Position numbers and translations under genes: made by a program
Source of the DNA: Neobacillus sp. PS3-34
GTDB lineage: Bacteria > Bacillota > Bacilli > Bacillales > Cytobacillaceae
Reading direction: 5' to 3'
Length of the DNA: 64,000 bases
Assembly (NCBI RefSeq): GCF_030915465.1
Contig: NZ_CP133267.1
Span: 992,001 to 1,056,000, forward strand
The notes under the pieces: generated by a model
Database searches by the model: none
What the model saw: the letters and a program-made list of their open reading frames with translations, nothing else
What the model was told of the DNA's origin: nothing
Part shown: in pieces, positions 1 to 64,000 of the stretch
Layout of the letters: every line of letters starts with the position of its first letter
Position numbering within the stretch: the stretch's first letter is position 1

Positions 1-132
1 GAGAGAAGCGAATAGAACAGTCTCTCCCCCTAAGAATAACCAAAAACCTAAGAATTTATTTTTTGCTTCAAGGGTAGCCTTTTCAGGCGAAGCAGGCCAT
101 GTTTCATACGTGAATTTTTCTTCAGCGTGCAT
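1..132 (-). CDS. ctaE: Cytochrome c oxidase subunit III (N-terminal part, runs off the window)
   Basis: Only the first 44 codons are inside the window. The start ATG overlaps the ctaD stop (TAATG), so the two are translationally coupled. The translation begins MHAEEKFTYETWP and reaches the first membrane helix with LGFWLFLGGETVLFAS, the typical start of Bacillus CtaE. It is a membrane subunit of the caa3-type terminal oxidase. The position directly downstream of ctaD supports the call. The rest of the gene, and the expected ctaF and ctaG, lie before position 1. Confidence 0.93.
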   Translation of the reverse strand, partial: MHAEEKFTYETWPASPEKATLEAKNKFLGFWLFLGGETVLFASL

Positions 133-2000
133 TATGCCTTTACCCCCTTTTCGTTTTCTTCAAGCAAGTCTTCTTTATGGATATGGAAACCGTGATCATC
201 TTTAACCGATCTTACAAACATAGATCCAAAAGTTACTGCCAATCCAAAAATCAATACTGGAAGTCCCCATGTATGGTCATGATGATACATTGCGCCAAAT
301 GCAGCAATGAATAGTCCAAGTGATATCATAAATGGAATGAAAGACGAGTTTGGCATATGGATATCGCCAAGCGGCTCTGCCGGTGTCATTGCTTTCTTGC
401 CTTCCATTTTTTCAAGCCAGTAAGCATCTAAACCGCGGACAAGCGGAAGCTGCTTGAAATTATAGAATGGAGGCGGAGAAGCAATGGCCCATTCAAGCGT
501 TCTTCCGTCGCCCCATGGATCGTTTCCAACTCTAACATTTTTAACAGATGTCATGATGATATTGAACAATAGAACAATAACACCAGCAGCCATAAAGAAC
601 GCTCCAACAGTACTTACCATATTGGCTGTTTCAAAGCCCTGACCTGGTAGGTAAGTAAATACACGACGCGGCATCCCCCATAAACCTAGGAAATGCTGGA
701 TAAAGAAGGTTAAATGGAAGCCAATAAGGAAAAGCCAGAAGGTAATTTTCCCAAGTGTTTCGTTCAACATTGTTCCAAACATTTTAGGCCAATACAAATG
801 TGTACCGGCTAGCAATGCCAATACCACACCACCAACGATAACGTAATGGAAGTGGGCAACAACGAAATAGCTGTCATGATACTGGTAATCGGCTGCAGCA
901 GAAGCAAGCATAACACCAGTTACCCCACCTGCTACGAAAGAAGGAATAAAGGAAACCGCATAAAGCATAGGCGTTGTAAATTTAACGCTTCCTCCCCACA
1001 TCGTAAACAGCCAGTTAAAGATTTTAATACCTGTTGGTACACCAATTGCCATCGTTGCTACCGCAAAAATTGCATTGGCAACAGGTCCTAAACCAGTTGT
1101 AAACATATGGTGAGCCCATACCATGAATCCTAGGAAACCAATCAATACGAGCGCGAAAACCATGGATGAATAACCGAATAAACGCTTACGCGAGAAAATC
1201 GCGAATATTTCAGAAAAAATACCGAATGCAGGAAGTATTAAAATGTAAACTTCAGGGTGTCCGAAGATCCAGAATAAATGCTCCCAGATTACAGTGTTTC
1301 CTCCCATTGTTACTTCGAAGAAATTAGCTCCGAATAAACGGTCAAACGACATAAGCACTAGCCCTACAGTTAATGGAGGGAAAGCGAATAGAATTAGGGC
1401 TGATGTAACAAACGTTGCCCATGTAAACAACGGCATACGCATATAAGTCATGCCCGGAGCACGCATATTAATGATTGTTACTAGGAAATTGATACCCCCG
1501 ATTAATGTACCAAAACCTGAAATTTGCAAACCTAACACGTAAAAATCAATACCATGTCCTTTGGATGCGACTGCCAGTGACGCATAAGAAGTCCAGCCAG
1601 CATCCGGAGCGCCTCCTAAAAACCATGAAAGGTTAAGAAATACTCCTCCAAAGAAAAATAACCAAAACCCTAATGCGTTAACAAATGGGAATGCTACGTC
1701 CCGTGCTCCTATTTGCAATGGCATTACAGCATTCATGAACGCAAAGACAAGCGGCATCGCTGCCAGGAATATCATTGTCGTTCCGTGCATTGTAAGAATT
1801 TCATTATATAACCCGGCACTTACGAAGTCATTGTTTGGTACAGCAAGCTGTATCCGGATAAACATTGCTTCCAATCCGCCAACGACGAAGAAAAATCCGC
1901 CGGCAATAAGATATAGGATGGCGATTTTCTTATGGTCAACAGTTGTTAGAAAGTCCCAGATCGTTGCGCCAAATCCTTGTTTCTTAGCATAGGTACTCAC
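132..2000 (-). CDS. ctaD: Cytochrome c oxidase (caa3-type) subunit I
   Basis: A 622-residue polytopic membrane protein, the catalytic heme-copper subunit that reduces O2 to water and pumps protons. Visible signatures are HGTTMIFL (heme a ligand region), WEHLFWIFGHPEVYI (CuB histidine and the cross-linked Tyr) and HDSYFVVAHFHYV (CuB/heme ligands). Length equals the Bacillus family. The start is GTG, chosen because GGGAGG lies just upstream and the protein then begins MSTYAKKQGFG. It lies between ctaC and ctaE in the ctaCDE(FG) operon. The frame is intact. Confidence 0.97.
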   Translation of the reverse strand: MSTYAKKQGFGATIWDFLTTVDHKKIAILYLIAGGFFFVVGGLEAMFIRIQLAVPNNDFVSAGLYNEILTMHGTTMIFLAAMPLVFAFMNAVMPLQIGARDVAFPFVNALGFWLFFFGGVFLNLSWFLGGAPDAGWTSYASLAVASKGHGIDFYVLGLQISGFGTLIGGINFLVTIINMRAPGMTYMRMPLFTWATFVTSALILFAFPPLTVGLVLMSFDRLFGANFFEVTMGGNTVIWEHLFWIFGHPEVYILILPAFGIFSEIFAIFSRKRLFGYSSMVFALVLIGFLGFMVWAHHMFTTGLGPVANAIFAVATMAIGVPTGIKIFNWLFTMWGGSVKFTTPMLYAVSFIPSFVAGGVTGVMLASAAADYQYHDSYFVVAHFHYVIVGGVVLALLAGTHLYWPKMFGTMLNETLGKITFWLFLIGFHLTFFIQHFLGLWGMPRRVFTYLPGQGFETANMVSTVGAFFMAAGVIVLLFNIIMTSVKNVRVGNDPWGDGRTLEWAIASPPPFYNFKQLPLVRGLDAYWLEKMEGKKAMTPAEPLGDIHMPNSSFIPFMISLGLFIAAFGAMYHHDHTWGLPVLIFGLAVTFGSMFVRSVKDDHGFHIHKEDLLEENEKGVKA

Positions 2001-2031
2001 AATTTTACCTCCCTTTCAACCAATTCCCCTA

Positions 2032-3111
2032 TTATTGCTGAACTTTTAATCCCATTAAGTATTCAGCTAAAGCGTTTAACTCTTCATCAGACATGTCCGG
2101 ATATTTACCTGCCATTTTATTGCCTGGTTTGAATGATTCAGGATTCTTAATCCAATTCTTTAAATCCTTTTTTGTATGAGGCAGAATACCAGCTACACGT
2201 GAACGTTCCCCAAAGTTGGTAAGGTTCGGTGCTACACGGCCTGCTTCAGGTGTTTTGTTTGATGGTGTCACTGCGTGGCAGCCAATACAGCTCTTGTTGA
2301 AAATTGCCTGTCCTTGCTGTGCAAGCTCCGAAGTCGCTTCCTGTGGCTTATTGACAGCTTGCATTGATTTTACCCATCCATTGAACTGAGTACGGTCAAT
2401 CGCTTTTACTTTGAAATCCATTAAAGCATGTGATGGTCCGCAAAGCTCTGCGCATTTTCCGTAAAACAGGTTCCCAGCTTCGTTCGCCTTTTGATTATCG
2501 AATTCGAGCCAGAATTTGTTTACATTTTCCGGGTTCGTATCCAACTTACCTCCAACTGCAGGAATCCAGAAAGAGTGTTTTACATCGGAAGATTTTAAAT
2601 TAAAGTATACTTTTTCATTTGTTGGTACTACTAGCTCCTGGCTTGTAACAAGGCCAAGATCCGGATATTCAAATTCCCACCAATAAAGATTAGAGCGTAC
2701 ATTGACTACAAGCACATTTCTTTTCCCATGGGAATCCTTCTTTTCACTTGGGGACACATCCGCAAGTTTAAAGGTTGCTGCTACAGTTGGAACAGCAAGA
2801 ATTAGAAGTAATAAAATAGGAATAACAGTCCAGATGATCTCTAACTTGTGGTTTCCTTCCACTTGTTTAGGAATCATTTTTTCGTCTTTTCTTCTGAAAC
2901 GGAAAAGAATCAATAAGAAGATAACGGTTACAACAACAATAACCCCAACCATAATAAGTGTACTTAACTTCATCAATCCGTATTGCAATTCTGCAACATC
3001 GCCGGCAGGATTTAACGTGGATAAATACGGTTTTCCTTGCTCACAGCCGGAAAGCACTAGCGCTAAGACCGCAAACAACGGGACAAAACGCCATTTTGCA
3101 AGCTTCTTCAT
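2032..3111 (-). CDS. ctaC: Cytochrome c oxidase subunit II with fused cytochrome c domain (lipoprotein)
   Basis: 359 residues. A lipoprotein signal peptide ends in a lipobox (LVLSGC), followed by two membrane helices. The extracytoplasmic cupredoxin domain carries the CuA site (CAELCGPSH), and a C-terminal cytochrome c domain has the heme motif CIGCH near residue 275. The fusion is what makes the enzyme caa3-type: electrons pass from the bound cytochrome c to CuA and then to CtaD. Length matches B. subtilis CtaC (about 356). It is first in the ctaCDE operon, 31 bp before ctaD. Confidence 0.97.
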   Translation of the reverse strand: MKKLAKWRFVPLFAVLALVLSGCEQGKPYLSTLNPAGDVAELQYGLMKLSTLIMVGVIVVVTVIFLLILFRFRRKDEKMIPKQVEGNHKLEIIWTVIPILLLLILAVPTVAATFKLADVSPSEKKDSHGKRNVLVVNVRSNLYWWEFEYPDLGLVTSQELVVPTNEKVYFNLKSSDVKHSFWIPAVGGKLDTNPENVNKFWLEFDNQKANEAGNLFYGKCAELCGPSHALMDFKVKAIDRTQFNGWVKSMQAVNKPQEATSELAQQGQAIFNKSCIGCHAVTPSNKTPEAGRVAPNLTNFGERSRVAGILPHTKKDLKNWIKNPESFKPGNKMAGKYPDMSDEELNALAEYLMGLKVQQ

Positions 3112-3226
3112 AGCTTAATCAAACCCCTCTTTCACTAATGATTTCTTGTAATGCAATGATCAAATGAATATATTGATGATAAATTCTTCCCGAAGATTCC
3201 TAATCGGGAAGAATCTATTGGCAAAA

Positions 3227-4159
3227 CTATAAAAGTGTGACAATTACCATCGCTACAAACATAATCGTCAAATATTGCAATGAGTATACAAACATCAGTT
3301 TTGCCCACTTTATATCATCTTTGATCTTATATCCATAAATCCCTAAAGCCAGCCAACCTAAGTTCAAAACGGTCGCCAGAATTAGAAATGGGATTCCTAA
3401 AGAAGGAAGGAAAAATGGTATTGGGAGCAATGCAGCTACCCATAGCACAATGTGCCTTTTTGTCGTTTTGAATCCTTTTACTACAGGCAGCATTGGAATT
3501 CCCGCTGCGCGGTATTCCTCTACTCTTCTCATTGCCAATGCATAAAAATGCGGTGGCTGCCAAGCAAACATCAATAAAAAAAGGATCCATGCCATCATAT
3601 CAAGATTTCCATCAACTGCAGCCCAGCCAATCAGAGGAGGAACAGCTCCAGAAATACTCCCGATAATTGTATTGGAAACAAGCTGGCGCTTCGACCACAT
3701 CGTATAAAGAACGACATAACTAAAAACACCTATAAGTCCAATAACCGTTGCAGTCCAGGTAGTAAGGGATAAAAATAATGTTCCTAATACGATAAGAAAG
3801 ATTCCGAGAAGCAAGACTCTGGAAGGATTTATTTTACCTGTAACAGTAGGTCTAGCTTTTGTTCTTTCCATCAAAGGATCGATATCCCGATCATAATAAT
3901 TGTTGATACTGCAAGAACCGGCAATAATTAATGATGAACCCATCAGTGTAAAGAAAATGATATCCAGATTACCCAGAAAACGCTGGCCGCTAAAATGAAG
4001 TGCCAACCATAAACCCGTAAAGGTTGTTATCAAATTGGAATTTACTATTCCAATTTTGATAAGTGCCAGGAAGTCTTTCAATGCATTTGTTTCTTCTATT
4101 TGGAGGCCGGCGGGACCATTTTCCATGGCCGCGTCACTTAAAGCCTTCGAATTGGACAT
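3227..4159 (-). CDS. ctaB: Protoheme IX farnesyltransferase (heme O synthase)
   Basis: 310 residues with about eight or nine predicted membrane helices. It transfers a farnesyl group to heme B to make heme O, the precursor of heme A for CtaD. The prenyltransferase signature [19 protein letters not shown] (about residues 85-105) carries the Mg-diphosphate binding aspartates, and [15 protein letters not shown] is typical of Bacillus CtaB. The start follows AGGAGG at good spacing. It lies upstream of ctaC and divergent from ctaA. Confidence 0.96.
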
Positions 4160-4770
4160 TCTAATTCCTCCTATTCATTTATCACAAAGAGACAACTTGA
4201 AACATGCATTTAAGAAGAAAATGCTATTATATACAGTTTTATTTGTTTCCACTGTAATAAAATTGTTAAATGTCGATATAAAAAAACATATGATAAAACT
4301 AACACTTTCTCTGTATATTAAATCACACTTTTGATCTTTTTTGTGAACTTTTTTTGTATAATTTTCAAATGAAATAATGATAAAGTATCGCAGCCTGTTT
4401 TTATTCCAGCTATGTAGGAGACATTTTAAAGCCAATAAAATAAAACGAGAAAAGACTCATATTAGGCAAAGGGTTAAATCAAATTATCTCGCCCATAAAA
4501 TGGCAATAAAAAAATGACTAAGTTAGTCCTCTTACATTTCTACCATTTTTCCCCGTTGATTTCAACTTATTTCACTATAACAATAGTGAAAACCTCTAAG
4601 TTATTTAAAAGATGAAAATTCTTTAAATATTAATCTAAATAAACTTGCAGAAAACTGTTCTTTTTTGTCATTATTCGTTATGATGAATAAGGGATTTTTC
4701 TAAATCCACATCCATTTAATTATACTGTCAAGTTTATCCTTTGACAAATGATTGAACTATTAACAAGAAG
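4160..4770. other. 611-bp ctaB-ctaA divergent intergenic region
   Basis: No credible coding region was seen; the stretch is very AT-rich with several poly-T and poly-A tracts. It should hold the divergent promoters of ctaB (leftward) and ctaA (rightward). A TATAAT-like hexamer occurs near 4352 and TTGACA occurs at 4741, but no pair with correct spacing could be assigned. In B. subtilis this region binds ResD; no convincing site was recognised here. Confidence 0.5.
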
Positions 4771-4779
4771 GTGAATTTT

Positions 4780-5678
4780 TTGCGTCGATCTTTAAAATGG
4801 TTTGCTGTCGCAACAACCATTGGAATGATTTTTATTTTAATAGGTGGGGCTCTTGTTACGAAAACCGGTTCCGGAATGGGATGCGGAAGATCATGGCCAC
4901 TTTGCAATGGTAAATTTGTTCCAACTCATATAACTCCTCAGCTTGTAATTGAGCTTGCTCACAGGCTTGTATCCGGAAGTGTAGGATTTATGGTTTTGAT
5001 CCTGTCCGTTTGGACATGGAAGGCAATTGGCAATATAAGAGAAACAAAATTTCTATCATTTCTATCCTTTTTCTTCCTCTTGCTGCAGGCGTTGATAGGA
5101 GCAGCAGCAGTAAAATGGGGACAATCAGGCTTTGTGCTGGCCTTGCACTTTGGCATATCGCTAGTTTCGTTTGCGTCAGTATTTTTACTAACCCTTCTCA
5201 TATTCGAGGTAGATAAAAAGTTTGATGCCGATAAACTCATCATAGACAGGCGTATGGGGAGGCATATCATAGGGGTATCCATATACAGCTATGCGGTCAT
5301 CTATACGGGTGCATTGGTTCGCCATACCAAATCGAGCCTTGTATGCCTCGATTGGCCTTATGTGTGAATAGTTCTCCCTCCCTCCCCTCCAATCTGTACG
5401 AGTGGGTTCAAATGGGACACAGAACTGCAGCTGGGTTTATTTTTATCTGGATTGCATATATTACGTATTTAGCTGTAAAAAAATATAAGCATCAAAAAAT
5501 CCTCTATTGGGGCTGGATTATTTCATTTTGCCTTGTATCGCTGCAAGTCATTGCCGGTGCGTTTATTATCATTAGCAGGCTGAATCTTTATGTCGCCTTG
5601 CTGCACGCCTTTTTTATCACCTGCTTGTTTGGTATGTTAAGTTACTTCCTGCTCCTTTATTCAAGAAACCGTGAATAA
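4780..5678 (+). pseudogene. ctaA: Heme A synthase, frameshifted at about 5356
   Basis: CtaA oxidises heme O to heme A in the membrane. The first part (to about 5356) has [20 protein letters not shown], and the second part resumes in another frame with YEWVQMGHRTAAG. Joining them needs one extra base at the GGCC at 5354-5357 (W-P-Y-V-stop becomes W-P-L-C-V-N). This restores about 299 residues, near the B. subtilis length. Start TTG at 4780 is chosen because GAAGG is 8 bp upstream; a GTG at 4771 overlaps that site. Frame loss looks like sequence error, since ctaB and the oxidase are intact and need heme A. Confidence 0.9.
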
Positions 5679-5690
5679 AATCAGATAAGC

Positions 5691-5722
5691 AAAAAGCTGC
5701 CGGAATTGCCGGCAGCTTTTTG
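5691..5722. terminator. Bidirectional intrinsic terminator between ctaA and ftsW
   Basis: AAAAAGCTGCCGG and CCGGCAGCTTTTT form a perfect 13-bp stem around a 5-base loop, with A-tract and T-tract on the two sides. It serves convergent ctaA and ftsW and is the only sequence where pycA usually lies. Confidence 0.9.
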
Positions 5723-5723
5723 T

Positions 5724-6928
5724 TTATGAACGAAATTGATAGACCTTTTGATTTTTAGGAATTGGTTTTTGGTTTGGCAGTGCATGCTGATTTTTATATT
5801 TTCTCTCGTAATTTACAAACATCGATACATTTACTAAAATACCCGTTGCAATTGCAAGCTGTACAAGGGAAGAACCGCCGTAACTGACAAAAGGAAGCGG
5901 AACTCCAGTCAAAGGGATTAACCCTGATACCCCTCCAAGATTAACAAACGACTGGATTCCAATCATGCCAGAAATTCCAATTGCAAGAAGGCTTCCAAAA
6001 GGATCTTTGCATTTCATTGAAATATAAATGCCCTTTAAAACAATATAGCCTAATATAATAACAACAAAACCTACTCCCCATATTCCCAGTTCTTCTGCTA
6101 TGACAGCCATAATGAAATCAGTATGTGGTTCAGGCAGATACCCTAATTTTTGTATGCTTTTTCCAAGGCCAATCCATTGACGCCGCCAGACCCTATAGCA
6201 TAAAGAGAATTTGCCATATGGTATCCAATCCCCTTTTCATCTGAAAAAGGATCGGCAAAGGCCTGAAAACGAGCCATTTTTGTTTTTGAAAATATTTCAT
6301 TTTTCATAACGAGTATAATTGGCAGTAATGCCAATAATCCAATTGTAACTAGTCGGATAATGTTTTTCAGACCCATTCCAGAGGAGAGGATAATCATGAC
6401 GGCAATCGCGAAAATGATGGCATCCGTGCCAAAATCGGGCTGGATCGCAACGGCTAAAATGACAAGAAAAAGATAAATCAGAGGAGGAACTACCCCTTTA
6501 TTGAAATGATTTATGTAGGCTTGTTTTTTAGCGTAAACAGCAGACATGTAGATAATGACAGAAAGCTTAACAAATTCCGACGGCTGAAGGCTGCTGCTTC
6601 CTACCTTAAACCAGCTCTGGGCGTTACCGGCAACATGTCCAAACACAAATAGAGCTCCAAGACCCCCTAATGAAAAAACAACCATAGGAAGAAGGATTTT
6701 GGTGCTTTTCATCGCTTTATAAGGAAAGAGTGCTGATATTACAAAAAACACTGCCGCAACGATAAGGTTTATCTTTTGTTTTTTGTAAAAGAAATCGCTG
6801 GGAAGATCATACCGCTGCATTGCTGTTACCATACTGGCGCTGTAAACCATAATAAGCCCAAAGATTGCCAGCAGTACGATCGCAATAATCAAAGAGTAGT
6901 CATAGGATTTTAATATTTTCTTTAGCAT
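5724..6928 (-). pseudogene. ftsW: Cell-division peptidoglycan polymerase FtsW (SEDS family), frameshifted at about 6168
   Basis: SEDS glycosyltransferase that makes septal peptidoglycan; multi-pass membrane protein. The upstream part (from 6928) has the FtsW start LLAIFGLIMVYSAS and SSSLQPSEFVKL; the downstream part has AVIAEELGIWG and LTGVPLPFVSYGGSS. Between them the frame changes at GGCC 6167-6170. Adding one G (GGGCC) gives GLGLGKSIQKLGYLPEPHTD, the canonical SEDS loop, and a 401-residue protein. FtsW is normally essential, so sequence error is likelier than decay. It sits between ctaA and ylaN as in B. subtilis, but with pycA missing. Confidence 0.93.
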
Positions 6929-7062
6929 CTTATCTCTTCCTTAATTTCAATAGGTTTTATGAATCCATTATAATAGAAAATACAAGCCAATACTTAAGGA
7001 AAAGACATTTTCTTTAAAATAGGAGAAATTAACTGCCCCTGCCCCTTTATTCCCCTGTGAAC

Positions 7063-7102
7063 AAAAAACTCAAACAATCAAGAACCATTGTTTGAGTTTT
7101 TT
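7063..7102 (-). terminator. Intrinsic terminator of ylaN
   Basis: AAAAAACTCAAACAAT pairs with ATTGTTTGAGTTTTTT around an 8-base loop, just past the ylaN stop codon. It separates ylaN from ftsW transcriptionally. Confidence 0.8.
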
Positions 7103-7106
7103 GTTT

Positions 7107-7391
7107 TTATTTTTTTAAGGACGCCTCATGAAGCGAAGACAGTTCTCTTTCCAGTTTGTCTAAAATCGCCTTGCCATCCTGTTCTTCAATTAAACCAAGC
7201 CGAACTGCAAAATCTATCTCTCTCGATAAACCAAACATTTGTGTATCAAGCACCTCTTCATAAAGAGGGCATTGAGGCATCGTAAGGTTATCCATTTGGA
7301 CTTTGATCAGCTTTAATATTTTATCAGCGTCAGCCTGCAGTAAGGCGTATGCTTTTTCCTGATGATTAACAATCATTTCAGACGCCAACAT
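7107..7391 (-). CDS. ylaN: YlaN family protein (iron-homeostasis protein linked to Fur)
   Basis: A 94-residue cytoplasmic protein, nearly identical to YlaN over [20 protein letters not shown] and [16 protein letters not shown]. YlaN proteins of B. subtilis and Staphylococcus are reported to bind iron and Fur and to matter under iron limitation; that is family knowledge. The reading frame extends upstream to 7421, but the start at 7391 (MLASEMIV) has GGGGGG 6-7 bp before it and gives the family length. It is the neighbour of ftsW, as in B. subtilis. Confidence 0.92.
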
Positions 7392-7570
7392 TGATCCCCC
7401 CGTTTCCGAGCGTTTACCCAACTTATCTATAAATTTTACAGTTAAGAGAGTGAAATTGCAAGAAGATTAATGGGATGAAATTAAAAACGAATGCTCAGTC
7501 AAGTTCGTATGACATTCTGTTGATTTGAGGCTATACTCGTAATAGTGTGTAAAAGAATGGGGGAAATAAA

Positions 7571-8068
7571 ATGGAAAGAATCATACAGATAAAAGGCAAT
7601 GTAAAGTATTCCATTACACTGGATCCCGGAGTATGGATTTTCGATGACAGACGAATCGATTTGACCACGTACTTTAAAAAACCTTCTGAGAAGCCAGACG
7701 CCCTAGAAGAATATACAAAAGCAATTTCAAGGCATTGGGACAGGGAAATCATTGAGGGGGCAACAGTGCCTCCGACTTTAAAATCCGAAAAGAGATATCA
7801 AAAAGAACTTGCCTTAACCGGAACTTTCGGCATTCCTTTCAAGCCGTTTCTTGCCAATGCAGAGCCCATGGAAAATGCCTCAAAGCTAATTATTGAAACA
7901 GCAGACGGAAAGGTTGATATTACGCTGGATCAAGCCTATGACCTAATCCTTGGTTTTTCTGAAAACGGTAAGCCTCATTTAACAGATGGACCTGTCCATG
8001 TATTTTTCGGAGATGGCTCCAATCAGGTAGAACCAATTAAACATGTAAAATCCTTTGTGATTGAATAG
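7571..8068 (+). CDS. ylaL: YlaL-like protein of unknown function
   Basis: 165 residues, soluble, no signal peptide or membrane segment. The central part (TLDPGVWIFDDRRIDLTTYF) looks like the Bacillus YlaL family, and the place between ylaN and ylaK is where ylaL lies in B. subtilis. Start ATG follows GGGGGAAATAAA. No catalytic motif was recognised. The name rests on synteny and remembered family similarity, so it is less certain than its neighbours. It is followed by a strong terminator and convergent with ylaK. Confidence 0.65.
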   Translation: MERIIQIKGNVKYSITLDPGVWIFDDRRIDLTTYFKKPSEKPDALEEYTKAISRHWDREIIEGATVPPTLKSEKRYQKELALTGTFGIPFKPFLANAEPMENASKLIIETADGKVDITLDQAYDLILGFSENGKPHLTDGPVHVFFGDGSNQVEPIKHVKSFVIE

Positions 8069-8076
8069 GGCTCCTA

Positions 8077-8108
8077 GAAGGGCGGTTAACCACCGCCCTT
8101 CCGTTTTT
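8077..8108. terminator. Intrinsic terminator between ylaL and ylaK
   Basis: GAAGGGCGG pairs with CCGCCCTTC around a 7-base loop, with CGTTTTT following on the plus strand. It is shared by two convergent genes. Confidence 0.8.
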
Positions 8109-9435
8109 AGAGTAGATCTGCTGCTAGCCGTGCCAGCCCCGACCTTTCTCCTTTTAATAATTTCACATGGCCTGAAACTGCCTCGTTTTTAAATTTTTCC
8201 ACGACATACGTTAATCCGTTATTATAGGCATCTAAATATGGATGGTCTATTTGGTCAGGGTCACCAACCAACACAATTTTGCTTCCCTCACCAACCCGGG
8301 TTAGAATCGTTTTCACTTCATGCTTCGTTAAATTTTGCGCCTCATCTATGATGATAAACTGATCAGGGAGACTTCTTCCCCGTATATAAGTCAATGCTTC
8401 TACTTCTATGGATTTCATTCCAGCCAGGATAGCATCCAAATCTCCAGGCTTTTTGGTATCAAAAAGAAATTCCAAATTATCGAAAATGGGCTGCATCCAC
8501 GGCCTGAGCTTTTCCTGCTTTTCACCCGGAAGATAACCAAGGTCCTTTCCAACAGGTACAATTGGCCTTGCTACTAAAAGTTTTTTGTATTCCCTTAGGT
8601 CTTCCGTTTGCAATAATCCCGATGCTAACGCCAATAAGGTTTTCCCTGTACCTGCTTTCCCAATCAGCGTTACAAGCGGTATATCCTTTCTAAGCAGCAT
8701 TTCTAACGCCAGCGTTTGCTGTACATTACGCGGATGTATACCCCAAATATGTTCTTGGTTAAAAACCAATTTTTTCACTTTTTTACCGCTTTGGTCAACC
8801 ATCCCTAAGGCAGATCCCTTGCCACCGAGAGCATCCTTCATAATGAGTGTCTGATTCGGGTAAAAAGGGTGATTAGCGACTTCTATAAGGGGAAGCTCCC
8901 CTTTTTCATAAAACCTTCCCAGCTTTTCCGCGGGCAAATACACTTCCAAAAAACCTGTATATATTTGTTCCGACTCTATCACCCTGTCACTTAAAAAGTC
9001 CTCAGATATCAGTCCAATAGCATCTGCCTTTACCCTGACAAGTGCATCTTTGCTTACAAGAATAACCAGTTTGCCATTCTCTTTTGACTGCTCCTCTAAA
9101 AATAAATTTTTTGCCACGGCAAGAATACGGTTGTCGTTGGTTTTCTCAATAAAAATATCCTGAAGCTGATGAAAAGAACGATGATTCAGCTCGATTTTTA
9201 AGCTGCCGCCGTTTTCAAGCTTTATTTTTTCATGAAGTTTCCCCATAGACCTAAGGCCGTCGATTAATCTTGAAACATGCCTTGCGTTTCTTCCTACTTC
9301 ATCCATATATCTTTTTTTAGAGTCCACCTCTTCCAATACTACTGCTGGAATGATGACTTCATTGTCTTCAAAAGAGAAAATGGAATACGGGTCCTGCAGT
9401 AAAACGTTTGTGTCTAACACGTATATTTTACTCAA
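8107..9435 (-). CDS. ylaK: PhoH-family ATPase with N-terminal PIN domain
   Basis: 442 residues, exactly the B. subtilis YlaK length. An N-terminal PIN nuclease-like domain (KIYVLDTNVLLQDPYS, with further acidic residues) is followed by a PhoH ATPase domain with Walker A LIGKAGTGKTLLA and Walker B FIIIDEAQN. PIN-PhoH proteins are linked to RNA processing; the exact substrate is not known here. The start is a TTG at 9435 with GGGAGG 7-8 bp upstream. The frame stays open to 9543, but those extra residues are not conserved. Confidence 0.9.
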   Translation of the reverse strand: MSKIYVLDTNVLLQDPYSIFSFEDNEVIIPAVVLEEVDSKKRYMDEVGRNARHVSRLIDGLRSMGKLHEKIKLENGGSLKIELNHRSFHQLQDIFIEKTNDNRILAVAKNLFLEEQSKENGKLVILVSKDALVRVKADAIGLISEDFLSDRVIESEQIYTGFLEVYLPAEKLGRFYEKGELPLIEVANHPFYPNQTLIMKDALGGKGSALGMVDQSGKKVKKLVFNQEHIWGIHPRNVQQTLALEMLLRKDIPLVTLIGKAGTGKTLLALASGLLQTEDLREYKKLLVARPIVPVGKDLGYLPGEKQEKLRPWMQPIFDNLEFLFDTKKPGDLDAILAGMKSIEVEALTYIRGRSLPDQFIIIDEAQNLTKHEVKTILTRVGEGSKIVLVGDPDQIDHPYLDAYNNGLTYVVEKFKNEAVSGHVKLLKGERSGLARLAADLL

Positions 9436-9645
9436 TCTGATGCCTCCCGTTTCTCTGTTCTTTTGGCCTTCTAGCACCTGTTTGTCGGTACAACTTTGGT
9501 AAAATATATGTTTATCGGGATAAAGATAGAAGGATTTTAGCACAATAAATGATAATCAATTCATTCATTTACCTTATTTGGACTAAAAGGATGGAGTAGG
9601 CCTATAGCTACAGGCACAATAAGGAAAATTTTGCGGGGGGTTACA

Positions 9646-10230
9646 ATGAGGAACTTCTTAACAGTGTTGCTGGCAGTCATGGTTCTTTCCAGCTGCAATA
9701 CAAACAATACGAGTGAGAAAAGTGCAGATCCAAAGATTGTGCAAGTTAAAAACAGCTATATACAAAATGTTGACAGGAAATCCGGACAGGAAATTTCCAG
9801 ACACTTAGTTGAGCTTGCCACCAGCATACCGAATGTACATGATGCAGCCGCAGTTGTTATAGGAAGGTATGCCATTGTTGGAATTGACGTAAATTCAAAT
9901 ATTGAGAGGTCTCAAGTTGGCTCGATAAAGTATTCTGTTGCCGAAAGTTTAAGGAAAGATCCACATGGCGCCAAAGCGGTAGTTGTAGCTGATCCAGATA
10001 TAACGGCCAGACTTAGGGAAATCTCTCAGGATGTCAAAAACGGAAGACCAGTGCAAGGAATTATTAATGAACTAGCGGATATTACTGGCAGATTGATGCC
10101 AGAGGTGCCTGGGGACATAATCAATCCGAGTCCAAAAAACGCAACAGAAGAACCTAAAAAGAAACTGCAAAATAAAGAGAAGAAGAATCTCGAGAGAAAA
10201 CAAGAGGAAGAGTCGAAATATCACAAATAA
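9646..10230 (+). CDS. ylaJ: YhcN/YlaJ family sporulation lipoprotein
   Basis: 194 residues. A signal peptide with lipobox VLSSC (residues about 12-16) precedes a YhcN/YlaJ domain (NVHDAAAVVIGRYAIVGIDV) and a charged Lys/Glu-rich tail. Members of the family are spore or forespore membrane lipoproteins. The start ATG at 9646 is preferred over an upstream TTG at 9631 because GCGGGGGG lies 6-7 bp before it. It is divergent from ylaK, as in B. subtilis. Confidence 0.87.
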   Translation: MRNFLTVLLAVMVLSSCNTNNTSEKSADPKIVQVKNSYIQNVDRKSGQEISRHLVELATSIPNVHDAAAVVIGRYAIVGIDVNSNIERSQVGSIKYSVAESLRKDPHGAKAVVVADPDITARLREISQDVKNGRPVQGIINELADITGRLMPEVPGDIINPSPKNATEEPKKKLQNKEKKNLERKQEEESKYHK

Positions 10231-10244
10231 ACTGTTTTAAAAGA

Positions 10245-10415
10245 ACAAAAGGCGCAAGCGCCCTGGTTAGCCCCGACAGGCATAAGACGAATCACGCAGG
10301 AAATCCTGATTTCTGGAGTGATTTGGCTTATGTCCCCGAGGGGCTGGGTGCTGGAGCTAGATTAATACAACTTGTAGAAGTTTTTCACATCATTTAATTT
10401 TATAATTTCCTAGAC
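10245..10415 (+). repeat. Hairpin repeat family B, short copy
   Basis: About 170 bp that recur at 37616-37846. It starts with the palindrome GGCGCAAGCGCC and contains nested inverted arms (CATAAG..GAATCAC against GTGATT..GCTTATG). It ends with an AT-rich common tail finishing CCTAGAC. This copy lacks the 60-bp internal insert seen in the other. No coding capacity. The flanks at the two sites differ, so it is a dispersed element. Confidence 0.85.
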
Positions 10416-10418
10416 ATG

Positions 10419-10447
10419 AAAAAAGCTTAGCAGGGCTAAGCTTTTTT
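10419..10447. terminator. Bidirectional terminator after the repeat and the PPOX gene
   Basis: AAAAAAGCTTAGC and GCTAAGCTTTTTT form a 13-bp stem with a 3-base loop, with A and T tracts on both sides. It overlaps the 3' end of the leftward gene ending at 10436. Confidence 0.85.
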
Positions 10448-10891
10448 CATTGCATCCATAACCTGTTTGTCCAGCCTGGCTGCCGCATCTTTATCATATG
10501 TCTTGTCATATTGAGGTTCGACAGTAATTTTTGATCCGTAGAACATTACGTCTCTGACCTCATTAATTTTAAGTTCAATCAACGCCAGTTTTAAAGGGAC
10601 ACCTGATAACTTTTCCTCTTTTACTGCTGCCTGTCCGCTGATGGAATATGTAGATTCGTTTGCTATTACGTTTAAAACAATTTTATTATTTTGGCTGATG
10701 TTCTGGACAATACGTGAGCGGTTGTCTACAGAAAAATAAATGGTACTCTCATCCTTGGCAATAACCCAGGAAATTGCGCTAACGTTTGGCCCTCCTGTTT
10801 CATGGTCAATTGTCGCAAGTGTAACGAATTTTTCTTTTTGCAATTCATTTAATAATGGTTCGATCAGCTTTGGTTCTACTTGGTTTGCCAT
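10436..10891 (-). CDS. Pyridoxamine 5'-phosphate oxidase family (FMN-binding split-barrel) protein
   Basis: 151 residues from the ATG at 10891. The split-barrel pattern is visible: KFVTLATIDHETGGPNVSAI, then TIYFSVDNRSRIVQNISQN and IVLNVIAN. Such proteins usually bind flavin and reduce small molecules; the substrate here is unknown. The frame is open up to 10966, but the preceding residues are not family-like and AAAGGG lies upstream of 10891. It is not part of the B. subtilis yla cluster, so it is a lineage-specific insertion between ylaJ and ylaI. Confidence 0.75.
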   Translation of the reverse strand: MANQVEPKLIEPLLNELQKEKFVTLATIDHETGGPNVSAISWVIAKDESTIYFSVDNRSRIVQNISQNNKIVLNVIANESTYSISGQAAVKEEKLSGVPLKLALIELKINEVRDVMFYGSKITVEPQYDKTYDKDAAARLDKQVMDAMKKA

Positions 10892-11067
10892 TATCCCAAC
10901 CCTTTCATCTTTAAGCATATCTGAAATAGCTATACCCATATTACTACTATCCCTAATTTTCATCAACTTAAACGGAATTCGCTAACCATCCAAAATGACG
11001 TGTGTTATACTATAATATAAATAAATCAGATAATTGTTGATATATAACAGAAATATGAGGTGTTTTA

Positions 11068-11268
11068 ATGAGAGTAAAATGTGTTATTTGCGACAAAATT
11101 GAACCTATTGAGGATGAGTCCCCGATAGCCAAGCGCCTTCGCAATCGTCCAATTCATACATATATGTGCCAAAGCTGCAATGAAAGAATCTCCGAAAAGA
11201 CACAAGCCCGGATCGACACGGGAAACTTCCGTCTGTACCGTTCAAAATCAGAAGACGATGAGTGGTAA
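11068..11268 (+). CDS. ylaI: YlaI family zinc-ribbon protein (DUF2197)
   Basis: 66 residues with two cysteine pairs (CVICD near the start and CQSC around residue 35) that can bind zinc. The rest is charged, with IHTYMCQSCNERISEKTQ conserved in Bacillus YlaI. Function unknown. The start ATG has a GAGGTG site 6-7 bp upstream, and a TATAAT-like hexamer is seen near 11010. A strong terminator follows immediately. Confidence 0.88.
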   Translation: MRVKCVICDKIEPIEDESPIAKRLRNRPIHTYMCQSCNERISEKTQARIDTGNFRLYRSKSEDDEW

Positions 11269-11270
11269 AT

Positions 11271-11313
11271 AAAAAAAGCCTCAATTCCCAACCGGAATTT
11301 GAGGCTTTTTTTT
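11271..11313. terminator. Bidirectional terminator after ylaI
   Basis: AAAAAAAGCCTCAATTCC pairs with GGAATTTGAGGCTTTTTTTT around a short loop. It serves ylaI and the convergent gene ending at 11312. Confidence 0.88.
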
Positions 11314-11602
11314 ATTCTTCAGGATAGTTCTCGTATTTCTCAGGTTCTTCGTTAATTTGATTAAGCAGAACCTCGATTAAATCCGTAGGGAAGCGAGAGG
11401 TCTTGCTTTCTCCCTTCTGGTCGAACGAAACATGGTACATGTTTTCATCCTTTGAAATCACTATTCCAGAAACCCCGTGCTGTTCGTCCAGGATTTCAGC
11501 AAATAGCTCCTCTGTTTCGCGGGCTGCTGTATCTTCAGGGCGTGCATCTACTACAGCCTTTATCGTAAGCCAATTATATAAGGCATCCTGCAGCGATTTC
11601 AT
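11312..11602 (-). CDS. Conserved small hypothetical protein
   Basis: 96 residues, acidic, cytoplasmic, no signal or membrane segment. The N-terminal half is helical (KSLQDALYNWLTIKAVVDARP). The C-terminal half looks like a beta-rich segment (GIVISKDENMYHVSFDQKG) ending in an acidic tail. I do not recognise a family with confidence. It lies 13 bp from ylaH in the same direction and downstream of typA, so it is probably co-transcribed with them. Confidence 0.7.
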   Translation of the reverse strand: MKSLQDALYNWLTIKAVVDARPEDTAARETEELFAEILDEQHGVSGIVISKDENMYHVSFDQKGESKTSRFPTDLIEVLLNQINEEPEKYENYPEE

Positions 11603-11615
11603 TTCCTAACCCCCA

Positions 11616-11930
11616 TTACTTCGCCTCTGCTTGTTGTTTTTTTTGCTGGTGAAGACGAATCTTATAAATAACAAGGATTAAAGCCGCTACGACCAGAGCC
11701 TCTGCAACCGGCAAAAAGATACCCAGGAATGTCAGCAATGTGCAGCCAATGAAAAGAAATAAATAGATGACGATCGACTTTGCTATTGGAAGCTTTTTTG
11801 CAAATCCCAGTTTATAAACAACAATACTAAGGGCGACAATTGTAAAATACAACAGCCACATTCCAACGGTCGGCTGATCCCCTACGCGATAGAGCGCGGC
11901 GAAAAAAGACAGACGTTCTGTCACATCCAT
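11616..11930 (-). CDS. ylaH: YlaH-like membrane protein
   Basis: 104 residues with three hydrophobic segments (about residues 22-40, 50-70 and 72-90) and a basic Gln/Lys tail. The location just downstream of typA matches ylaH of B. subtilis; function unknown. The ATG at 11930 is chosen because GAGGAGG is 10 bp upstream. The alternative TTG at 11939 lies only 1 bp from that site. Confidence 0.8.
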
Positions 11931-11953
11931 TTCCGGCAATCCTCCTCTTAGGA

Positions 11954-13792
11954 TTAGTTCGTTTCTGCAAACTTTTTCTTTTTGGCCATTCTTTCACGTT
12001 CATTTTTATCAAGAATTTTCTTGCGAAGACGGATTGACTCCGGTGTTACTTCACAATACTCATCTTCATTTAGATATTCAAGCGATTCTTCAAGTGTCAT
12101 GATACGCGGTTTTTTAATAACCGACGTCTGGTCCTTGTTGGCTGAACGGATATTTGTCGCCTGCTTCACTTTCGTGATATTAACTGTAATGTCGTTTTCG
12201 CGAGTGTGTTGTCCGACGATCATACCTTCGTATATTTCAGTTCCCGGTTCAACAAAAATAGTTCCGCGGTCCTCAACCTGCATGATTCCGTACGTAGAAG
12301 CTTTACCTGCTTCCATAGAAACAAGCACACCTTCACGTCTTCCTCCAACTTGTCCCTGAGCCATTGGCTGGTAGCTGTCAAATGTATGGTTGATGATTCC
12401 GTATCCACGTGTCAGCGTTAAAAACTCTGTTGTATAACCAATTAATCCGCGGGCAGGTACGTTGAAAATTAAACGAACCTGGCCAGATCCATTATTAATC
12501 ATATCGATCATTTCACCTTTACGGGCACCGATTGATTCCATTACTGAACCAGTATGTTCCTCTGGTACATCAATTTGAACGCGTTCAACTGGTTCACAGC
12601 GAACACCATCCACAGTTTTAACAATTACCTCAGGTTTGGAAACCTGGAGCTCATATCCTTCACGGCGCATATTCTCAATCAGAATCGATAAGTGTAGCTC
12701 TCCACGACCTGAAACGATCCATGCATCAGGAGAATCTGTATTTTCAACACGCAAGCTGACATCTGTTTGTAATTGTGCGCGAAGTCTTTCTTCAATCTTC
12801 CTTGAAGTCAGATATTTACCTTCTCTGCCGGCAAACGGGCTGTTGTTCACAAGGAAAGTCATTTGCAAGGTTGGTTCGTCAATTCTTAAGATTGGCAATG
12901 CATCCTGATGTTCTACAGGGCAAACTGTTTCACCGACATTGATATCTTCCATTCCGGAAACAGCTATCAAATCTCCAGCTACTGCTTCTTCAATCTCCTG
13001 GCGCTTTAAGCCAAAGAAACCGAAGATTTTAGTTACACGGAATTGTTTTACTGAACCATCAAGCTTCATTAATGCTACCTGCTGGCCGACCTTCATTGTG
13101 CCGCGGAATACGCGTCCAATTCCAATTCTGCCGACGTAGTCATTGTAATCAAGCAAGGCAACCTGGAATTGAAGAGGCTCTTCACGATTATCAATCGGTG
13201 CCGGGATATGTTCCACGATCGCTTCATATAAAGATTGCATGTTTTCATCTTGTTTCTCTGCATTAGTACTAGCAGTACCGTTGATAGCAGAAGCATAAAT
13301 TACAGGGAATTCAAGTTGTTCTTCAGTTGCATCAAGTTCGATGAACAAGTCAATTACTTCATCAATTACTTCTGCAGGGCGGGCAAAATCACGGTCAATT
13401 TTATTAACAACGACTATTGGTGTTAAATTTTGTTCCAAAGCTTTTTTAAGAACGAAACGAGTTTGTGGCATACATCCTTCATATGCGTCTACAACCAATA
13501 ATACACCGTCAACCATTTTCATGATACGTTCTACTTCTCCGCCAAAGTCAGCGTGTCCCGGTGTATCCAAAATGTTAATTCTTTTATCCTTATATTGAAT
13601 CGCAGTGTTTTTCGCCAGAATCGTGATACCGCGTTCTCTTTCCAAATCATTCGAATCCATTGCACGTTCTTCAACGTGCTCATTCGAACGGAAAGTTCCG
13701 GACTGCTTCAAAAGTTGGTCAACCAGTGTCGTTTTACCATGGTCAACGTGGGCGATAATCGCGATGTTACGTATATCTTGTCTAATTTTCAA
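11954..13792 (-). CDS. typA: Translational GTPase TypA/BipA
   Basis: 612 residues, equal to B. subtilis TypA (YlaG). GTPase motifs are complete: G1 [11 protein letters not shown]3 [11 protein letters not shown] and G4 VVNKIDR. EF-G-like domains and the TypA C-terminal domain follow. It is a ribosome-associated GTPase involved in ribosome assembly and stress or cold growth. The start is TTG at 13792 ([11 protein letters not shown]), 8 bp after AGGAG. An in-frame GTG at 13801 overlaps that site. The frame is intact and the gene heads a typA-ylaH unit. Confidence 0.95.
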
Positions 13793-14022
13793 AAAATTCA
13801 CTCCTAGATTTATTCTATATGAAATGATTCATATTGTTAACTTTCCCATCCACAACTAAAACATTATACCATATTTACAGTAGAAACCTAAAAGCATTTT
13901 ATGTACAATTAAAATAATTAATAAAAAAGATAGATATATGTTGGCTTTTTACGTCGGAAACTTTTTCGATAGGCATGAAAAATACTCTAGAATAGCTAAC
14001 ATATTAAAAAGGGGTTATGAAC

Positions 14023-14208
14023 ATGAAGCAAATCAAGTGGGTTTTACTTGTTTATGCAATATTGTCCGCATTCTGCATGATGGGCATTGGGGTAGCAATT
14101 GGCGAAAGAAGCATTATCGGAGGAATTAGCTGTATCGTTTTACTTGTATTGGTAATGGGATTTGGATTTAAAACAAAAAAGAAAATGCGTGAAAACGGCC
14201 AACTATAA
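14023..14208 (+). CDS. ylaF: YlaF family small membrane protein
   Basis: 61 residues with two hydrophobic helices (residues about 5-24 and 32-50) and a basic tail. Sequence and position, divergent from typA, fit Bacillus YlaF (DUF5325). The ATG at 14023 lies 8 bp after AGGGG; the ATG at 14017 is only 2 bp away from it. Function unknown. A strong terminator follows at once. Confidence 0.8.
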   Translation: MKQIKWVLLVYAILSAFCMMGIGVAIGERSIIGGISCIVLLVLVMGFGFKTKKKMRENGQL

Positions 14209-14242
14209 AAAAACGGGATTCCATATAGAATCCCGCTTTTTT
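14209..14242 (+). terminator. Intrinsic terminator after ylaF
   Basis: AAAAAACGGGATTC pairs with GAATCCCGCTTTTTT around CATATA. It is followed by the convergent yktC. Confidence 0.85.
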
Positions 14243-14262
14243 CTATCATATTCATGTTCCCT

Positions 14263-15060
14263 TTACCAGTTTCCGTCCTTGAGGTAGTTCTTTAAAATAG
14301 TCTGATGGAGTCCTGGCTTAGCGACCAGTAAAGAATCCTGGGAAAGATAATCAAGATTTTTTCCTCTTAGATTTGTTATGACTCCCCCCAATTCTTCAAT
14401 TATCACTGCTCCTCCTGCTACATCCCATGGTGCCAGCCTGAGCGAAATGTAGGCATCAATTCTGCCTGTCGCAACAAATACCATTTCAAGTGCTGCAGAA
14501 CCGTAAGATCTTGTGCCCCTTGCTTCCCTGGCAAGAGGAATCAAAAGATTATGATCAATTCTCTTGTTTTCCATTACCCAGGTGGCATTCAATCCAATAA
14601 TCGATTCTTTTACAGTCGTCTCCGTCAGTGCCGGTATTCGCTTTTCATTAATAAATGCCCCGTTCCCTCTTATGGCATGATACATTTCATCATGGACAAC
14701 ATCGTAAATTAACCCGATTCTCCCTTTTCCATTTTCAAAAATTCCTAATGAGATGGCAAAATTCCTTTGTTGGTGGATAAAATTCATCGTGCCATCGATT
14801 GGATCTATAATCCATACTATTCCTTCATGGGATTCCAGTTTGTCTCCAAATCCTTCTTCCCCAAGAATTTTATGATCCGGAAATGTTTCCCTTATCCTTT
14901 CAATAAAAAACTGTTCTGTTTCCTTATCAATATTAGTGACCAGATCGTTTGGATCGGACTTTGTGGTGATATCCAATGTTTTATCGAAAGACGAACGGAT
15001 TTTTTCTCCAGCCTCTTTTACCCACTTCTTGGCATATGTATCAATGCTTTCCCAATTCAT
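14263..15060 (-). CDS. yktC: Inositol monophosphatase family protein
   Basis: 265 residues. The Mg-dependent phosphatase signatures are visible: GEEGFGD (about 71), IDPIDGTMNFIHQ (about 89-101) and WDVAGGAVIIEELGG (about 205-220). It likely hydrolyses inositol-1-phosphate or a related phosphate ester such as NADP or FBP; the true substrate cannot be read from sequence. Position between ykzI/yktB and ylaF matches B. subtilis yktC. The frame is intact. Confidence 0.9.
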   Translation of the reverse strand: MNWESIDTYAKKWVKEAGEKIRSSFDKTLDITTKSDPNDLVTNIDKETEQFFIERIRETFPDHKILGEEGFGDKLESHEGIVWIIDPIDGTMNFIHQQRNFAISLGIFENGKGRIGLIYDVVHDEMYHAIRGNGAFINEKRIPALTETTVKESIIGLNATWVMENKRIDHNLLIPLAREARGTRSYGSAALEMVFVATGRIDAYISLRLAPWDVAGGAVIIEELGGVITNLRGKNLDYLSQDSLLVAKPGLHQTILKNYLKDGNW

Positions 15061-15218
15061 TTTCTTGTCCTCCGTTTATCTAAAGACTTACTATTTATAT
15101 TATGCGAATTCCATTATTATTTACATTCTTAGCTTATTAAAAAAAGAAGACCCCAGCAACTTTTATCCTGCCCCATCACTTTTTTAAATTTCTACCACGA
15201 ATTCAGCGGTAAAATAAT

Positions 15219-15257
15219 AAACGAACTCCCTGTTTTAATTGGAGTTCGTTTTATTTT
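15219..15257. terminator. Hairpin with T-rich flanks in the 15061-15351 gap
   Basis: AAACGAACTCC pairs with GGAGTTCGTTT around a 12-base loop, T-rich on both strands. It probably ends the leftward small gene at 15352. Nothing else coding was seen in the 290-bp gap. Confidence 0.6.
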
Positions 15258-15351
15258 TGGCAATGCCAGAAGCTACTTCTTTTCATTTCTATTTTTTCCC
15301 CTTGTATAAAAATCCTGACTCTAAAGTCGACATGCCTTGTGGTATAAAGTG

Positions 15352-15549
15352 TTAAAGGGCTTTTAATCGAAGGAGTTCCTGTCTGATTTTTTCAAGCCTT
15401 TGTTTGCAATTTTTCTTTTTATCTTCATTGTTTTCAGTCATCGCTTCGAATAATGTAGATAATTCGTAATCCATTTCCAAACGCAGCATTGCTGTTCTTT
15501 CTTTTTCAACAGCCTTTTTCCTGGTTGAACTGATTAATTGTTTCATCAT
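15352..15549 (-). CDS. Small charged coiled-coil protein (YkzI-like)
   Basis: 65 residues, almost entirely helical and rich in Lys, Glu and Leu (RTAMLRLEMDYELSTLFEAM, then LEKIRQELLRLKAL), so probably a coiled coil. The position between yktC and yktB is where B. subtilis carries ykzI, but I cannot confirm the identity. The frame extends to 15627, but the ATG at 15549 has AAAGGG 6-7 bp upstream and removes non-conserved residues. Confidence 0.6.
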   Translation of the reverse strand: MMKQLISSTRKKAVEKERTAMLRLEMDYELSTLFEAMTENNEDKKKNCKQRLEKIRQELLRLKAL

Positions 15550-15720
15550 TATACACCCTTTCCAAAGTTTAATCTGATTTTTCAGATTTTTTACTGTTAT
15601 AGTATGAGCAACCATCGACGGTTGCAACTAATTTGTGCTTTTACCCATAAGCCTTTACGGTTCTAGTTTTCCTATCCTTATGCTACAATAATTGACAAAA
15701 GTTACTGCTGGAGGATCAAG

Positions 15721-16341
15721 ATGAATTTTACAGGATTTACAGAAGATGATTTCAATGTGTTTACTATAGATGGACTAGATGCAAGAATGGATGCTCTAAA
15801 GGATAAGATTCGCCCCAAGCTAAACAGTTTGGGTGAATATTTTGCCCCTACTTTATCGGTTTTAACAGGAGATGAAATGTACATTCACGTTGCAAAGCAT
15901 GCACGCCGTACTGTTAATCCCCCAAAGGATACTTGGGTTGCATTTGCAAGCAATCCCCGCGGGTATAAGATGCTGCCTCATTTTCAGATCGGCCTGTGGG
16001 AAACTCATTTATTCATTTGGTTTGCTGTCATTTATGAATCGCCACAGAAACAACAAATCGGAGAAAAGCTTACAAAAAATATAAATAAATTTTATAAGGA
16101 AATACCCGGAAATTTCTGCTGGTCAAGCGATCATACGAAACCTGATGCCGTTAAACACAGCGAGCTTTCAAAAAAAGAGTTAATTGCTCTTTTTCAGCGT
16201 ATGAAAACGGTCAAAAAATCTGAAATTCTTTGTGGTTTGCAAATTGACCGGGATACTGTTGTCAAGATGGGCCCATCTATGCTCCTTCAGGAAATTGATA
16301 ATGTGTTTAGAAAAATATTACCCCTTTATAAAATGTCATAA
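15721..16341 (+). CDS. yktB: UPF0637 (DUF1054) family protein YktB
   Basis: 206 residues, soluble. It begins MNFTGFTEDDFNVFTIDGLD and contains RTVNPPKDTWVAFASNPRGY and HFQIGLWETHLFIWFAVIYE, hallmark stretches of the UPF0637 family. Function unknown. Position and orientation between ykzI and yktA match B. subtilis. Start ATG follows GGAGG. It ends in its own terminator at 16408-16440. Frame intact across a GGGCCC at about 16270. Confidence 0.9.
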   Translation: MNFTGFTEDDFNVFTIDGLDARMDALKDKIRPKLNSLGEYFAPTLSVLTGDEMYIHVAKHARRTVNPPKDTWVAFASNPRGYKMLPHFQIGLWETHLFIWFAVIYESPQKQQIGEKLTKNINKFYKEIPGNFCWSSDHTKPDAVKHSELSKKELIALFQRMKTVKKSEILCGLQIDRDTVVKMGPSMLLQEIDNVFRKILPLYKMS

Positions 16342-16407
16342 ACCTTAAAATAGCAAGCAATTGAACAAAAGGCTGAAGCTCATTTAAACAAGCAGGCAAA
16401 AGTAAAT

Positions 16408-16440
16408 AAAAGCTCCCTAGCAAGTAGCCGGGGAGCTTTT
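16408..16440 (+). terminator. Intrinsic terminator after yktB
   Basis: AAAAGCTCCC pairs with GGGGAGCTTTT around a 12-base loop. It faces the convergent yktA. Confidence 0.8.
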
Positions 16441-16493
16441 GTTGTTTCTTTTTATTTATTTGTCTGGCAGGCAAGCAGCATATATAGGCACGT

Positions 16494-16766
16494 TTATTTC
16501 ATAACGATCTTTTCATTGGCTGCTGACTCTCTCGCCTTTTTTATTGTCCTGTAAGCTGAATAGCTGCTCATATCTTCAAATTCGTCACATAGTTTTTTTT
16601 CTTCCGCTTTTCCGGGTACTATTTCCTTGAAACGCCTGTAAGCAGCCATCAGTTCTTCCCTGCCCATGCCTTTTTCATAGGCATTTTCAATTGACTGAAA
16701 AAAGTTAATTACGTCCACTATTTCTTCCGTGGACCAATGGTAATCAATTGGATATTGATATTCCAT
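16494..16766 (-). CDS. yktA: UPF0223 family protein YktA
   Basis: 90 residues beginning [20 protein letters not shown], the signature start of the UPF0223 family. It is a small, helical cytoplasmic protein of unknown function. The start at 16766 is chosen over 16799 because AGGTGA lies about 6 bp upstream and the length then equals B. subtilis YktA (89). The gene order yktA-yktB is conserved. Confidence 0.9.
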
Positions 16767-16827
16767 GTTGTTCACCTGCCTCCACTGTCTGAATCCCATT
16801 TTACTGATTTGCGTCTTTTTTTACAAA

Positions 16828-17790
16828 TCAATTTTGACCCCATTTTAAACGGATACTCTCCGCCTCTGAAATCATTCTTTGAAAAAGTTCAGAGACTGTA
16901 GGCGCGTCATGAATTAGTCCCATAACCTGTCCTGCCCACCCAAAGCCTTCTTCAAGATTCCCATCATAAATTAATTTTTTGTTCGCCTGTCCGCTAATTA
17001 ACGATTTCAGCTGCTCATATCCGCCCTTTCGCCCTTCGATTTCCAGAATTTTATTTGTCCAATGATTTGAAATCGCTCGGGCAGGTGCCCCCAGTGACCT
17101 TTTTATAACAGCAGTATCCGTTTCCGCCCCTTCAATAAGCAAACGCTTGTATGCCTCGCTCGCATGGGCGCATTCCTTTGTAGCAATAAACCTTGTACCC
17201 ATTTCAATACCGTCAGCACCAAGGCTGAGGGCTGCCATCAATCCTCTCCCATCACCGATGCCTCCAGAGGCAATTACTGGTATGGAAACAGAATCAATCA
17301 CACTCGGAATCAGCACTATTGTCCCAATATCTTCGCGCCCCAGATGCCCTCCTCCTTCTTGACCGACGACCATAACCGCATCAGCACCAAGCTGTTCCGC
17401 TTTTATAGCTTGTTTTCTTGCTGCTACTAGAACCAGCTTTTTAACATTCACTCCCTTTAATTGATCAAACAAAGGTGCGGGATTGCCGCCGGTCATCGTA
17501 ATTACCGGTACATTTTCCTCTATTGCAACATCGAGAAAATCCTCATACTGCCTTCCATGCTGTCCGATGGCAAAGTTTACCCCGAAAGGCTTATTTGTTG
17601 CCTGCTTTACCTTTTGAATCTCCTCTCTCAGCTTCTCTGACCCCTCAAGCGACATTGCTGTTATTTGCCCCAGGCCTCCTGCATTAGAAACGGCTGCAGC
17701 AAGCTCAGAATACGCGAGATGCGCTAATCCTCCCTGTATGATCGGATATTTAATATTTAAAAGTTCTGTCACTCTTGTTTTCCAATTCAT
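16828..17790 (-). CDS. Nitronate monooxygenase family (NPD/FabK-type) flavoprotein
   Basis: 320 residues forming an FMN TIM barrel: IKYPIIQGGLAHLAYSELAA at the start, GVNFAIG, the phosphate-binding VIASGGIGDGRGL (about 193-205) and LGADGIEMGTRFIAT. Such enzymes oxidise alkyl nitronates or act as enoyl-ACP reductase FabK; the two are hard to separate by eye. It is not present between speA and yktA in B. subtilis, so it is an insertion into otherwise conserved order. Frame intact. Confidence 0.82.
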   Translation of the reverse strand: MNWKTRVTELLNIKYPIIQGGLAHLAYSELAAAVSNAGGLGQITAMSLEGSEKLREEIQKVKQATNKPFGVNFAIGQHGRQYEDFLDVAIEENVPVITMTGGNPAPLFDQLKGVNVKKLVLVAARKQAIKAEQLGADAVMVVGQEGGGHLGREDIGTIVLIPSVIDSVSIPVIASGGIGDGRGLMAALSLGADGIEMGTRFIATKECAHASEAYKRLLIEGAETDTAVIKRSLGAPARAISNHWTNKILEIEGRKGGYEQLKSLISGQANKKLIYDGNLEEGFGWAGQVMGLIHDAPTVSELFQRMISEAESIRLKWGQN

Positions 17791-18005
17791 TTGGTCATCC
17801 TCCTAATCAATTGTTGTTCCACTTATTTCGTCTTTACAGGTTAAATTTCCTTTTAGGAAGAAAAACTAACGTGAAAGTAAAAATTAACATTTGCAAGGAA
17901 TGACAAATTTCTATGCAAGTAAAGGTAATAGTGCTATAATTCATTTGTTTTATGACTTTTTATATTAATGAATTGCAATTTGAGATAAAGAGGTGTGAAG
18001 ATAAA

Positions 18006-19479
18006 TTGTCACAAAATGAAACTCCGCTATTTAGCGGATTAGTAGAACACGCAAAAAGAGAACCTATCCAATTTCACATACCAGGCCATAAAAAAGGCGC
18101 GGGCATCGATCCTGAATTCAGGAATTTTATTGGCGATAATGCTCTTTCAATTGATTTAATCAATATAGGGCCCTTGATGACCTCCACCAGCCAAAGGGCA
18201 TGATTAAGAAAGCTCAGGATTTGGCAGCAGAAGCCTTTGGAGCAGACCACACTTTCTTTTCTGTCCAGGGGACAAGTGGGGCAATCATGACAATGGTTAT
18301 GGCTGTCTGTGGACCTGGGGATAAAATTATCGTCCCTCGTAACGTGCATAAGTCTGTTATGTCCGCCATTGTTTTTTCTGGCGCAGTCCCTGTATTCATT
18401 CACCCTGCGATTGATGAAGATTTAGGTATATCGCACGGAATTACAATCGAGTCTGTCGAACACGCGCTTGAACAGCATCCAGATGCAAAAGGGATACTAG
18501 TAATTAATCCGACTTACTTTGGCGTTTCTGCTGATTTGAAAAAGATTGTTGAAATTGCTCATTCCTATAATGTACCTGTCCTGGTGGATGAAGCACATGG
18601 TGTACATATCCATTTCCATGAAAGCCTTCCTCTTTCCGCCATGCAGGCAGGGGCCGATATGGCTGCGACAAGCGTTCATAAACTGGGGGGCTCGATGACT
18701 CAAAGTTCCATTTTAAACGTGAGAGAAGGAAGGGTATCCTCGAAAAGGGTGCAATCGATCCTGAGTATGCTTACCACTACCTCCACATCCTATTTGCTGC
18801 TTGCCTCCCTTGATGTTGCGAGGAGAAGGCTGGCAACGAAAGGACGCGAATTGATCGACAGTACCATTAATCTGGCCAAACCATCCGAAAGCGGATAAAT
18901 GAAATTGACCATTTATATTGTGTTGGAGAAGAAATAATCGGTTCTAAAGCAGCCTTTGATTACGATCCGACAAAATTGATTATTTCTGTCAAGGACCTCG
19001 GCTTAACAGGCTATGAAGTAGAAAAATGGCTTCGTGAAAAATACAATATCGAGGTTGAATTGTCCGATCTGTACAATATTCTTTGCATCATTTCCTTAGG
19101 AGACACTGACGTAGAAGGCGACCTTTTAGTTAAGGCTTTAGCTGATCTTGCCGACGAATGTGCACACCGGGCTGAGAAAGTTGAACCATTACAGGTTTTC
19201 CTTCCGGACATCCCTGTTCTGGCATTAACTCCACGAGATGCTTTCTATGCAGAAACAGAGGTTATCCCGTTTGATGAGAGCTCGGAAGGAAGGATTATTG
19301 CAGAATTCGTAATGGTTTATCCTCCAGGGATTCCAATTTTCATTCCAGGTGAAATCATCACAAAAGAAAATCTTAGCTTTATACAAAAAAATCTCGAAGC
19401 CGGTTTGCCTGTACAGGGACCTGAAGACGATGAATTAAAAACAATTCATGTAATTAAGGAATATAAAGCGATAAAATAG
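18006..19479 (+). pseudogene. speA: Arginine decarboxylase (PLP-dependent), frameshifted twice (about 18172 and 18876)
   Basis: SpeA converts arginine to agmatine for polyamine synthesis. Three consecutive frames carry the N-terminal FHIPGHKKGAG, the core SVQGTSGAIMTMVMAVCGPG with PLP lysine SVHKLGGSMTQSS, and the C-terminal LIISVKDLGLTGYEVEKWL. One base is missing at GGGCCC 18168-18173 (restoring NIGPLDDLH) and one at GGCC 18874-18877. Corrected length is 491, equal to B. subtilis SpeA (490). Start TTG at 18006 matches the family start; AAAGAGG is upstream. Probably an intact gene in the cell. Confidence 0.9.
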
Positions 19480-19483
19480 CCTA

Positions 19484-19520
19484 AAAAAACAGGATTCCCA
19501 CTAATGGGAGTCCTGTTTTA
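19484..19520. terminator. Bidirectional terminator between speA and the SR1P gene
   Basis: AAACAGGATTCCC pairs with GGGAGTCCTGTTT around a short loop, A-tract upstream and T-tract downstream. On the minus strand it would be the 3' end of the SR1-type RNA. Confidence 0.82.
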
Positions 19521-19540
19521 CTATTTGCATGTAATTGCAA

Positions 19541-19675
19541 TTAATTAACTAAATCTTCTTCTTCGTTTGTATGTTTTCCACAGCAAGTATTGCAGTTGGA
19601 ATAAAGAACAGACACTTTTTCATCTTCAAAATGATCAATAGTAGAGTTACAGGCTTGGCATACAATAGTACCCAT
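19541..19675 (-). CDS. GapA-binding peptide SR1P (encoded on an SR1-type dual-function RNA)
   Basis: 44 residues starting MGTIVCQACNSTIDHFEDEK, followed by VSVLYSNCNTCCGKH. This agrees with B. subtilis SR1P, the short peptide that binds glyceraldehyde-3-phosphate dehydrogenase GapA and promotes its association with RNase J1. In B. subtilis it is encoded by the regulatory RNA SR1, which lies between pdhD and speA, as here. The ATG has GGGG about 8 bp upstream, and a terminator closes the transcript at 19484-19520. The RNA's base-pairing role cannot be judged by eye. Confidence 0.88.
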   Translation of the reverse strand: MGTIVCQACNSTIDHFEDEKVSVLYSNCNTCCGKHTNEEEDLVN

Positions 19676-19711
19676 TATTCAGTCCCCTTTTCTTTTTGAT
19701 GATCAATTTTT

Positions 19712-19726
19712 TTGAAAGCGTTTTAT
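19712..19726 (-). promoter_or_regulatory. cre-like (CcpA) site upstream of the SR1P gene
   Basis: TTGAAAGCGTTTTAT matches the catabolite response consensus WTGNAANCGNWNNCW at all but one fixed position. It is about 40 bp upstream of the SR1P start. B. subtilis SR1 is repressed mainly by CcpN and weakly by CcpA; a CcpN site was not resolved. Confidence 0.5.
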
Positions 19727-19861
19727 ATTCGTTTGATTATATAATAATATAACACATTCAATATTTCAAGCCCAAATTGTATAACACATATAAAAATATC
19801 TGTATCTTTTTTATGTATAAATTATTAAAAGCAGGCATAAAGAGCTGCCTGCTTAAAGTAT

Positions 19862-20161
19862 TTATTCATATTGGATATCATATTGAATTGCAGGGAGAGC
19901 CTCACTAAAAAATTCAACTAAATCAGCGGCTTGGTGTTTACAGGAGATACGGAAAACATTCTGCAAGTATTCGGTGTCTTGAATGTCCTGGGGGTCAAGG
20001 AGAGTTGAGCGGCCAGTCTGCATGCATACAACTAAGGGCTTTCCGAAAAACATATTAGTAAATACGATGCCGAAATCATAGCGCGCATGGTCCGTCGCAA
20101 AACCAATAAATCTAACATTTACATTTTCGTGCTCGTCATAAAGTTTTTCAAAGAAATCCAT
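19862..20161 (-). CDS. DUF3055-type conserved protein
   Basis: 99 residues, acidic, soluble. The pattern RFIGFATDHARYDFGIVFTN followed by MFFGKPLVVCMQTGRSTLLD resembles the DUF3055 family of Bacilli, whose role is unknown. ATG start with GGAGG upstream. It sits between the SR1P gene and a DUF1885-like gene and is transcribed alone to the left. The family name is from memory. Confidence 0.7.
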   Translation of the reverse strand: MDFFEKLYDEHENVNVRFIGFATDHARYDFGIVFTNMFFGKPLVVCMQTGRSTLLDPQDIQDTEYLQNVFRISCKHQAADLVEFFSEALPAIQYDIQYE

Positions 20162-20309
20162 TGCACTCCTCCTTTTTTAATATTTAGAATATTATTATAA
20201 TTTATTTTTTACTTTAAAACAAGGAATTTATCCCATGAACAGTTGTCATCCGATTTTATAGAATGCTAGAATTGATACGAAGAGCAATTAGTCTTGAGGG
20301 GGAAAGGCG

Positions 20310-20744
20310 ATGGCGGAAAATGCGTATATTAAATTAGTTTCTTCATCTGCAAAAAAAGAGATCAACATTGATGAAGTAAAAGAGCTTTTTCATTATTATA
20401 AGAGTATTACTGCAAAAACAGGTGATCAGGTTGATTGGGAATTTGGAGAGGCTGCTTTTCCATACGATATAAAAGAAACAACTGAGGGAGCAGGCAAGTG
20501 GTTTTATCTTCACTCAGACAATGACCGATATTATGCTATACTTGTCGGAACTGATAAAGAAACAGTTACCGCTGAAAACGGCGAGGCATTTGAACAATCT
20601 TATATACAGGTAACCCTTCCAGAAGGCTGTACTTTTGGCGACAAAGGCAAAGCAAATGAGTTTTGTAAATTCCTTGCAAAGAAATTGCAGGCAGAGCTTC
20701 ATTTATTTAACGGAAGAGTGATGTATTATAATCCTAGGAAATAA
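20310..20744 (+). CDS. DUF1885-type conserved protein
   Basis: 144 residues, soluble. The stretch EINIDEVKELFHYYKSITAK followed by VDWEFGEAAFPYDI looks like the DUF1885 family of Bacillus. No catalytic motif is visible and the function is unknown. The start ATG follows GAGGGGG. A clear terminator lies directly downstream, so it is probably monocistronic. Confidence 0.7.
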   Translation: MAENAYIKLVSSSAKKEINIDEVKELFHYYKSITAKTGDQVDWEFGEAAFPYDIKETTEGAGKWFYLHSDNDRYYAILVGTDKETVTAENGEAFEQSYIQVTLPEGCTFGDKGKANEFCKFLAKKLQAELHLFNGRVMYYNPRK

Positions 20745-20758
20745 CAGCGAAATACTTG

Positions 20759-20789
20759 AAAAAGAACAGCGCGCAGCTGTTCCTTTTTT
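20759..20789 (+). terminator. Intrinsic terminator after the DUF1885-type gene
   Basis: AAAAAGAACAGC pairs with GCTGTTCCTTTTT around GCGCA, giving a strong stem with a T-tract. Confidence 0.82.
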
Positions 20790-20814
20790 ATAACAGGAAA
20801 CCAGGAGGTTTAGA

Positions 20815-21153
20815 ATGAGCAAGAAACTTATCATCACTGCATTAATCATCAGCATAATCCTTACAGGTGTATCTCCATATTATTTTAAAACCTATTTTGA
20901 GAAGAAGCCAGAACCGCTCAGGCAAACTGTCCATTTTGGCGGGCCTCTCCCCTTTTTGGAGCAAATAGCCCTTCTTCCTGAAAAAGATAAAAACTACCCG
21001 GCAGAAGCCAATTTTCAATCTCCCCTTAAAACAAAGACCCACCTCAAGCCCGTAGCATTGATTCTTTCGATCATCATTATATTTGCTCTTGTATTGTCGT
21101 TAAGCAGCATCTTTATTCGTTTCTTTAAAAAGACGGATCGCAATTCATTTTGA
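20815..21153 (+). CDS. Small membrane protein of unknown function
   Basis: 112 residues with an N-terminal hydrophobic segment (about 5-24), an extracytoplasmic-looking middle with many prolines and lysines, and a C-terminal helix (about 79-102) followed by a short basic tail. This suggests two membrane spans with a 55-residue outside loop. Start follows AGGAGG; a hairpin terminator (ACACAGCC/GGCTGTGT plus seven T) lies at 21154-21180. No family recognised. Confidence 0.65.
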   Translation: MSKKLIITALIISIILTGVSPYYFKTYFEKKPEPLRQTVHFGGPLPFLEQIALLPEKDKNYPAEANFQSPLKTKTHLKPVALILSIIIIFALVLSLSSIFIRFFKKTDRNSF

Positions 21154-21200
21154 CACAGCCAATAGGCTGTGTTTTTTTTAGTTTAAAGCAAACGGCGATT

Positions 21201-21443
21201 TTACTGGCTAAACAGGGACATTGCTGCATGGAAAGAACAGTAAAGCAAAAGGCTGGCAGCGGTAACAATCAAAGTTTGCCGCGCTGATTTTGTAATTGTA
21301 TTTCCAATCTGAAAAGCTAAATAAAAGAAGATAAAAAACATAATGACATTGAATACGGGCTGATCATGCTTTGAAAGCCAAGCAGTAAGCGTATATCCAC
21401 TCCACAGAATAAATTGCAGCAGGATGACAACATAGATTTTCAT
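21201..21443 (-). CDS. Small hydrophobic membrane protein of unknown function
   Basis: 80 residues, nearly all hydrophobic, with three likely helices (about 4-22, 30-46 and 58-76). The start ATG has GGTGGTG upstream. It shares the bidirectional terminator region at 21154-21180 with the gene before it. No family recognised; the ribosome site and codon pattern make it plausible, but it is not proven to be expressed. Confidence 0.55.
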   Translation of the reverse strand: MKIYVVILLQFILWSGYTLTAWLSKHDQPVFNVIMFFIFFYLAFQIGNTITKSARQTLIVTAASLLLYCSFHAAMSLFSQ

Positions 21444-21629
21444 TGGACACCACCATCGCTGATAGGTAGTTCATGCTGGCTGAACATGCTGTTCCTGAAT
21501 TATATGAAAGGATTAAGGAATATATTTTTCATTTCTATAACATTTAGATGACAAGCCCGAATCCATTAAAAGACCATGATAAAATGAAAATCAAATGGAT
21601 ATTATTTGGATAGTTAATTTCATAAAATT

Positions 21630-21857
21630 GCTGTTTTCGTATACTTTGTTGCTATATAAGGAGTAGTTGATTTCCACTCCAGGATGCTCGCTTTCCGCGG
21701 GGCGGGCGGTGAGCCTCCTCGGCGCACAGCGCCTGCGGGGTCTCACCTGTCCCGCTGCTCCCGCAGGAGTCTCGCACCTTCCGCTCCAATCAACTTCTGT
21801 TTCAACGATTTGTTTTTAAAAACCTATTTGCCAAACAACAATCTTTTAGAAAACAGC
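21630..21857 (+). mobile_element. MITE-like repeat family A, copy 1 (short form)
   Basis: A 228-bp element with GCTGTTTTC and GAAAACAGC ends, a GC-rich core (CTTTCCGCGGGGCGGGCGG onward) and AT-rich arms. It lacks the ~61-bp internal module present in the other copies. The flanks carry ATAAAAT on both sides (left copy 21622-21628, right copy 21865-21871), consistent with a target duplication. Any open frame inside is a by-product. Confidence 0.85.
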
Positions 21858-21901
21858 TCAGCCTATAAAATATAATTTTAAGAGAAGTGAGGCAAGAAGA
21901 A

Positions 21902-22273
21902 ATGAAAGGACTGCCATACATTTTTATCTTTTCTTTACTGTTGCTTAGCGCCTCTTGTAATAATAACCAGGCTTCAAAAAAAATGGCCTTTAACCGAAAT
22001 GTAAAACAAGTCATTTTCTTCTCAGATGAGAAGGAATTAGGCCAGGAGGCAGCATATTACGATGCCTTAATAGAATTAAAAAAGAACTTCCCAAAGGAAA
22101 TGGACCATATGATGGTGCTGAACAAATCGAAGGAAAAAGATTATTATAAATCATTCAATGTCGAGAAATCCCCCGCTATTATCGTTATGTATAAGGACCA
22201 GATGATGGTAAAAATTAATGGCAGTGCATCAAAGAACCAAATAATTAAAAACGTTTCACAAATAATAAAGTGA
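21902..22273 (+). CDS. Small lipoprotein with thioredoxin-like pattern (slp position)
   Basis: 123 residues. The signal peptide ends in lipobox LLSASC, so the mature protein should be membrane-anchored outside the cell. The mature part reads VKQVIFFSDEKELGQEAAYY and later NVEKSPAIIVMYKDQMM, a thioredoxin-like layout without a CxxC. It occupies the place of slp in B. subtilis (next to pdhD), but sequence identity with Slp cannot be asserted. ATG at 21902 is preferred over an upstream GTG. It lies just behind MITE copy 1. Confidence 0.7.
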   Translation: MKGLPYIFIFSLLLLSASCNNNQASKKMAFNRNVKQVIFFSDEKELGQEAAYYDALIELKKNFPKEMDHMMVLNKSKEKDYYKSFNVEKSPAIIVMYKDQMMVKINGSASKNQIIKNVSQIIK

Positions 22274-22314
22274 CAGGCACCATCCAAAATTCGGAAGGTG
22301 CCTGTCACTTTTTT
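22267..22314. terminator. GTGACAGGCACC hairpin cassette, shared terminator
   Basis: AAAGTGACAGGCACC and GGTGCCTGTCACTTT form a 15-bp perfect stem followed by T residues. It ends the lipoprotein gene and faces the end of pdhD. A near-identical cassette occurs at 62211-62257. Confidence 0.88.
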
Positions 22315-22321
22315 CTTTATC

Positions 22322-23728
22322 TTATTTGATAATATGGATTGGGCTTCCGATTGCTACTTCAGCTGCTTCCATTGTAATTTCTCCAAGAGTTGGATGTGCA
22401 TGGATTGTCATGGCAAGATCTTCAGCTGTCATTCCAGCTTCGATTGCCAGGCGAAGCTCAGCGATCATGTCAGAAGCACTTGATCCGGCAATCTGGGCAC
22501 CGATCACAAGGCCATCTTCTTTACGAGTTACAAGCTTCACAAAGCCGTCAGTGCTGTTTAAAGCAAGGGCACTGCCGTTTGCTGCGAATGGGAACTTAGC
22601 AGCAACGACTTCGATACCTTCTTCCTTTGCCTGTGCTTCTGTGTAGCCGACTGATGCCAATTCTGGATCAGAGAATACAACAGCAGGAATAGCAAGGTAG
22701 TCGATTTCAGCAGGATGTCCGCTAATTGCTTCTGCAGCAATTTTGCCTTCGTATGACGCTTTATGAGCCAAAGGAGGACCTTCAACAATGTCACCAATCG
22801 CGTAAATATTGCTTACGCTAGTACGGCATTGCTTATCAATTTTAATAACTCCGCGTTCAGTCATTTCAACGCCTGCTTGTTCAAGGCTTAATTCATCCGT
22901 ATTTGGACGGCGTCCAACCATGACAAATACATAATCCGCTTCAACCTTTTGAAGCTCGCCTTTTACCTCGTAAGAAACTGTAACACCGTTCTCTGTTTCT
23001 TCTACACCCTTAGCAAGCGCTTTTGTAACGATTTCAGTGCCTTTTTTCTTAAGGTTGCGTTTAACAAGAGCAGACATTTGCTTTTCAAATCCGTTTAGGA
23101 TTTCATCTGTTCCTTCAAGGATTGTAACCTGTGTTCCGAAGTTTGCATAAGCTCCGCCAAGTTCCGTTCCGATATAGCCGCCGCCAATTACAACGATTTT
23201 TTCAGGAATTTCTTGAAGAGCTAGTGCACCCGTTGAGTCAAGAACACGTTTTGTATATTTAAATGCAGGAAGCTCAATTGGGCGAGATCCTGTTGCAACG
23301 ATCGCATTTTTAAAAGTGTACGTTTGTGCGGAATTTTCATCCATTACACGAAGCGTATTGCCATCTACAAAAAATGCTTCACCGCGAACGATTGTGACCT
23401 TATTACCTTTTAAAAGTCCTTCTACGCCGCCAGTAAGCTTTTTCGTAACACTTTCTTTCCACTTTTGAACTTTTGAAAAATCAACCTTAACATTTTCAGC
23501 AGTGATTCCAATATCATCAGAATGCTTTGCTGTTTCATAACGATGGCCAGCAGCAATTAACGCCTTTGAAGGAATACATCCGACGTTTAAGCAAACGCCG
23601 CCAAGGTTACCCTTTTCTACGATTGTTACTTTTTGCCCTAGCTGTGCAGCACGAATGGCTGCTACATAACCGCCAGGTGCACCGATGACTATAGTATCTG
23701 TTTCAATAGGAAAATCTCCAACTACCAT
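22322..23728 (-). CDS. pdhD: Dihydrolipoyl dehydrogenase, E3 of pyruvate dehydrogenase
   Basis: 468 residues. E3 reoxidises dihydrolipoamide using FAD and NAD. Present are the disulfide site [16 protein letters not shown] (Cys pair about 46/51), the NAD fold [14 protein letters not shown], the central YAIGDIV and the C-terminal HAHPTLGE base. The N-terminal FAD fold reads [15 protein letters not shown] where the family has a further Gly (GAGPGG), so one codon seems lost near 23677, matching the deletion bias elsewhere in the window. Last gene of pdhABCD. Confidence 0.96.
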
Positions 23729-23731
23729 TTA

Positions 23732-25087
23732 TTACCCCTCCATTAACAAAAGTTCTGGATCGTTCAATAAACGCTTGATATGGTTTAGCGCATTCTGTGC
23801 AGTAGCACCGTCAATCATGCGGTGGTCAAAGCTCAATGACAAAGCCAATACAGGTGCTGCCACGATTTCTCCGTCCCTTACGATTGGCTTTTCTGCAATT
23901 CGGCCCACTCCAAGAATAGCAACCTCTGGGTGGTTAATAACAGGTGTGAACCATTGTCCGCCTGCAGAACCGATATTTGAGATTGTGCATGAAGCACCTT
24001 TCATTTCATTAGGAGCAAGCTTGCCTTCACGTGCCTTACCTGCAAGTTCATTAATTTCATTTGAAATTGAGAAGACAGACTTACGGTCAGCATCCTTTAC
24101 TACTGGAACTAACAAGCCTTTTTCAGTATCAGCAGCAATTCCGATATTGTAATAATGCTTATGGATGATTTCACTTGTAGCATCATCCAATGATGTATTC
24201 AACGCAGGGAATTCACGAAGCGCACTTGTTAATGCTTTTACGATATATGGCAAGAATGTAAGCTTGATGCCTTTTTGGGCAGCCACGTCCTTAAACTTCT
24301 TGCGGTGAGCCCAAAGCTTTGTAACATCGATTTCATCCATAAGAGTAACGTGTGGAGCTGTATGCTTGGAATTAACCATCGCTTTTGCAATAGCTTTACG
24401 GATACCGCTCATCTTCTCACGAGTTTCAGGATATTCACCCTGTGGAATAGGTGCAGCTGAAGCTTTTGTTTCTTCTGCTTTAGGAGCTGCTGCTGCTGCT
24501 TCAACAGGTGCAGAAGGAGCTTGAGCACCTCCAGTTAAGAAGGAATCAATATCATTTTTCATGATACGCCCATTTTTGCCTGTACCAGCAACCTGGCGGA
24601 TTTCTACGCCTTTTTCACGTGCATATTTACGCACAGAAGGCATTGCAATAATACGGCGGTCAGGATCAACATCTACCTGTGGCTGTGCTCCAGCGCCTGT
24701 AGGAGCATTGGCAGCTTGTGGTGTTGGTGCTTCTTTCTTGATATCCTGTCCTGCTTCCAGGGTTGATTGAACCTGAGCTTCAGTTTTCTCTTCTGCCTTA
24801 GGCTCATCATCACCATGGTCATCACCCTTAAACTGAAGGTTTTCATAACCCGGTGCATCAAATGTAACAAGAACCTGTCCAACAGTCGCAACAGTACCTT
24901 CTCCGATTAAAACCTCTAGGACTGTACCTTCAACTGGGGAAGGAATTTCAACGACAGCTTTATCGTTTTGCACTTCGCATAATACGTCATCTTCTTGAAT
25001 TTTATCGCCCGGTTTAATAAACCATTTGACAATTTCGCCTTCGTGAATACCTTCACCGATATCAGGCATTTTAAATTGAAATGACAC
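23732..25087 (-). CDS. pdhC: Dihydrolipoamide acetyltransferase, E2 of pyruvate dehydrogenase
   Basis: 451 residues with one lipoyl domain (lipoylated Lys in [15 protein letters not shown], about residue 43), Ala/Pro-rich linkers, a peripheral subunit-binding domain ([20 protein letters not shown], about 155-175) and the acyltransferase domain with active site [10 protein letters not shown] near the C-terminus. E2 forms the core that transfers acetyl groups to CoA. The start is GTG at 25087, about 10 bp after AGGAGG. 3 bp from pdhD. Confidence 0.96.
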
Positions 25088-25179
25088 TGTGGTTCATCCT
25101 CCTAATGTGCATGTTTTCTGCATCATAATTTGAAAAGCAAGAGGGAAACAGTCAATACTATTTCCCGTTCTTAATTATT

Positions 25180-25195
25180 GTCTAGCTCCAGCGCC
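25180..25195 (-). repeat. Remnant of hairpin repeat family B
   Basis: GTCTAGCTCCAGCGCC in the pdhB-pdhC spacer matches, as reverse complement, the CTGGAGCTAGA junction of the family B repeat. Only about 16 bp remain, so this is a weak call. Confidence 0.4.
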
Positions 25196-25217
25196 GAAAA
25201 CGAACGTTAACGCTTTT

Positions 25218-26195
25218 CTAGAATGTTAAAACTTTTTTTGCTGTTTCGATTACGTCTTTATAATTAGGAAGCCAAACGGTTTCCGCTTGTGAGAAAGGAT
25301 AGATCGTATCTGCAGCTGTAACGCGCAGTACTGGTGCCTCTAGGCTTAAAATAGCGCGGTCATTGATTTCAGCTACAACATTAGCTGCAACTCCGGCTTG
25401 TTTTTGAGCTTCCTGGACTACCATAGCACGCCCTGTTTTTTCAACAGAGGCAATAATTGTATCGATATCAAGCGGGCTGATTGTACGAAGGTCTACTACT
25501 TCTACAGAATATCCTTCTTTTTCTAATTCTTCCGCTGCTTTTAATGATTCGTGAACCATTGCACCATAAGTAATGATGGATAAGTCAGTTCCTTCACGCT
25601 TTACATCTGCTTTTCCAAGTGGAATTGTGTATTCTTCTTCAGGAACTTCCTCACGGAACGCACGGTAAAGCTTCAAATGCTCAAGGAAAATGACCGGGTC
25701 GTTATCGCGGATAGCTGACAGCAATAATCCCTTTGCGTCATATGGAGTCGAAGGAACAACTACCTTCAAACCAGGAGTTTGTGCCATTAAGCCTTCAAGG
25801 CTGTCAGAGTGCAGTTCCGGTGTGTGAACACCGCCACCAAACGGGGAACGCACAGTAACAGGCATATTATAACGGCCGCCAGAACGGTATCGCATACGCG
25901 ACATTTGGCCCGCAATTGAGTCCATTACTTCAAATACGAATCCAAAGAATTGAATCTCAGGGATTGGACGATATCCAGTTAAAGCAAGACCGATTGCCAA
26001 ACCACCGATACCAGATTCCGCAAGCGGAGTATCAAATACGCGGTCTTCTCCAAATTCTTTATGAAGGCCTTCAGTAGCACGGAACACACCGCCGTTAACT
26101 CCAACGTCCTCCCCGAATACTAGAGTTTTCGGATCGTTGCGAAGTTCTATGCGCAACGCATCAGTGATTGCTTGAATCATTGTCATTTGAGCCAT
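25218..26195 (-). CDS. pdhB: Pyruvate dehydrogenase E1 component, beta subunit
   Basis: 325 residues, the exact family length. It begins [18 protein letters not shown] and contains [36 protein letters not shown] and [20 protein letters not shown], all typical of PdhB. With PdhA it forms the thiamine-diphosphate E1 that decarboxylates pyruvate. It lies 3 bp after pdhA and 130 bp before pdhC; the longer spacer holds a repeat remnant. Frame intact. Confidence 0.97.
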
Positions 26196-26198
26196 GAC

Positions 26199-27316
<1,118 letters not shown>

Positions 27317-27787
27317 TTAGGTCACCTCTTCCTTTCTTAAAAAAAGACATTAATAATGTAATTTACATACACTCATTTAGATTGCCCAAAAAAGCGGATT
27401 AAAGACGAAAATTAATGATGATGTTTCAACGCTTTTAAAAGGCTGCTGATGATGGTTTTCTTTAAAAAGTGCCAAATAAAAAACACACGTTTTAATAGTT
27501 TTCCACAGATTGGAGCACAAAAAACGCAATTTCTTAAATCAGCCATCCTCTAATTCTGTATTAGTTGTATGTATAAATAAATTAATACAATATTTTTTTC
27601 ACATTTCGAGTTTACATCATCTTAATAATGCTAGTCAATTCATTAGTATATAAATTTTTCATCATACCCACCTTGCAAACAAAATAAACAAAGAAAACTA
27701 TCTGTATTATCGTTTTTTACCTTCTGTATTATAAATAATTCTTTTTGAAACAGAATGGTTCTCTAACTTGATGATTTAGTAAAAAAA
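27317..27787 (-). promoter_or_regulatory. 470-bp region upstream of pdhA
   Basis: No gene seen. Reading leftward, TTGACT (complement of 27633-27638) is followed after 18 bp by TAAACT, a weak sigma-A-like pair about 300 bp from pdhA. The leader between it and pdhA is AT-rich with no clear riboswitch fold by eye. The region ends at MITE copy 2. Confidence 0.4.
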
Positions 27788-28076
27788 GGCTGTTTTCTAA
27801 AAGATTGTTGTTTTGCAGATAGGTTTTTAAAAGCAAATCATTGAAAAAGAGTTAATTGGAGCGGAAGGTGCGAGATCCTCGAAAATGCTATCGCATTTCC
27901 TTAGTGCGGTGTTGATTCTAGGGAGCTGATTCAACGTCCTGCGGGAGCAGCGGGACAGGTGAGACCCCACAGGCGCTGTGCGCCGAGGAGGCTCACATCC
28001 CGCCCCGCGGAAAGCGAGCATCCTGGAGTGGAAATCAACTACTCTTTAAATTGCAACAATGTATACGAAAACAGCC
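27788..28076 (-). mobile_element. MITE-like repeat family A, copy 2 (long form)
   Basis: 289 bp from GGCTGTTTTC to GAAAACAGCC, in the opposite orientation to copy 1. It contains the 61-bp internal module (about 27876-27937). Both flanks read TAAAAAAA, an 8-bp direct repeat, as expected of a target duplication. It separates the pdh operon from ykyA. Confidence 0.9.
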
Positions 28077-28117
28077 TAAAAAAAGAAAAACCGGCATTTT
28101 CGCCGATTTTAAGGTAA

Positions 28118-28786
28118 TCATTTTTTCTCAGATATTTTTAGTCCTAAGCTTTTGTATAAAGAGTTTTTTTGGTTATTATATTTCTCAGTTAATTCATTAA
28201 ATTTTTCGTTAGCCGCAAAGATTTTTTTATACTTATCATTTATTTTGTTTATTTGCGCTTCCAGTGCATCAAGCGTGATATTTTGATTCTTTAACATTTT
28301 ATATAACTCTTGATCCAATTGGACTCCCTCTATGTATTCATTGTATAAAACATCGTGTGCTGTATATCGTTGCATCATGATGGAATAGAGATTTTTTGCT
28401 TTCTTTTTTTGTTCATTTGTTTCCAGTTCCTTTATCACGCTCGCGGCTTTTACAAATTCAGCTTTGGAATCCTTCATGCTCTTTTCTTCTTTGCCCATTA
28501 GTTCCTTCCGCTTATCTGCCATTGAGTAAGCATCATCCGAAAGCTTAACTACTTGATCGAATTGTTTCATGCCCAAACTCATAATTTTATCAAAATCAAT
28601 CTTTTCTTTCTTTTCTAATGACATGAGCGGCTTCTGTTGTTTTTCAAATGCCTTCTCAACAGAAACGACTTTTTCAAGGACCTTGTACATTTTTTCAGCA
28701 GGTGTTTTCTGATAAAAGCAGCCCGTTGCCAAAAGAACAGTGAAAATTACAGCGAAAATTAGACGAATCCTAGTAAAAAAAGACAA
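28118..28786 (-). CDS. ykyA: YkyA family cell-wall-associated lipoprotein
   Basis: 222 residues: a signal peptide with lipobox LLATGC followed by a long, highly charged helical domain (KVLEKVVSVEKAFEKQQKPL onward), probably coiled coil. It lies between pdhA and def as in B. subtilis. The start is TTG at 28786 because AAGGGGG lies 8 bp upstream; the frame is open to 28813. A short hairpin with a T-tract at 28093-28113 ends it. Function unknown. Confidence 0.85.
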   Translation of the reverse strand: MSFFTRIRLIFAVIFTVLLATGCFYQKTPAEKMYKVLEKVVSVEKAFEKQQKPLMSLEKKEKIDFDKIMSLGMKQFDQVVKLSDDAYSMADKRKELMGKEEKSMKDSKAEFVKAASVIKELETNEQKKKAKNLYSIMMQRYTAHDVLYNEYIEGVQLDQELYKMLKNQNITLDALEAQINKINDKYKKIFAANEKFNELTEKYNNQKNSLYKSLGLKISEKK

Positions 28787-29036
28787 CTTATAAGCCCCCT
28801 TACAATTTAACAATTCATACTATATCTATAATGTAACTGTTTGACAATAGAGACAGAGTCGTATACGGAAAATCGCACAGATAAAATAGTTAGTCCAACT
28901 TTCTAATTTTATTTCAATTTTAAAAATTTATTACTGGGCTGTGGCATATACAATTATTTTAGAACCAACATAGGCTGTATTAATCATCCCCCCAAATTTA
29001 AATAAGGGTGAAATAAGCTGGAGGAGGTTTTTCCGA

Positions 29037-29168
29037 ATGTATGGTTGTTACGGTGGATGCGGTTATGGTTATCCTGTTGTCGGAGGAGTTGGCTGCGGAA
29101 GAGGATTTGCCTTAATCGTTGTTTTATTCATATTGCTGATAATTGTCGGCTGTGCCTGCTGGTGCTGA
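29037..29168 (+). CDS. YjcZ-family sporulation protein (43 residues)
   Basis: A short peptide: a Gly/Tyr/Cys-rich N-terminus ([17 protein letters not shown]) and a C-terminal membrane helix [16 protein letters not shown] ending CACWC. This is the pattern of the YjcZ/SscA family of small sporulation proteins. GGAGGAGG lies 9 bp before the ATG, and a very strong terminator follows at 29174. Six cysteines in 43 residues is high, even for the family. Confidence 0.88.
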
Positions 29169-29173
29169 TAAAA

Positions 29174-29217
29174 AATGGAGAGGAGAAGGACTTTGTTCCT
29201 TCTCCTCTCCATTTTTT
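29174..29217 (+). terminator. Intrinsic terminator after the YjcZ-type gene
   Basis: AATGGAGAGGAGAAGGA pairs perfectly with its complement around CTTTG, followed by TTTTTT. Confidence 0.9.
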
Positions 29218-29361
29218 AAACGTAGTCCTAGAGGCATCATAAACAGATAAATTCATTTTAAAATATAGAAATTAATGTTTACCTTGTTAACTTTTTATTT
29301 ATTGTTTGATAGACTAATTAGAGACAGATATTAGCAAGTTTTTAAACAGGAGTGAATTGAC

Positions 29362-29915
29362 ATGTTAACGATGGAGGATATTATCCGCGATGGCCATCCT
29401 ACACTTAGGAAAATTGCAGCAGAAGTTCCAATGCCGCCATCGGAAAATGATAAACAAATACTTAGAGATTTACTTGAATATGTACAGAACAGCCAGAATG
29501 ATGAAGTGGCTGCACAATATGGGCTACGGCGTGAATTGGCGTGGCTGCCCCGCAAATAAATGTTTCCAAAAGAATGATCGCTGTCCATGTTCATGATGAA
29601 AAAGGTGTACTTTACAGCTACGCCCTTTTCAATCCACGAATTGCCAGCCACTCTGTTGAACGTTCCTATCTTGTCTCAGGTGAAGGCTGTCTTTCAGTGG
29701 ATGAGGCGATTGGCGGGTTTGTCCCCCGCTATGCAAGAGTTACGGTCAAGGGTAATGATCTCGATGGAAACGAAATCAAACTCCGGCTAAAAGGTCTTCC
29801 AGCAGTTGTTTTCCAGCATGAGATCGACCATTTAAACGGAATTATGTTTTATGATCATATCAATAAAGAAGATCCTTATAATCCTATTGAAAACGCTATT
29901 CCGATTGAAAGATAG
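29362..29915 (+). pseudogene. def: Peptide deformylase, frameshifted at about 29533
   Basis: Removes the N-formyl group from new proteins; metal enzyme. Frame 1 carries the N-terminal part to QYGLR; frame 2 carries [10 protein letters not shown], the cysteine motif [11 protein letters not shown] and the metal-binding [10 protein letters not shown]. One added G near 29533 gives LRRGIGVAAPQ and 184 residues, the length of Bacillus DefB. Here the break is not at GGCC. It is the long type-2 form with the insertion after motif 1. Position next to ykyA and ykrA is conserved. Confidence 0.92.
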
Positions 29916-29921
29916 TTATAT

Positions 29922-29953
29922 AAAAACAGCCGCCCGTTTGGCGGCTGTTTTTA
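29922..29953. terminator. Bidirectional terminator between def and ykrA
   Basis: AAAACAGCCGCC pairs with GGCGGCTGTTTTT around CGTTT. The genes on both sides converge on it. Confidence 0.88.
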
Positions 29954-30720
29954 TATTAATTGCAACTTCCTTAACCCGTTTCGGATGCCATCCTCTGCCA
30001 CATCACTTGTAATTAAATCAGCGTGTTTTTTTGCTTCTTCCGCACCATTCCCCATCGCTACACCTGTTCCGACAGCCTTCAGCATCTCAATATCATTCAG
30101 GCCATCTCCAAAAGCATAAACATCCTTCATTTCAAATCCCAGACGTTCGATCATTCTTTTAATACCTTCAGCTTTTGAGCCTCCCGCGGGAAGGATATCG
30201 ACTGAATAAGGATGCCACCTAATAAAATGGAATAAAGAGTAATTATCCATGTACTCTATCTCTGAGCGTTCCTCACAAAAAAGGAGCGATTGATAGATTT
30301 TTCTTCCCTCATAGAAGTGCTCATCTACTTCTGGATGGGTAAACTTCAAGCTTCCCATGCTTTCTTCAATATAATGGTGTTGTCTTACATTCGATTTCAT
30401 CGTTTGCTCATTCATAAAAACGATGGGGTGATTATTTCCATTGGCAATCTCTATAAGTTTAACGAGTTCCTCCTGATTAAGCGGGTTCTCGTAAATGACT
30501 TCATTTTCAAATACCACATACTGCCCATTAAAGCTAACGAAGGAGTCAATATCCAACTCTTCCCGTAAGCTTTCAAACATAAAGGGTGCACGGCCTTAGC
30601 AATTGCTACAAAAACCCCATTTTGCTTTAGTTCGCTAATCGCATCCTTGGTGCTCGAAGGCAGATTTTTTTCGTGATCGAGCAAAGTACCATCAATATCA
30701 AAAAATACAATTTTCTTCAT
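29951..30720 (-). pseudogene. ykrA: Cof-type HAD-superfamily phosphatase, frameshifted at about 30593
   Basis: HAD hydrolase with cap domain. Motif I FFDIDGTLLDHEKNLP is in the upstream frame; the rest (FVSFNGQYVV, and motif IV VYAFGDGLNDIEMLK with GVAMGNGAEEAK) is in another frame. Adding one G at GGCC 30592-30595 gives VAIAKGRAPFMFESL and 256 residues (B. subtilis YkrA is about 257). Probably acts on sugar or flavin phosphates; substrate unknown. It follows the EamA gene with 27 bp spacing. Confidence 0.88.
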
Positions 30721-30747
30721 GTTGTAAAAACTCCTTTTTCTTGCTGT

Positions 30748-31649
30748 TTATGCTGCTGCCTTTTTCTTAGGCTTCGAGGTCATTTTAAGAGAAGAAATAT
30801 AAACACCAGCAAAAATGGCAATTAGACCAATGATCATTGTTAAATGAATGGATTCATTCAAAAGCAATGCTCCCCATAAAATAGCCGAAACTGGGACAAG
30901 ATATGTAACTAGTGAAGCAAACTCCGGGCTTCCCTTTTGTACGAGAAAATAATATAGGAGATAGGCGATTCCTGAACCTAGGCGCCCACGCCCATAAACG
31001 GCCCGATAAGAGAAAGATGCACGAACGCAGAAACGGACTCTGGCGCTTGCACAAGCATTATGATCAGCCCAATTACAGTCGATAATCCCATTGTAAAAAA
31101 GGATATTTCAAGAACAGTTAAATCAGATAAATATTTTTTTGTCAGATGCCCCCCCAATCCATAACAGAAGGTTGCGCCCGACATTAATAAGATTCCTGAC
31201 ACATGGTCGGTTAATAAATCACCAGGTTTTATTTCGGAAAGAATAAAAATCCCTAAAAAACCAACGATAATTCCGATCCATTGATTTTTTCTTAATGCAG
31301 ATGAAAAAATAAGGAAGCCTATTACTAGTGTCCATATAGGCGTGGCAGCATTTATGATAGAAGCAAGGCTTGATGATATTTTCGTCTCACTTGAGCTGAT
31401 TAACAGCCATGGGATGGCGTTATTCATCAGCGCCACAAAGAACAATTTAACCCAGGGCCTGTTTTTTAAATCAAATTTTTCTTTCCTGAATAAAAAAATC
31501 ACCAACAGAATCAAAAATCCAAACAGGCAGCGTCCAAAAACAACCGCAGTGGGATCAAGAGACTCCAATAATATTTTAATAAACAGAAAAGAAGTTCCCC
31601 AAATCAAACTGAGAACAATCAAAGCACTATATAACCTGCCCATCTTCAA
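30748..31649 (-). pseudogene. EamA/DMT-family transporter, frameshifted at about 30981
   Basis: Ten-helix drug/metabolite transporter. The first 223 residues (LIWGTSFLFIKILLE, then GIIVGFLGIFILS) stop after IGPFMGVGA. The next frame continues LGSGIAYLLYYFLVQKGSPE, LWGALLLNESIHL, IAIFAGVYISS and a basic end KPKKKAAA with a stop at 30748. One added base near 30981 restores 300 residues. Substrate unknown. It is absent from this place in B. subtilis and lies between ykrA and the small peptide gene. Confidence 0.85.
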
Positions 31650-31882
31650 CCCCCATTTGTAAATACTGTCTATTTAATAGTAAAACACTAAACCTTACAA
31701 TTAAAATTGTCAATTTCCTAACAGTCAGGCCAATTCCAACTTTACCCATGAAAATTTTAACTTTTTCATCATATAATAGAAGTATAAATATAATTTCATA
31801 AATAAAAATTCTTTTATTCTCCCCTGGCTGCTTTACATTGGACAAGGATCGTATAAAATAAGAAGTAAGGAGATGATCCACT

Positions 31883-31954
31883 ATGTTAAAGAAGCTAAGA
31901 CAGAAGCTTTTAAAACAGTGGAAAGATTTGCTTAGAAAAAAAACTATTGCCTAA
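31883..31954 (+). CDS. 23-residue basic amphipathic peptide
   Basis: ATG at 31883 has a good ribosome site (AAGGAG, 9 bp upstream). The peptide MLKKLRQKLLKQW plus KDLLRKKTIA has Leu/Trp at i, i+3/4 spacing and nine Lys/Arg-type residues, so it would form a strongly amphipathic cationic helix. A hairpin terminator begins 7 bp after the stop. No family is recognised; a membrane-active or membrane-sensing peptide is possible. It is too short for standard gene callers. Confidence 0.6.
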   Translation: MLKKLRQKLLKQWKDLLRKKTIA

Positions 31955-31960
31955 AATTTT

Positions 31961-31986
31961 GAGCCCTTCAAACTTGCGAAGGGCTC
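31961..31986 (+). terminator. Terminator of the 23-residue peptide gene
   Basis: GAGCCCTTC pairs with GAAGGGCTC around an 8-base loop, then CTTCCTTATT. It suggests a short independent transcript of the order of 100 nt. Confidence 0.7.
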
Positions 31987-32142
31987 CTTCCTTATTGTAA
32001 ATTGGTAAACAGCGAATCGTTTAGCATCCTTTTCATTCAAAACCAATCGTTTCCTTTTTTAACGGAAATAAGATATAACATGAAAAAGTTGTTAAAATTT
32101 TATATAATAGAAAAAGTTATGTGGAGTTAGGAGCGATATTAA

Positions 32143-32352
32143 ATGGTTTTTAAAGTGTATTTTCAGGAAAGCATTACTCAGGTGCCAGTCAGAGAAAAAA
32201 CAAAAACCGTGTACGTTGAAGGTGAATCCGTTAGAGATGTTCGAAATAAATTGGCTGATCACGGATATAACATTGAATTTGTACAAGCAGTCGAAAACGA
32301 TTATTTAGAGTATGAACAACAAAATGAAGACTATAAAGTATTGGAGATTTGA
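32143..32352 (+). CDS. rpoY: RNA polymerase epsilon subunit
   Basis: 69 residues: MVFKVYFQESITQVPVREKT at the start and ESVRDVRNKLADHGYNIEFV in the middle match RpoY (YkzG), the small subunit on Firmicutes RNA polymerase. It precedes rnjA by 6 bp, as in B. subtilis, and is surely co-transcribed with it. GTTAGGAG lies upstream of the ATG, and TATATAATAG about 40 bp before it may be the -10 region. Confidence 0.94.
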   Translation: MVFKVYFQESITQVPVREKTKTVYVEGESVRDVRNKLADHGYNIEFVQAVENDYLEYEQQNEDYKVLEI

Positions 32353-32358
32353 TAATTT

Positions 32359-34026
32359 ATGAAATTTGTTAAAAACGATCAAACTGCCGTTTTTGCCCTT
32401 GGCGGTCTTGGCGAAATCGGCAAGAATACGTACGGAGTCCAATTCCAGGACGAAATAATATTAATTGACGCAGGGATTAAGTTCCCTGAGGACGAACTTC
32501 TTGGAATCGATTACGTTATACCTGATTACACCTATTTAGTTAAAAACGAAGAAAAAATTAAAGGTTTATTTGTAACACATGGCCATGAAGACCATATTGG
32601 CGGCATTCCTTACCTGTTAAAACAATTAAATATCCCAATTTATGGAGGAAAGCTTGCACTCGGTTTAATAAAAAATAAACTCGAAGAGCATGGCCTACTA
32701 AGGACTGCAAAATTAATTGAAATCAAAGAAGATGACATTATAAAGTTCCGTAAAACGTCAGTTACTTTTTTCCGTACGACACACAGCATTCCAGATTCAT
32801 ACGGAATCGTAGTGAAAACCCCGCCTGGACAAATCGTCCATACGGGTGATTTCAAGTTTGATTTCACACCTGTCGGTGAACCAGCTAACCTTACAAAAAT
32901 GGCTGAAATCGGCAAAGAGGGCGTCCTCTGCTTATTGTCCGACAGCACAAATAGTGAGGTTCCAGATTTCACGATGTCAGAACGCCGCGTTGGCGAAAGC
33001 ATCCAAGACATTTTTCAAAAAGTTGATGGCAGAATCATATTTGCTACCTTTGCATCAAATATTCATCGCCTTCAGCAAGTAGTAGAAGCGGCGGTCAAGA
33101 ACGGCAGAAAAGTAGCTGTTTTCGGACGGAGTATGGAAGCTGCAATTAATATCGGCCTGGATTTAGGTTATATTATTGCGCCGAAAGATACATTTATCGA
33201 AGCACAGCAAATCAATCGCCTTCCAGCTAGTAAAGTCACCATTCTGTGTACTGGAAGCCAAGGCGAACCAATGGCGGCACTATCAAGGATCGCAAATGGT
33301 ACTCATCGTCAGATTCAAATTATACCAGGAGATACTGTTGTCTTTTCTTCTTCTCCTATTCCAGGCAACACAATCAGCGTTAGCCGGACGATTAATATGC
33401 TGTTTAGAGCAGGCGCAGACGTAATTCATGGCAAGCTAAGCAATATCCATACATCAGGGCATGGCGGACAGGAAGAACAGAAGTTAATGCTGCGTTTAAT
33501 GAAGCCTAAATTCTTCATGCCTATCCATGGTGAATACAGGATGCAAAAAATGCATTCCAAACACGCAATGGATTGCGGAGTAGAAGAGGAAAATTGCTTC
33601 ATCATGGACAATGGAGAAGTACTCGCTTTGTCTGAGGATACCGCTCAGGTTGCTGGAAAAATCCCTTCTGGTTCAGTTTATATTGATGGAAGCGGTATTG
33701 GCGATATCGGCAATATCGTACTGCGCGACCGCCGGATTCTATCTGAAGAAGGCTTGGTAGTTGTAGTAGTCAGCATCAACATGAAGGATTTTAGAATTTC
33801 GGCAGGACCGGATATTATTTCAAGAGGATTTGTCTATATGAGAGAATCCGGTGATCTTATCAATGATGCACAAACACTGATTAATAAGCACTTGAATAAA
33901 GTAATGGAGCGCAAAACGACTCAATGGTCTGAGATTAAAAATGAAATCACGGACACATTAGCTCCGTTCCTATATGAAAAAACAAAGCGCCGCCCAATGA
34001 TCCTTCCGATTATAATGGAGGTTTAA
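32359..34026 (+). CDS. rnjA: Ribonuclease J1
   Basis: 555 residues, exactly the family length. A metallo-beta-lactamase/beta-CASP nuclease with 5' exo- and endonuclease activity in mRNA decay and rRNA maturation. Motifs: zinc site [10 protein letters not shown] (about 73-82), HTGDFKFD, beta-[14 protein letters not shown] and [11 protein letters not shown]. It binds GapA-SR1P in B. subtilis, and the SR1P gene is also in this window. Frame intact; ends in a strong terminator. Confidence 0.97.
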
Positions 34027-34029
34027 TAT

Positions 34030-34065
34030 AAAAAGGAGAAGCAGTCAATCTGCTTCTCCTTTTTA
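34030..34065 (+). terminator. Terminator after rnjA
   Basis: AAAAAGGAGAAGCAG pairs with CTGCTTCTCCTTTTT around TCAAT. Confidence 0.9.
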
Positions 34066-34115
34066 TATGCCTTCTTTGCTATCATTTTAGCATAAATCAT
34101 TTATATTCAAATTGC

Positions 34116-35128
34116 TTACTTTTGGCCCTTCACATAATCTGCATCAAATAAAAACAAGCGCATAATTAACACCAATGAAGGTATTAACAATAGAAGCCCC
34201 GCTATAAATACAGCAATAAGGGTAATACCCATCGTTTCATTTGTATAGGATGAATAAACATTAATATACGGTTCCAAAATATACGGAAGATGTGAAGCTC
34301 CGTATCCAAAAAAAGCGAAAAAGAATTGGAGCATCACAAAAATGAATGCCCAGCCCAGGTATTTTCTCTTCAAGATGAATAAAATGGCGGCCAAAAAGAA
34401 CAATAGCGATAACCCGAACATCCACCAGATTTCAAGTGCATTTTCAAAATGCCTTAAATTATGTACACGCAATGACAGGAAAACAAGAAAACTTGCCAGG
34501 ATCGTAGGGATACTCCAAAAAAGCGCGAATTTCCTTAACAATTGCATTGCTTCGAAATCCTTCGCCGGTCCGCATAGAAGGTTAAAAAGGCTGCGCTGAT
34601 AAATAAAACCGATACAATCGCAAGTAAAACAACAGACCATGAATAAGGACTGCTGAAAAGCTTCCCCGTAAGCAGTTCAACCGATTCTCCCTTCTTCTGC
34701 AAGAAACCTCCCTCGGAGATGGTGAGAGCTGTAGAAAGCGCTGCCGGGATGAGCAAACCCGTTGCTCCGTAAAGAAATAAATAAAATCGGTTTTCTTTTG
34801 GACCATAGTTTCCGAACGCATAGAATGATCCACGAATGGCAAGCAAAATCAAGGCAATACTGCCAGGCAGGAGAAGTGCTGTCCCGTAATAAAAAGCCGT
34901 GTCTGGGAAAAATCCAACCAGCCCGACAAAAAAGAAGACGAAGAAAACATTCGTTACTTCCCAAACCGGTGATAAATAGCGACTGATTATATGGTTTATG
35001 ACATGATCTTTTTTAGTCAATTTTCCATAGTATGCGAAAAAGCCTGCACCAAAATCAACTGATGCTACAATTAAATATCCAAATAAAAAAGTCCATAGAA
35101 CGGATATACCGAGGATTTCCAGGCTCAT
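34116..35128 (-). pseudogene. Cytochrome bd-type quinol oxidase subunit II, frameshifted at about 34566
   Basis: Membrane subunit II of a bd-type oxidase, closer to the YthB type (MSLEILGISVLWTFLFGYLI, SVDFGAGFFAYY). The first part ends AFLTFYADRRRIS; the other frame continues AKDFEAMQLLRKFALFWSIP. One extra G in CCGGC (34564-34568) gives YADRAKDFEAM and 337 residues. The start at 35128, third of three ATGs, has AGGGGG 7 bp upstream. It follows subunit I by 25 bp as one operon. Confidence 0.86.
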
Positions 35129-35153
35129 CATCATTCCCCCTTGAGATATAAGC

Positions 35154-36484
35154 TTAAGAAGCACTTGAATAACGATCTGCATACTCGGCTTCTGCAGATT
35201 TGTTCCTGAACATTTTGATTAAGACCATAACAGAAATGGTTCCAAGGACAATATATAAAAGCAGGAACATCAAGAACGTCAGCCCTACATTATCTGCCTT
35301 CGTTGCTCCTTCTGCAACCTTCATATATCCTCTCAAAATCCATGGCTGCCTTCCCACTTCGGCTAGAATCCAGCCTAGCTCGATTGCAAGCATTGATAAG
35401 GGCCTGTGGCACATATCAGCCATAGTACCAATCTAATATACTCATTCTTTTTCAACCTTCTTAAAAGGAGAAAAAGTGCAGAAACCCCTATCCCATACAT
35501 ACCTATACTCACCATTAAATCAAACATATAGTGAATCCACAGCGGAGGCTGTTCATCCTTAGGAATTTTGTCCAATCCGATTACTTCTGTTTTAAAGGAA
35601 TCACCAGCTAGAAAGCTCAGCATTTTTGGTATTTTTATTGCATTTCTTACCTGATTCTCTTTATTCAGTGTTCCAAATACGATTAAATCAGCATCTCTTT
35701 CTGTTTTAAAATGCCATTCAGCTGCTGCCAGCTTTTCAGGCTGTTTTTCTGCAAGGAATTTTGCTGAGATGTCTCCTGCCAAAGCCGTTCCTAACGAAAG
35801 AATCAGACCCATCACAACCGTTAGCTTTAAGGATTTTCGGTAATATTGATTGTTCTTCCCTCTTAGAATAGCGAAAGCAGCAATAGAAGCTAATAAAAAT
35901 GCCGATGCCATATATGAAGAAGATAACACGTGAAAAACCTTTGATGGGACAGCAGGATTAAATATTGCTTTAAATGGCTGTATATCCACTATTGCCCCAT
36001 TCTTAAGCTTAAAGCCCTGAGGTGTATTCATAAAAGCGTTTACACATGTTATAAAGACAGCTGATGCAGACGAACCAATTACAACAGGGATGGAAATTAT
36101 CCAATGATATAGCGGCCTTTCAAACCTGTCCCAAGTATAAAGATAGATACCCAGAAATATTGCTTCAAAGAAAAAAGCAAATGTCTCCATAAATAACGGC
36201 AAACTTATTACCTGGCCAGCAATACGCATAAAGCTTGGCCAGAGCATGGAAAGCTGTAAGCCTATGCATGTCCCCGTAACAACTCCAACCGCGACCGTAA
36301 TTGTAAAGCCCCTTGCCCAGCGGCGAGCAAGTAATATGTAATAGGAGTCATTTTTCTTAATGCCAATAAATTCGGCAACCGAAATCATGATAGGCACACC
36401 AACTCCAATGGTGGCAAAGATAATGTGAAAGGCAAGGGTCATCGTGGTCAGCATTCGGCTAAGGCTAACGCTGTCTAATTCCAT
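35154..36484 (-). pseudogene. Cytochrome bd-type quinol oxidase subunit I, frameshifted at about 35402
   Basis: Subunit I, bearing hemes b558, b595 and d. N-terminal MELDSVSLSRMLTTMTLAFH (heme ligand His) and GTCIGLQLSMLWPSF precede the quinol loop. The C-terminal WILAEVGRQPWILRGYMKV is in another frame. Adding one base at GGGCC 35400-35404 gives ATGPLSMLAIELGWILAEVG and 443 residues. This is the short-Q-loop type, like YthA/CydA of Bacillus. A high-affinity O2 oxidase for low-oxygen growth. A palindromic operator lies 50 bp upstream. Confidence 0.88.
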
Positions 36485-36533
36485 TTTTTTCCCCCAATTA
36501 TTAAAGCATTTTTTAATCTAACGAGCCTAAACT

Positions 36534-36551
36534 TTGTGATCGCTTTCACAT
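36534..36551. promoter_or_regulatory. Palindromic operator upstream of the cytochrome bd operon (Rex / Fnr / cre-like)
   Basis: TTGTGATCGCTTTCACAT. It contains TGTGA-N6-TCACA (perfect Fnr-type palindrome), fits the Rex consensus TTGTGAA-N4-TTCACAA at all but two positions, and on the minus strand reads TGAAAGCGATCACA, close to a cre site. All three regulators are plausible for a low-oxygen oxidase. Confidence 0.65.
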
Positions 36552-36584
36552 ATAGAACGGTTACCTTTCCGTTTAATAAAAAAT

Positions 36585-36604
36585 ACCCGCAAAATTGCGG
36601 GCTA
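36585..36604 (-). terminator. Terminator of the DUF4349 gene
   Basis: On the minus strand CCCGCAATTTTGCGGG is followed by TATTTTTTATT. It lies downstream of the gene ending at 36645. Confidence 0.75.
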
Positions 36605-36644
36605 AACTTTAAGTGGAAGAAATTAAATGTTTAAAAAAATTTGG

Positions 36645-37532
36645 TTAGTTCTTTCCCCTGCCTTTTTCAATGAGTTTGTAGAAAAAGAAGATAATAGCTC
36701 CTAAAATTGCTAAGATCAGAAACAAGGGAAGGTTGCCTATAAAGAAGACCACCAGTCCGGAAAGAACTGCTAATAGGGTGTTTGTACTCGAAACAAATTG
36801 TTTTTTAGTCCTCTCCCATGTATTTAATTTTTTATCCAGATTAGGGACAACTACTTTATTTTCATACAAACTGACCGTGATGGTAGAATATTGAGTCTGG
36901 TTTTGTAAATATTTCATCCTGCCCTCAATTCTCTCGATCTCTTCCTGCACGGCAGATAAGTCTGATGATATCTTTAATAAATCCTCTGTCTTTGCAGCAC
37001 TTTTCATAAAGTCCATCAGACGGGCTTCCACCGCCCTCTTTGATTTAAGTCTTGATTCTAGGTCCACATACTCCTCGGATACATCCTGCCCTGTTACATG
37101 CCTGTCAATTACCTCTGCCGCCGTACCCTCTGCATCCTTCATAAATGTTTGAAAATACTTTTGAGGTATTCGGATTGTAATAGTGCCATTAATCTGTTCC
37201 TTTCCTTCCTTGGCAATATTTGATTGTACAACATATCCCCCTAAAGCTGTAGCCCGATGCTCAAGCCGAGAAATAGTACTTTCAAAATTTTTCACGCGAA
37301 GCTGCAATTCTGCCTGATAAATAACCATCCCATTCGGTGCTGTCGTTTCTTTACTTACAGGAGCATCCTCAGAATTGTTTTTACTTGTAAGTGCACTTGA
37401 ATCAGCTGACTGATTCGACTTACTATCAGCCATTTTTGAATTGCTGCCTGACTCCTGACTTTTTTCCCCGCTGCATGCGACTAAAAATAAAATGAATATC
37501 ATCGGAAAAATTACCCATAAAGACTTTTTCAA
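36645..37532 (-). CDS. DUF4349 domain lipoprotein
   Basis: 295 residues: signal peptide with lipobox FLVACS, a Ser/Asn/Lys-rich linker (about 20-70), the DUF4349 core (GMVIYQAELQLRVKNFESTI to QTQYSTITVSLYE) with a coiled-coil centre, then a C-terminal membrane helix pair and a basic tail. Members are envelope proteins of unknown role. The start is TTG at 37532, 8 bp after GGGGGTG; the open frame continues to 37628. Monocistronic, with its own terminator. Confidence 0.82.
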   Translation of the reverse strand: MKKSLWVIFPMIFILFLVACSGEKSQESGSNSKMADSKSNQSADSSALTSKNNSEDAPVSKETTAPNGMVIYQAELQLRVKNFESTISRLEHRATALGGYVVQSNIAKEGKEQINGTITIRIPQKYFQTFMKDAEGTAAEVIDRHVTGQDVSEEYVDLESRLKSKRAVEARLMDFMKSAAKTEDLLKISSDLSAVQEEIERIEGRMKYLQNQTQYSTITVSLYENKVVVPNLDKKLNTWERTKKQFVSSTNTLLAVLSGLVVFFIGNLPLFLILAILGAIIFFFYKLIEKGRGKN

Positions 37533-37615
37533 ACCGTCACCCCCTGTATCTGTTTTAGAGTATGACGAAAACGAAACGAGAATGTTACAAAAATCGGTTT
37601 GAATAAACCTGTAAA

Positions 37616-37846
37616 ACAAAAGGCGCAAGCGCCCTGGTTAGCCCCAGCTGGCATAAGACGAATCACGCAGGAAATCCTGATTTCTGGAGTGATTTGGCTT
37701 ATGACCACGAGGGGCTGGGTGCTCCTCGAAAAAGCTATCGCTTTTTCTTCGTGCGAAGCATATGCTGTCGAAGCTTTCCTTGTGGAGCTAGATTAATACA
37801 ACTTGTAGAAGTTATTCACATCATTTAATTTTATAATTTCCTAGAC
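37616..37846 (+). repeat. Hairpin repeat family B, long copy with 60-bp insert
   Basis: Same element as at 10245-10415, but with 60 bp inserted between GGGTGCT and GGAGCTAG (about 37723-37783). The insert begins TCCTCGAAAAAGCTATCGC and resembles the internal module of repeat family A. The common tail ends CCTAGAC. Confidence 0.85.
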
Positions 37847-37889
37847 GACAAAAAAACTGCCCGCATTCTATGCAGACAGCAAACCTTTG

Positions 37890-38345
37890 TTATTCTGTTT
37901 TTTCCAATTCATCCAATACTCTATTTACTCGTTTTTCAAGCATTTTCATGCCACTTCCGCCCGCCTGGAAATGGCGCAGCTTGCCTTCACGATCAAAAAC
38001 ATAATATGCAGGAACATATTGATTTTCAAATGCCTCTGTCAATTTATGGTCACTGTCAACGAAAATGGGCTGTGTGATTCCGTGTTCTGCGGCAACCTGC
38101 TTTATTTCTTCCAGGTTAAGATCGTTTTCAGATCTTGGCATATGAACTGCAACCACATTCAACTTTTCCTTGTAATCATCGCGGAACTGGTTTACCTGTG
38201 GCATCGCTTCTTTGCACAGGTGGCAGCTGATAGACCAGAAATGGATCAGTGTCGGTTTTTCACCTACTAATTCTTCCTTTGAAACTTGTCCATTCAGCCA
38301 TTCTGTTGCACCAGCAAGTTCAGGCATTTGTTCGCGTAATTTCAT
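37890..38345 (-). CDS. ykuV: Thioredoxin-like thiol-disulfide oxidoreductase YkuV
   Basis: 151 residues, cytoplasmic thioredoxin fold with active site SCHLCKEAMPQ (CxxC about residues 36-39) and KPTLIHFWSISCH before it. Length and neighbours (ykuU upstream) match B. subtilis YkuV, a thiol reductase. The start at 38345 has GGGAGG upstream. It is followed on the minus strand by a hairpin with seven T at 37850-37880. Confidence 0.92.
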   Translation of the reverse strand: MKLREQMPELAGATEWLNGQVSKEELVGEKPTLIHFWSISCHLCKEAMPQVNQFRDDYKEKLNVVAVHMPRSENDLNLEEIKQVAAEHGITQPIFVDSDHKLTEAFENQYVPAYYVFDREGKLRHFQAGGSGMKMLEKRVNRVLDELEKTE

Positions 38346-38421
38346 TTCAGTTCCTCCCTTAGTAAATATCTATTTTCAAAAAAAGACCTAACGCTATTAA
38401 GTGTTAGGTCCATCAGGCTAA

Positions 38422-38970
38422 TTAAACGTTTAAAGTAGCTTGTCCAGGCTTCCAGTTTGCAGGGCAAAGGCCGCCTGTTTGAAGTGCCTGAAGTACGCGT
38501 AGAGTCTCATCGACGTCGCGGCCGATATTATTGTGGTTAACAACTGAATACATCATTTCACCTTCAGGGCTGATAATGAATAAGCCGCGAAGTGCGATTC
38601 CTTCTTCTTCAATTAGAACACCATAGTCGCGGGATACAACATGGTTTGTATCAGCTGCTAATGGATAATTCAGATCACCAAGGCCATTTTCCTTGCGGTC
38701 TGTTTTAATCCATGCAAGATGTGTATGAACTGTATCAGTAGATACACCAATAACTTCTGCATCAAGATCTTCAAACTCATCATAGCGATCAGATAGAGCT
38801 GTGATTTCTGTTGGGCATACGAAAGTGAAGTCCATTGGATAGAAGAATAACACAGTCCACTTTTCGTTTTTCATGTTTTCTTCAAGGCTTACTTTTTTAA
38901 ATTCTTTGTTTGGTAATACTGCATCCAATTCAAATCTTGGGGCTTGCTTACCTACCATACGTTCTGGCAT
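38422..38970 (-). CDS. ykuU: 2-Cys peroxiredoxin YkuU (AhpC/TSA family)
   Basis: 182 residues. Peroxidatic cysteine in FYPMDFTFVCPTEITALSDR (about residue 50) and resolving cysteine in GGLCPANWKPG near the end define a typical 2-Cys peroxiredoxin, which reduces H2O2 and organic peroxides. Transcribed from a near-consensus promoter at 39017-39045. A hairpin with a T-tract at 38376-38411 separates it from ykuV, so the two may be only partly co-transcribed. Confidence 0.94.
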   Translation of the reverse strand: MPERMVGKQAPRFELDAVLPNKEFKKVSLEENMKNEKWTVLFFYPMDFTFVCPTEITALSDRYDEFEDLDAEVIGVSTDTVHTHLAWIKTDRKENGLGDLNYPLAADTNHVVSRDYGVLIEEEGIALRGLFIISPEGEMMYSVVNHNNIGRDVDETLRVLQALQTGGLCPANWKPGQATLNV

Positions 38971-39016
38971 ATTAATCCCTCCAATATTTTAATTAAATCA
39001 TCTCTTGACATAATTC

Positions 39017-39045
39017 ATTATAAATCAACAATTATTTTGAGTCAA
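39017..39045 (-). promoter_or_regulatory. Sigma-A promoter of ykuU
   Basis: On the minus strand TTGACT, 17 bp, TATAAT, followed 46 bp later by the ykuU start with GGAGGG. This is the best-matching housekeeping promoter noticed in the window. Confidence 0.8.
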
Positions 39046-39224
39046 TATTAAATTGTAATTAATTTAAATAAGTATTAATTATTAAAAGTGAAGTTAAACT
39101 CCATTATTTGGTTTGCCCTTTTTCCAATTTAATTAAACAGAAAAAAGTAAAGGATTCTTTTTCCAAAACCCATTTTCATCTAAATTTTAGCATGAAATAG
39201 CAAAAAAAATAAAATGAAAAGCAT

Positions 39225-40343
39225 TTAATTTCCTTTTAGGCTTACGTATTTGCTGATTAGACTAATCGCGCTTTGAATCGCAGCTTCATTTGGATTGAGC
39301 TTGGAATGATGAAGTCCATAGGAAGAATCGACCCCGAGCCAGAACATAAAGCCGGGAATTTCCTTAAGCATATAACCAAAGTCCTCGCCAGTCATAGCTT
39401 CACGGCATTCAATTACCTTCATATCCGTCTGGCTCTTCGTGAATTCCATAAATTCATTAGTCAGGTTATGGTCATTATATACCTGATAATACATTGCTCC
39501 ATAATCGATTGAACATTCGCATTCAAATCCAGTTTCTATTCCTTTAACAAGTGCCTCTATCCTCTTTTTCACTCTACCCATTGATTCAGGTGATAACGTC
39601 CTAATGGTACCTTCAAGCCTTGCATTCTCGGCAATAATATTTTGAACAGTTCCCCCGCTGATTTTTCCTACAGTAACAACAGCACTGTCCAAAGGGTCAA
39701 TATTTCTGGAAATGATGGTCTGGAGCTGGGTGACTAATGAACAGGCAGCGACCACCATATCATTTGTTTGATGCGGATAGGCTGCATGTCCGCCCTTACC
39801 TTTTAAATCGATGAACAGCTCAGATGTGTTTGCAAATAACAAGCCTTCCTTGACAGCAATCGTTCCCACTGGATATTCCGGAGCAATATGCAGTGCAATA
39901 ATCATGTCGGGCTTCCATACCTTCATGACCTCTGAAGCAAGCATAGGCTCTGCCCCGCCTGGACCTTCTTCGGCAGGCTGAAAAATGAATAAAAGATTAT
40001 CATTAATTGGATTTTCAGCAAAATAAGAAATGACACCAAGAGCGATGCTCATATGGAAGTCATGTCCACATGCATGCATTCGGCCTTCATGCCTGGATGA
40101 ATAGGATAATTCAGTTTGTTCCTCAATCGGTAGCCCGTCAATATCAGCCCGATACCCGATTGTTTTTTTCGGGTTTACACCATGAAGCATGACAAACAAA
40201 CCTGTCTTCCACTTTTTTATGACAAGCCGGTCCTGTGGCAATGTTTGAAGATATGATAATAAATATTCCTGCGTCTTAAATTCCTGGAAACCCAATTCAG
40301 GAATCTGGTGCAGCTCTCTTCTGATTTTTACGAAGGTATCCAT
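39225..40343 (-). CDS. dapL: N-acetyldiaminopimelate deacetylase
   Basis: 372 residues, M20 metallopeptidase fold. Metal motifs are visible: [30 protein letters not shown] and [14 protein letters not shown]. It deacetylates N-acetyl-LL-diaminopimelate in the acetylase branch of lysine and peptidoglycan synthesis. The start at 40343 ([11 protein letters not shown]) follows GGGGGAG; the frame is open to 40382. It lies downstream of dapH with an 86-bp spacer that holds a hairpin, as in the B. subtilis ykuQ-ykuR pair. Confidence 0.93.
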
Positions 40344-40366
40344 AATTTCTCCCCCTTTTGCTAAAG

Positions 40367-40391
40367 AAAGCGTGGAGAGCATCCACGCTTA
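40367..40391. other. Hairpin in the dapH-dapL spacer
   Basis: AAGCGTGGA pairs with TCCACGCTT around GAGCA. On the minus strand only a weak T-rich tail follows, so it may attenuate or process the dapH-dapL transcript rather than fully end it. Confidence 0.6.
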
Positions 40392-40429
40392 AATTTAAGA
40401 TCCCAAAACCAGGCATATAATTTTTTATA

Positions 40430-41140
40430 TTATAACTGACGAAGTTCCTGCTTAATTTCTGTCTTCGATTTTGTTTTTTCATCAATATCTTTAATTTTTC
40501 GTGCAGGAGTTCCGGCCACAACCGTATATGGAGCGACGTCATCAATTACAATCGCACCAGCAGCAACAACAGCTCCTTTTCCGACTGTTACGCCTTCCAG
40601 AACGACAGCGTTAGCACCAATTACCACATCATCTTCTACAACTACCGGTTTGGCTGAAGGTGGCTCGATTACACCTGCAAGGACGGTTCCCGCTCCTATA
40701 TGGCAGTTTTTGCCGACAGTTGCCCTTCCTCCAAGAACTACATTCATGTCAATCATCGTTCCTTCACCAATTACAGCACCAATATTAATTGATGCACCCA
40801 TCATGATTACAGCATTATCGCCAATTTCCACCTGGTCACGAATAATGGCACCCGGTTCAATTCTAGCTTTAATATTCTTCATATCAAGCAAAGGAATGGC
40901 TGAATTGCGACGGTCATTTTCAACTACATAATCTTCAATTTTCCCTTGGTTTTGTTCCAGTATTCGGCCAATTTCAGACCATTCGCCAAAAACCACACCT
41001 GAATTCCCATTTAAAAAAGTTTTAGACTGGCTTCCAAAATCCAGGCCTTCCAGGTCACCTTTAACGTATACCTTTACGGGTGTTGCTTTTTTGCTGTTTT
41101 GAATAAAAGAAATGATTTCATTTGCATCCATCATCTTCAT
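40430..41140 (-). CDS. dapH: 2,3,4,5-tetrahydropyridine-2,6-dicarboxylate N-acetyltransferase
   Basis: 236 residues, identical in length to B. subtilis DapH (YkuQ). Starts [20 protein letters not shown]. The C-terminal half is a left-handed beta-helix of hexapeptide repeats ([19 protein letters not shown] to [15 protein letters not shown]). It acetylates tetrahydrodipicolinate, the step before transamination and DapL. The start at 41140 has AGGAGG 7 bp upstream; the frame is open to 41200. Confidence 0.95.
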
Positions 41141-41209
41141 TATGTTGCCTCCTATGTATATGACTAAAAATAATTTAACAGACAAAAGGGGTGAAAACAA
41201 GAAAAACAG

Positions 41210-42097
41210 TTAATTCCCTTCTGATTCAGCGATATGTTCCTTGATGACTTCCACAAATGCCTGAACTTGTTTCAGCTGAAAGGCTGATTCATACCCAAGC
41301 AGCCATGTATCCCGCTTTAATGGCTTCCCATGTTCATCTAAAAGAGGAATTTTATAAATATCCTTTTCAGCCCCGTTAAGGGTGATAGCCGGAAGAATGG
41401 CATACCCGATTCCATTGAAGGCCATTTGCTTACATGTTTCAATCTGGTCAACTACAACCGTCCTTTTAGGCGCAGTCTTAAAATGGCGGAGCCACCAATC
41501 TTGGATTTCCTGATAATAATTTGAATCGCTTTTAAATTGAATAAAGGGTCGGTCGGTTTCAAGCACTTGCTCCGGCCTAGTAATCTCCTTATCCACAAGG
41601 TATAGGCTGTCCTGAAAGAGATGGATTTTAACTCCTTTCCAATCAGGTGTACCTCTAATGATTCCAATTTGGACTTGATCATCATAAATGCATCTTAAAA
41701 TTTCGCTGCTCCAGCCGGTGATTAAGGATATCTTTGCCTGTGGATATCTTTCAATAAATTTTTTCAACACTTGCGGCAGCCAATTTTGTCCAACAATTGA
41801 AGCAACAGCTATTTTTAGGGTTCCAGACACTTCTGACTGAAGAGACTGCAGCGTTTCTCTTACCCTCTCCTGTTTTAAAAGAACCTCATCTACAAATTGA
41901 ATGACATTTTCTCCAGCGGCAGTAAGGGTCAGCCCCTTTTGCGAGCGGATAAACAACTTTGCCCCCCAGTCCTTCTCTATCGTTTGAAGCCTCTGAGAAA
42001 GTGCTGGCTGGGAAACAAACAGCCTTTCAGCCGCTTTTCGCATATTCATTTCCTGGGCTAGGACAGACAATAATTGAAATTCAGATAATGAAGACAT
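41210..42097 (-). CDS. ccpC: LysR-family regulator CcpC
   Basis: 295 residues. N-terminal winged HTH (LAQEMNMRKAAERLFVSQPA, LSQRLQTIEKDWG) matches CcpC, the citrate-responsive repressor of citZ and citB in Bacillus; the C-terminal part is the LysR effector domain. The start at 42097 follows GTGAGG. Position between ykuL and dapH is conserved, but an MFS exporter has been inserted on the upstream side. Confidence 0.9.
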   Translation of the reverse strand: MSSLSEFQLLSVLAQEMNMRKAAERLFVSQPALSQRLQTIEKDWGAKLFIRSQKGLTLTAAGENVIQFVDEVLLKQERVRETLQSLQSEVSGTLKIAVASIVGQNWLPQVLKKFIERYPQAKISLITGWSSEILRCIYDDQVQIGIIRGTPDWKGVKIHLFQDSLYLVDKEITRPEQVLETDRPFIQFKSDSNYYQEIQDWWLRHFKTAPKRTVVVDQIETCKQMAFNGIGYAILPAITLNGAEKDIYKIPLLDEHGKPLKRDTWLLGYESAFQLKQVQAFVEVIKEHIAESEGN

Positions 42098-42190
42098 ATT
42101 TTTCCTCACAAAAAAATTTTTTATTATTTGCTTTGGCACTTAATGATACTCATCATTTATTAAAATATTTTAAATACATGACAGTTCCGG

Positions 42191-43714
42191 TCATTGAAGC
42201 GGAGATTGGTCCTTCTTGGGCAGGAAAAGGATAAATAGTAAGCTGATAGCTGCAAATAACAGGACAGAAACATAAACAGAATGGAGCGATGCCGTTAGTC
42301 CTTCTTGCAATAAATTTCTAACAGATTCAGTAAGTTTGTTTCGCTGACTTTCATTTAAAAGAATATTGGCCGAATCAACATTCAGCTTCTTGCCTTCTCC
42401 AGATGCATGTCCGCCTATATAAGCTCTTAACTGGCTGTTTAAAATACCTCCCAGCAAGGCAGCGCCAACAGTGTTTCCGAGGTTGCGCATGAACATATTT
42501 GCCGCAGTCGCAATACCCCTTTGCTGCCAGCCGACTGTGCTTTGGATTGAAACAATAAATGCCGTGGAGGTTAACCCCATTCCAATCCCTACAAGGAAAG
42601 AACCTGTTGCGGCCAAAAAGGACCTGAGTCCCCAGACATAGCAACAAAAACGATGCTTCCCATTATTAAGGATACTCCCCCAATAATGGATGTGGCCCTA
42701 AAACCAAACTTCAAAAGCATACGGCAGGAGAGTGTGGACGCAATCGGCCAGCCAATGGACATGGCTGTCAAGGTAAAACCTGCAATAAGAGGCGGCTGCT
42801 CCATTACCCCCTGGACAAAGGCAGGCAGGAAGCTGGAGATTCCTATCAGCATAATTCCAGTCGTCAATGAAGTTATGTTTGCTATGAAAATGGAGCGCTC
42901 TTTCCATATATTAAAAGGCATTATGGGTTCAGAAGCCCGCCTTTCCCGAAGTATAAAGAAGAATAATGCTGCCGCACTTGCTCCCAACAAGCCCATTGAC
43001 TGTCCTGACGCCCAGCCCCAGCGGCTTCCGCCTTCCACAAGGGCAAACATCAATGTTGAAATAGCCATAGTCAAAAGCAATGCTCCTCCATAGTCAATTT
43101 CATGTCGTTTTCTTTCAACCTTTTCATGCAAAAAGAAATGCAAGCCAATAATGGACAGAATGCCAAGAGGAATGTTAACCCAGAAGACAAAATTCCAGCT
43201 CACATACTGTACCAGAAACCCTCCAATTGCCTGCCAGGACTGCTGAAATCCCCCAGACACTTGAAAGGTAGCCCTGAATCTTTGCCCGTTCCTCTTTCGT
43301 ATATATATCTCCTACAATGGTTGTAGCAATAGGCATGACAGCGCCTGCTCCAAACCCCTGAATTAGCCGGAAGACAATCAGCATTTTCATGGAATTAGCA
43401 AAACCGCACAGGATGGAACCGGTTAGAAATATGATAATTCCAAAAAATAAAATCGGCTTACGTCCAAATAGATCTGAAAGCTTTCCATAAATCAGGACAG
43501 TAACTGCATTCATCAGCAAGTATGCAGAGAAAACCCAGCTGTAAAGAGTAAAGCCTCCCAAATCACCGACAATTGCAGGCATTGCAGTAGAAACAATGGT
43601 TGCTTCCACCGCTCCCATAAACATAGCAAGCATCACTGACACCAATACAAGCGGCAGGTTGGTTTGTTTCTGAGCACCGCTTTTTTGCTGTTCTTTTTCT
43701 AACGGGACCCCCAT
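42191..43714 (-). pseudogene. DHA2-family (EmrB/QacA type) MFS exporter, frameshifted twice (about 43235 and 42612)
   Basis: Fourteen-helix drug:H+ antiporter. Motifs: VEATIVSTAMPAIVGDLGG (motif D1) in the first frame and YGKLSDLFGRKPILFFGI (motif A). The second frame carries QAIGGFLVQYVSWNFVFWVN; the third carries GIGMGLTSTAFIVSIQSTVG. The first break needs +2 (or -1), compatible with GGGCC reduced to GGC; the second needs +1 at GGCC 42611-42614. Corrected length 508. Substrate unknown. Not present here in B. subtilis; flanked by MITE copy 3. Confidence 0.85.
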
Positions 43715-43734
43715 TTAAACACCTCTTTGTTTTA

Positions 43735-44024
43735 GGCTGTTTTCGTATACTTTGCTGCTATTTAAAGAGTAGTTGATTTCCACTCCAGGATGCTCGCTTT
43801 CCGCGGGGCGGGCGGTGAGCATCCTCGGCGCACAGCGCCTGTGGGGTCTCACCTGTCCCGCTGCTCCCGCAGGACGTTGAATCAGCTTCCTAAAATCAAC
43901 ATGGCACGAAGGAAATGCGAGAGCATTTTCGAGGAGCTCGCACCTTCCGTTCCAATCAACTTCTTTTTCAACGATTTGTTTTTAAAAACCTATTTACAAA
44001 ACAACAACCTTTTAGAAAACAGCC
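43735..44024 (+). mobile_element. MITE-like repeat family A, copy 3 (long form)
   Basis: 290 bp with GGCTGTTTTC and GAAAACAGCC termini. It is flanked on both sides by TTGTTTTA, a perfect 8-bp direct repeat. The internal module is present. It lies between the exporter gene and ykuL. Confidence 0.92.
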
Positions 44025-44048
44025 TTGTTTTAAAACTAATATGGCTCC

Positions 44049-44519
44049 CTAAAAGGGAGCCTGGGCATTGTTTTTATTTTTGTTTAATTTTCTAATATGC
44101 TTGTTTAAAGTGTTTAATACAGTACTTCTTGGCAAAATCCCTTCAAAATATCCTTTTTCCGTTTCAACACATAAAAAAGGGTGGTTTACCAATAATTCTA
44201 AACAGGATTTCAATGATTCCGTCATTTTTACACGAGGGACTTTTTGGTTCATAATCTCTTCCACTCGTTTCTTCTCAAGCTGTTCAAATTCAATTCTCTC
44301 CAACCCAAGAATGGAGTCCATGATAATTGGAGTACTGATCAAGCCATGAAGTTTATATTGTGGATCCAGGACTGGAATCGCAGTATATCCGCTTTTAGTT
44401 AATACCAATAATGCATGTTCTAGGTTATTGCCAATTTGTACATGAGCAACACGTTCCGAAGGAATCATCAAATCGTTCATGTTAATTTCTAAAAAATCCC
44501 CACTGTGAAGACTGATCAT
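44049..44519 (-). CDS. ykuL: CBS-domain protein YkuL
   Basis: 156 residues with paired CBS motifs: IGNNLEHALLVLTKSGYTAI with PVLDPQYKLHGLIST, then a second half ending CVETEKGYFEGILPRSTVLN. CBS pairs usually bind adenine nucleotides (c-di-AMP binding has been reported for relatives such as DarB). The start at 44519 has GAGGAG 8 bp upstream. In B. subtilis ykuL lies next to ccpC; here the exporter and a MITE separate them. Confidence 0.88.
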   Translation of the reverse strand: MISLHSGDFLEINMNDLMIPSERVAHVQIGNNLEHALLVLTKSGYTAIPVLDPQYKLHGLISTPIIMDSILGLERIEFEQLEKKRVEEIMNQKVPRVKMTESLKSCLELLVNHPFLCVETEKGYFEGILPRSTVLNTLNKHIRKLNKNKNNAQAPF

Positions 44520-44598
44520 CGCGAAAACTCCTCAATGTTTGTTTTACCACATGTATATTCTAACACAGTTTTCGGGGGACTGTCTTTTAAAGATAATC

Positions 44599-44742
44599 TT
44601 AACCCTTGCTTGTTTCGATATTTTTAAGCGTAAAATGGCAACGGGGACATTGATAAATAACATTTTGATTTGACTGCGCTGTTAATACTAGGTTTATTTC
44701 CGATTCAAGTTTGCACATAGGGCATTTAACAAGTGGAACCAT
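44599..44742 (-). CDS. 47-residue zinc-ribbon protein
   Basis: Starts MVPLVKCPMCKLESEINLVL and contains a second pair CPRC 22 residues later, so CPxC-N21-CPxC can bind one zinc. AGGTG lies 9 bp before the ATG. The place is where B. subtilis has ykuK and abbA, and neither was found here. Function unknown; perhaps a small nucleic-acid or protein-binding ribbon. Too short for standard gene calling. Confidence 0.7.
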   Translation of the reverse strand: MVPLVKCPMCKLESEINLVLTAQSNQNVIYQCPRCHFTLKNIETSKG

Positions 44743-44846
44743 TTATACTTCACCTCACCCTATAGGATGCCTTAAATCGTTACTTGAATTCAGCAGTAGC
44801 TTATAAAATGCTCTGTTAACTTTTACTGTTGGTTTTATAAAAAATG

Positions 44847-44861
44847 CTGTTTTCGTATACG
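44847..44861 (+). repeat. Isolated end of repeat family A
   Basis: GCTGTTTTCGTATAC equals the left end of the family A elements, followed by degenerate GTTGTTGATTG. No core follows, so it is a solo end about 50 bp from truncated copy 4. Confidence 0.6.
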
Positions 44862-44914
44862 CTGTTAAACGATGTTGTTGATTGTAAGGGAGCAGATTCC
44901 CTTTCTTTTTTATA

Positions 44915-45181
44915 GGCTGTTTTCTAAAAGATTGTTGTTATGTAAATATGTTTTAAAAAGAAAAAAGTTGAAAAAGAAGTTGATTGGAACGGAAGGTGCG
45001 AGCTCCTCGAAAATGCTATCGCATTTCCTTCGTGCGGTGTTGATTCTAGGGAGCTGATTCAACGTCCTGCGGGAGCAGCGGGACAGGTGAGACCCCACAG
45101 GCGCTGTGCGCCGAAGAGGCTCACCGCCCGCCCCGCGGAAAGCGAGCATCCTGGAGTGAAAATCAACTACTCCTTATATAA
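44915..45181 (-). mobile_element. MITE-like repeat family A, copy 4 (truncated)
   Basis: It begins with GGCTGTTTTCTAAAAG, contains the internal module and GC-rich core, but stops after AATCAACTACTCCTTATATAA; the final GTATACGAAAACAGCC is missing. The lost end may correspond to the solo end at 44847-44861. Confidence 0.85.
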
Positions 45182-45206
45182 CAAAAAAAGAAGCCATAAT
45201 GGCTTC

Positions 45207-45443
45207 TTATTGGATTAGATCAAAGATTTCAATCGTAATCATATCAATATTATCAAACTGATAGCGTTTTGGCTTTTCCTTGTCGCTATATACTTCCAAT
45301 TCAAACGTTTCCGTCTTTGGATGGAATGTTACCTGACATTTTCTTTCACCATTCACTTCGAAATAGCGCTGGGCAGGTTCACTAACGGTTGATTGTTCCT
45401 GAAGGTTTTTTAAACGTGTTATTATTCCTTGAAGCTGTGACAT
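45207..45443 (-). CDS. ykuJ: YkuJ family protein (DUF1797)
   Basis: 78 residues starting MSQLQGIITRLKNLQEQ, with PAQRYFEVNGERKCQVTFHP and FDNIDMITIEIFDLIQ, a close match to B. subtilis YkuJ (79 residues). Soluble, function unknown. GGAGAGAGAGC lies before the ATG at 45443; the frame extends to 45554 without similarity. Confidence 0.92.
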   Translation of the reverse strand: MSQLQGIITRLKNLQEQSTVSEPAQRYFEVNGERKCQVTFHPKTETFELEVYSDKEKPKRYQFDNIDMITIEIFDLIQ

Positions 45444-45618
45444 GCTCTCTCTCCTTTCAAACAAAAAGCGTATACCCATAGGTTTCACTTCTGGCATGTT
45501 TCTATCCCAATGGATTATTTTCAGAATTTTCATTCGCAATTCTTTACATACCAATACTTACAGCATAAAATAATGACAGGTATTTGTCCAAGCAAAATTA
45601 ATATAATGGGGTGTTTTT

Positions 45619-46581
45619 TTGAAAAAACCTATACGATTGGACGAAAAGATATTTTTAATTGACGATTTAGATTTGAATGTAAGTGGAAGAACCGGAAGCT
45701 ATATCCTAATGGAAGAGGAACTCACCATCATAGAAACGTGCACTAGCCATTCCGTACCATTTATTTTGGAAGGCTTGAAAGAAATTGGCCGTTCACCAGA
45801 AGAAGTAAAATATATCATTGTGACACATATCCACCTTGATCACTCAGGAGGTGCCGGTTTACTTCTAACATATTGCCCTGAGGCAAAAATAATTGTTCAT
45901 CCCAAAGGCGCTAAGCATTTAGCAGATCCTTCAAAACTGATTACTGGTGCAAAGGCAGTATATAAAGAACAATTTGAAGAACTGTTCGATCCTATTTTGC
46001 CTATTCCTCCGGATAGAATTATTACAAAGACCCACGAGGACACATTGACAATAGGTCCTGAATGCACTCTTAGTTTTTTTGACACACCAGGCCATGCCAA
46101 TCATCATTTCAGTATTTATCATCCGGGCGTTAATGGCATGTTCACAGGCGACACTGCAGGTGTCACATATCCTCAGCTCGCTCACCTTGGTATAGACTTA
46201 TTCCTTCCATCCACTTCACCTAATCAGTTTGATCCTGAGAAAATGCTTCAATCCATTGAATTGTATGAACAAAAACAGCTCACTTCTCTGTTTTTTGGCC
46301 ATTATGGCTCTTCTAACAGGCTAGAAGAGGTATATCGCCAAATCCGGTATTGGCTGCCTATCTTCGTGAAGGAAGCTGAAAGGATATTTGCCCAAAATGC
46401 TTTGAATGACAATGCGGTAGAGCTCCTGAAGGAAAGCTTGTATTCTAAGGTAACCTCCTCTCTTAGTGAAGTGAACATAAATTCAGACCATGAATTCTTT
46501 AAAATTTTGAACCTTGATTTATCCGTCTCCTCTATGGGGCTAATCGATTATTTGGTAAAAAAAGAATCCGATCGTGAATAA
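45619..46581 (+). CDS. MBL-fold metallo-hydrolase
   Basis: 320 residues. Metal-binding motif THIHLDHSGGAG (about 70-81), then FDTPGHANHHFSI, MFTGDTAG and LFFGHYGSS complete a di-zinc MBL active site. It resembles glyoxalase-II-like and flavodiiron-type hydrolases, but the substrate is unknown. The start is TTG at 45619 with GGGGTG upstream. It is divergent from ykuJ and followed by a terminator at 46603-46634. Not part of the B. subtilis yku order. Confidence 0.82.
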   Translation: MKKPIRLDEKIFLIDDLDLNVSGRTGSYILMEEELTIIETCTSHSVPFILEGLKEIGRSPEEVKYIIVTHIHLDHSGGAGLLLTYCPEAKIIVHPKGAKHLADPSKLITGAKAVYKEQFEELFDPILPIPPDRIITKTHEDTLTIGPECTLSFFDTPGHANHHFSIYHPGVNGMFTGDTAGVTYPQLAHLGIDLFLPSTSPNQFDPEKMLQSIELYEQKQLTSLFFGHYGSSNRLEEVYRQIRYWLPIFVKEAERIFAQNALNDNAVELLKESLYSKVTSSLSEVNINSDHEFFKILNLDLSVSSMGLIDYLVKKESDRE

Positions 46582-46602
46582 ATTTTTTAATTACATACAA
46601 AT

Positions 46603-46634
46603 AAGAAACCGCTTTATCAAGCGGTTTCTTTAAT
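46603..46634 (+). terminator. Terminator after the MBL hydrolase
   Basis: AAGAAACCGCTT pairs with AAGCGGTTTCTT around TATC. Confidence 0.82.
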
Positions 46635-46674
46635 TTGAACTGCTATTTAAAACAATAGGCTTGTCCACTTATAT

Positions 46675-47172
46675 TTACTTAATTGATTCTTTAATGATTT
46701 CGTCTGGAATCTGGTTATAGAGATACTTGGAAATCTTCCATTCACCAGAAATATTTTCAATCAGAATACCCTCATAATGGCTTTTATATCCAACCGGACC
46801 TTCCGTTCTTTCAGGAAAGTATTCAAATACATATACTTTATTCGATTTAATTACTACCCTTGTATTATCGGAAAACTGATAAAAAGGAATATAATATTTA
46901 GCGAAGTCTGATCCATATGTAATATACTTTCCATTTTTCTCAGCCACGTTTTCTTTCAAAAAAACCTCCTGGTATTTATCTGTAAAATACGGCTCCAGGA
47001 TTTTGTTGATATCATCCTTGCTTCTTTCTTTTTCACTAAGTGCCACTTGTGCTTGAAATGCTTCCTTTAGGAAACTGAATACATCATCACGATTATTAAA
47101 TTCCATTTTGGCTTTAGGGGATAAAGGTATTAATAAACAAAAAATAAATAATAAGAGCATTAACTTTTTCAT
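46675..47172 (-). CDS. Secreted DUF3993-like protein
   Basis: 165 residues with a signal peptide (KKLMLLLFIFCLLIPLSPKA) and a mature part starting FNNRDDVFSFLKEAFQAQVA. Later segments such as DINKILEPYFTDKYQEVFL and HYEGILIENISGEWKISKY suggest an NTF2/DUF3993-type fold. No lipobox, so secreted or loosely bound. Function unknown; the family is named with moderate certainty. GGGAGG lies upstream of the ATG. Confidence 0.65.
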   Translation of the reverse strand: MKKLMLLLFIFCLLIPLSPKAKMEFNNRDDVFSFLKEAFQAQVALSEKERSKDDINKILEPYFTDKYQEVFLKENVAEKNGKYITYGSDFAKYYIPFYQFSDNTRVVIKSNKVYVFEYFPERTEGPVGYKSHYEGILIENISGEWKISKYLYNQIPDEIIKESIK

Positions 47173-47494
47173 GTTCCTTCCCTCCCTTTAACTTGTCCAA
47201 TCGTAAGTAATATTCATTTTACCAGTATTAATGTCTTCATTTTGAATATTTCGTTCGCAAAAATACATCAGCATTAGACATCATAAGTATTACTATTTAA
47301 ACTACCCGAATTTCCAATTTTTTAACTTATATTCTCTTTTTGATGTATAAAATAAGACGTTGTGCCTATAGGAATGGACGGATTCCAGTGATGAGTAAAG
47401 TCTTTTTGTCGGTACAACTCGGATACAATTGGAAAATGTCGTTACAGCCACAACATAATTCCCCTTTAAAATAAAAAGGCCCCTGGCTGGAGGC
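47173..47494. other. 321-bp intergenic region
   Basis: No gene seen. Near its left-gene side it should hold the promoter of the secreted protein gene. At 47468-47493 a GGCC-rich hairpin followed on the minus strand by TTTTTATTTT ends the next leftward gene. Confidence 0.5.
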
Positions 47495-47734
47495 CTAACG
47501 GAATATATTAAAAGCTACAAAAAGAATGATCAGTAAAACCAGGGCAAAGAAAACGCCGTATGACAAAAAAATCGGGTTGCGCAAATAGGCATGCTGCTGA
47601 ACCGGCTTTTCAATTTTGGAATCCAGTTCACCTTCCACCACCTTCTGCTGCCTGGTAAGATACCATGTGTAAAGAAGAGAAACCGCCAAAATCCCGAGAA
47701 CCAGAATAGAAAAAAAGGTAAAATTAAAACTCAC
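47495..47734 (-). CDS. Small membrane protein of unknown function
   Basis: 79 residues, with an N-terminal helix (about 5-24), a polar loop of about 28 residues (QQKVVEGELDSKIEKPVQQH) and a C-terminal helix (about 55-77). Two membrane spans are likely. GGGAGATGACCTGTG precedes the ATG. It lies downstream of ykuI in the same direction and ends in a GC-rich terminator. No family recognised. Confidence 0.6.
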   Translation of the reverse strand: MSFNFTFFSILVLGILAVSLLYTWYLTRQQKVVEGELDSKIEKPVQQHAYLRNPIFLSYGVFFALVLLIILFVAFNIFR

Positions 47735-47800
47735 AGGTCATCTCCCCTATGCAAAAGTTTATTTTTAAACTTCCACATCGGGAATTTTCTATACATGGGT

Positions 47801-49013
47801 TTACAATAGACCATCCTGTTCGAATAAGTATTCATGTGATATATCGATAAATAAAAATTCTTTTGGATTTATCGGAAAAGAAAATGTTCGGATCGGTTCC
47901 CCTGTTTCAATATCACTATAGAGATCCGATAAGATACCCTTTTTTTCATTCCTCATTTTTATGATATTTTCCAGGAAGTACGGTCGCCAGCTCCAATTTT
48001 TATGAATATATTCCATCTGCGTAATCCAACCATTCGCCTGGCTTTTTGAAAAATTAGGCGAAAGCTGGAATCCATCCTCATCACAAACATACATCCTAAA
48101 AGCAATAAGATCCATTTCCCGCATTAAGGAAAGGAATAATTCCTCATATCCTGGTTTCTTAATTTTAATAACAATTGACTGAACTTGAATATGAAACGAT
48201 TCCGCAGCCGAATAGATGGCCTGAAGCTTTTTCTTTTCAGAAAAAATAAAGCCATGAAATTCCTTCTTCAACTTTTCCTTAAAAAATTCAGACCCAATAA
48301 ATTCAGAAGATGGCTGACTTAAATAAAAGCCCTGATAATATCTGCCGCCGTTTTTCCAGGCAAAATATAGCTGGTAATCCATTTCAATGTTTTCAAATAA
48401 TAGCTCTGCCCCAATTTTTCTCGCCAGTAAAGATAAAGTAAACATCATATCCTGAAAGGCTGTTCCAGTTGCTGTCGATCTTAAAGCACCTAAATTAACC
48501 TTTAGAATATCAGGCTCGAGCAAGCCAAGGAGATCCATTGTGTTATTGTCAAAATCCTTCTTTGCCACCGCAATTTTGATACCATAGGTACGATAATAAT
48601 TAAGCAAGTGGACTAGCTGGTGATTCTCACCAGTAAATTTCGCATCCGAAATTTCCAGCACTAGCCTATCTAAGGGAAGTCCATCTTTTTCAAACGCCAA
48701 TAACTGCTCTAAAAACGGCTCTCCATCCTGGTACATTAATAGCTCTGCAGTCCGGTTAATAAATAATTTTTCAGTTGCTTCCAAACGGGATGCCATTTCT
48801 ACAGCTTTTATCAAAAGTAGCTGATCAACTTCGAATTTATATTCATCAGGGATTTCTGCGTCTTCAAAAAAGGCCAAGACTTTGTACATTACCATCCTTT
48901 ATAAAGCGTCCCAACACTTCATAACCGATAACCCTTTGTTCGTCCGCACTAACAATCGGCTGAAAATATGGCATTATGCAATCTAAGTTCGTAAGGATGT
49001 CTAAAGCATCCAT
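47801..49013 (-). pseudogene. ykuI: EAL-domain protein YkuI, frameshifted at about 48873
   Basis: A c-di-GMP-binding degenerate EAL domain plus a C-terminal PAS-like YkuI domain. The main frame covers about 360 residues (FEDAEIPDEYKFEVDQLL to YLFEQDGLL). The true N-terminus lies in another frame from ATG 49013: MDALDILTNLDCIMPYFQP, then VIGYEVLGRFI (EVL instead of EAL). The junction is at GGCC 48872-48875 plus a T-run and needs +2 (or -1). Corrected length about 404 against 407 in B. subtilis. GGAGG precedes 49013. Confidence 0.9.
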
Positions 49014-49155
49014 GCCAGTACCTCCAATTAAATAAACTTTTCATTATTATATCATACGCTATACTCTATAGTATTTAATGCAAAATGATACCATTATAAG
49101 CTTGCAGAAATAAACGAAGACTATAGATAGGCCCAATTGGAAAGGGGATAAGTAT

Positions 49156-49977
49156 TTGAAAAAACTTTATTTTTTGGCTTTACTGCTTCCTGGTTTGATA
49201 GGTTGCAGCGAGTATGAAGAAAAAAGTTTCAAAAATGCTCCCGAGACAATAAGTCCAGTAAAACTTTCCGATCAAAAAAAGGTGGCAGACAGGGATGATA
49301 GCCTGCCACTTCCTGCTGTCAATAATGCAAACAGGATGCCCGCAAAAACCTCTGTATCATCCGGACAGCAGCCAATGAAAAACCATCAAATGCTTAATGT
49401 TGTTCAAATTAACCAAAATCCTGAGCTTAAGTATGGATGTGAAATAACAAGTACTGCTATGATGCTCTCTTATGCCGGAGTTAAAACGAATAAAATGCAA
49501 CTATTTTATTCAGTTAAAAAGGACCCTGACCCGCTGATAAAGTCAAGGAATGGGGATATAATCCGGTGGGGAGATCCTGATGTGGGCTTCGTTGGAGATA
49601 TGACTGGTAGAAGAGCAGGATATGCGGTTTTTGATAAACCAATGGTGGATCTCGTTAACCGGTATTTACCCGGCCGGGCGGTCAATTTGACTAACCGTCC
49701 TTTTGACGAGGTATTATTGCATGTTTCAAAGGGATATCCTGTAGTTGTGTGGACAACAGGTGATTTCCGTCTCCCTGACAGATGGGAATCATGGTCCCAT
49801 GGCCGGCAGACAATCAGAACGCCGCTTGATTTGCATGCTGTGGTTCTTGTTGGGTATGACCGTCACTTTGTTTATATAAATGACCCTCTCTCAGGAAGAA
49901 AACAGCTGCGAATTGAAAAAAATCGGTTTATTGCATCCTGGAAGGCATTGAAATCAAGGGCTGTTTCATATCATTAG
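49156..49977 (+). CDS. C39-like cysteine peptidase domain lipoprotein
   Basis: 273 residues: lipobox GLIGCS, a low-complexity linker (about 20-75), then a papain-like C39_2 domain with catalytic Cys in LKYGCEITSTAMML, His in DLHAVVLVGYD and the third residue in YINDPLSG. Such proteins are cell-surface peptidases of unknown target. The start is TTG at 49156, 8 bp after AAAGGGG. Divergent from ykuI; not at this place in B. subtilis. Confidence 0.83.
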   Translation: MKKLYFLALLLPGLIGCSEYEEKSFKNAPETISPVKLSDQKKVADRDDSLPLPAVNNANRMPAKTSVSSGQQPMKNHQMLNVVQINQNPELKYGCEITSTAMMLSYAGVKTNKMQLFYSVKKDPDPLIKSRNGDIIRWGDPDVGFVGDMTGRRAGYAVFDKPMVDLVNRYLPGRAVNLTNRPFDEVLLHVSKGYPVVVWTTGDFRLPDRWESWSHGRQTIRTPLDLHAVVLVGYDRHFVYINDPLSGRKQLRIEKNRFIASWKALKSRAVSYH

Positions 49978-49983
49978 AAAAAT

Positions 49984-50019
49984 GCCCGGCTGAGTGACTA
50001 TCTCAGCCGGGTTTTTTTT
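49984..50019. terminator. Terminator between the C39-like gene and fadH
   Basis: CCCGGCTGAG pairs with CTCAGCCGGG around TGACTAT, followed by eight T. Confidence 0.9.
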
Positions 50020-50781
50020 AGAAAGGATGGGGACTTAGCCATTGACCGCCGTCCATAGTGATACATTCTCCATTAATATATACAGCGGCATCTGAGCTTA
50101 GAAAAAAGGCGAGTTCTGCAATTTCCTCGGGTTTACCAAGCCTGCCTAAAGGAACACTTTCCAACGTTCTTCTAGCTGCTTCCTCCGATTCCCAAAGCTT
50201 ATCAGCACCCCCTGTTCTTTCAATTGGGCCAGGAGCGATTGCATTTACACGGATTCCATACTTTTTCCCCATTCAACTGCAAGGGTTCTTGTCATAGACA
50301 GCACACCTGCTTTCGCAGCTGCCGAATGAATGACACCTGCTCCTGCATTCCAGGCATATGTAGCAACCATATTAATAATACTTCCTTTAATCCCTTTTTC
50401 AATCCAATACTTTCCTACCTCACTGCTGCAATAAAAGGTTCCATTCAACACAATATTAATAACTGAATTCCATCCATTTGGACTTAGTTTTTCTGCCGGA
50501 CATATAAAATTCCCTGCTGCGTTATTTACGAGGATATCAACGGTCCCAAAATGTTCGGTTGTCTCCTTAACCATTCGTTTTACATCTTCAATTTCCCTGA
50601 CATCCATTTGAATGGCAAGTACCTGTCCTGATTCCATTGCAATCTCGTTTTTTGCTTCTTCAAGCCTCTCTATGGATCTTCCAGTTATTACTACTTTTGC
50701 ACCAGCCCGAGCGAACTTTTTAGCCATATACTTCCCCATGCCGTTTGAGCCACCAGTAATAATTGCCACTTTTCCCTGCAT
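50018..50781 (-). pseudogene. fadH: 2,4-dienoyl-CoA reductase (SDR), frameshifted at about 50269
   Basis: NADPH-dependent reductase for beta-oxidation of unsaturated fatty acids. Rossmann motif ITGGSNGMGKYMAKKFA and VDILVNNAAGNF are in the first frame; RVNAIAPGPIERTGG is in the second. One base added in the GGGGAAAAA run at 50266-50272 gives VEWGKKYGIRVNAI and 254 residues, the length of B. subtilis FadH (YkuF). The active site reads HSAAAKAG instead of YxxxK, as in peroxisomal dienoyl-CoA reductases. A FadR box lies upstream. Confidence 0.9.
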
Positions 50782-50800
50782 TTTATTTCCCCCTTTAAAG

Positions 50801-50818
50801 TGAATGATTATTCATTTT
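50801..50818. promoter_or_regulatory. FadR operator upstream of fadH
   Basis: TGAATGATTATTCATTTT matches the Bacillus FadR consensus TGAATGAnTAnTCATTCA at all fixed positions except the last two. It is 20-37 bp upstream of the fadH start, fitting FadR repression relieved by long-chain acyl-CoA. Confidence 0.75.
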
Positions 50819-50953
50819 TATCTTATCATAATATATGAATATTCTTACAACTTTAAGGGGCTTTTCTTATAAAATTAGACAGGCGCATTAAATAGCTTAT
50901 TCCATAAAATAATCAAGAAATACCAGATATAAAATTTAAGAGGAGGTTCCAAG

Positions 50954-51228
50954 ATGAATCATTACTATATGCAACCCGGATATTATAGAAATCAGCCTGA
51001 TACCCGTTTCTTTCCATTCCTGCCCTTTGTTGCAGGTTTAGCAACGGGAGGATTACTGGCTGTGCCTTTCATTTACGGGAATACGCCTTTTATCCACCTC
51101 CATACCCTGCGTTCCCAGCCTATCCACCTTTTTACTCCCCATACGGGATGTATGGAGGGATGTATGGAGGAATGCCCGGTGCTGGATTGCCATATGCACC
51201 TATGGCTGCACAACAGTATGTCGTATAA
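50954..51228 (+). pseudogene. Tyr/Pro/Gly-rich small protein, frameshifted at about 51078
   Basis: AGGAGG precedes the ATG. The first 42 codons give MNHYYMQPGYYRNQPDTRFF and a hydrophobic segment (LPFVAGLATGGLLAVPFIYG). After GGG at 51077-51079 the sensible sequence is in another frame: YPPPYPAFPAYPPFYSPYG, then GMYGGMYGGM and a C-terminal QQYVV stop at 51228. One added G joins them into 91 residues. Composition resembles spore coat or spore-surface proteins; the exact family is unknown. Confidence 0.7.
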
Positions 51229-51373
51229 TGTTCAATAGAGGCAGGCCAAAGACATGGCCTCTCTTTTTGTGCATTTGAATTACTAATTAATACCTTAGTA
51301 ACCTTTGTTTCTTTTTTTACAAAAATCAAGGTATAATAAACTGTAACCAATCATAGTGAAAGGAGATTATCTG

Positions 51374-51850
51374 TTGACACATCCCAGGAATATTCCCCCA
51401 ACTAAATTAAGCTTAACCGTGGACAACCTCTCCCAGGCCATCTATATTGTCAACCGGCATGCAAAAACTGCACCAAACCCCAAATTTTTGTACCAGTTAA
51501 AACAGGAAGCTATAAAAAAAATGATAACAGAAGGCCAAGCAAGGAAAGTAGGGCTTCATTTCTCAGAGAATCCTAAAAACAGCCAACAGCAATCAGATGT
51601 GCTTGTCGAATGCGGGAAATATTTATTCCATATTCCTCCCGTTAAAGATGACTTTTCACAGCTGCAGCATCTCGGGAAATTGGATGGTCTTTTCCGAAAT
51701 CCAAAAGCAAGCATATCGCTTCAGCAAGCAAAAGCCCTTTTGCAAACCTACACAGGTTTATCCGAATCTGAGCAATCAAAAGATCAAACCAATCGCAGCC
51801 GCCCCCCTTTTCAAAAGCCTGTTTTTAAAAAATTAGGCGAAAGATATTAA
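51374..51850 (+). CDS. kre: ComK regulator Kre (YkyB family)
   Basis: 158 residues. Conserved stretches LSQAIYIVNRHAKTAPNPKF, LYQLKQEAIKKMI and KVGLHFSENPKNSQQQSDVL match YkyB/Kre, which in B. subtilis lowers comK mRNA and adjusts competence. The start is TTG at 51374, 8 bp after AAAGGAG; a GTG at 51356 overlaps the ribosome site. Convergent with cheV through a shared terminator, as in B. subtilis. Confidence 0.88.
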   Translation: MTHPRNIPPTKLSLTVDNLSQAIYIVNRHAKTAPNPKFLYQLKQEAIKKMITEGQARKVGLHFSENPKNSQQQSDVLVECGKYLFHIPPVKDDFSQLQHLGKLDGLFRNPKASISLQQAKALLQTYTGLSESEQSKDQTNRSRPPFQKPVFKKLGERY

Positions 51851-51876
51851 AAGAAGCCGGAAATTCCGGCTTCTTT
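51849..51876. terminator. Bidirectional terminator between kre and cheV
   Basis: AAAAGAAGCCGG pairs with CCGGCTTCTTTT around AAAT. Confidence 0.88.
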
Positions 51877-51879
51877 TCA

Positions 51880-52785
51880 TTATAAAATATACTTATCAAT
51901 TTTCAGGATTAATTCAGCAATCTCCGGCTTGCTAATTTGTCCTTCAGCGCCGACTTTGTTTCCTTTATGGCGAAGGTCTTCCGTTATTAAAGAAGAGAAA
52001 ATAATCACAGGTATGGGCGCCATTTTTGGATGCTCCTTCACCTTTTTTGTGAAATGGTGCCCATCCATTTTGGGCATTTCAATATCTGTGATGATTAACT
52101 GAACCTCTTCGGCAGGATTCTTTCCCTCACTTACTAAATTTTCAAGATAGTCGTATGCGTCCTGACCATTCTCAAAAAAATCAACATTATCATATCCTGC
52201 CTCTGATAATGTATCAAAAAGCATTTTTCTTAAAAGAGGGGAATCTTCGGCCGCAATCAGTTTCTTATCTGAACGCTCTCTTTTCCCCAGCTTTTTTACT
52301 TCCTGAACCCTAATACCAGAATCAGGATTGATTTCAACAATGATTTTTTCAAAATCAAGTAATAGTATCATTTCTCCGTTGATTTTAACAACGCCAATAA
52401 TCTGGCTTTCCTGGCCGTTATACATTCCTGATGGTTTTTCAATATCCTGCCAGGAAATTCGATGAATTTGATTGACACCCTGAACGTGGAATACAATTTT
52501 TTGCTTATTAAATTCCGTGACAATAAATTTATCGAGCTGTTGGTTTTCGGAAGGAGGAAATCCCAGAGCATTCGCAATGCTGATAACAGGAAGAACCTCT
52601 CCCCTCAATTCAATAATTCCTTCCACATATGGATGGGCGTGAGGAATGGCGACTACCTGTACAGGATTGATAATTTCCTTAACTTTAATAACATTAATTC
52701 CGAATTTATTTATTCCTGCATTAAACTCAACAATTTCTAATTCGTTTGTTCCGCTTTCAAGCAAAATGCCCTTATTATTTTCCAT
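51880..52785 (-). CDS. cheV: Chemotaxis coupling protein CheV
   Basis: 301 residues: an N-terminal CheW-like domain (about 15-155; FNAGINKFGINVIKVKEIIN, RGEVLPVISIANALG) and a C-terminal receiver domain with phospho-acceptor Asp in LIITDIEMPKMDGHHF, preceded by LIAAEDSPLLRKML. It couples chemoreceptors to CheA and is phosphorylated for adaptation. GGAGACC lies before the ATG. Order patA-cheV-kre is as in B. subtilis. Frame intact. Confidence 0.95.
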   Translation of the reverse strand: MENNKGILLESGTNELEIVEFNAGINKFGINVIKVKEIINPVQVVAIPHAHPYVEGIIELRGEVLPVISIANALGFPPSENQQLDKFIVTEFNKQKIVFHVQGVNQIHRISWQDIEKPSGMYNGQESQIIGVVKINGEMILLLDFEKIIVEINPDSGIRVQEVKKLGKRERSDKKLIAAEDSPLLRKMLFDTLSEAGYDNVDFFENGQDAYDYLENLVSEGKNPAEEVQLIITDIEMPKMDGHHFTKKVKEHPKMAPIPVIIFSSLITEDLRHKGNKVGAEGQISKPEIAELILKIDKYIL

Positions 52786-52990
52786 ACGACGGTCTCCTTT
52801 AAAAGTAAACTGGCTAACTATTAATATACCATGAAAAATTAGGGGTGCTTACAATATTTATTTTAACTTTTCAGACAGAGAATTCGTGAAAATTCCGGCT
52901 GTTTTTTTTATCCTGACAGTACCCATCCTAACAAGCATAACTATTTTTAAAAATCATGATAAAATGGAAGTATGAACGACGGAAGGATGA

Positions 52991-54153
52991 ATGTCAAAAG
53001 TGGAGCACTTAATAAATCATAAAGTAAAGGAAATTGAAATTTCCGGAATCAGAAAATTTTTCAATATGGTAGCAGGTACCGAGGGAATGATTTCATTAAC
53101 GATCGGACAGCCTGACTTTCCTACCCCACTTCATGTTAAGGAAGCAGCAATAAGAGCTATCGAGGAAGATTTCACCTTATATACCCACAACGCCGGTATA
53201 CTGGAATTGCGACAGGCAGCAGCAGCATTTTCAAAACAAAAATATGGATTGGAGTACAATCCAGAAACTGAAATCATTGTAACGACTGGCGCAAGTGAAG
53301 CGATAGACATCTCGTTTCGGACTATTTTAACCGAGGGCACAGAAGTAATTTTGCCCGGACCTGTTTACCCTGGATACGAACCAATCATCCGTCTCTGTGG
53401 AGCAGAACCTGTACATGCAGACATCCGCAGCAACCAATTCCGCTTCACTGCAGACGTTATAAAAAAATACTTAACTGAAAAAACAAGATGCATTGTGTTG
53501 CCTTATCCTTCGAACCCGACAGGTGTCAGCCTGACAGAAAATGAATTGAAGGAAATTGCTGATCTTTTGAAGGACCGTGACATCTTTATACTTGCTGACG
53601 AAATCTATAGTGAGCTTGTGTACGGACAGGGACATAAATCGATTGCTTCTTTTTTACCAGAAAAAACGATTGTCATTAATGGATTGTCAAAATCTCACTC
53701 CATGACAGGATGGAGAATCGGGTTTGTATATGCTCCAGAAAAGATATCAAATCAAATATTAAAGGTTCACCAGTATAATGTAAGCTGTGCAAATTCCATT
53801 GCCCAAAAAGCAGCGTATGAAGCTCTTACGGCGGAATCAACGATGCACTGCCAATGAGAGATGAGTATGAAAAAAGAAGGAATTATGTTTATAACCGCTT
53901 GTCAGAAATGGGATTCGATGTTGTCAAGCCTGATGGGGCATTTTATTTCTTTGTTAAAATACCTTCCTCCATCCCTTTTAATTCTTTTGATTTTGCACTT
54001 GACCTTGTAAAAGAGGCAAAGGTGGCTGTTGTTCCAGGGAGTGCTTTTTCAACCTACGGAGAAGGCTATTTCCGCCTGTCCTTTGCATGCTCAATGGAAA
54101 CCTTAGCAGAAGGACTTAACCGGCTAAATCAGTATCTACAAAAGTGGAATTAA
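52991..54153 (+). pseudogene. patA: Aminotransferase A (class I/II), frameshifted at about 53831
   Basis: PLP-dependent aminotransferase, in B. subtilis acting on N-acetyl-diaminopimelate precursors. The first frame has LTIGQPDFPTPLHVKEAAI, YPSNPTGVSLTENEL and the PLP lysine in NGLSKSHSMTGWRIGF. The second frame has MRDEYEKRRNYVYNRLSEMG and FRLSFACSMETLAEGL. One base added at ACGGCGG near 53830 gives an INDALPMRDEY junction and 387 residues. It would act in the same pathway as dapH and dapL of this window. Divergent from cheV. Confidence 0.9.
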
Positions 54154-54172
54154 ACAACTTATTAAACATAGT

Positions 54173-54205
54173 AATGCCCCCAGCATCGAAGGTGGGGGCA
54201 TTTTA
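54173..54205. terminator. Terminator after patA
   Basis: AATGCCCCCA pairs with TGGGGGCATT around GCATCGAAGG, with TTTATATTT following. Confidence 0.82.
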
Positions 54206-54208
54206 TAT

Positions 54209-54385
54209 TTATTCTTTAAATTTACCGTTATTTTTAGGGGCTTTTTCTTTTTTTGCTTTATCCTTGTGAATTTGATTAGCGGCCGCAGAGCCGAATTCAT
54301 GTGCAAACTCTTCATTTATTGCAGCCGAGTCAAACCCTTTTTTATTCTTTTGCTGAGGGTCGTTTTTCTTAGTACGTTTCGCCAT
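54209..54385 (-). CDS. Small basic protein, possibly spore-associated
   Basis: 58 residues, very hydrophilic: MAKRTKKNDPQQKNKKGFDS, then EEFAHEFGSAAANQIHKDKA and a Lys/Pro tail. The EFxxEFGSAA stretch recalls gamma-type or minor small acid-soluble spore proteins, but the match is too weak to name a family. GGGAGG lies 7 bp before the ATG at 54385. Its end sits against the patA terminator. Confidence 0.65.
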   Translation of the reverse strand: MAKRTKKNDPQQKNKKGFDSAAINEEFAHEFGSAAANQIHKDKAKKEKAPKNNGKFKE

Positions 54386-54450
54386 CATCTTTCCTCCCAT
54401 TTTAAAGTACATCCATAGTATCCAATCTGGGAGAAAAGTTTATTCATCAC

Positions 54451-54819
54451 TCACACCATCTTTCGGATAAACCGAACCTCGCGATAACCTTCGATCCTGT
54501 CAGTTGTAAACAGGCCTACCTCGACAAAACTTCCCTTTAAATCGTTGAGGGTTGCCTCCAATTCTCCTGGATTTTTCGGCCTCGGATATCCGAGCCGTTT
54601 TATTTCCTCCATCAGAACCCTGAAACCCCCATCCGATTCCACATGGCTGAATTTCAATGGCAATGTTCCTTTCACTTCATTCATCAGCGTTAAATCCCAG
54701 CGAATGGGGTTAGCTTTATGATTGTTTCTTTCACGCTGAAAACCATCTATTCGTACCAAATAACGCCCATCCTCTAGTTCATAAAATTTTTCTGCCAGGT
54801 CGTCAAACATGGTCATCAT
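54451..54819 (-). CDS. Conserved hypothetical protein
   Basis: 122 residues, soluble, rich in charged and aromatic residues (YELEDGRYLVRIDGFQRERN, GSFVEVGLFTTDRIEGYREV). The layout with an N-terminal beta segment and an RWDLTLMNEVKGTLPLKF stretch is reminiscent of DUF669-type phage single-strand-binding relatives, which I note only as a possibility. GGGAGGG lies before the first of two ATGs. No further clue from neighbours. Confidence 0.6.
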   Translation of the reverse strand: MMTMFDDLAEKFYELEDGRYLVRIDGFQRERNNHKANPIRWDLTLMNEVKGTLPLKFSHVESDGGFRVLMEEIKRLGYPRPKNPGELEATLNDLKGSFVEVGLFTTDRIEGYREVRFIRKMV

Positions 54820-54922
54820 TGAACCCTCCCTCTCTAAATTTTTATTAAATCGAGAGGTATTTTAGAATGAAGAACAAACAAAAGGAGACCTCTTCGCTGG
54901 ATGGCCTCCACTTACCTTAACT

Positions 54923-55807
54923 TCAATTCTTCCAATATTTATATAATGCCTGTGTTCCGCTATTTTCTTCTCCTTTTTCAGCCAATGTCTCATACATCGA
55001 TTTAGCAAGTGCCAATCCTGGAACTTCCATATCCATTCTTTCTGCTTCATCAAGAGCTATTTTCATATCTTTAATAAAATGTTTTATATAAAATCCCGGC
55101 TCGAAATTCTGGTCGAGCATTCTTGGTGCCAAATTGCTCAATGACCAGCTCCCTGCTGCTCCAGTTGAAATGCTTTTTAGAACATTTTCGGGATCAAGGC
55201 CAGCTTTTTCAGCATAAATCATCGCCTCGCAAACACCAATCATTCCGGAGGCAATTGCAATTTGGTTACACATTTTTGTATGCTGTCCGGATCCAGCGGA
55301 CCCTTGATATACAATGTTAGTACCCAATTTTTCCAGGAGCGGCATTACCTGCTGATACGCTTTTTCATCTCCGCCTGCCATAATGGCCAGCCTCGCTTCT
55401 CTCGCCCCAATATCCCCGCCTGAAACTGGCGCATCAATGGCATGAATCCTCTTCATTTTAGCTTCTTCATAAATTTTTTTCGCAAGGGATGGGGTTGAAG
55501 TGGTCATATCAATCAAGTAGGTGTTTTCTGTTCCATTTGGAATAAGGCCATTTTCTCCTAAATATACTTCTTCGACATCATGGGGATAGCCTACAATGGT
55601 GAAAATGACATTTGCGTTCTGTGCTGCTTTCTTCGGTGAATCTGCCCATTTGGCTCCTCTGTCAAGCAATTCCTGCGCCCTCTCTTTAGTCCGGTTGTAA
55701 ACGATTAACGGGAACCCTGCATCCAGGAGATGCCCTGCCATGCTTTTACCCATCACTCCTGTACCGATAAAGGCAATTACTGTATTTTCTGGTGATAGCA
55801 TTGTCAT
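54923..55807 (-). CDS. ykwC: Beta-hydroxyacid dehydrogenase YkwC
   Basis: 294 residues. N-terminal Rossmann motif FIGTGVMGKSMAGHLLDAGF, substrate-binding DAPVSGGDIGAREARLAIM, catalytic lysine in SGQHTKMCNQIA (about 180) and an all-helical C-terminal domain define the 3-hydroxyisobutyrate dehydrogenase family. The natural substrate (3-hydroxyisobutyrate, tartronate semialdehyde or similar) is not known. Located between patA and ptsI, as ykwC in B. subtilis. Frame intact. Confidence 0.88.
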   Translation of the reverse strand: MTMLSPENTVIAFIGTGVMGKSMAGHLLDAGFPLIVYNRTKERAQELLDRGAKWADSPKKAAQNANVIFTIVGYPHDVEEVYLGENGLIPNGTENTYLIDMTTSTPSLAKKIYEEAKMKRIHAIDAPVSGGDIGAREARLAIMAGGDEKAYQQVMPLLEKLGTNIVYQGSAGSGQHTKMCNQIAIASGMIGVCEAMIYAEKAGLDPENVLKSISTGAAGSWSLSNLAPRMLDQNFEPGFYIKHFIKDMKIALDEAERMDMEVPGLALAKSMYETLAEKGEENSGTQALYKYWKN

Positions 55808-55883
55808 TCATCCTCTCAAAAATTTTATCTGTTTATATTTTAACATTATTTTTATTCTCGAAATAATGATGGCGGATTTTTCG

Positions 55884-55912
55884 CAAAAAAAATCCGGGAC
55901 CTGTGTCCCGGA
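55884..55912 (-). terminator. Terminator of the SDR gene at 56010
   Basis: On the minus strand TCCGGGAC, loop ACAG, GTCCCGGA is followed by eight T. Confidence 0.78.
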
Positions 55913-56009
55913 ACATGTGCTAATCTCCAAATTTATGCACCCTAGTATTTTATCCTGATTTTATCTTTTTAATCAAATTAATAAGTGAAAGAAAAAGGAT
56001 TATTAAGCA

Positions 56010-56795
56010 TTAAATCGATTTTACCATTCCACCATCAACAAGGAATGAGCTGCCTGTCATATAGGAGTTTGCATCTGAAACAAGAAAGGAGGCAACCTTG
56101 GCAAATTCTTCAGGGTTTCCGTATCTTTTTAATGGAATCATTTCCTTAACCTGGTTTTCGACAGCTTCCCTTTCTACACCAAGCTTTTCAGCATTTATCT
56201 GATCAAGATGCTTCACCCTGTCCGTAGCAATCCTTCCTGGTGCGATCGTATTTATTAAAATCTGATATTCCGCAAATTCCTGTGCCAGTGTCTTTGTCAA
56301 TCCCACGATTCCAGTCCTGAAGGTATTCGAAAGTATTAATCCTGGAATAGGTTCTTTAATTGATGAGGATGCAATATTTAATATTTTTCCTCCATCACGC
56401 TTCAAAAAGGGAAGTGCTTCTCTGATAAGACGGACATACGATAATAAATTCAACTCAAAAGAAGCAAGCCAATCTTCGTCCCTCATCGACTCAAAGGATC
56501 CCGCAGGCGGACCGCCAGCGTTATTGACAAGGATATCGATGCTACCGAAAAAATCAGCCGTTTTTGAAACCAGCTTTTTTATATCCTCTATCTTTGTAAT
56601 ATCCGCAGCGTGAAAGGACACTTTTCCAGTTCCCGCATTCTCCAGTTCTTTTGCCTTTTGTTCAAGCTTTACGGCATCACGTCCAGAAATCATGACATTT
56701 GCCCCTTCTTTAAGCAGCTGTTCTGCGATTGCAAAGCCCAATCCCTGGCTCGACGCAGCTATTAGGGCAGTTTTTCCTGTAAGATTCAAGTCCAT
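56010..56795 (-). CDS. Short-chain dehydrogenase/reductase lacking the YxxxK catalytic motif
   Basis: 261 residues. Rossmann motif ALIAASSQGLGFAIAEQLL, NNAGGPPAGSFE and C-terminal YMTGSSFLVDGGMV are SDR-typical. At the active site, after NIASSSIKEPIPG, the sequence is LILSNTFRTGIVGLT, so Tyr and Lys of YxxxK are replaced by Ser/Asn and Arg. This marks a known divergent SDR subset whose substrates are unclear. GGAGGATGATAAA precedes the ATG. Monocistronic. Confidence 0.82.
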   Translation of the reverse strand: MDLNLTGKTALIAASSQGLGFAIAEQLLKEGANVMISGRDAVKLEQKAKELENAGTGKVSFHAADITKIEDIKKLVSKTADFFGSIDILVNNAGGPPAGSFESMRDEDWLASFELNLLSYVRLIREALPFLKRDGGKILNIASSSIKEPIPGLILSNTFRTGIVGLTKTLAQEFAEYQILINTIAPGRIATDRVKHLDQINAEKLGVEREAVENQVKEMIPLKRYGNPEEFAKVASFLVSDANSYMTGSSFLVDGGMVKSI

Positions 56796-56921
56796 TTTAT
56801 CATCCTCCTATTAATAATCTATTTCTATTATACAAAAGACTGTTTCACAAAGCAGTTTAAGAGATTAATGAATCCTTTTCAATCCCCCTTTGGTTTAGGA
56901 TAATTCATTAAAAGAACGCAA

Positions 56922-56949
56922 AAAAATGCCGGCTGTTTTCACAGCCGGC
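56922..56949 (-). terminator. Terminator after ptsI
   Basis: On the minus strand GCCGGCTGT, loop GAAA, ACAGCCGGC is followed by ATTTTTTT. Confidence 0.88.
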
Positions 56950-57059
56950 TAATTAGGGGGAAAATGAGAATGATTAGCTTACACTTAGGCTTATCAAAGT
57001 GCATGCTTTATCTTTACCCGAAATAACAGTATTGAAACAAAATGATAATTACATTTTGA

Positions 57060-58774
57060 TTACAGTTTTGTAGCGGTTTTAACAGCCGCGATTACCTGAT
57101 CGGTTGTACTCATAGTTAGTACATTCAGGGCTAGCTGTTTCATTTCTTCCATGCTAAGCTTACGGATTTGAGAGCGTGCTTTTAAAATAGATGTAGCGCT
57201 CATTGAAAATTCATCAAGTCCCAAACCTAAAAGCAGCGGAATAGCAGTTTCATCCCCGGCCATTTCCCCGCACATTCCAGCCCACTTTCCTTCTGCATGT
57301 GCAGCATCAATAACCATTTTCACCAATCGTAAAATGGATGGACTGTATGGCTGGTATAAATAAGAAACGCGCTCATTCATCCGGTCAGCAGCCATTGTAT
57401 ATTGGATAAGATCGTTAGTACCGATACTGAAAAAGTCAACTTCCTTAGCAAATTGATCTGCAAGGATGGCAGTTGATGGAATTTCAACCATAATGCCAAG
57501 TTCGATTTTTTCTGAGACAGTATTTCCTTCAGAAATAAGCTTGTCCTTTTCTTCTTCCAAGATCGCTTTAGCTGCGCGGAATTCATCCAAGGTAGCAATC
57601 ATCGGGAACATAATTTTCAAATTGCCGAAACTGCTTGCTCTTAACAATGCACGCAATTGAGTTCTGAAGATTTCTTGCTCTTCAAGGCATAAACGGATAG
57701 CCCTAAAACCTAGGAAAGGATTCAGTTCTTTTGGAAGCTTCAAATATGGAAGTTCTTTATCTCCACCGATATCAAGAGTACGGACAACGACAGGCTTTCC
57801 TTTCATACCTTCAAGAACCGCTTTGTAGGCTTCGAATTGCTCTTCCTCTGTAGGAAGCTGATCACGGCCCATATAAAGGAATTCAGTCCTGTAAAGGCCA
57901 CTCCCTCACCGCCATTTTCTACTACACCTTTTAGGTCTTTAGGTGTGCCAATGTTGGCAGCAAGTTCAACATGATGTCCGTCAGCAGATACCGATTTTTC
58001 GTTTACAAGCTTTGCCCATTCTGCTTTTTGAGCTTCATATCCTTTGTGGATACGTCGGTATTCTTCTACGGCTTCAGGTGTTGGATTAATATGTACTTCT
58101 CCTGTTAATCCATCAACGACGACTAGATCACCGTTATTGATTTCTTCAGTAGCTGTTTTGGTTCCTACAACTGCTGGTATTTCCATTGAACGGGCCATAA
58201 TCGCTGAATGAGAAGTACGGCCACCGATATCTGTTGTAAAACCCTTTACAAACTGCCTGTTAAGTTGTGCAGTATCTGATGGTGTTAAATCTTCAGCTAC
58301 GATGATAACTTCTTCAGCTATCATGCTAGGATTGACGATTTGGACACCAAGCAAGTGTGAAAGAACGCGTTTTGTAACATCTCTTATGTCAGCGGCACGT
58401 TCCTTCATATAATCATTGTCCATTTGTTCGAACATCATAATAAACATGTCTGCTGTTTCCTTAAGGGCATGCTCCGCGTTGACGTTCTCAGATTTAATCT
58501 TATCTTCAATTGGTGAAATTAATTCAGGGTCGCTAAGTACTAGAAGATGTGCTTCAAAAATCGCTGCCTTGTCAGCTCCAAGGTCTACTTTCGCCCGGTC
58601 ACGAATGGATGAAAGTTCAGATTTTGATTGTTCAAGCGCCGTATGAAAACGCGCAATCTCTTGTTCAGCGTTTTCTACTGTCTTCTTTTCAAATGACAAA
58701 TCGGGCTCTACAAGCCTGTATGCTTTAGCAATCGCAATTCCATTGGAAGCGGCAATACCTTTTAGGAATGTCAT
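57060..58774 (-). pseudogene. ptsI: PTS enzyme I, frameshifted at about 57897
   Basis: PEP-protein phosphotransferase that phosphorylates HPr. The upstream frame has the active-site histidine motif [18 protein letters not shown] and runs to [10 protein letters not shown]. The downstream frame has [47 protein letters not shown] and [10 protein letters not shown]. One G at GGCC 57896-57899 gives [20 protein letters not shown] and 571 residues (family about 570). Its ATG overlaps the ptsH stop. Needed for all PTS sugars, so error is likelier than decay. Confidence 0.95.
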
Positions 58775-59040
58775 TACTCAGCCAAACCTTCTTTTTTCAA
58801 AGTTTCTTCAAGAGAATTTAATGCTTCTTCAGCATCGTTGCCTTCTGCACTGATTTTAATATCTGCACCCTGCGCCACACCTAATGACATAACACCCATA
58901 ATTGATTTTAAATTAACTTTTTTTTCTTTATATTCTAAATGGATCTCAGAATCGAACTTGCTAGCTGTTTGAACTAATAAAGTTGCCGGTCTAGCGTGGA
59001 TTCCTGTTTCCGATATTACCTTAAATTGTTTTTCTGCCAT
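58774..59040 (-). CDS. ptsH: Phosphocarrier protein HPr
   Basis: 88 residues with His15 in [15 protein letters not shown] and the regulatory Ser46 in [14 protein letters not shown]. HPr passes phosphate from enzyme I to sugar-specific EII; Ser46 phosphorylation makes it the CcpA co-regulator. AGGAG precedes the ATG. It is first in a ptsHI operon; the ptsG that leads the operon in B. subtilis is absent here. Confidence 0.97.
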
Positions 59041-59372
59041 GTTAATCAGACTCCTTTTAATATGAAAATTAATTTAGAATTACTATAATCATATGCCTGC
59101 ACCATTAACTTATCCAATTTCACCATTTTAGTCAACTAAACCGTTAAAAGACTAAAAATTAAATAAAATCAGATGAATCCCTTTGTGATAATGCTTATCT
59201 TTTCCATCCTGCAGCCAATCATGTAAACCATACGACATAGTTTATCTTTAATAGCAGTATCATAGCATTTTAAAGATATGGCTCACAACCAAAACAGTTT
59301 CAAATTCATGACATTTTTAAAAGGAAGCGCTACCATAATAAAAAGTCTAGAAAAAGCCATTTTTTTGCCAAA
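59041..59372. other. 332-bp region upstream of ptsH
   Basis: No gene seen. It should hold the ptsHI promoter. AAGGAAGCGCTACCA at 59321-59335 matches the cre consensus except at one position, but it is about 280 bp from ptsH, so its role is uncertain. No ribonucleic antiterminator element of the GlcT type was recognised. Confidence 0.4.
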
Positions 59373-60122
59373 TTATTCTTCATAAATCATCTTTCTAGTC
59401 ATTCCTCCGTCCAAAATAATATTTTCTGCTGTTATAAAATCATTCTTAGGGTCACATAGGAAAAGACAGCACCTGGCTACATCTTCGGGTTTTCCTACAC
59501 GGTTGGACAAATGCTGCTTATGGTCTATTTCTTTTAAGCTGTCATAATTTTCGGTCTGGATCCAGCCGGGACTTATACTATTGACAAAAATGCGGTTAGG
59601 GGAAAGCGTTCTTGCAAGTGCATGTGTTAGCGCAATAATTCCTCCCTTTGATGCAGAATAGGCTTCCGTATTTGGTTCGGACATAAAAGCCCGCGTCGAA
59701 GAAATATTAATGATTCGTCCTCCGTCTTCCTTCATATATTGAACAGCTTCTTTAGAACTCAAAAACACACTCTTCAAGTTTGTATCAATTACTTCATCCC
59801 ATTGCTCAGATGTCATCTCCATAAATGGTAAGAACTTTGAAATACCTGCATTATTGACCAGAATGTCAATTTGTCCGAATGTCTTGGCAGCTGTTTGAAA
59901 AAGTTGTTTTATACTTGCTTCATTTTTCACATCTGTTTTTATAAAAATCGCGTTCTTCTTTTTCCTCTTAATTTCCTCTTCTGTTTCGAATCCCTTTTCT
60001 TCCTCAATATCTGCAATGACGACGTTTGCACCATGGTCAGCAAACATTATTGCAATTGCCTTCCCAATCCCGCTCGCTGCTCCGGTAATAATTGCCGTTT
60101 TTCCGGTGAAGTCCATTTTCAA
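59373..60122 (-). CDS. Short-chain dehydrogenase/reductase
   Basis: 249 residues with complete SDR motifs: IITGAASGIGKAIAIMFADH, DILVNNAGISKF, catalytic Ser in NISSTRAFMS and YSASKGG. Specificity may be for sugar alcohols, 3-oxoacyl-ACP or related; not resolvable. GGGAGG precedes the ATG. It is the third SDR in 10 kb, but differs clearly from the other two in the active-site region. MITE copy 5 lies just upstream. Confidence 0.85.
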   Translation of the reverse strand: MKMDFTGKTAIITGAASGIGKAIAIMFADHGANVVIADIEEEKGFETEEEIKRKKKNAIFIKTDVKNEASIKQLFQTAAKTFGQIDILVNNAGISKFLPFMEMTSEQWDEVIDTNLKSVFLSSKEAVQYMKEDGGRIINISSTRAFMSEPNTEAYSASKGGIIALTHALARTLSPNRIFVNSISPGWIQTENYDSLKEIDHKQHLSNRVGKPEDVARCCLFLCDPKNDFITAENIILDGGMTRKMIYEE

Positions 60123-60185
60123 TTCCTCCCTTTTTTCTCATTCCTTAATTAACACTACCCAATATATTGGTTAGATAAAAATAAA

Positions 60186-60475
60186 GGCTGTTTTCGTATA
60201 ATTTGTTACTATTTAAGGAGTAGTTGATTATCACTCCAGGATGCTCGCTTTCCGCGGGGCGGGCGGTGAGCCTCCTCGCCGCACAGCGCCTGTGGGGTCT
60301 CACCTGTCCCGCTGCTCCCGCAGGACGTTGAATCAGCTCCCTAGAATCAACACCGCACGAAGGAAATGCGATAGCATTTTCGAGGAGTCTCGCACCTTCC
60401 GCTCCAATCAATTTCTTTTTCAACGATTTGCTTTTAAAAACCTATTTGCAAAACAACAATCTTTTAGAAAACAGC
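60186..60475 (+). mobile_element. MITE-like repeat family A, copy 5 (long form)
   Basis: About 290 bp from GGCTGTTTTC to GAAAACAGCT, with the internal module (about 60325-60386). Flanked by AAAATAAA on the left and, directly after the terminal T, AAAATAAA on the right: an 8-bp target duplication. Confidence 0.9.
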
Positions 60476-60485
60476 TAAAATAAAA

Positions 60486-60518
60486 AAGACGCATAATCTC
60501 AGCAGATTGCGCCTTTGT
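60486..60518 (-). terminator. Terminator of the Spo0E-like gene
   Basis: On the minus strand GGCGCAATCT, loop GCTG, AGATTATGCGTC (with one wobble and one bulge) is followed by TTTTTTA. Confidence 0.65.
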
Positions 60519-60530
60519 GCTTTACGAATT

Positions 60531-60725
60531 TTAAATTGTAGGCTGCCAGGCAGGTTTCCGCCTAAGAGCAAATTGCTGATGAAGATTTAAGAGCAAATCG
60601 AGCTCTTTACTCTTCTTTACTGTTTCAAAACTGTTTAGGCCAGTTCGGGAAGCGGCGTGGATCATTTCTTCCCGTTTTTGCTCAATTTCTACTATTAAGC
60701 TTCTATAACTTTCAAAACGTTCCAT
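60531..60725 (-). CDS. Spo0E-family aspartyl-phosphate phosphatase
   Basis: 64 residues. The pattern IEQKREEMIHAASRTGLNSF followed by ETVKKSKELDLLLNLHQQF is the Spo0E family helical hairpin, with SKELD in place of the usual SQELD. Such proteins dephosphorylate Spo0A~P and delay sporulation. The ATG at 60725 lies 8 bp after AGGAG; the frame is open to 60743. Which Spo0E paralogue (YisI, YnzD or other) it matches cannot be told. Confidence 0.85.
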   Translation of the reverse strand: MERFESYRSLIVEIEQKREEMIHAASRTGLNSFETVKKSKELDLLLNLHQQFALRRKPAWQPTI

Positions 60726-60850
60726 CCACATCACTCCTTTCACTATGTCTATTTTACTATTTTGTCACATATTTTACAATAATTTGATTCGATAAAGCAT
60801 TAAAATATTTATATGGAATAAAGAGATTTTATGTATAAATGGGTAGCTGT

Positions 60851-61045
60851 CTAGCTTCTTGGTGCCTTTAAATATTGGTACAAAACATCGCCGCTCCGTT
60901 GAGCAATTCCACGGAAATTCTTAAAATCTTCTCTTTGTACCAATATCTGGCGAAATGGCAGAAAATCTTCTTTTTTCACGTAATATTCGTACAACTCGCC
61001 TGTTTTTAATTTTTCAAGCACTTCATTGATTAGTACTATATCCAT
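60851..61045 (-). CDS. Conserved small hypothetical protein
   Basis: 64 residues, soluble: MDIVLINEVLEKLKTGELYE, then KKEDFLPFRQILVQREDFKN and RGIAQRSGDVLYQYL. It appears to be a compact alpha-beta protein without cysteine or membrane segment. AGGAGG lies 7 bp before the ATG at 61045; upstream in-frame residues are not protein-like. Divergent from ykvS. No family recognised. Confidence 0.65.
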   Translation of the reverse strand: MDIVLINEVLEKLKTGELYEYYVKKEDFLPFRQILVQREDFKNFRGIAQRSGDVLYQYLKAPRS

Positions 61046-61283
61046 TTTTCTTCCTCCTGTGTTCACGCATCGCAATATTTTGACTGAATATGATAGTAAC
61101 ATATAATCAGCGGAACAGCATTTATGATAAATATATTGGAATAATTGTAAATTAATCAGAATCTTCAACCTTCACTCAATTAATTTATTTAAATTGTCAC
61201 ATAAAAGCCTTTACGAAAAAATAAAAGTAGTGCAAACTGTTATTTATATGGATATAAGCTGCTTACAAAGGGAGAGAGATAAT

Positions 61284-61472
61284 ATGAAAAAAGCAGAAGT
61301 GGGAAATGTGATTGAATTTCGTGAGGGTTTACAAGGAATTGTTGAAAAAGTAAATGAGAACTCAGTTATCGTTGACCTAACTTATATGGATAATTACAGA
61401 GATTTAGAGCTTGATCAGCGAACTGTTATAAATCACAAAAACTATAAAATCATAAAAGAAAGCGCTTATTAA
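61284..61472 (+). CDS. ykvS: YkvS family protein (DUF2187)
   Basis: 62 residues: MKKAEVGNVIEFREGLQGIV and EKVNENSVIVDLTYMDNYRD are almost identical to B. subtilis YkvS, a KOW-like small beta protein of unknown function. The start at 61284 has GGGAGAGAG upstream; the longer frame from 61194 is not conserved. Followed by a hairpin (GAAGCAGCCC/AGGGCTGCTTC) at 61508-61533. Confidence 0.9.
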   Translation: MKKAEVGNVIEFREGLQGIVEKVNENSVIVDLTYMDNYRDLELDQRTVINHKNYKIIKESAY

Positions 61473-61520
61473 TTTATTAAAAGTTTTATATACTCGACGA
61501 AAACATTGAAGCAGCCCTTA

Positions 61521-62192
61521 TCAGGGCTGCTTCAATTCGGTTTGTTCTTTTATTTTGTCAGATTCATAAATATGGATTCCGCTCTCTCTCTTCAAAGCAG
61601 ACACCACCATTGAACAGGCGACCGTTTCGGCCGGTATTGGGGCATATTTTTTCAAACTGCCCTTAAGGAACCCCGAAAAGGGCTTTGCAAACCATTCAGC
61701 TGCTCTTTCCCCCAGCCTGAACTCCTCCCTTTTTCCAAGCAAAAGGGAAGGCCTAAAAATATGGACACCTGTAAAAGGCAGTTTTTTAATCCCTTCCTCC
61801 ATTTCACCTTTCACACGATTATAGAAGATACGGGAATCACTGCTAGCACCCATAGCAGAAACGGTCAGGAATTGTTCAGCCCCTGCTTCAATTGCTATCT
61901 TACCGGCTGCTAAGGGATACTCAAAGTCTACCTGTTTAAAAGCTGATTCAGATCCTGCCTTTTTTATCGTTGTACCAAGACAGCAAAAGACGTCATGTAC
62001 CTTAAAAACCTCTTTAAATTTCTCTAGTTCCGATAATTCAAAAGTGAACTTTTGCAATTTGGGATGTTCAAACGGAAAATCCCTCCTAGTAATAATGGCA
62101 ACATAATCATAGGCGTTACTATGTAATAAATGATTAAGCAAATGTCCCCCTATTAATCCTGTAGCACCCAGGATCAGCGCTCTCCTGCCCAT
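61521..62192 (-). CDS. NAD(P)-binding oxidoreductase, atypical SDR (HTATIP2/YbjT-like)
   Basis: 223 residues. Rossmann motif MGRRALILGATGLIGGHLL, then CCLGTTIKKAG, LTVSAMGASSDS and YNRVKGEME; this is the layout of atypical SDRs related to HTATIP2. Substrate unknown. The start at 62192 follows AAAGGGAGGGG; the frame extends to 62231, into the hairpin cassette. It is bounded by hairpins on both sides. Confidence 0.8.
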   Translation of the reverse strand: MGRRALILGATGLIGGHLLNHLLHSNAYDYVAIITRRDFPFEHPKLQKFTFELSELEKFKEVFKVHDVFCCLGTTIKKAGSESAFKQVDFEYPLAAGKIAIEAGAEQFLTVSAMGASSDSRIFYNRVKGEMEEGIKKLPFTGVHIFRPSLLLGKREEFRLGERAAEWFAKPFSGFLKGSLKKYAPIPAETVACSMVVSALKRESGIHIYESDKIKEQTELKQP

Positions 62193-62210
62193 ACAGTCCC
62201 CTCCCTTTGT

Positions 62211-62257
62211 AAGGTGACAGGCACCATCCAAAAATTTGGAAGGTGCCTGTCACCTTT
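62211..62257. terminator. GTGACAGGCACC hairpin cassette, second copy
   Basis: AAGGTGACAGGCACC and GGTGCCTGTCACCTT form a 15-bp perfect stem around an AT-rich loop. Nearly the same as 22267-22314. It ends the small leftward gene at 62256. Confidence 0.85.
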
Positions 62258-62375
62258 AGTTAGTTTTAGGTGTTTCTTGTGATATCTCTTTTAATGATTT
62301 TATTTTACCATGGGGATTTTGATCTTGCTTTCTGACGGTCCATTCCCGTTCTTTTTCACTTTTTGACTTACTCAT
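62256..62375 (-). CDS. 39-residue charged small protein
   Basis: AAAGGAGG lies 8 bp before the ATG at 62375. The product starts MSKSKSEKEREWTVRKQDQN and continues PHGKIKSLKEISQE; it is hydrophilic with no cysteine. It resembles short conserved Bacillus proteins that I cannot name with certainty (possibly DUF6254). Its stop codon lies inside the end of the terminator cassette. Too short for standard gene calling. Confidence 0.65.
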   Translation of the reverse strand: MSKSKSEKEREWTVRKQDQNPHGKIKSLKEISQETPKTN

Positions 62376-62503
62376 AGGACGCCTCCTTTCATCACTATAG
62401 CTTTTTCCATCTTGACGGAGTTTATTATAAGAAAAAAATTGTAACTCTTTGCGGCTATTGTACGACTAACATATTAAATGGACCGCCATAAAGGAGGGCT
62501 ACC

Positions 62504-63163
62504 ATGTTCAAATGGAATAGAGTATTAGCAGCAATTGTAATCATGACAATAATACTTTCGGGATGCGGCACTGCAGAAAAGACCATAGTACATATAAATG
62601 GCAGTAAGAAACAGGCTCCTGCAGGACAGGCTGAAAAGAAAAAAGCTGATAATAATCATGATGCTAATAAAAGACAGCCGGAAACGGCAATAAGATTATT
62701 AGAGCAAAATATCCAATATAAAATGAATGGCCAAGAAATGGAGATTACTGCTTTTTTAAAGCATTCAGACAACGAAGGATACTCCATATATGTATTGCCT
62801 GAATATGAATTGACCGCCGAAGAGCCTAATAGGGACATTTTGTTTCTAAAAAAGGATGATTCCATTTTTATGAGGATCGAAGCCATGCCAGCTGATGCCG
62901 ATAAGCAGGTAATTAAGGACACAATGTTAGGAGAATTGTCTGCAGTTAGTACGGATGTTAAAGAACTGCAGCTTCCGAATGACGAATTGTTTACAAACGG
63001 TATCGGACTAGAGGCTTCCAAGAATGAAGACACGATAATTTCCTATTATATTAATACAAATGATCTAAAAGTAAAACTTACCATGCACACAAAAATTAAT
63101 GCGGACCATCGAGATGCTTTCCTGCAAATGGCCAAGACTATAATGAAAGAAAAACACGAATAA
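62504..63163 (+). CDS. Lipoprotein of unknown function
   Basis: 219 residues: signal peptide with lipobox ILSGCG, a Lys/Asn/Ala-rich linker (about 22-60), then a folded domain with QNIQYKMNGQEMEITAFLKH and ADADKQVIKDTMLGELSAV. No family recognised; a DUF4309- or DUF4367-like envelope protein is possible. AAGGAGGG lies 7 bp before the ATG. Ends in its own terminator. Confidence 0.72.
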   Translation: MFKWNRVLAAIVIMTIILSGCGTAEKTIVHINGSKKQAPAGQAEKKKADNNHDANKRQPETAIRLLEQNIQYKMNGQEMEITAFLKHSDNEGYSIYVLPEYELTAEEPNRDILFLKKDDSIFMRIEAMPADADKQVIKDTMLGELSAVSTDVKELQLPNDELFTNGIGLEASKNEDTIISYYINTNDLKVKLTMHTKINADHRDAFLQMAKTIMKEKHE

Positions 63164-63167
63164 ATAA

Positions 63168-63192
63168 ACCCGGCACCTGCCGGGTCTTTATT
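63168..63192. terminator. Terminator between the lipoprotein and ykvI
   Basis: CCCGGCA pairs with TGCCGGG around CC, followed by TCTTTATTTT. Confidence 0.8.
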
Positions 63193-63203
63193 TTGCATAC
63201 TGA

Positions 63204-64000
63204 TTATTCCCCCCTTGTTAAGGGCTTCAACCAAAGAAGCACAATAAAGGCCAGACTTACATAACCGAATATTGGATATAGCAGCGAAAGCAAGGTCCCA
63301 TAATTAATCATGCTGATAAAATAAGTTATAGCAAAAATGGCAATTACCGAAATTATCGTCGGAATGTGAAGATTCTTTTTCAATTGCCTCTCCAGTCCAA
63401 ACACATTGCCGACTACCGATGTAAAGATTTCCCCATATATAACCAAAACAAAAATCCAGTACAGCTTGGAGGCAGTACCCTTCATGATGATTGCCATCGG
63501 AATTTCATAAGATGTAAAACCTGGGAGCATGATGAGGGTAAAGTGGCTGGATATAAGGATTATAGTTAACGCACCGCCGCCAATGATTCCCCCCATTTAA
63601 TTGCCCATTCATCCTTCACTTCAGCAGCAACAGGCACGAGAACCGCCTGTGCCAACCCAAGATTAAACGCTGTGTATGAAAATGGAGCAATGACTGATTT
63701 CCAGCCATCATCAGCATGAGGTATATATAGGAGCTTAGAGATAAATTCGGAATTACCTACCGAAAAGATCATCAGCATTAAACTAAAGGAGACCATTATT
63801 GGCACCACAAATGAATTCACCGCAAAAAGTCCTTTGGTTCCTATGATCATGACAATAATAGATAGAAGGATAGTTAAAAAAATGCCCCACTCTTTCGCCA
63901 AGCCCAATTGTTCCTCAAAAACGGCTCCTGCACCAGAAAGCATAACGGCTGTTACGCCAAGAAGCATAATAAGCATGAGCGCATTAATTCCCCTTCCAGC
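63204..64000 (-). pseudogene. ykvI: YkvI-family membrane transporter-like protein, partial and frameshifted at about 63590
   Basis: The gene enters from beyond 64000; about 265 C-terminal residues are here. Helices such as LIMLLGVTAVMLSGAGAVFE, LGLAQAVLVPVAAEV and SLLYPIFGYVSLAFIVLLWL fit the YkvI family, distantly related to amino-acid permease-like transporters. The frame stops at KWGESLAAVR and continues as GGIIGGGALTIILISSHF; one G lost in the G-run at 63591-63596 explains it. ykvI is near ykvS in B. subtilis. Confidence 0.75.

Follow-up and report, generated by a model that had tools for sequence, protein, structure and literature searches.

Frame breaks concentrated on GGCC in a Neobacillus genome point to probable base-calling loss at sites of a predicted HaeIII/BsuRI-like methyltransferase

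Frame breaks in the window

The window, by which we mean the whole stretch of 64,000 bases analysed here (C1:992001-1056000), belongs to a genome that consists of a single contig of 4,899,526 bases. Over the pdh genes, 12 named genomes are at most 79% identical to it, and of the at least 120 relatives of its RNase J1, none of the 120 listed exceeds 93% identity, their genera being spread across Bacillaceae. Measured against the proteins of G003, a relative from the same genus with 85% DNA identity across the pdh genes, the genes of the window show 20 frame breaks, ten of which lie on the tetranucleotide GGCC. Breaks were called by aligning the G003 proteins to the genome DNA with a frameshift-tolerant aligner, and the list of breaks given in a sequence-only reading of the same DNA was left unused. 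To be counted, a break had to score at least 45 on each flank. We give as its position the interval over which the shift fits nearly equally well (median 8 bases), and take it to be on GGCC when a GGCC lies inside that interval or at most 1 base from it. Three of the breaks away from GGCC (17788-17824, 44520 and 62376) are weak, with a score of only 52 to 71 on one side. The other 17 are solid and are listed below in window coordinates, with the gene names used in the sequence-only reading.

Breaks on GGCC:
5354..5360, plus strand: ctaA; GGCC at 5354; interval 5356-5360, shift of -1; against G001 and G003
6165..6175, minus strand: ftsW; GGCC at 6167; same shift against G001, G003 and G013
18168..18178, plus strand: speA, first break; GGCC at 18169; same shift against three relatives
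18872..18885, plus strand: speA, second break; GGCC at 18874; same shift against three relatives
26532..26536, minus strand: pdhA; GGCC at 26533; same shift against three relatives
30592..30597, minus strand: ykrA; GGCC at 30592; same shift against three relatives
35394..35407, minus strand: bd oxidase subunit I; GGCC at 35401; against G003 only
42605..42614, minus strand: MFS gene; GGCC at 42611; a shift against three relatives
48863..48875, minus strand: ykuI; GGCC at 48872; +1 in one alignment and -2 in another; three relatives agree on a shift
57894..57901, minus strand: ptsI; GGCC at 57896; same shift against three relatives

Breaks away from GGCC:
29530..29537, plus strand: CGCC/GGCG type; the G003 counterpart has GGCC
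30979..30989, minus strand: CGCC/GGCG type
34560..34573, minus strand: CGCC/GGCG type; against G003 only
43225..43240, minus strand: the G003 counterpart has GGCC
50261..50271, minus strand: T/C homopolymer; against G001 and G003
53831..53835, plus strand: CGCC/GGCG type; same shift against three relatives
63585..63595, minus strand: C homopolymer; same shift against three relatives

The sequence-only reading had counted 18 breaks, ten of them on GGCC. The ten were recovered, each with its GGCC at exactly the place given for it. A shift is also seen at nine of the ten against G001 and at eight against G013. The cause of the ykuI break is ambiguous, because a run of A adjoins the GGCC. GGCC occurs 108 times in the window, or once per 593 bp, close to the 600-650 bp estimated earlier, and the four GGGCC or GGCCC runs that the same reading had cited as intact are present within 10 bases of where it had put them.

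Enrichment of breaks at GGCC across the chromosome

The search covered 464 kb around the window (C1:712001-1176000; 381 genes, 344,397 coding bases) and two further regions at 2.40-2.50 Mb and 3.90-4.00 Mb of the same contig, making 664 kb of 4.9 Mb in total. Clusters with weak flanks (32, 5 and 16 in the three regions, respectively) and clusters with a net shift of zero (one in the 464-kb region, one in the 3.9-Mb region) were removed before counting. Altogether, 221 breaks were found in 562 genes, and 114 of them lie on GGCC where about 7 would be expected by chance. In the 464-kb region, 78 of 145 breaks are on GGCC, versus 4.5-5 expected; when the same intervals were placed at random in coding DNA, the mean was 4.48 and the maximum 13 in 2000 trials. 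Among all k-mers of length 3 to 6 in this region, GGCC has the smallest P, and it ranks first among the 4-mers (78 versus 5.0). With the window left out, 68 of 125 breaks are on GGCC, and an earlier aligner without two-base steps placed 77 of 144 there. GGCC is likewise the top 4-mer at 2.40-2.50 Mb (20 of 42 breaks, 1.47 expected) and at 3.90-4.00 Mb (16 of 34, 1.01 expected). The breaks therefore concentrate on GGCC in three separated parts of the chromosome, as expected of an enrichment that is genome-wide. The 2.4-Mb and 3.9-Mb regions had played no part in forming the GGCC idea.

One-base loss prevails, 111 of the 145 breaks of the 464-kb region being read as -1. Homopolymer runs make up a class of 8 of the 145 and are ordinary losses.

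Break rate per site and flanking bases

Over the 664 kb, 115 of the 1078 coding GGCC sites are at a break (79/737, 20/187 and 16/154 by region). In the 464-kb region this rate is 10.7% for GGCC versus 0.2-2% for the 15 other palindromes, namely 17/865 for CCGG, 10/527 for GCGC, 4/406 for CGCG and 0.2-0.7% for the remaining twelve. Because 79 of 737 sites are broken and the rates at the other palindromes are far lower, the loss is both partial, as the sequence-only reading had held, and specific to GGCC. A break is visible at about 11% of GGCC sites, and therefore a mark on these sites would not always cause one.

The idea that the loss falls mostly in three-letter runs beside GGCC stands only in part. 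GGGCC and GGCCC are indeed scarcer here (188 per 876 GGCC) than in three relatives (298 per 984, 36 per 104 and 27 per 104), and only part of this scarcity is loss, because the CCGG control is somewhat lower as well (334 per 1058 here versus 413 per 1109 in a relative). Sites that have no third G or C are hit too, with breaks at 58 of 591 such coding sites and at 21 of the 146 that have one.

Breaks without GGCC

At the 67 breaks of the 464-kb region that are not on GGCC, the DNA of the relative was compared. It has GGCC at 15 of them, versus 2.5 expected from intact places of like composition (P about 7e-8), and none of the other 15 palindromes gave P below 0.05 for any class of break in the same comparison. 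Since GGCC is conserved at 26-33% of comparable sites, its presence in the relative at 15 of 67 suggests that, as a rough estimate, 63-82% of these breaks probably also fall at genuine GGCC sites that were corrupted in reading. Most of the breaks away from GGCC thus look like damaged GGCC sites, and for this reason the link to GGCC is probably stronger than the sequence-only reading held. The remainder include ordinary homopolymer losses.

CGCC/GGCG is found at 31 of the 67 breaks, versus 4.1 expected. A second methylated motif was considered as the source of this excess and rejected as first choice: in the relative, CGCC is present at only 1 of the 31, versus about 21% at intact CGCC places. 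It has GGCC at 8 of the 31, versus 1.46 expected, and these breaks look like corrupted GGCC.

A candidate GGCC methyltransferase and its neighbourhood

A gene for a GGCC-specific cytosine methyltransferase had been predicted from the breaks, and a candidate was found beside a gene resembling that of a restriction enzyme.

C1:4777086-4778804, minus strand: putative restriction enzyme, 573 aa, REase_II (PDLC03444)
C1:4778855-4780186, plus strand: C5-cytosine methyltransferase, 444 aa, PF00145

The methyltransferase gene is the sole PF00145 gene found in the genome. Its product matches positions 1-319 of 324 of this family with no stop (E=7.6e-68) and scores above the cut-off of TIGR00675. The nearest solved structure is M.HaeIII (1dct, E=4e-61), the alignment running through the recognition region, and the alignment with M.HhaI ends at residue 284, before that region. 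The protein reads SRN...TI...GRQ, SRN starting 13 residues before the T of TI and GRQ 5 after it. In characterised GGCC enzymes, the TL pair is reported to be preceded exclusively by SRN and followed preferably by GRQ (PMC2413257). With a slightly looser pattern, SRN/GRQ is found in 47 of the 50 related loci that share at least 53% identity and in 0 of the 28 below 35%. From these signature residues we infer that the enzyme is specific for GGCC. As for other methyltransferase families, no PF01555 gene was found in the genome, PF02384 gave two matches, one in a 328-aa gene and one Type IIG-like, and no motif at the breaks points to either of the latter.

The putative restriction gene matches REase_II, a Type II profile, over 572 of its 576 positions (E=5e-240), and has no match among Pfam or NCBIfam families. 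Its length is similar to that of BsuRI. That name is absent among the 120 listed of its 192 homologues; those of the 120 that bear a name are nearly all 'hypothetical' or 'uncharacterized'. The gene is present in 1 of 40 relatives searched, and three same-genus genomes have neither it nor the methyltransferase. The two genes stand head to head with 50 bp between their starts, unlike the classical BsuRI genes, which lie on one strand.

The surroundings also offer a different assignment, in which the methyltransferase would be part of an adjoining Druantia-like defence cassette and not the partner of the restriction enzyme, the error mechanism being unchanged. Among PADLOC models it fits DruM2 best (408 bits), and DruE4, DruF4/DruL4 and DruK-like genes adjoin it. 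However, among 78 related methyltransferase loci, a relative of the restriction gene lies beside the methyltransferase in 17, and in 16 of these head to head as here, whereas DruE/DruF matches occur in 0 of the 78 (in flanks of at most 6 kb, too short for DruF at the distance seen here). Three of the 17 loci share identical scores. We consider the Druantia assignment unlikely and keep to a restriction-modification pair.

Control genomes

The same pipeline was applied to 100 kb of each of six control genomes. It gave 4 breaks in 471 genes aligned (G013 2/79, G001 1/85, G041 0/56, G045 1/93, G022 0/96 and G028 0/62) after removal of 5, 4, 3, 7, 5 and 3 weak clusters, respectively. None of the four is on GGCC, which for G013 and G001 was judged from sequence context, and the pattern is thus absent from all six genomes. 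None of the six is error-rich. They therefore show how often the pipeline calls a break falsely and whether such sites mutate in the cell, and do not speak to platform bias.

Two of them, H. sporothermodurans (G041) and Bacillus sp. FJAT-27245 (G045), carry relatives of both restriction-modification genes (loci L012 and L017) and, for that reason, are likely to methylate GGCC. Between them, the two stretches show a single broken gene, which argues against methylated GGCC as a mutation hot spot in the cell and for an error of reading. The 100 kb of G045 contain 424 GGCC, and its single break lies away from them.

Origin of the breaks

We propose, with high confidence, that the breaks are sequencing errors and not mutations, and that bases were lost in base-calling at GGCC sites carrying the methylation of the strain's own Type II restriction-modification system, which is of HaeIII/BsuRI kind. 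The methyltransferase would mark GGCC against its partner nuclease, and when native DNA is read by a signal-based sequencer, the current would be shifted at the mark. A base-caller untrained on this mark would then drop or confuse bases at or beside GGCC, most often a single one, and where the loss occurs in most reads the consensus would inherit it. This supposes an active methyltransferase, a nanopore platform and a miscall provoked by the methylation itself. The strain very probably methylates a cytosine of GGCC, for which the error pattern is indirect evidence. The ordinary homopolymer losses and the partial rate at GGCC count against this explanation.

GGCC, with its short runs of G and C side by side, might instead be intrinsically hard for the platform or the assembler, and the methyltransferase a coincidence. 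Plain homopolymers do lose bases too, and the controls, error-poor as they are, remain silent on platform bias. However, the rate of breaks at coding sites is 10.7% for GGCC and 1.9-2.0% for CCGG and GCGC, which have the same composition and whose breaks may partly reflect overlap with GGCC. Furthermore, in a nanopore benchmark of K. pneumoniae, about 70% of the consensus errors obtained with default models fell in m5C Dcm motifs, GGCC not being given apart (Wick et al. 2019, PMC6591954). The GGCC-type methyltransferase was, moreover, first predicted and subsequently found in the genome. An intrinsic difficulty of the motif is therefore quite improbable in our view. As to real mutations, with methylated GGCC as a frameshift hot spot or with the genome in decay, they would fit breaks that track a methylation motif and affect many genes (145 breaks in 381 genes), but they are hardly credible when core housekeeping genes, going by the names of the sequence-only reading, are broken and when G041 and G045 show 0 breaks in 56 genes and 1 in 93, none at GGCC, despite their related gene pairs.

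If base-calling loss at methylated GGCC is the right explanation, most of the breaks, namely 78 of 145 and an estimated 63-82% of the remaining 67, would go back to one four-base mark. At the sampled rate of 221 breaks per 664 kb, about 1,600 false frame breaks would be expected chromosome-wide, and pseudogene calls and gene counts of this genome would therefore be unreliable. From the assembly alone, the pattern of breaks would also indicate which site a restriction-modification pair probably recognises and that the pair is probably active; it is slightly unusual that motif, activity and enzyme are joined in this way, the enzyme having been predicted before the gene search. Whether unpolished finished assemblies in general keep a readable methylome, such that frame breaks alone give the recognition site of a methyltransferase and its activity in the cell, is a proposition that we find evenly balanced. 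If true, the same test across databases could assign specificities to many uncharacterised methyltransferases.

Comparison with known systems

Both this kind of artefact and GGCC restriction-modification systems are already known, and the present genome adds a clean, testable example. Among the open-licence PMC titles listed, we found none on nanopore losses at GGCC. The closest parallel is the Dcm case described in K. pneumoniae (PMC6591954), which likewise involves m5C at a short motif, a base-caller untrained on that motif and the majority of consensus errors. The differences are that the Dcm case concerns CCWGG and was established with raw data, while here the motif is GGCC, the genome is of Bacillaceae type and the pattern was read from a finished assembly only. 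A second parallel comes from Listeria, where the errors marked GCAGC or GCTGG (Modpolish, PMC10687267). As there, an assembly of unusually poor quality would be explained by a lineage-specific modification system, and the errors themselves disclose the motif. However, the Listeria errors are described as mismatches and not indels, whereas at GGCC the present errors mostly consist in the loss of a single base, a difference that counts against our explanation. A later multi-species study reports 6.5% methylation-linked errors (PMC12392509). With respect to the enzymes, the arrangement resembles GGCC restriction-modification of the HaeIII, BsuRI and BspRI type (PMC4081073, PMC7559349), in that a predicted C5 methyltransferase with GGCC-type residues lies beside a gene resembling that of a Type II restriction enzyme.

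Surroundings of the GGCC system

Near the methyltransferase and the putative restriction enzyme of the GGCC system, the contig C1 of strain PS3-34 carries further defence-like genes, and these surroundings therefore look like a defence island. A PADLOC match (REase_MTase_IIG) elsewhere on C1 pointed to a restriction-methyltransferase, and short repeat families were located in stretches L179 and L174:

C1:4769685-4771634 and C1:4791942-4794923, NERD+UvrD helicase and QatA-like gene, near the GGCC system
C1:4781199-4790641 (L091), Druantia type IV-like cassette, adjoining the GGCC system
C1:691761-692147 (L171), Type IIG-like restriction-methyltransferase
L179:4395-4527 and 9983-10230; L174:4115-4230 and 10760-10930, short repeat families (about 70-250 bp)

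The Type IIG-like enzyme is 802 aa long, counted from the first start, and no separate second motif attributable to it was prominent at the frame breaks. The repeat families are present in numerous copies in both same-genus genomes searched (G003 and G001). As for the whole-genome contamination score of 3.95%, our guess is that part of it may stem from genes that spurious frameshifts have broken up, and not from foreign DNA.

The Druantia-like cassette encodes a DruK-like nuclease (368 aa) and DruE4 (1866 aa, 1719 bits). A single 900-aa gene matches DruF4 at its start and DruL4 at its end, as if it were a DruF4-DruL4 fusion.
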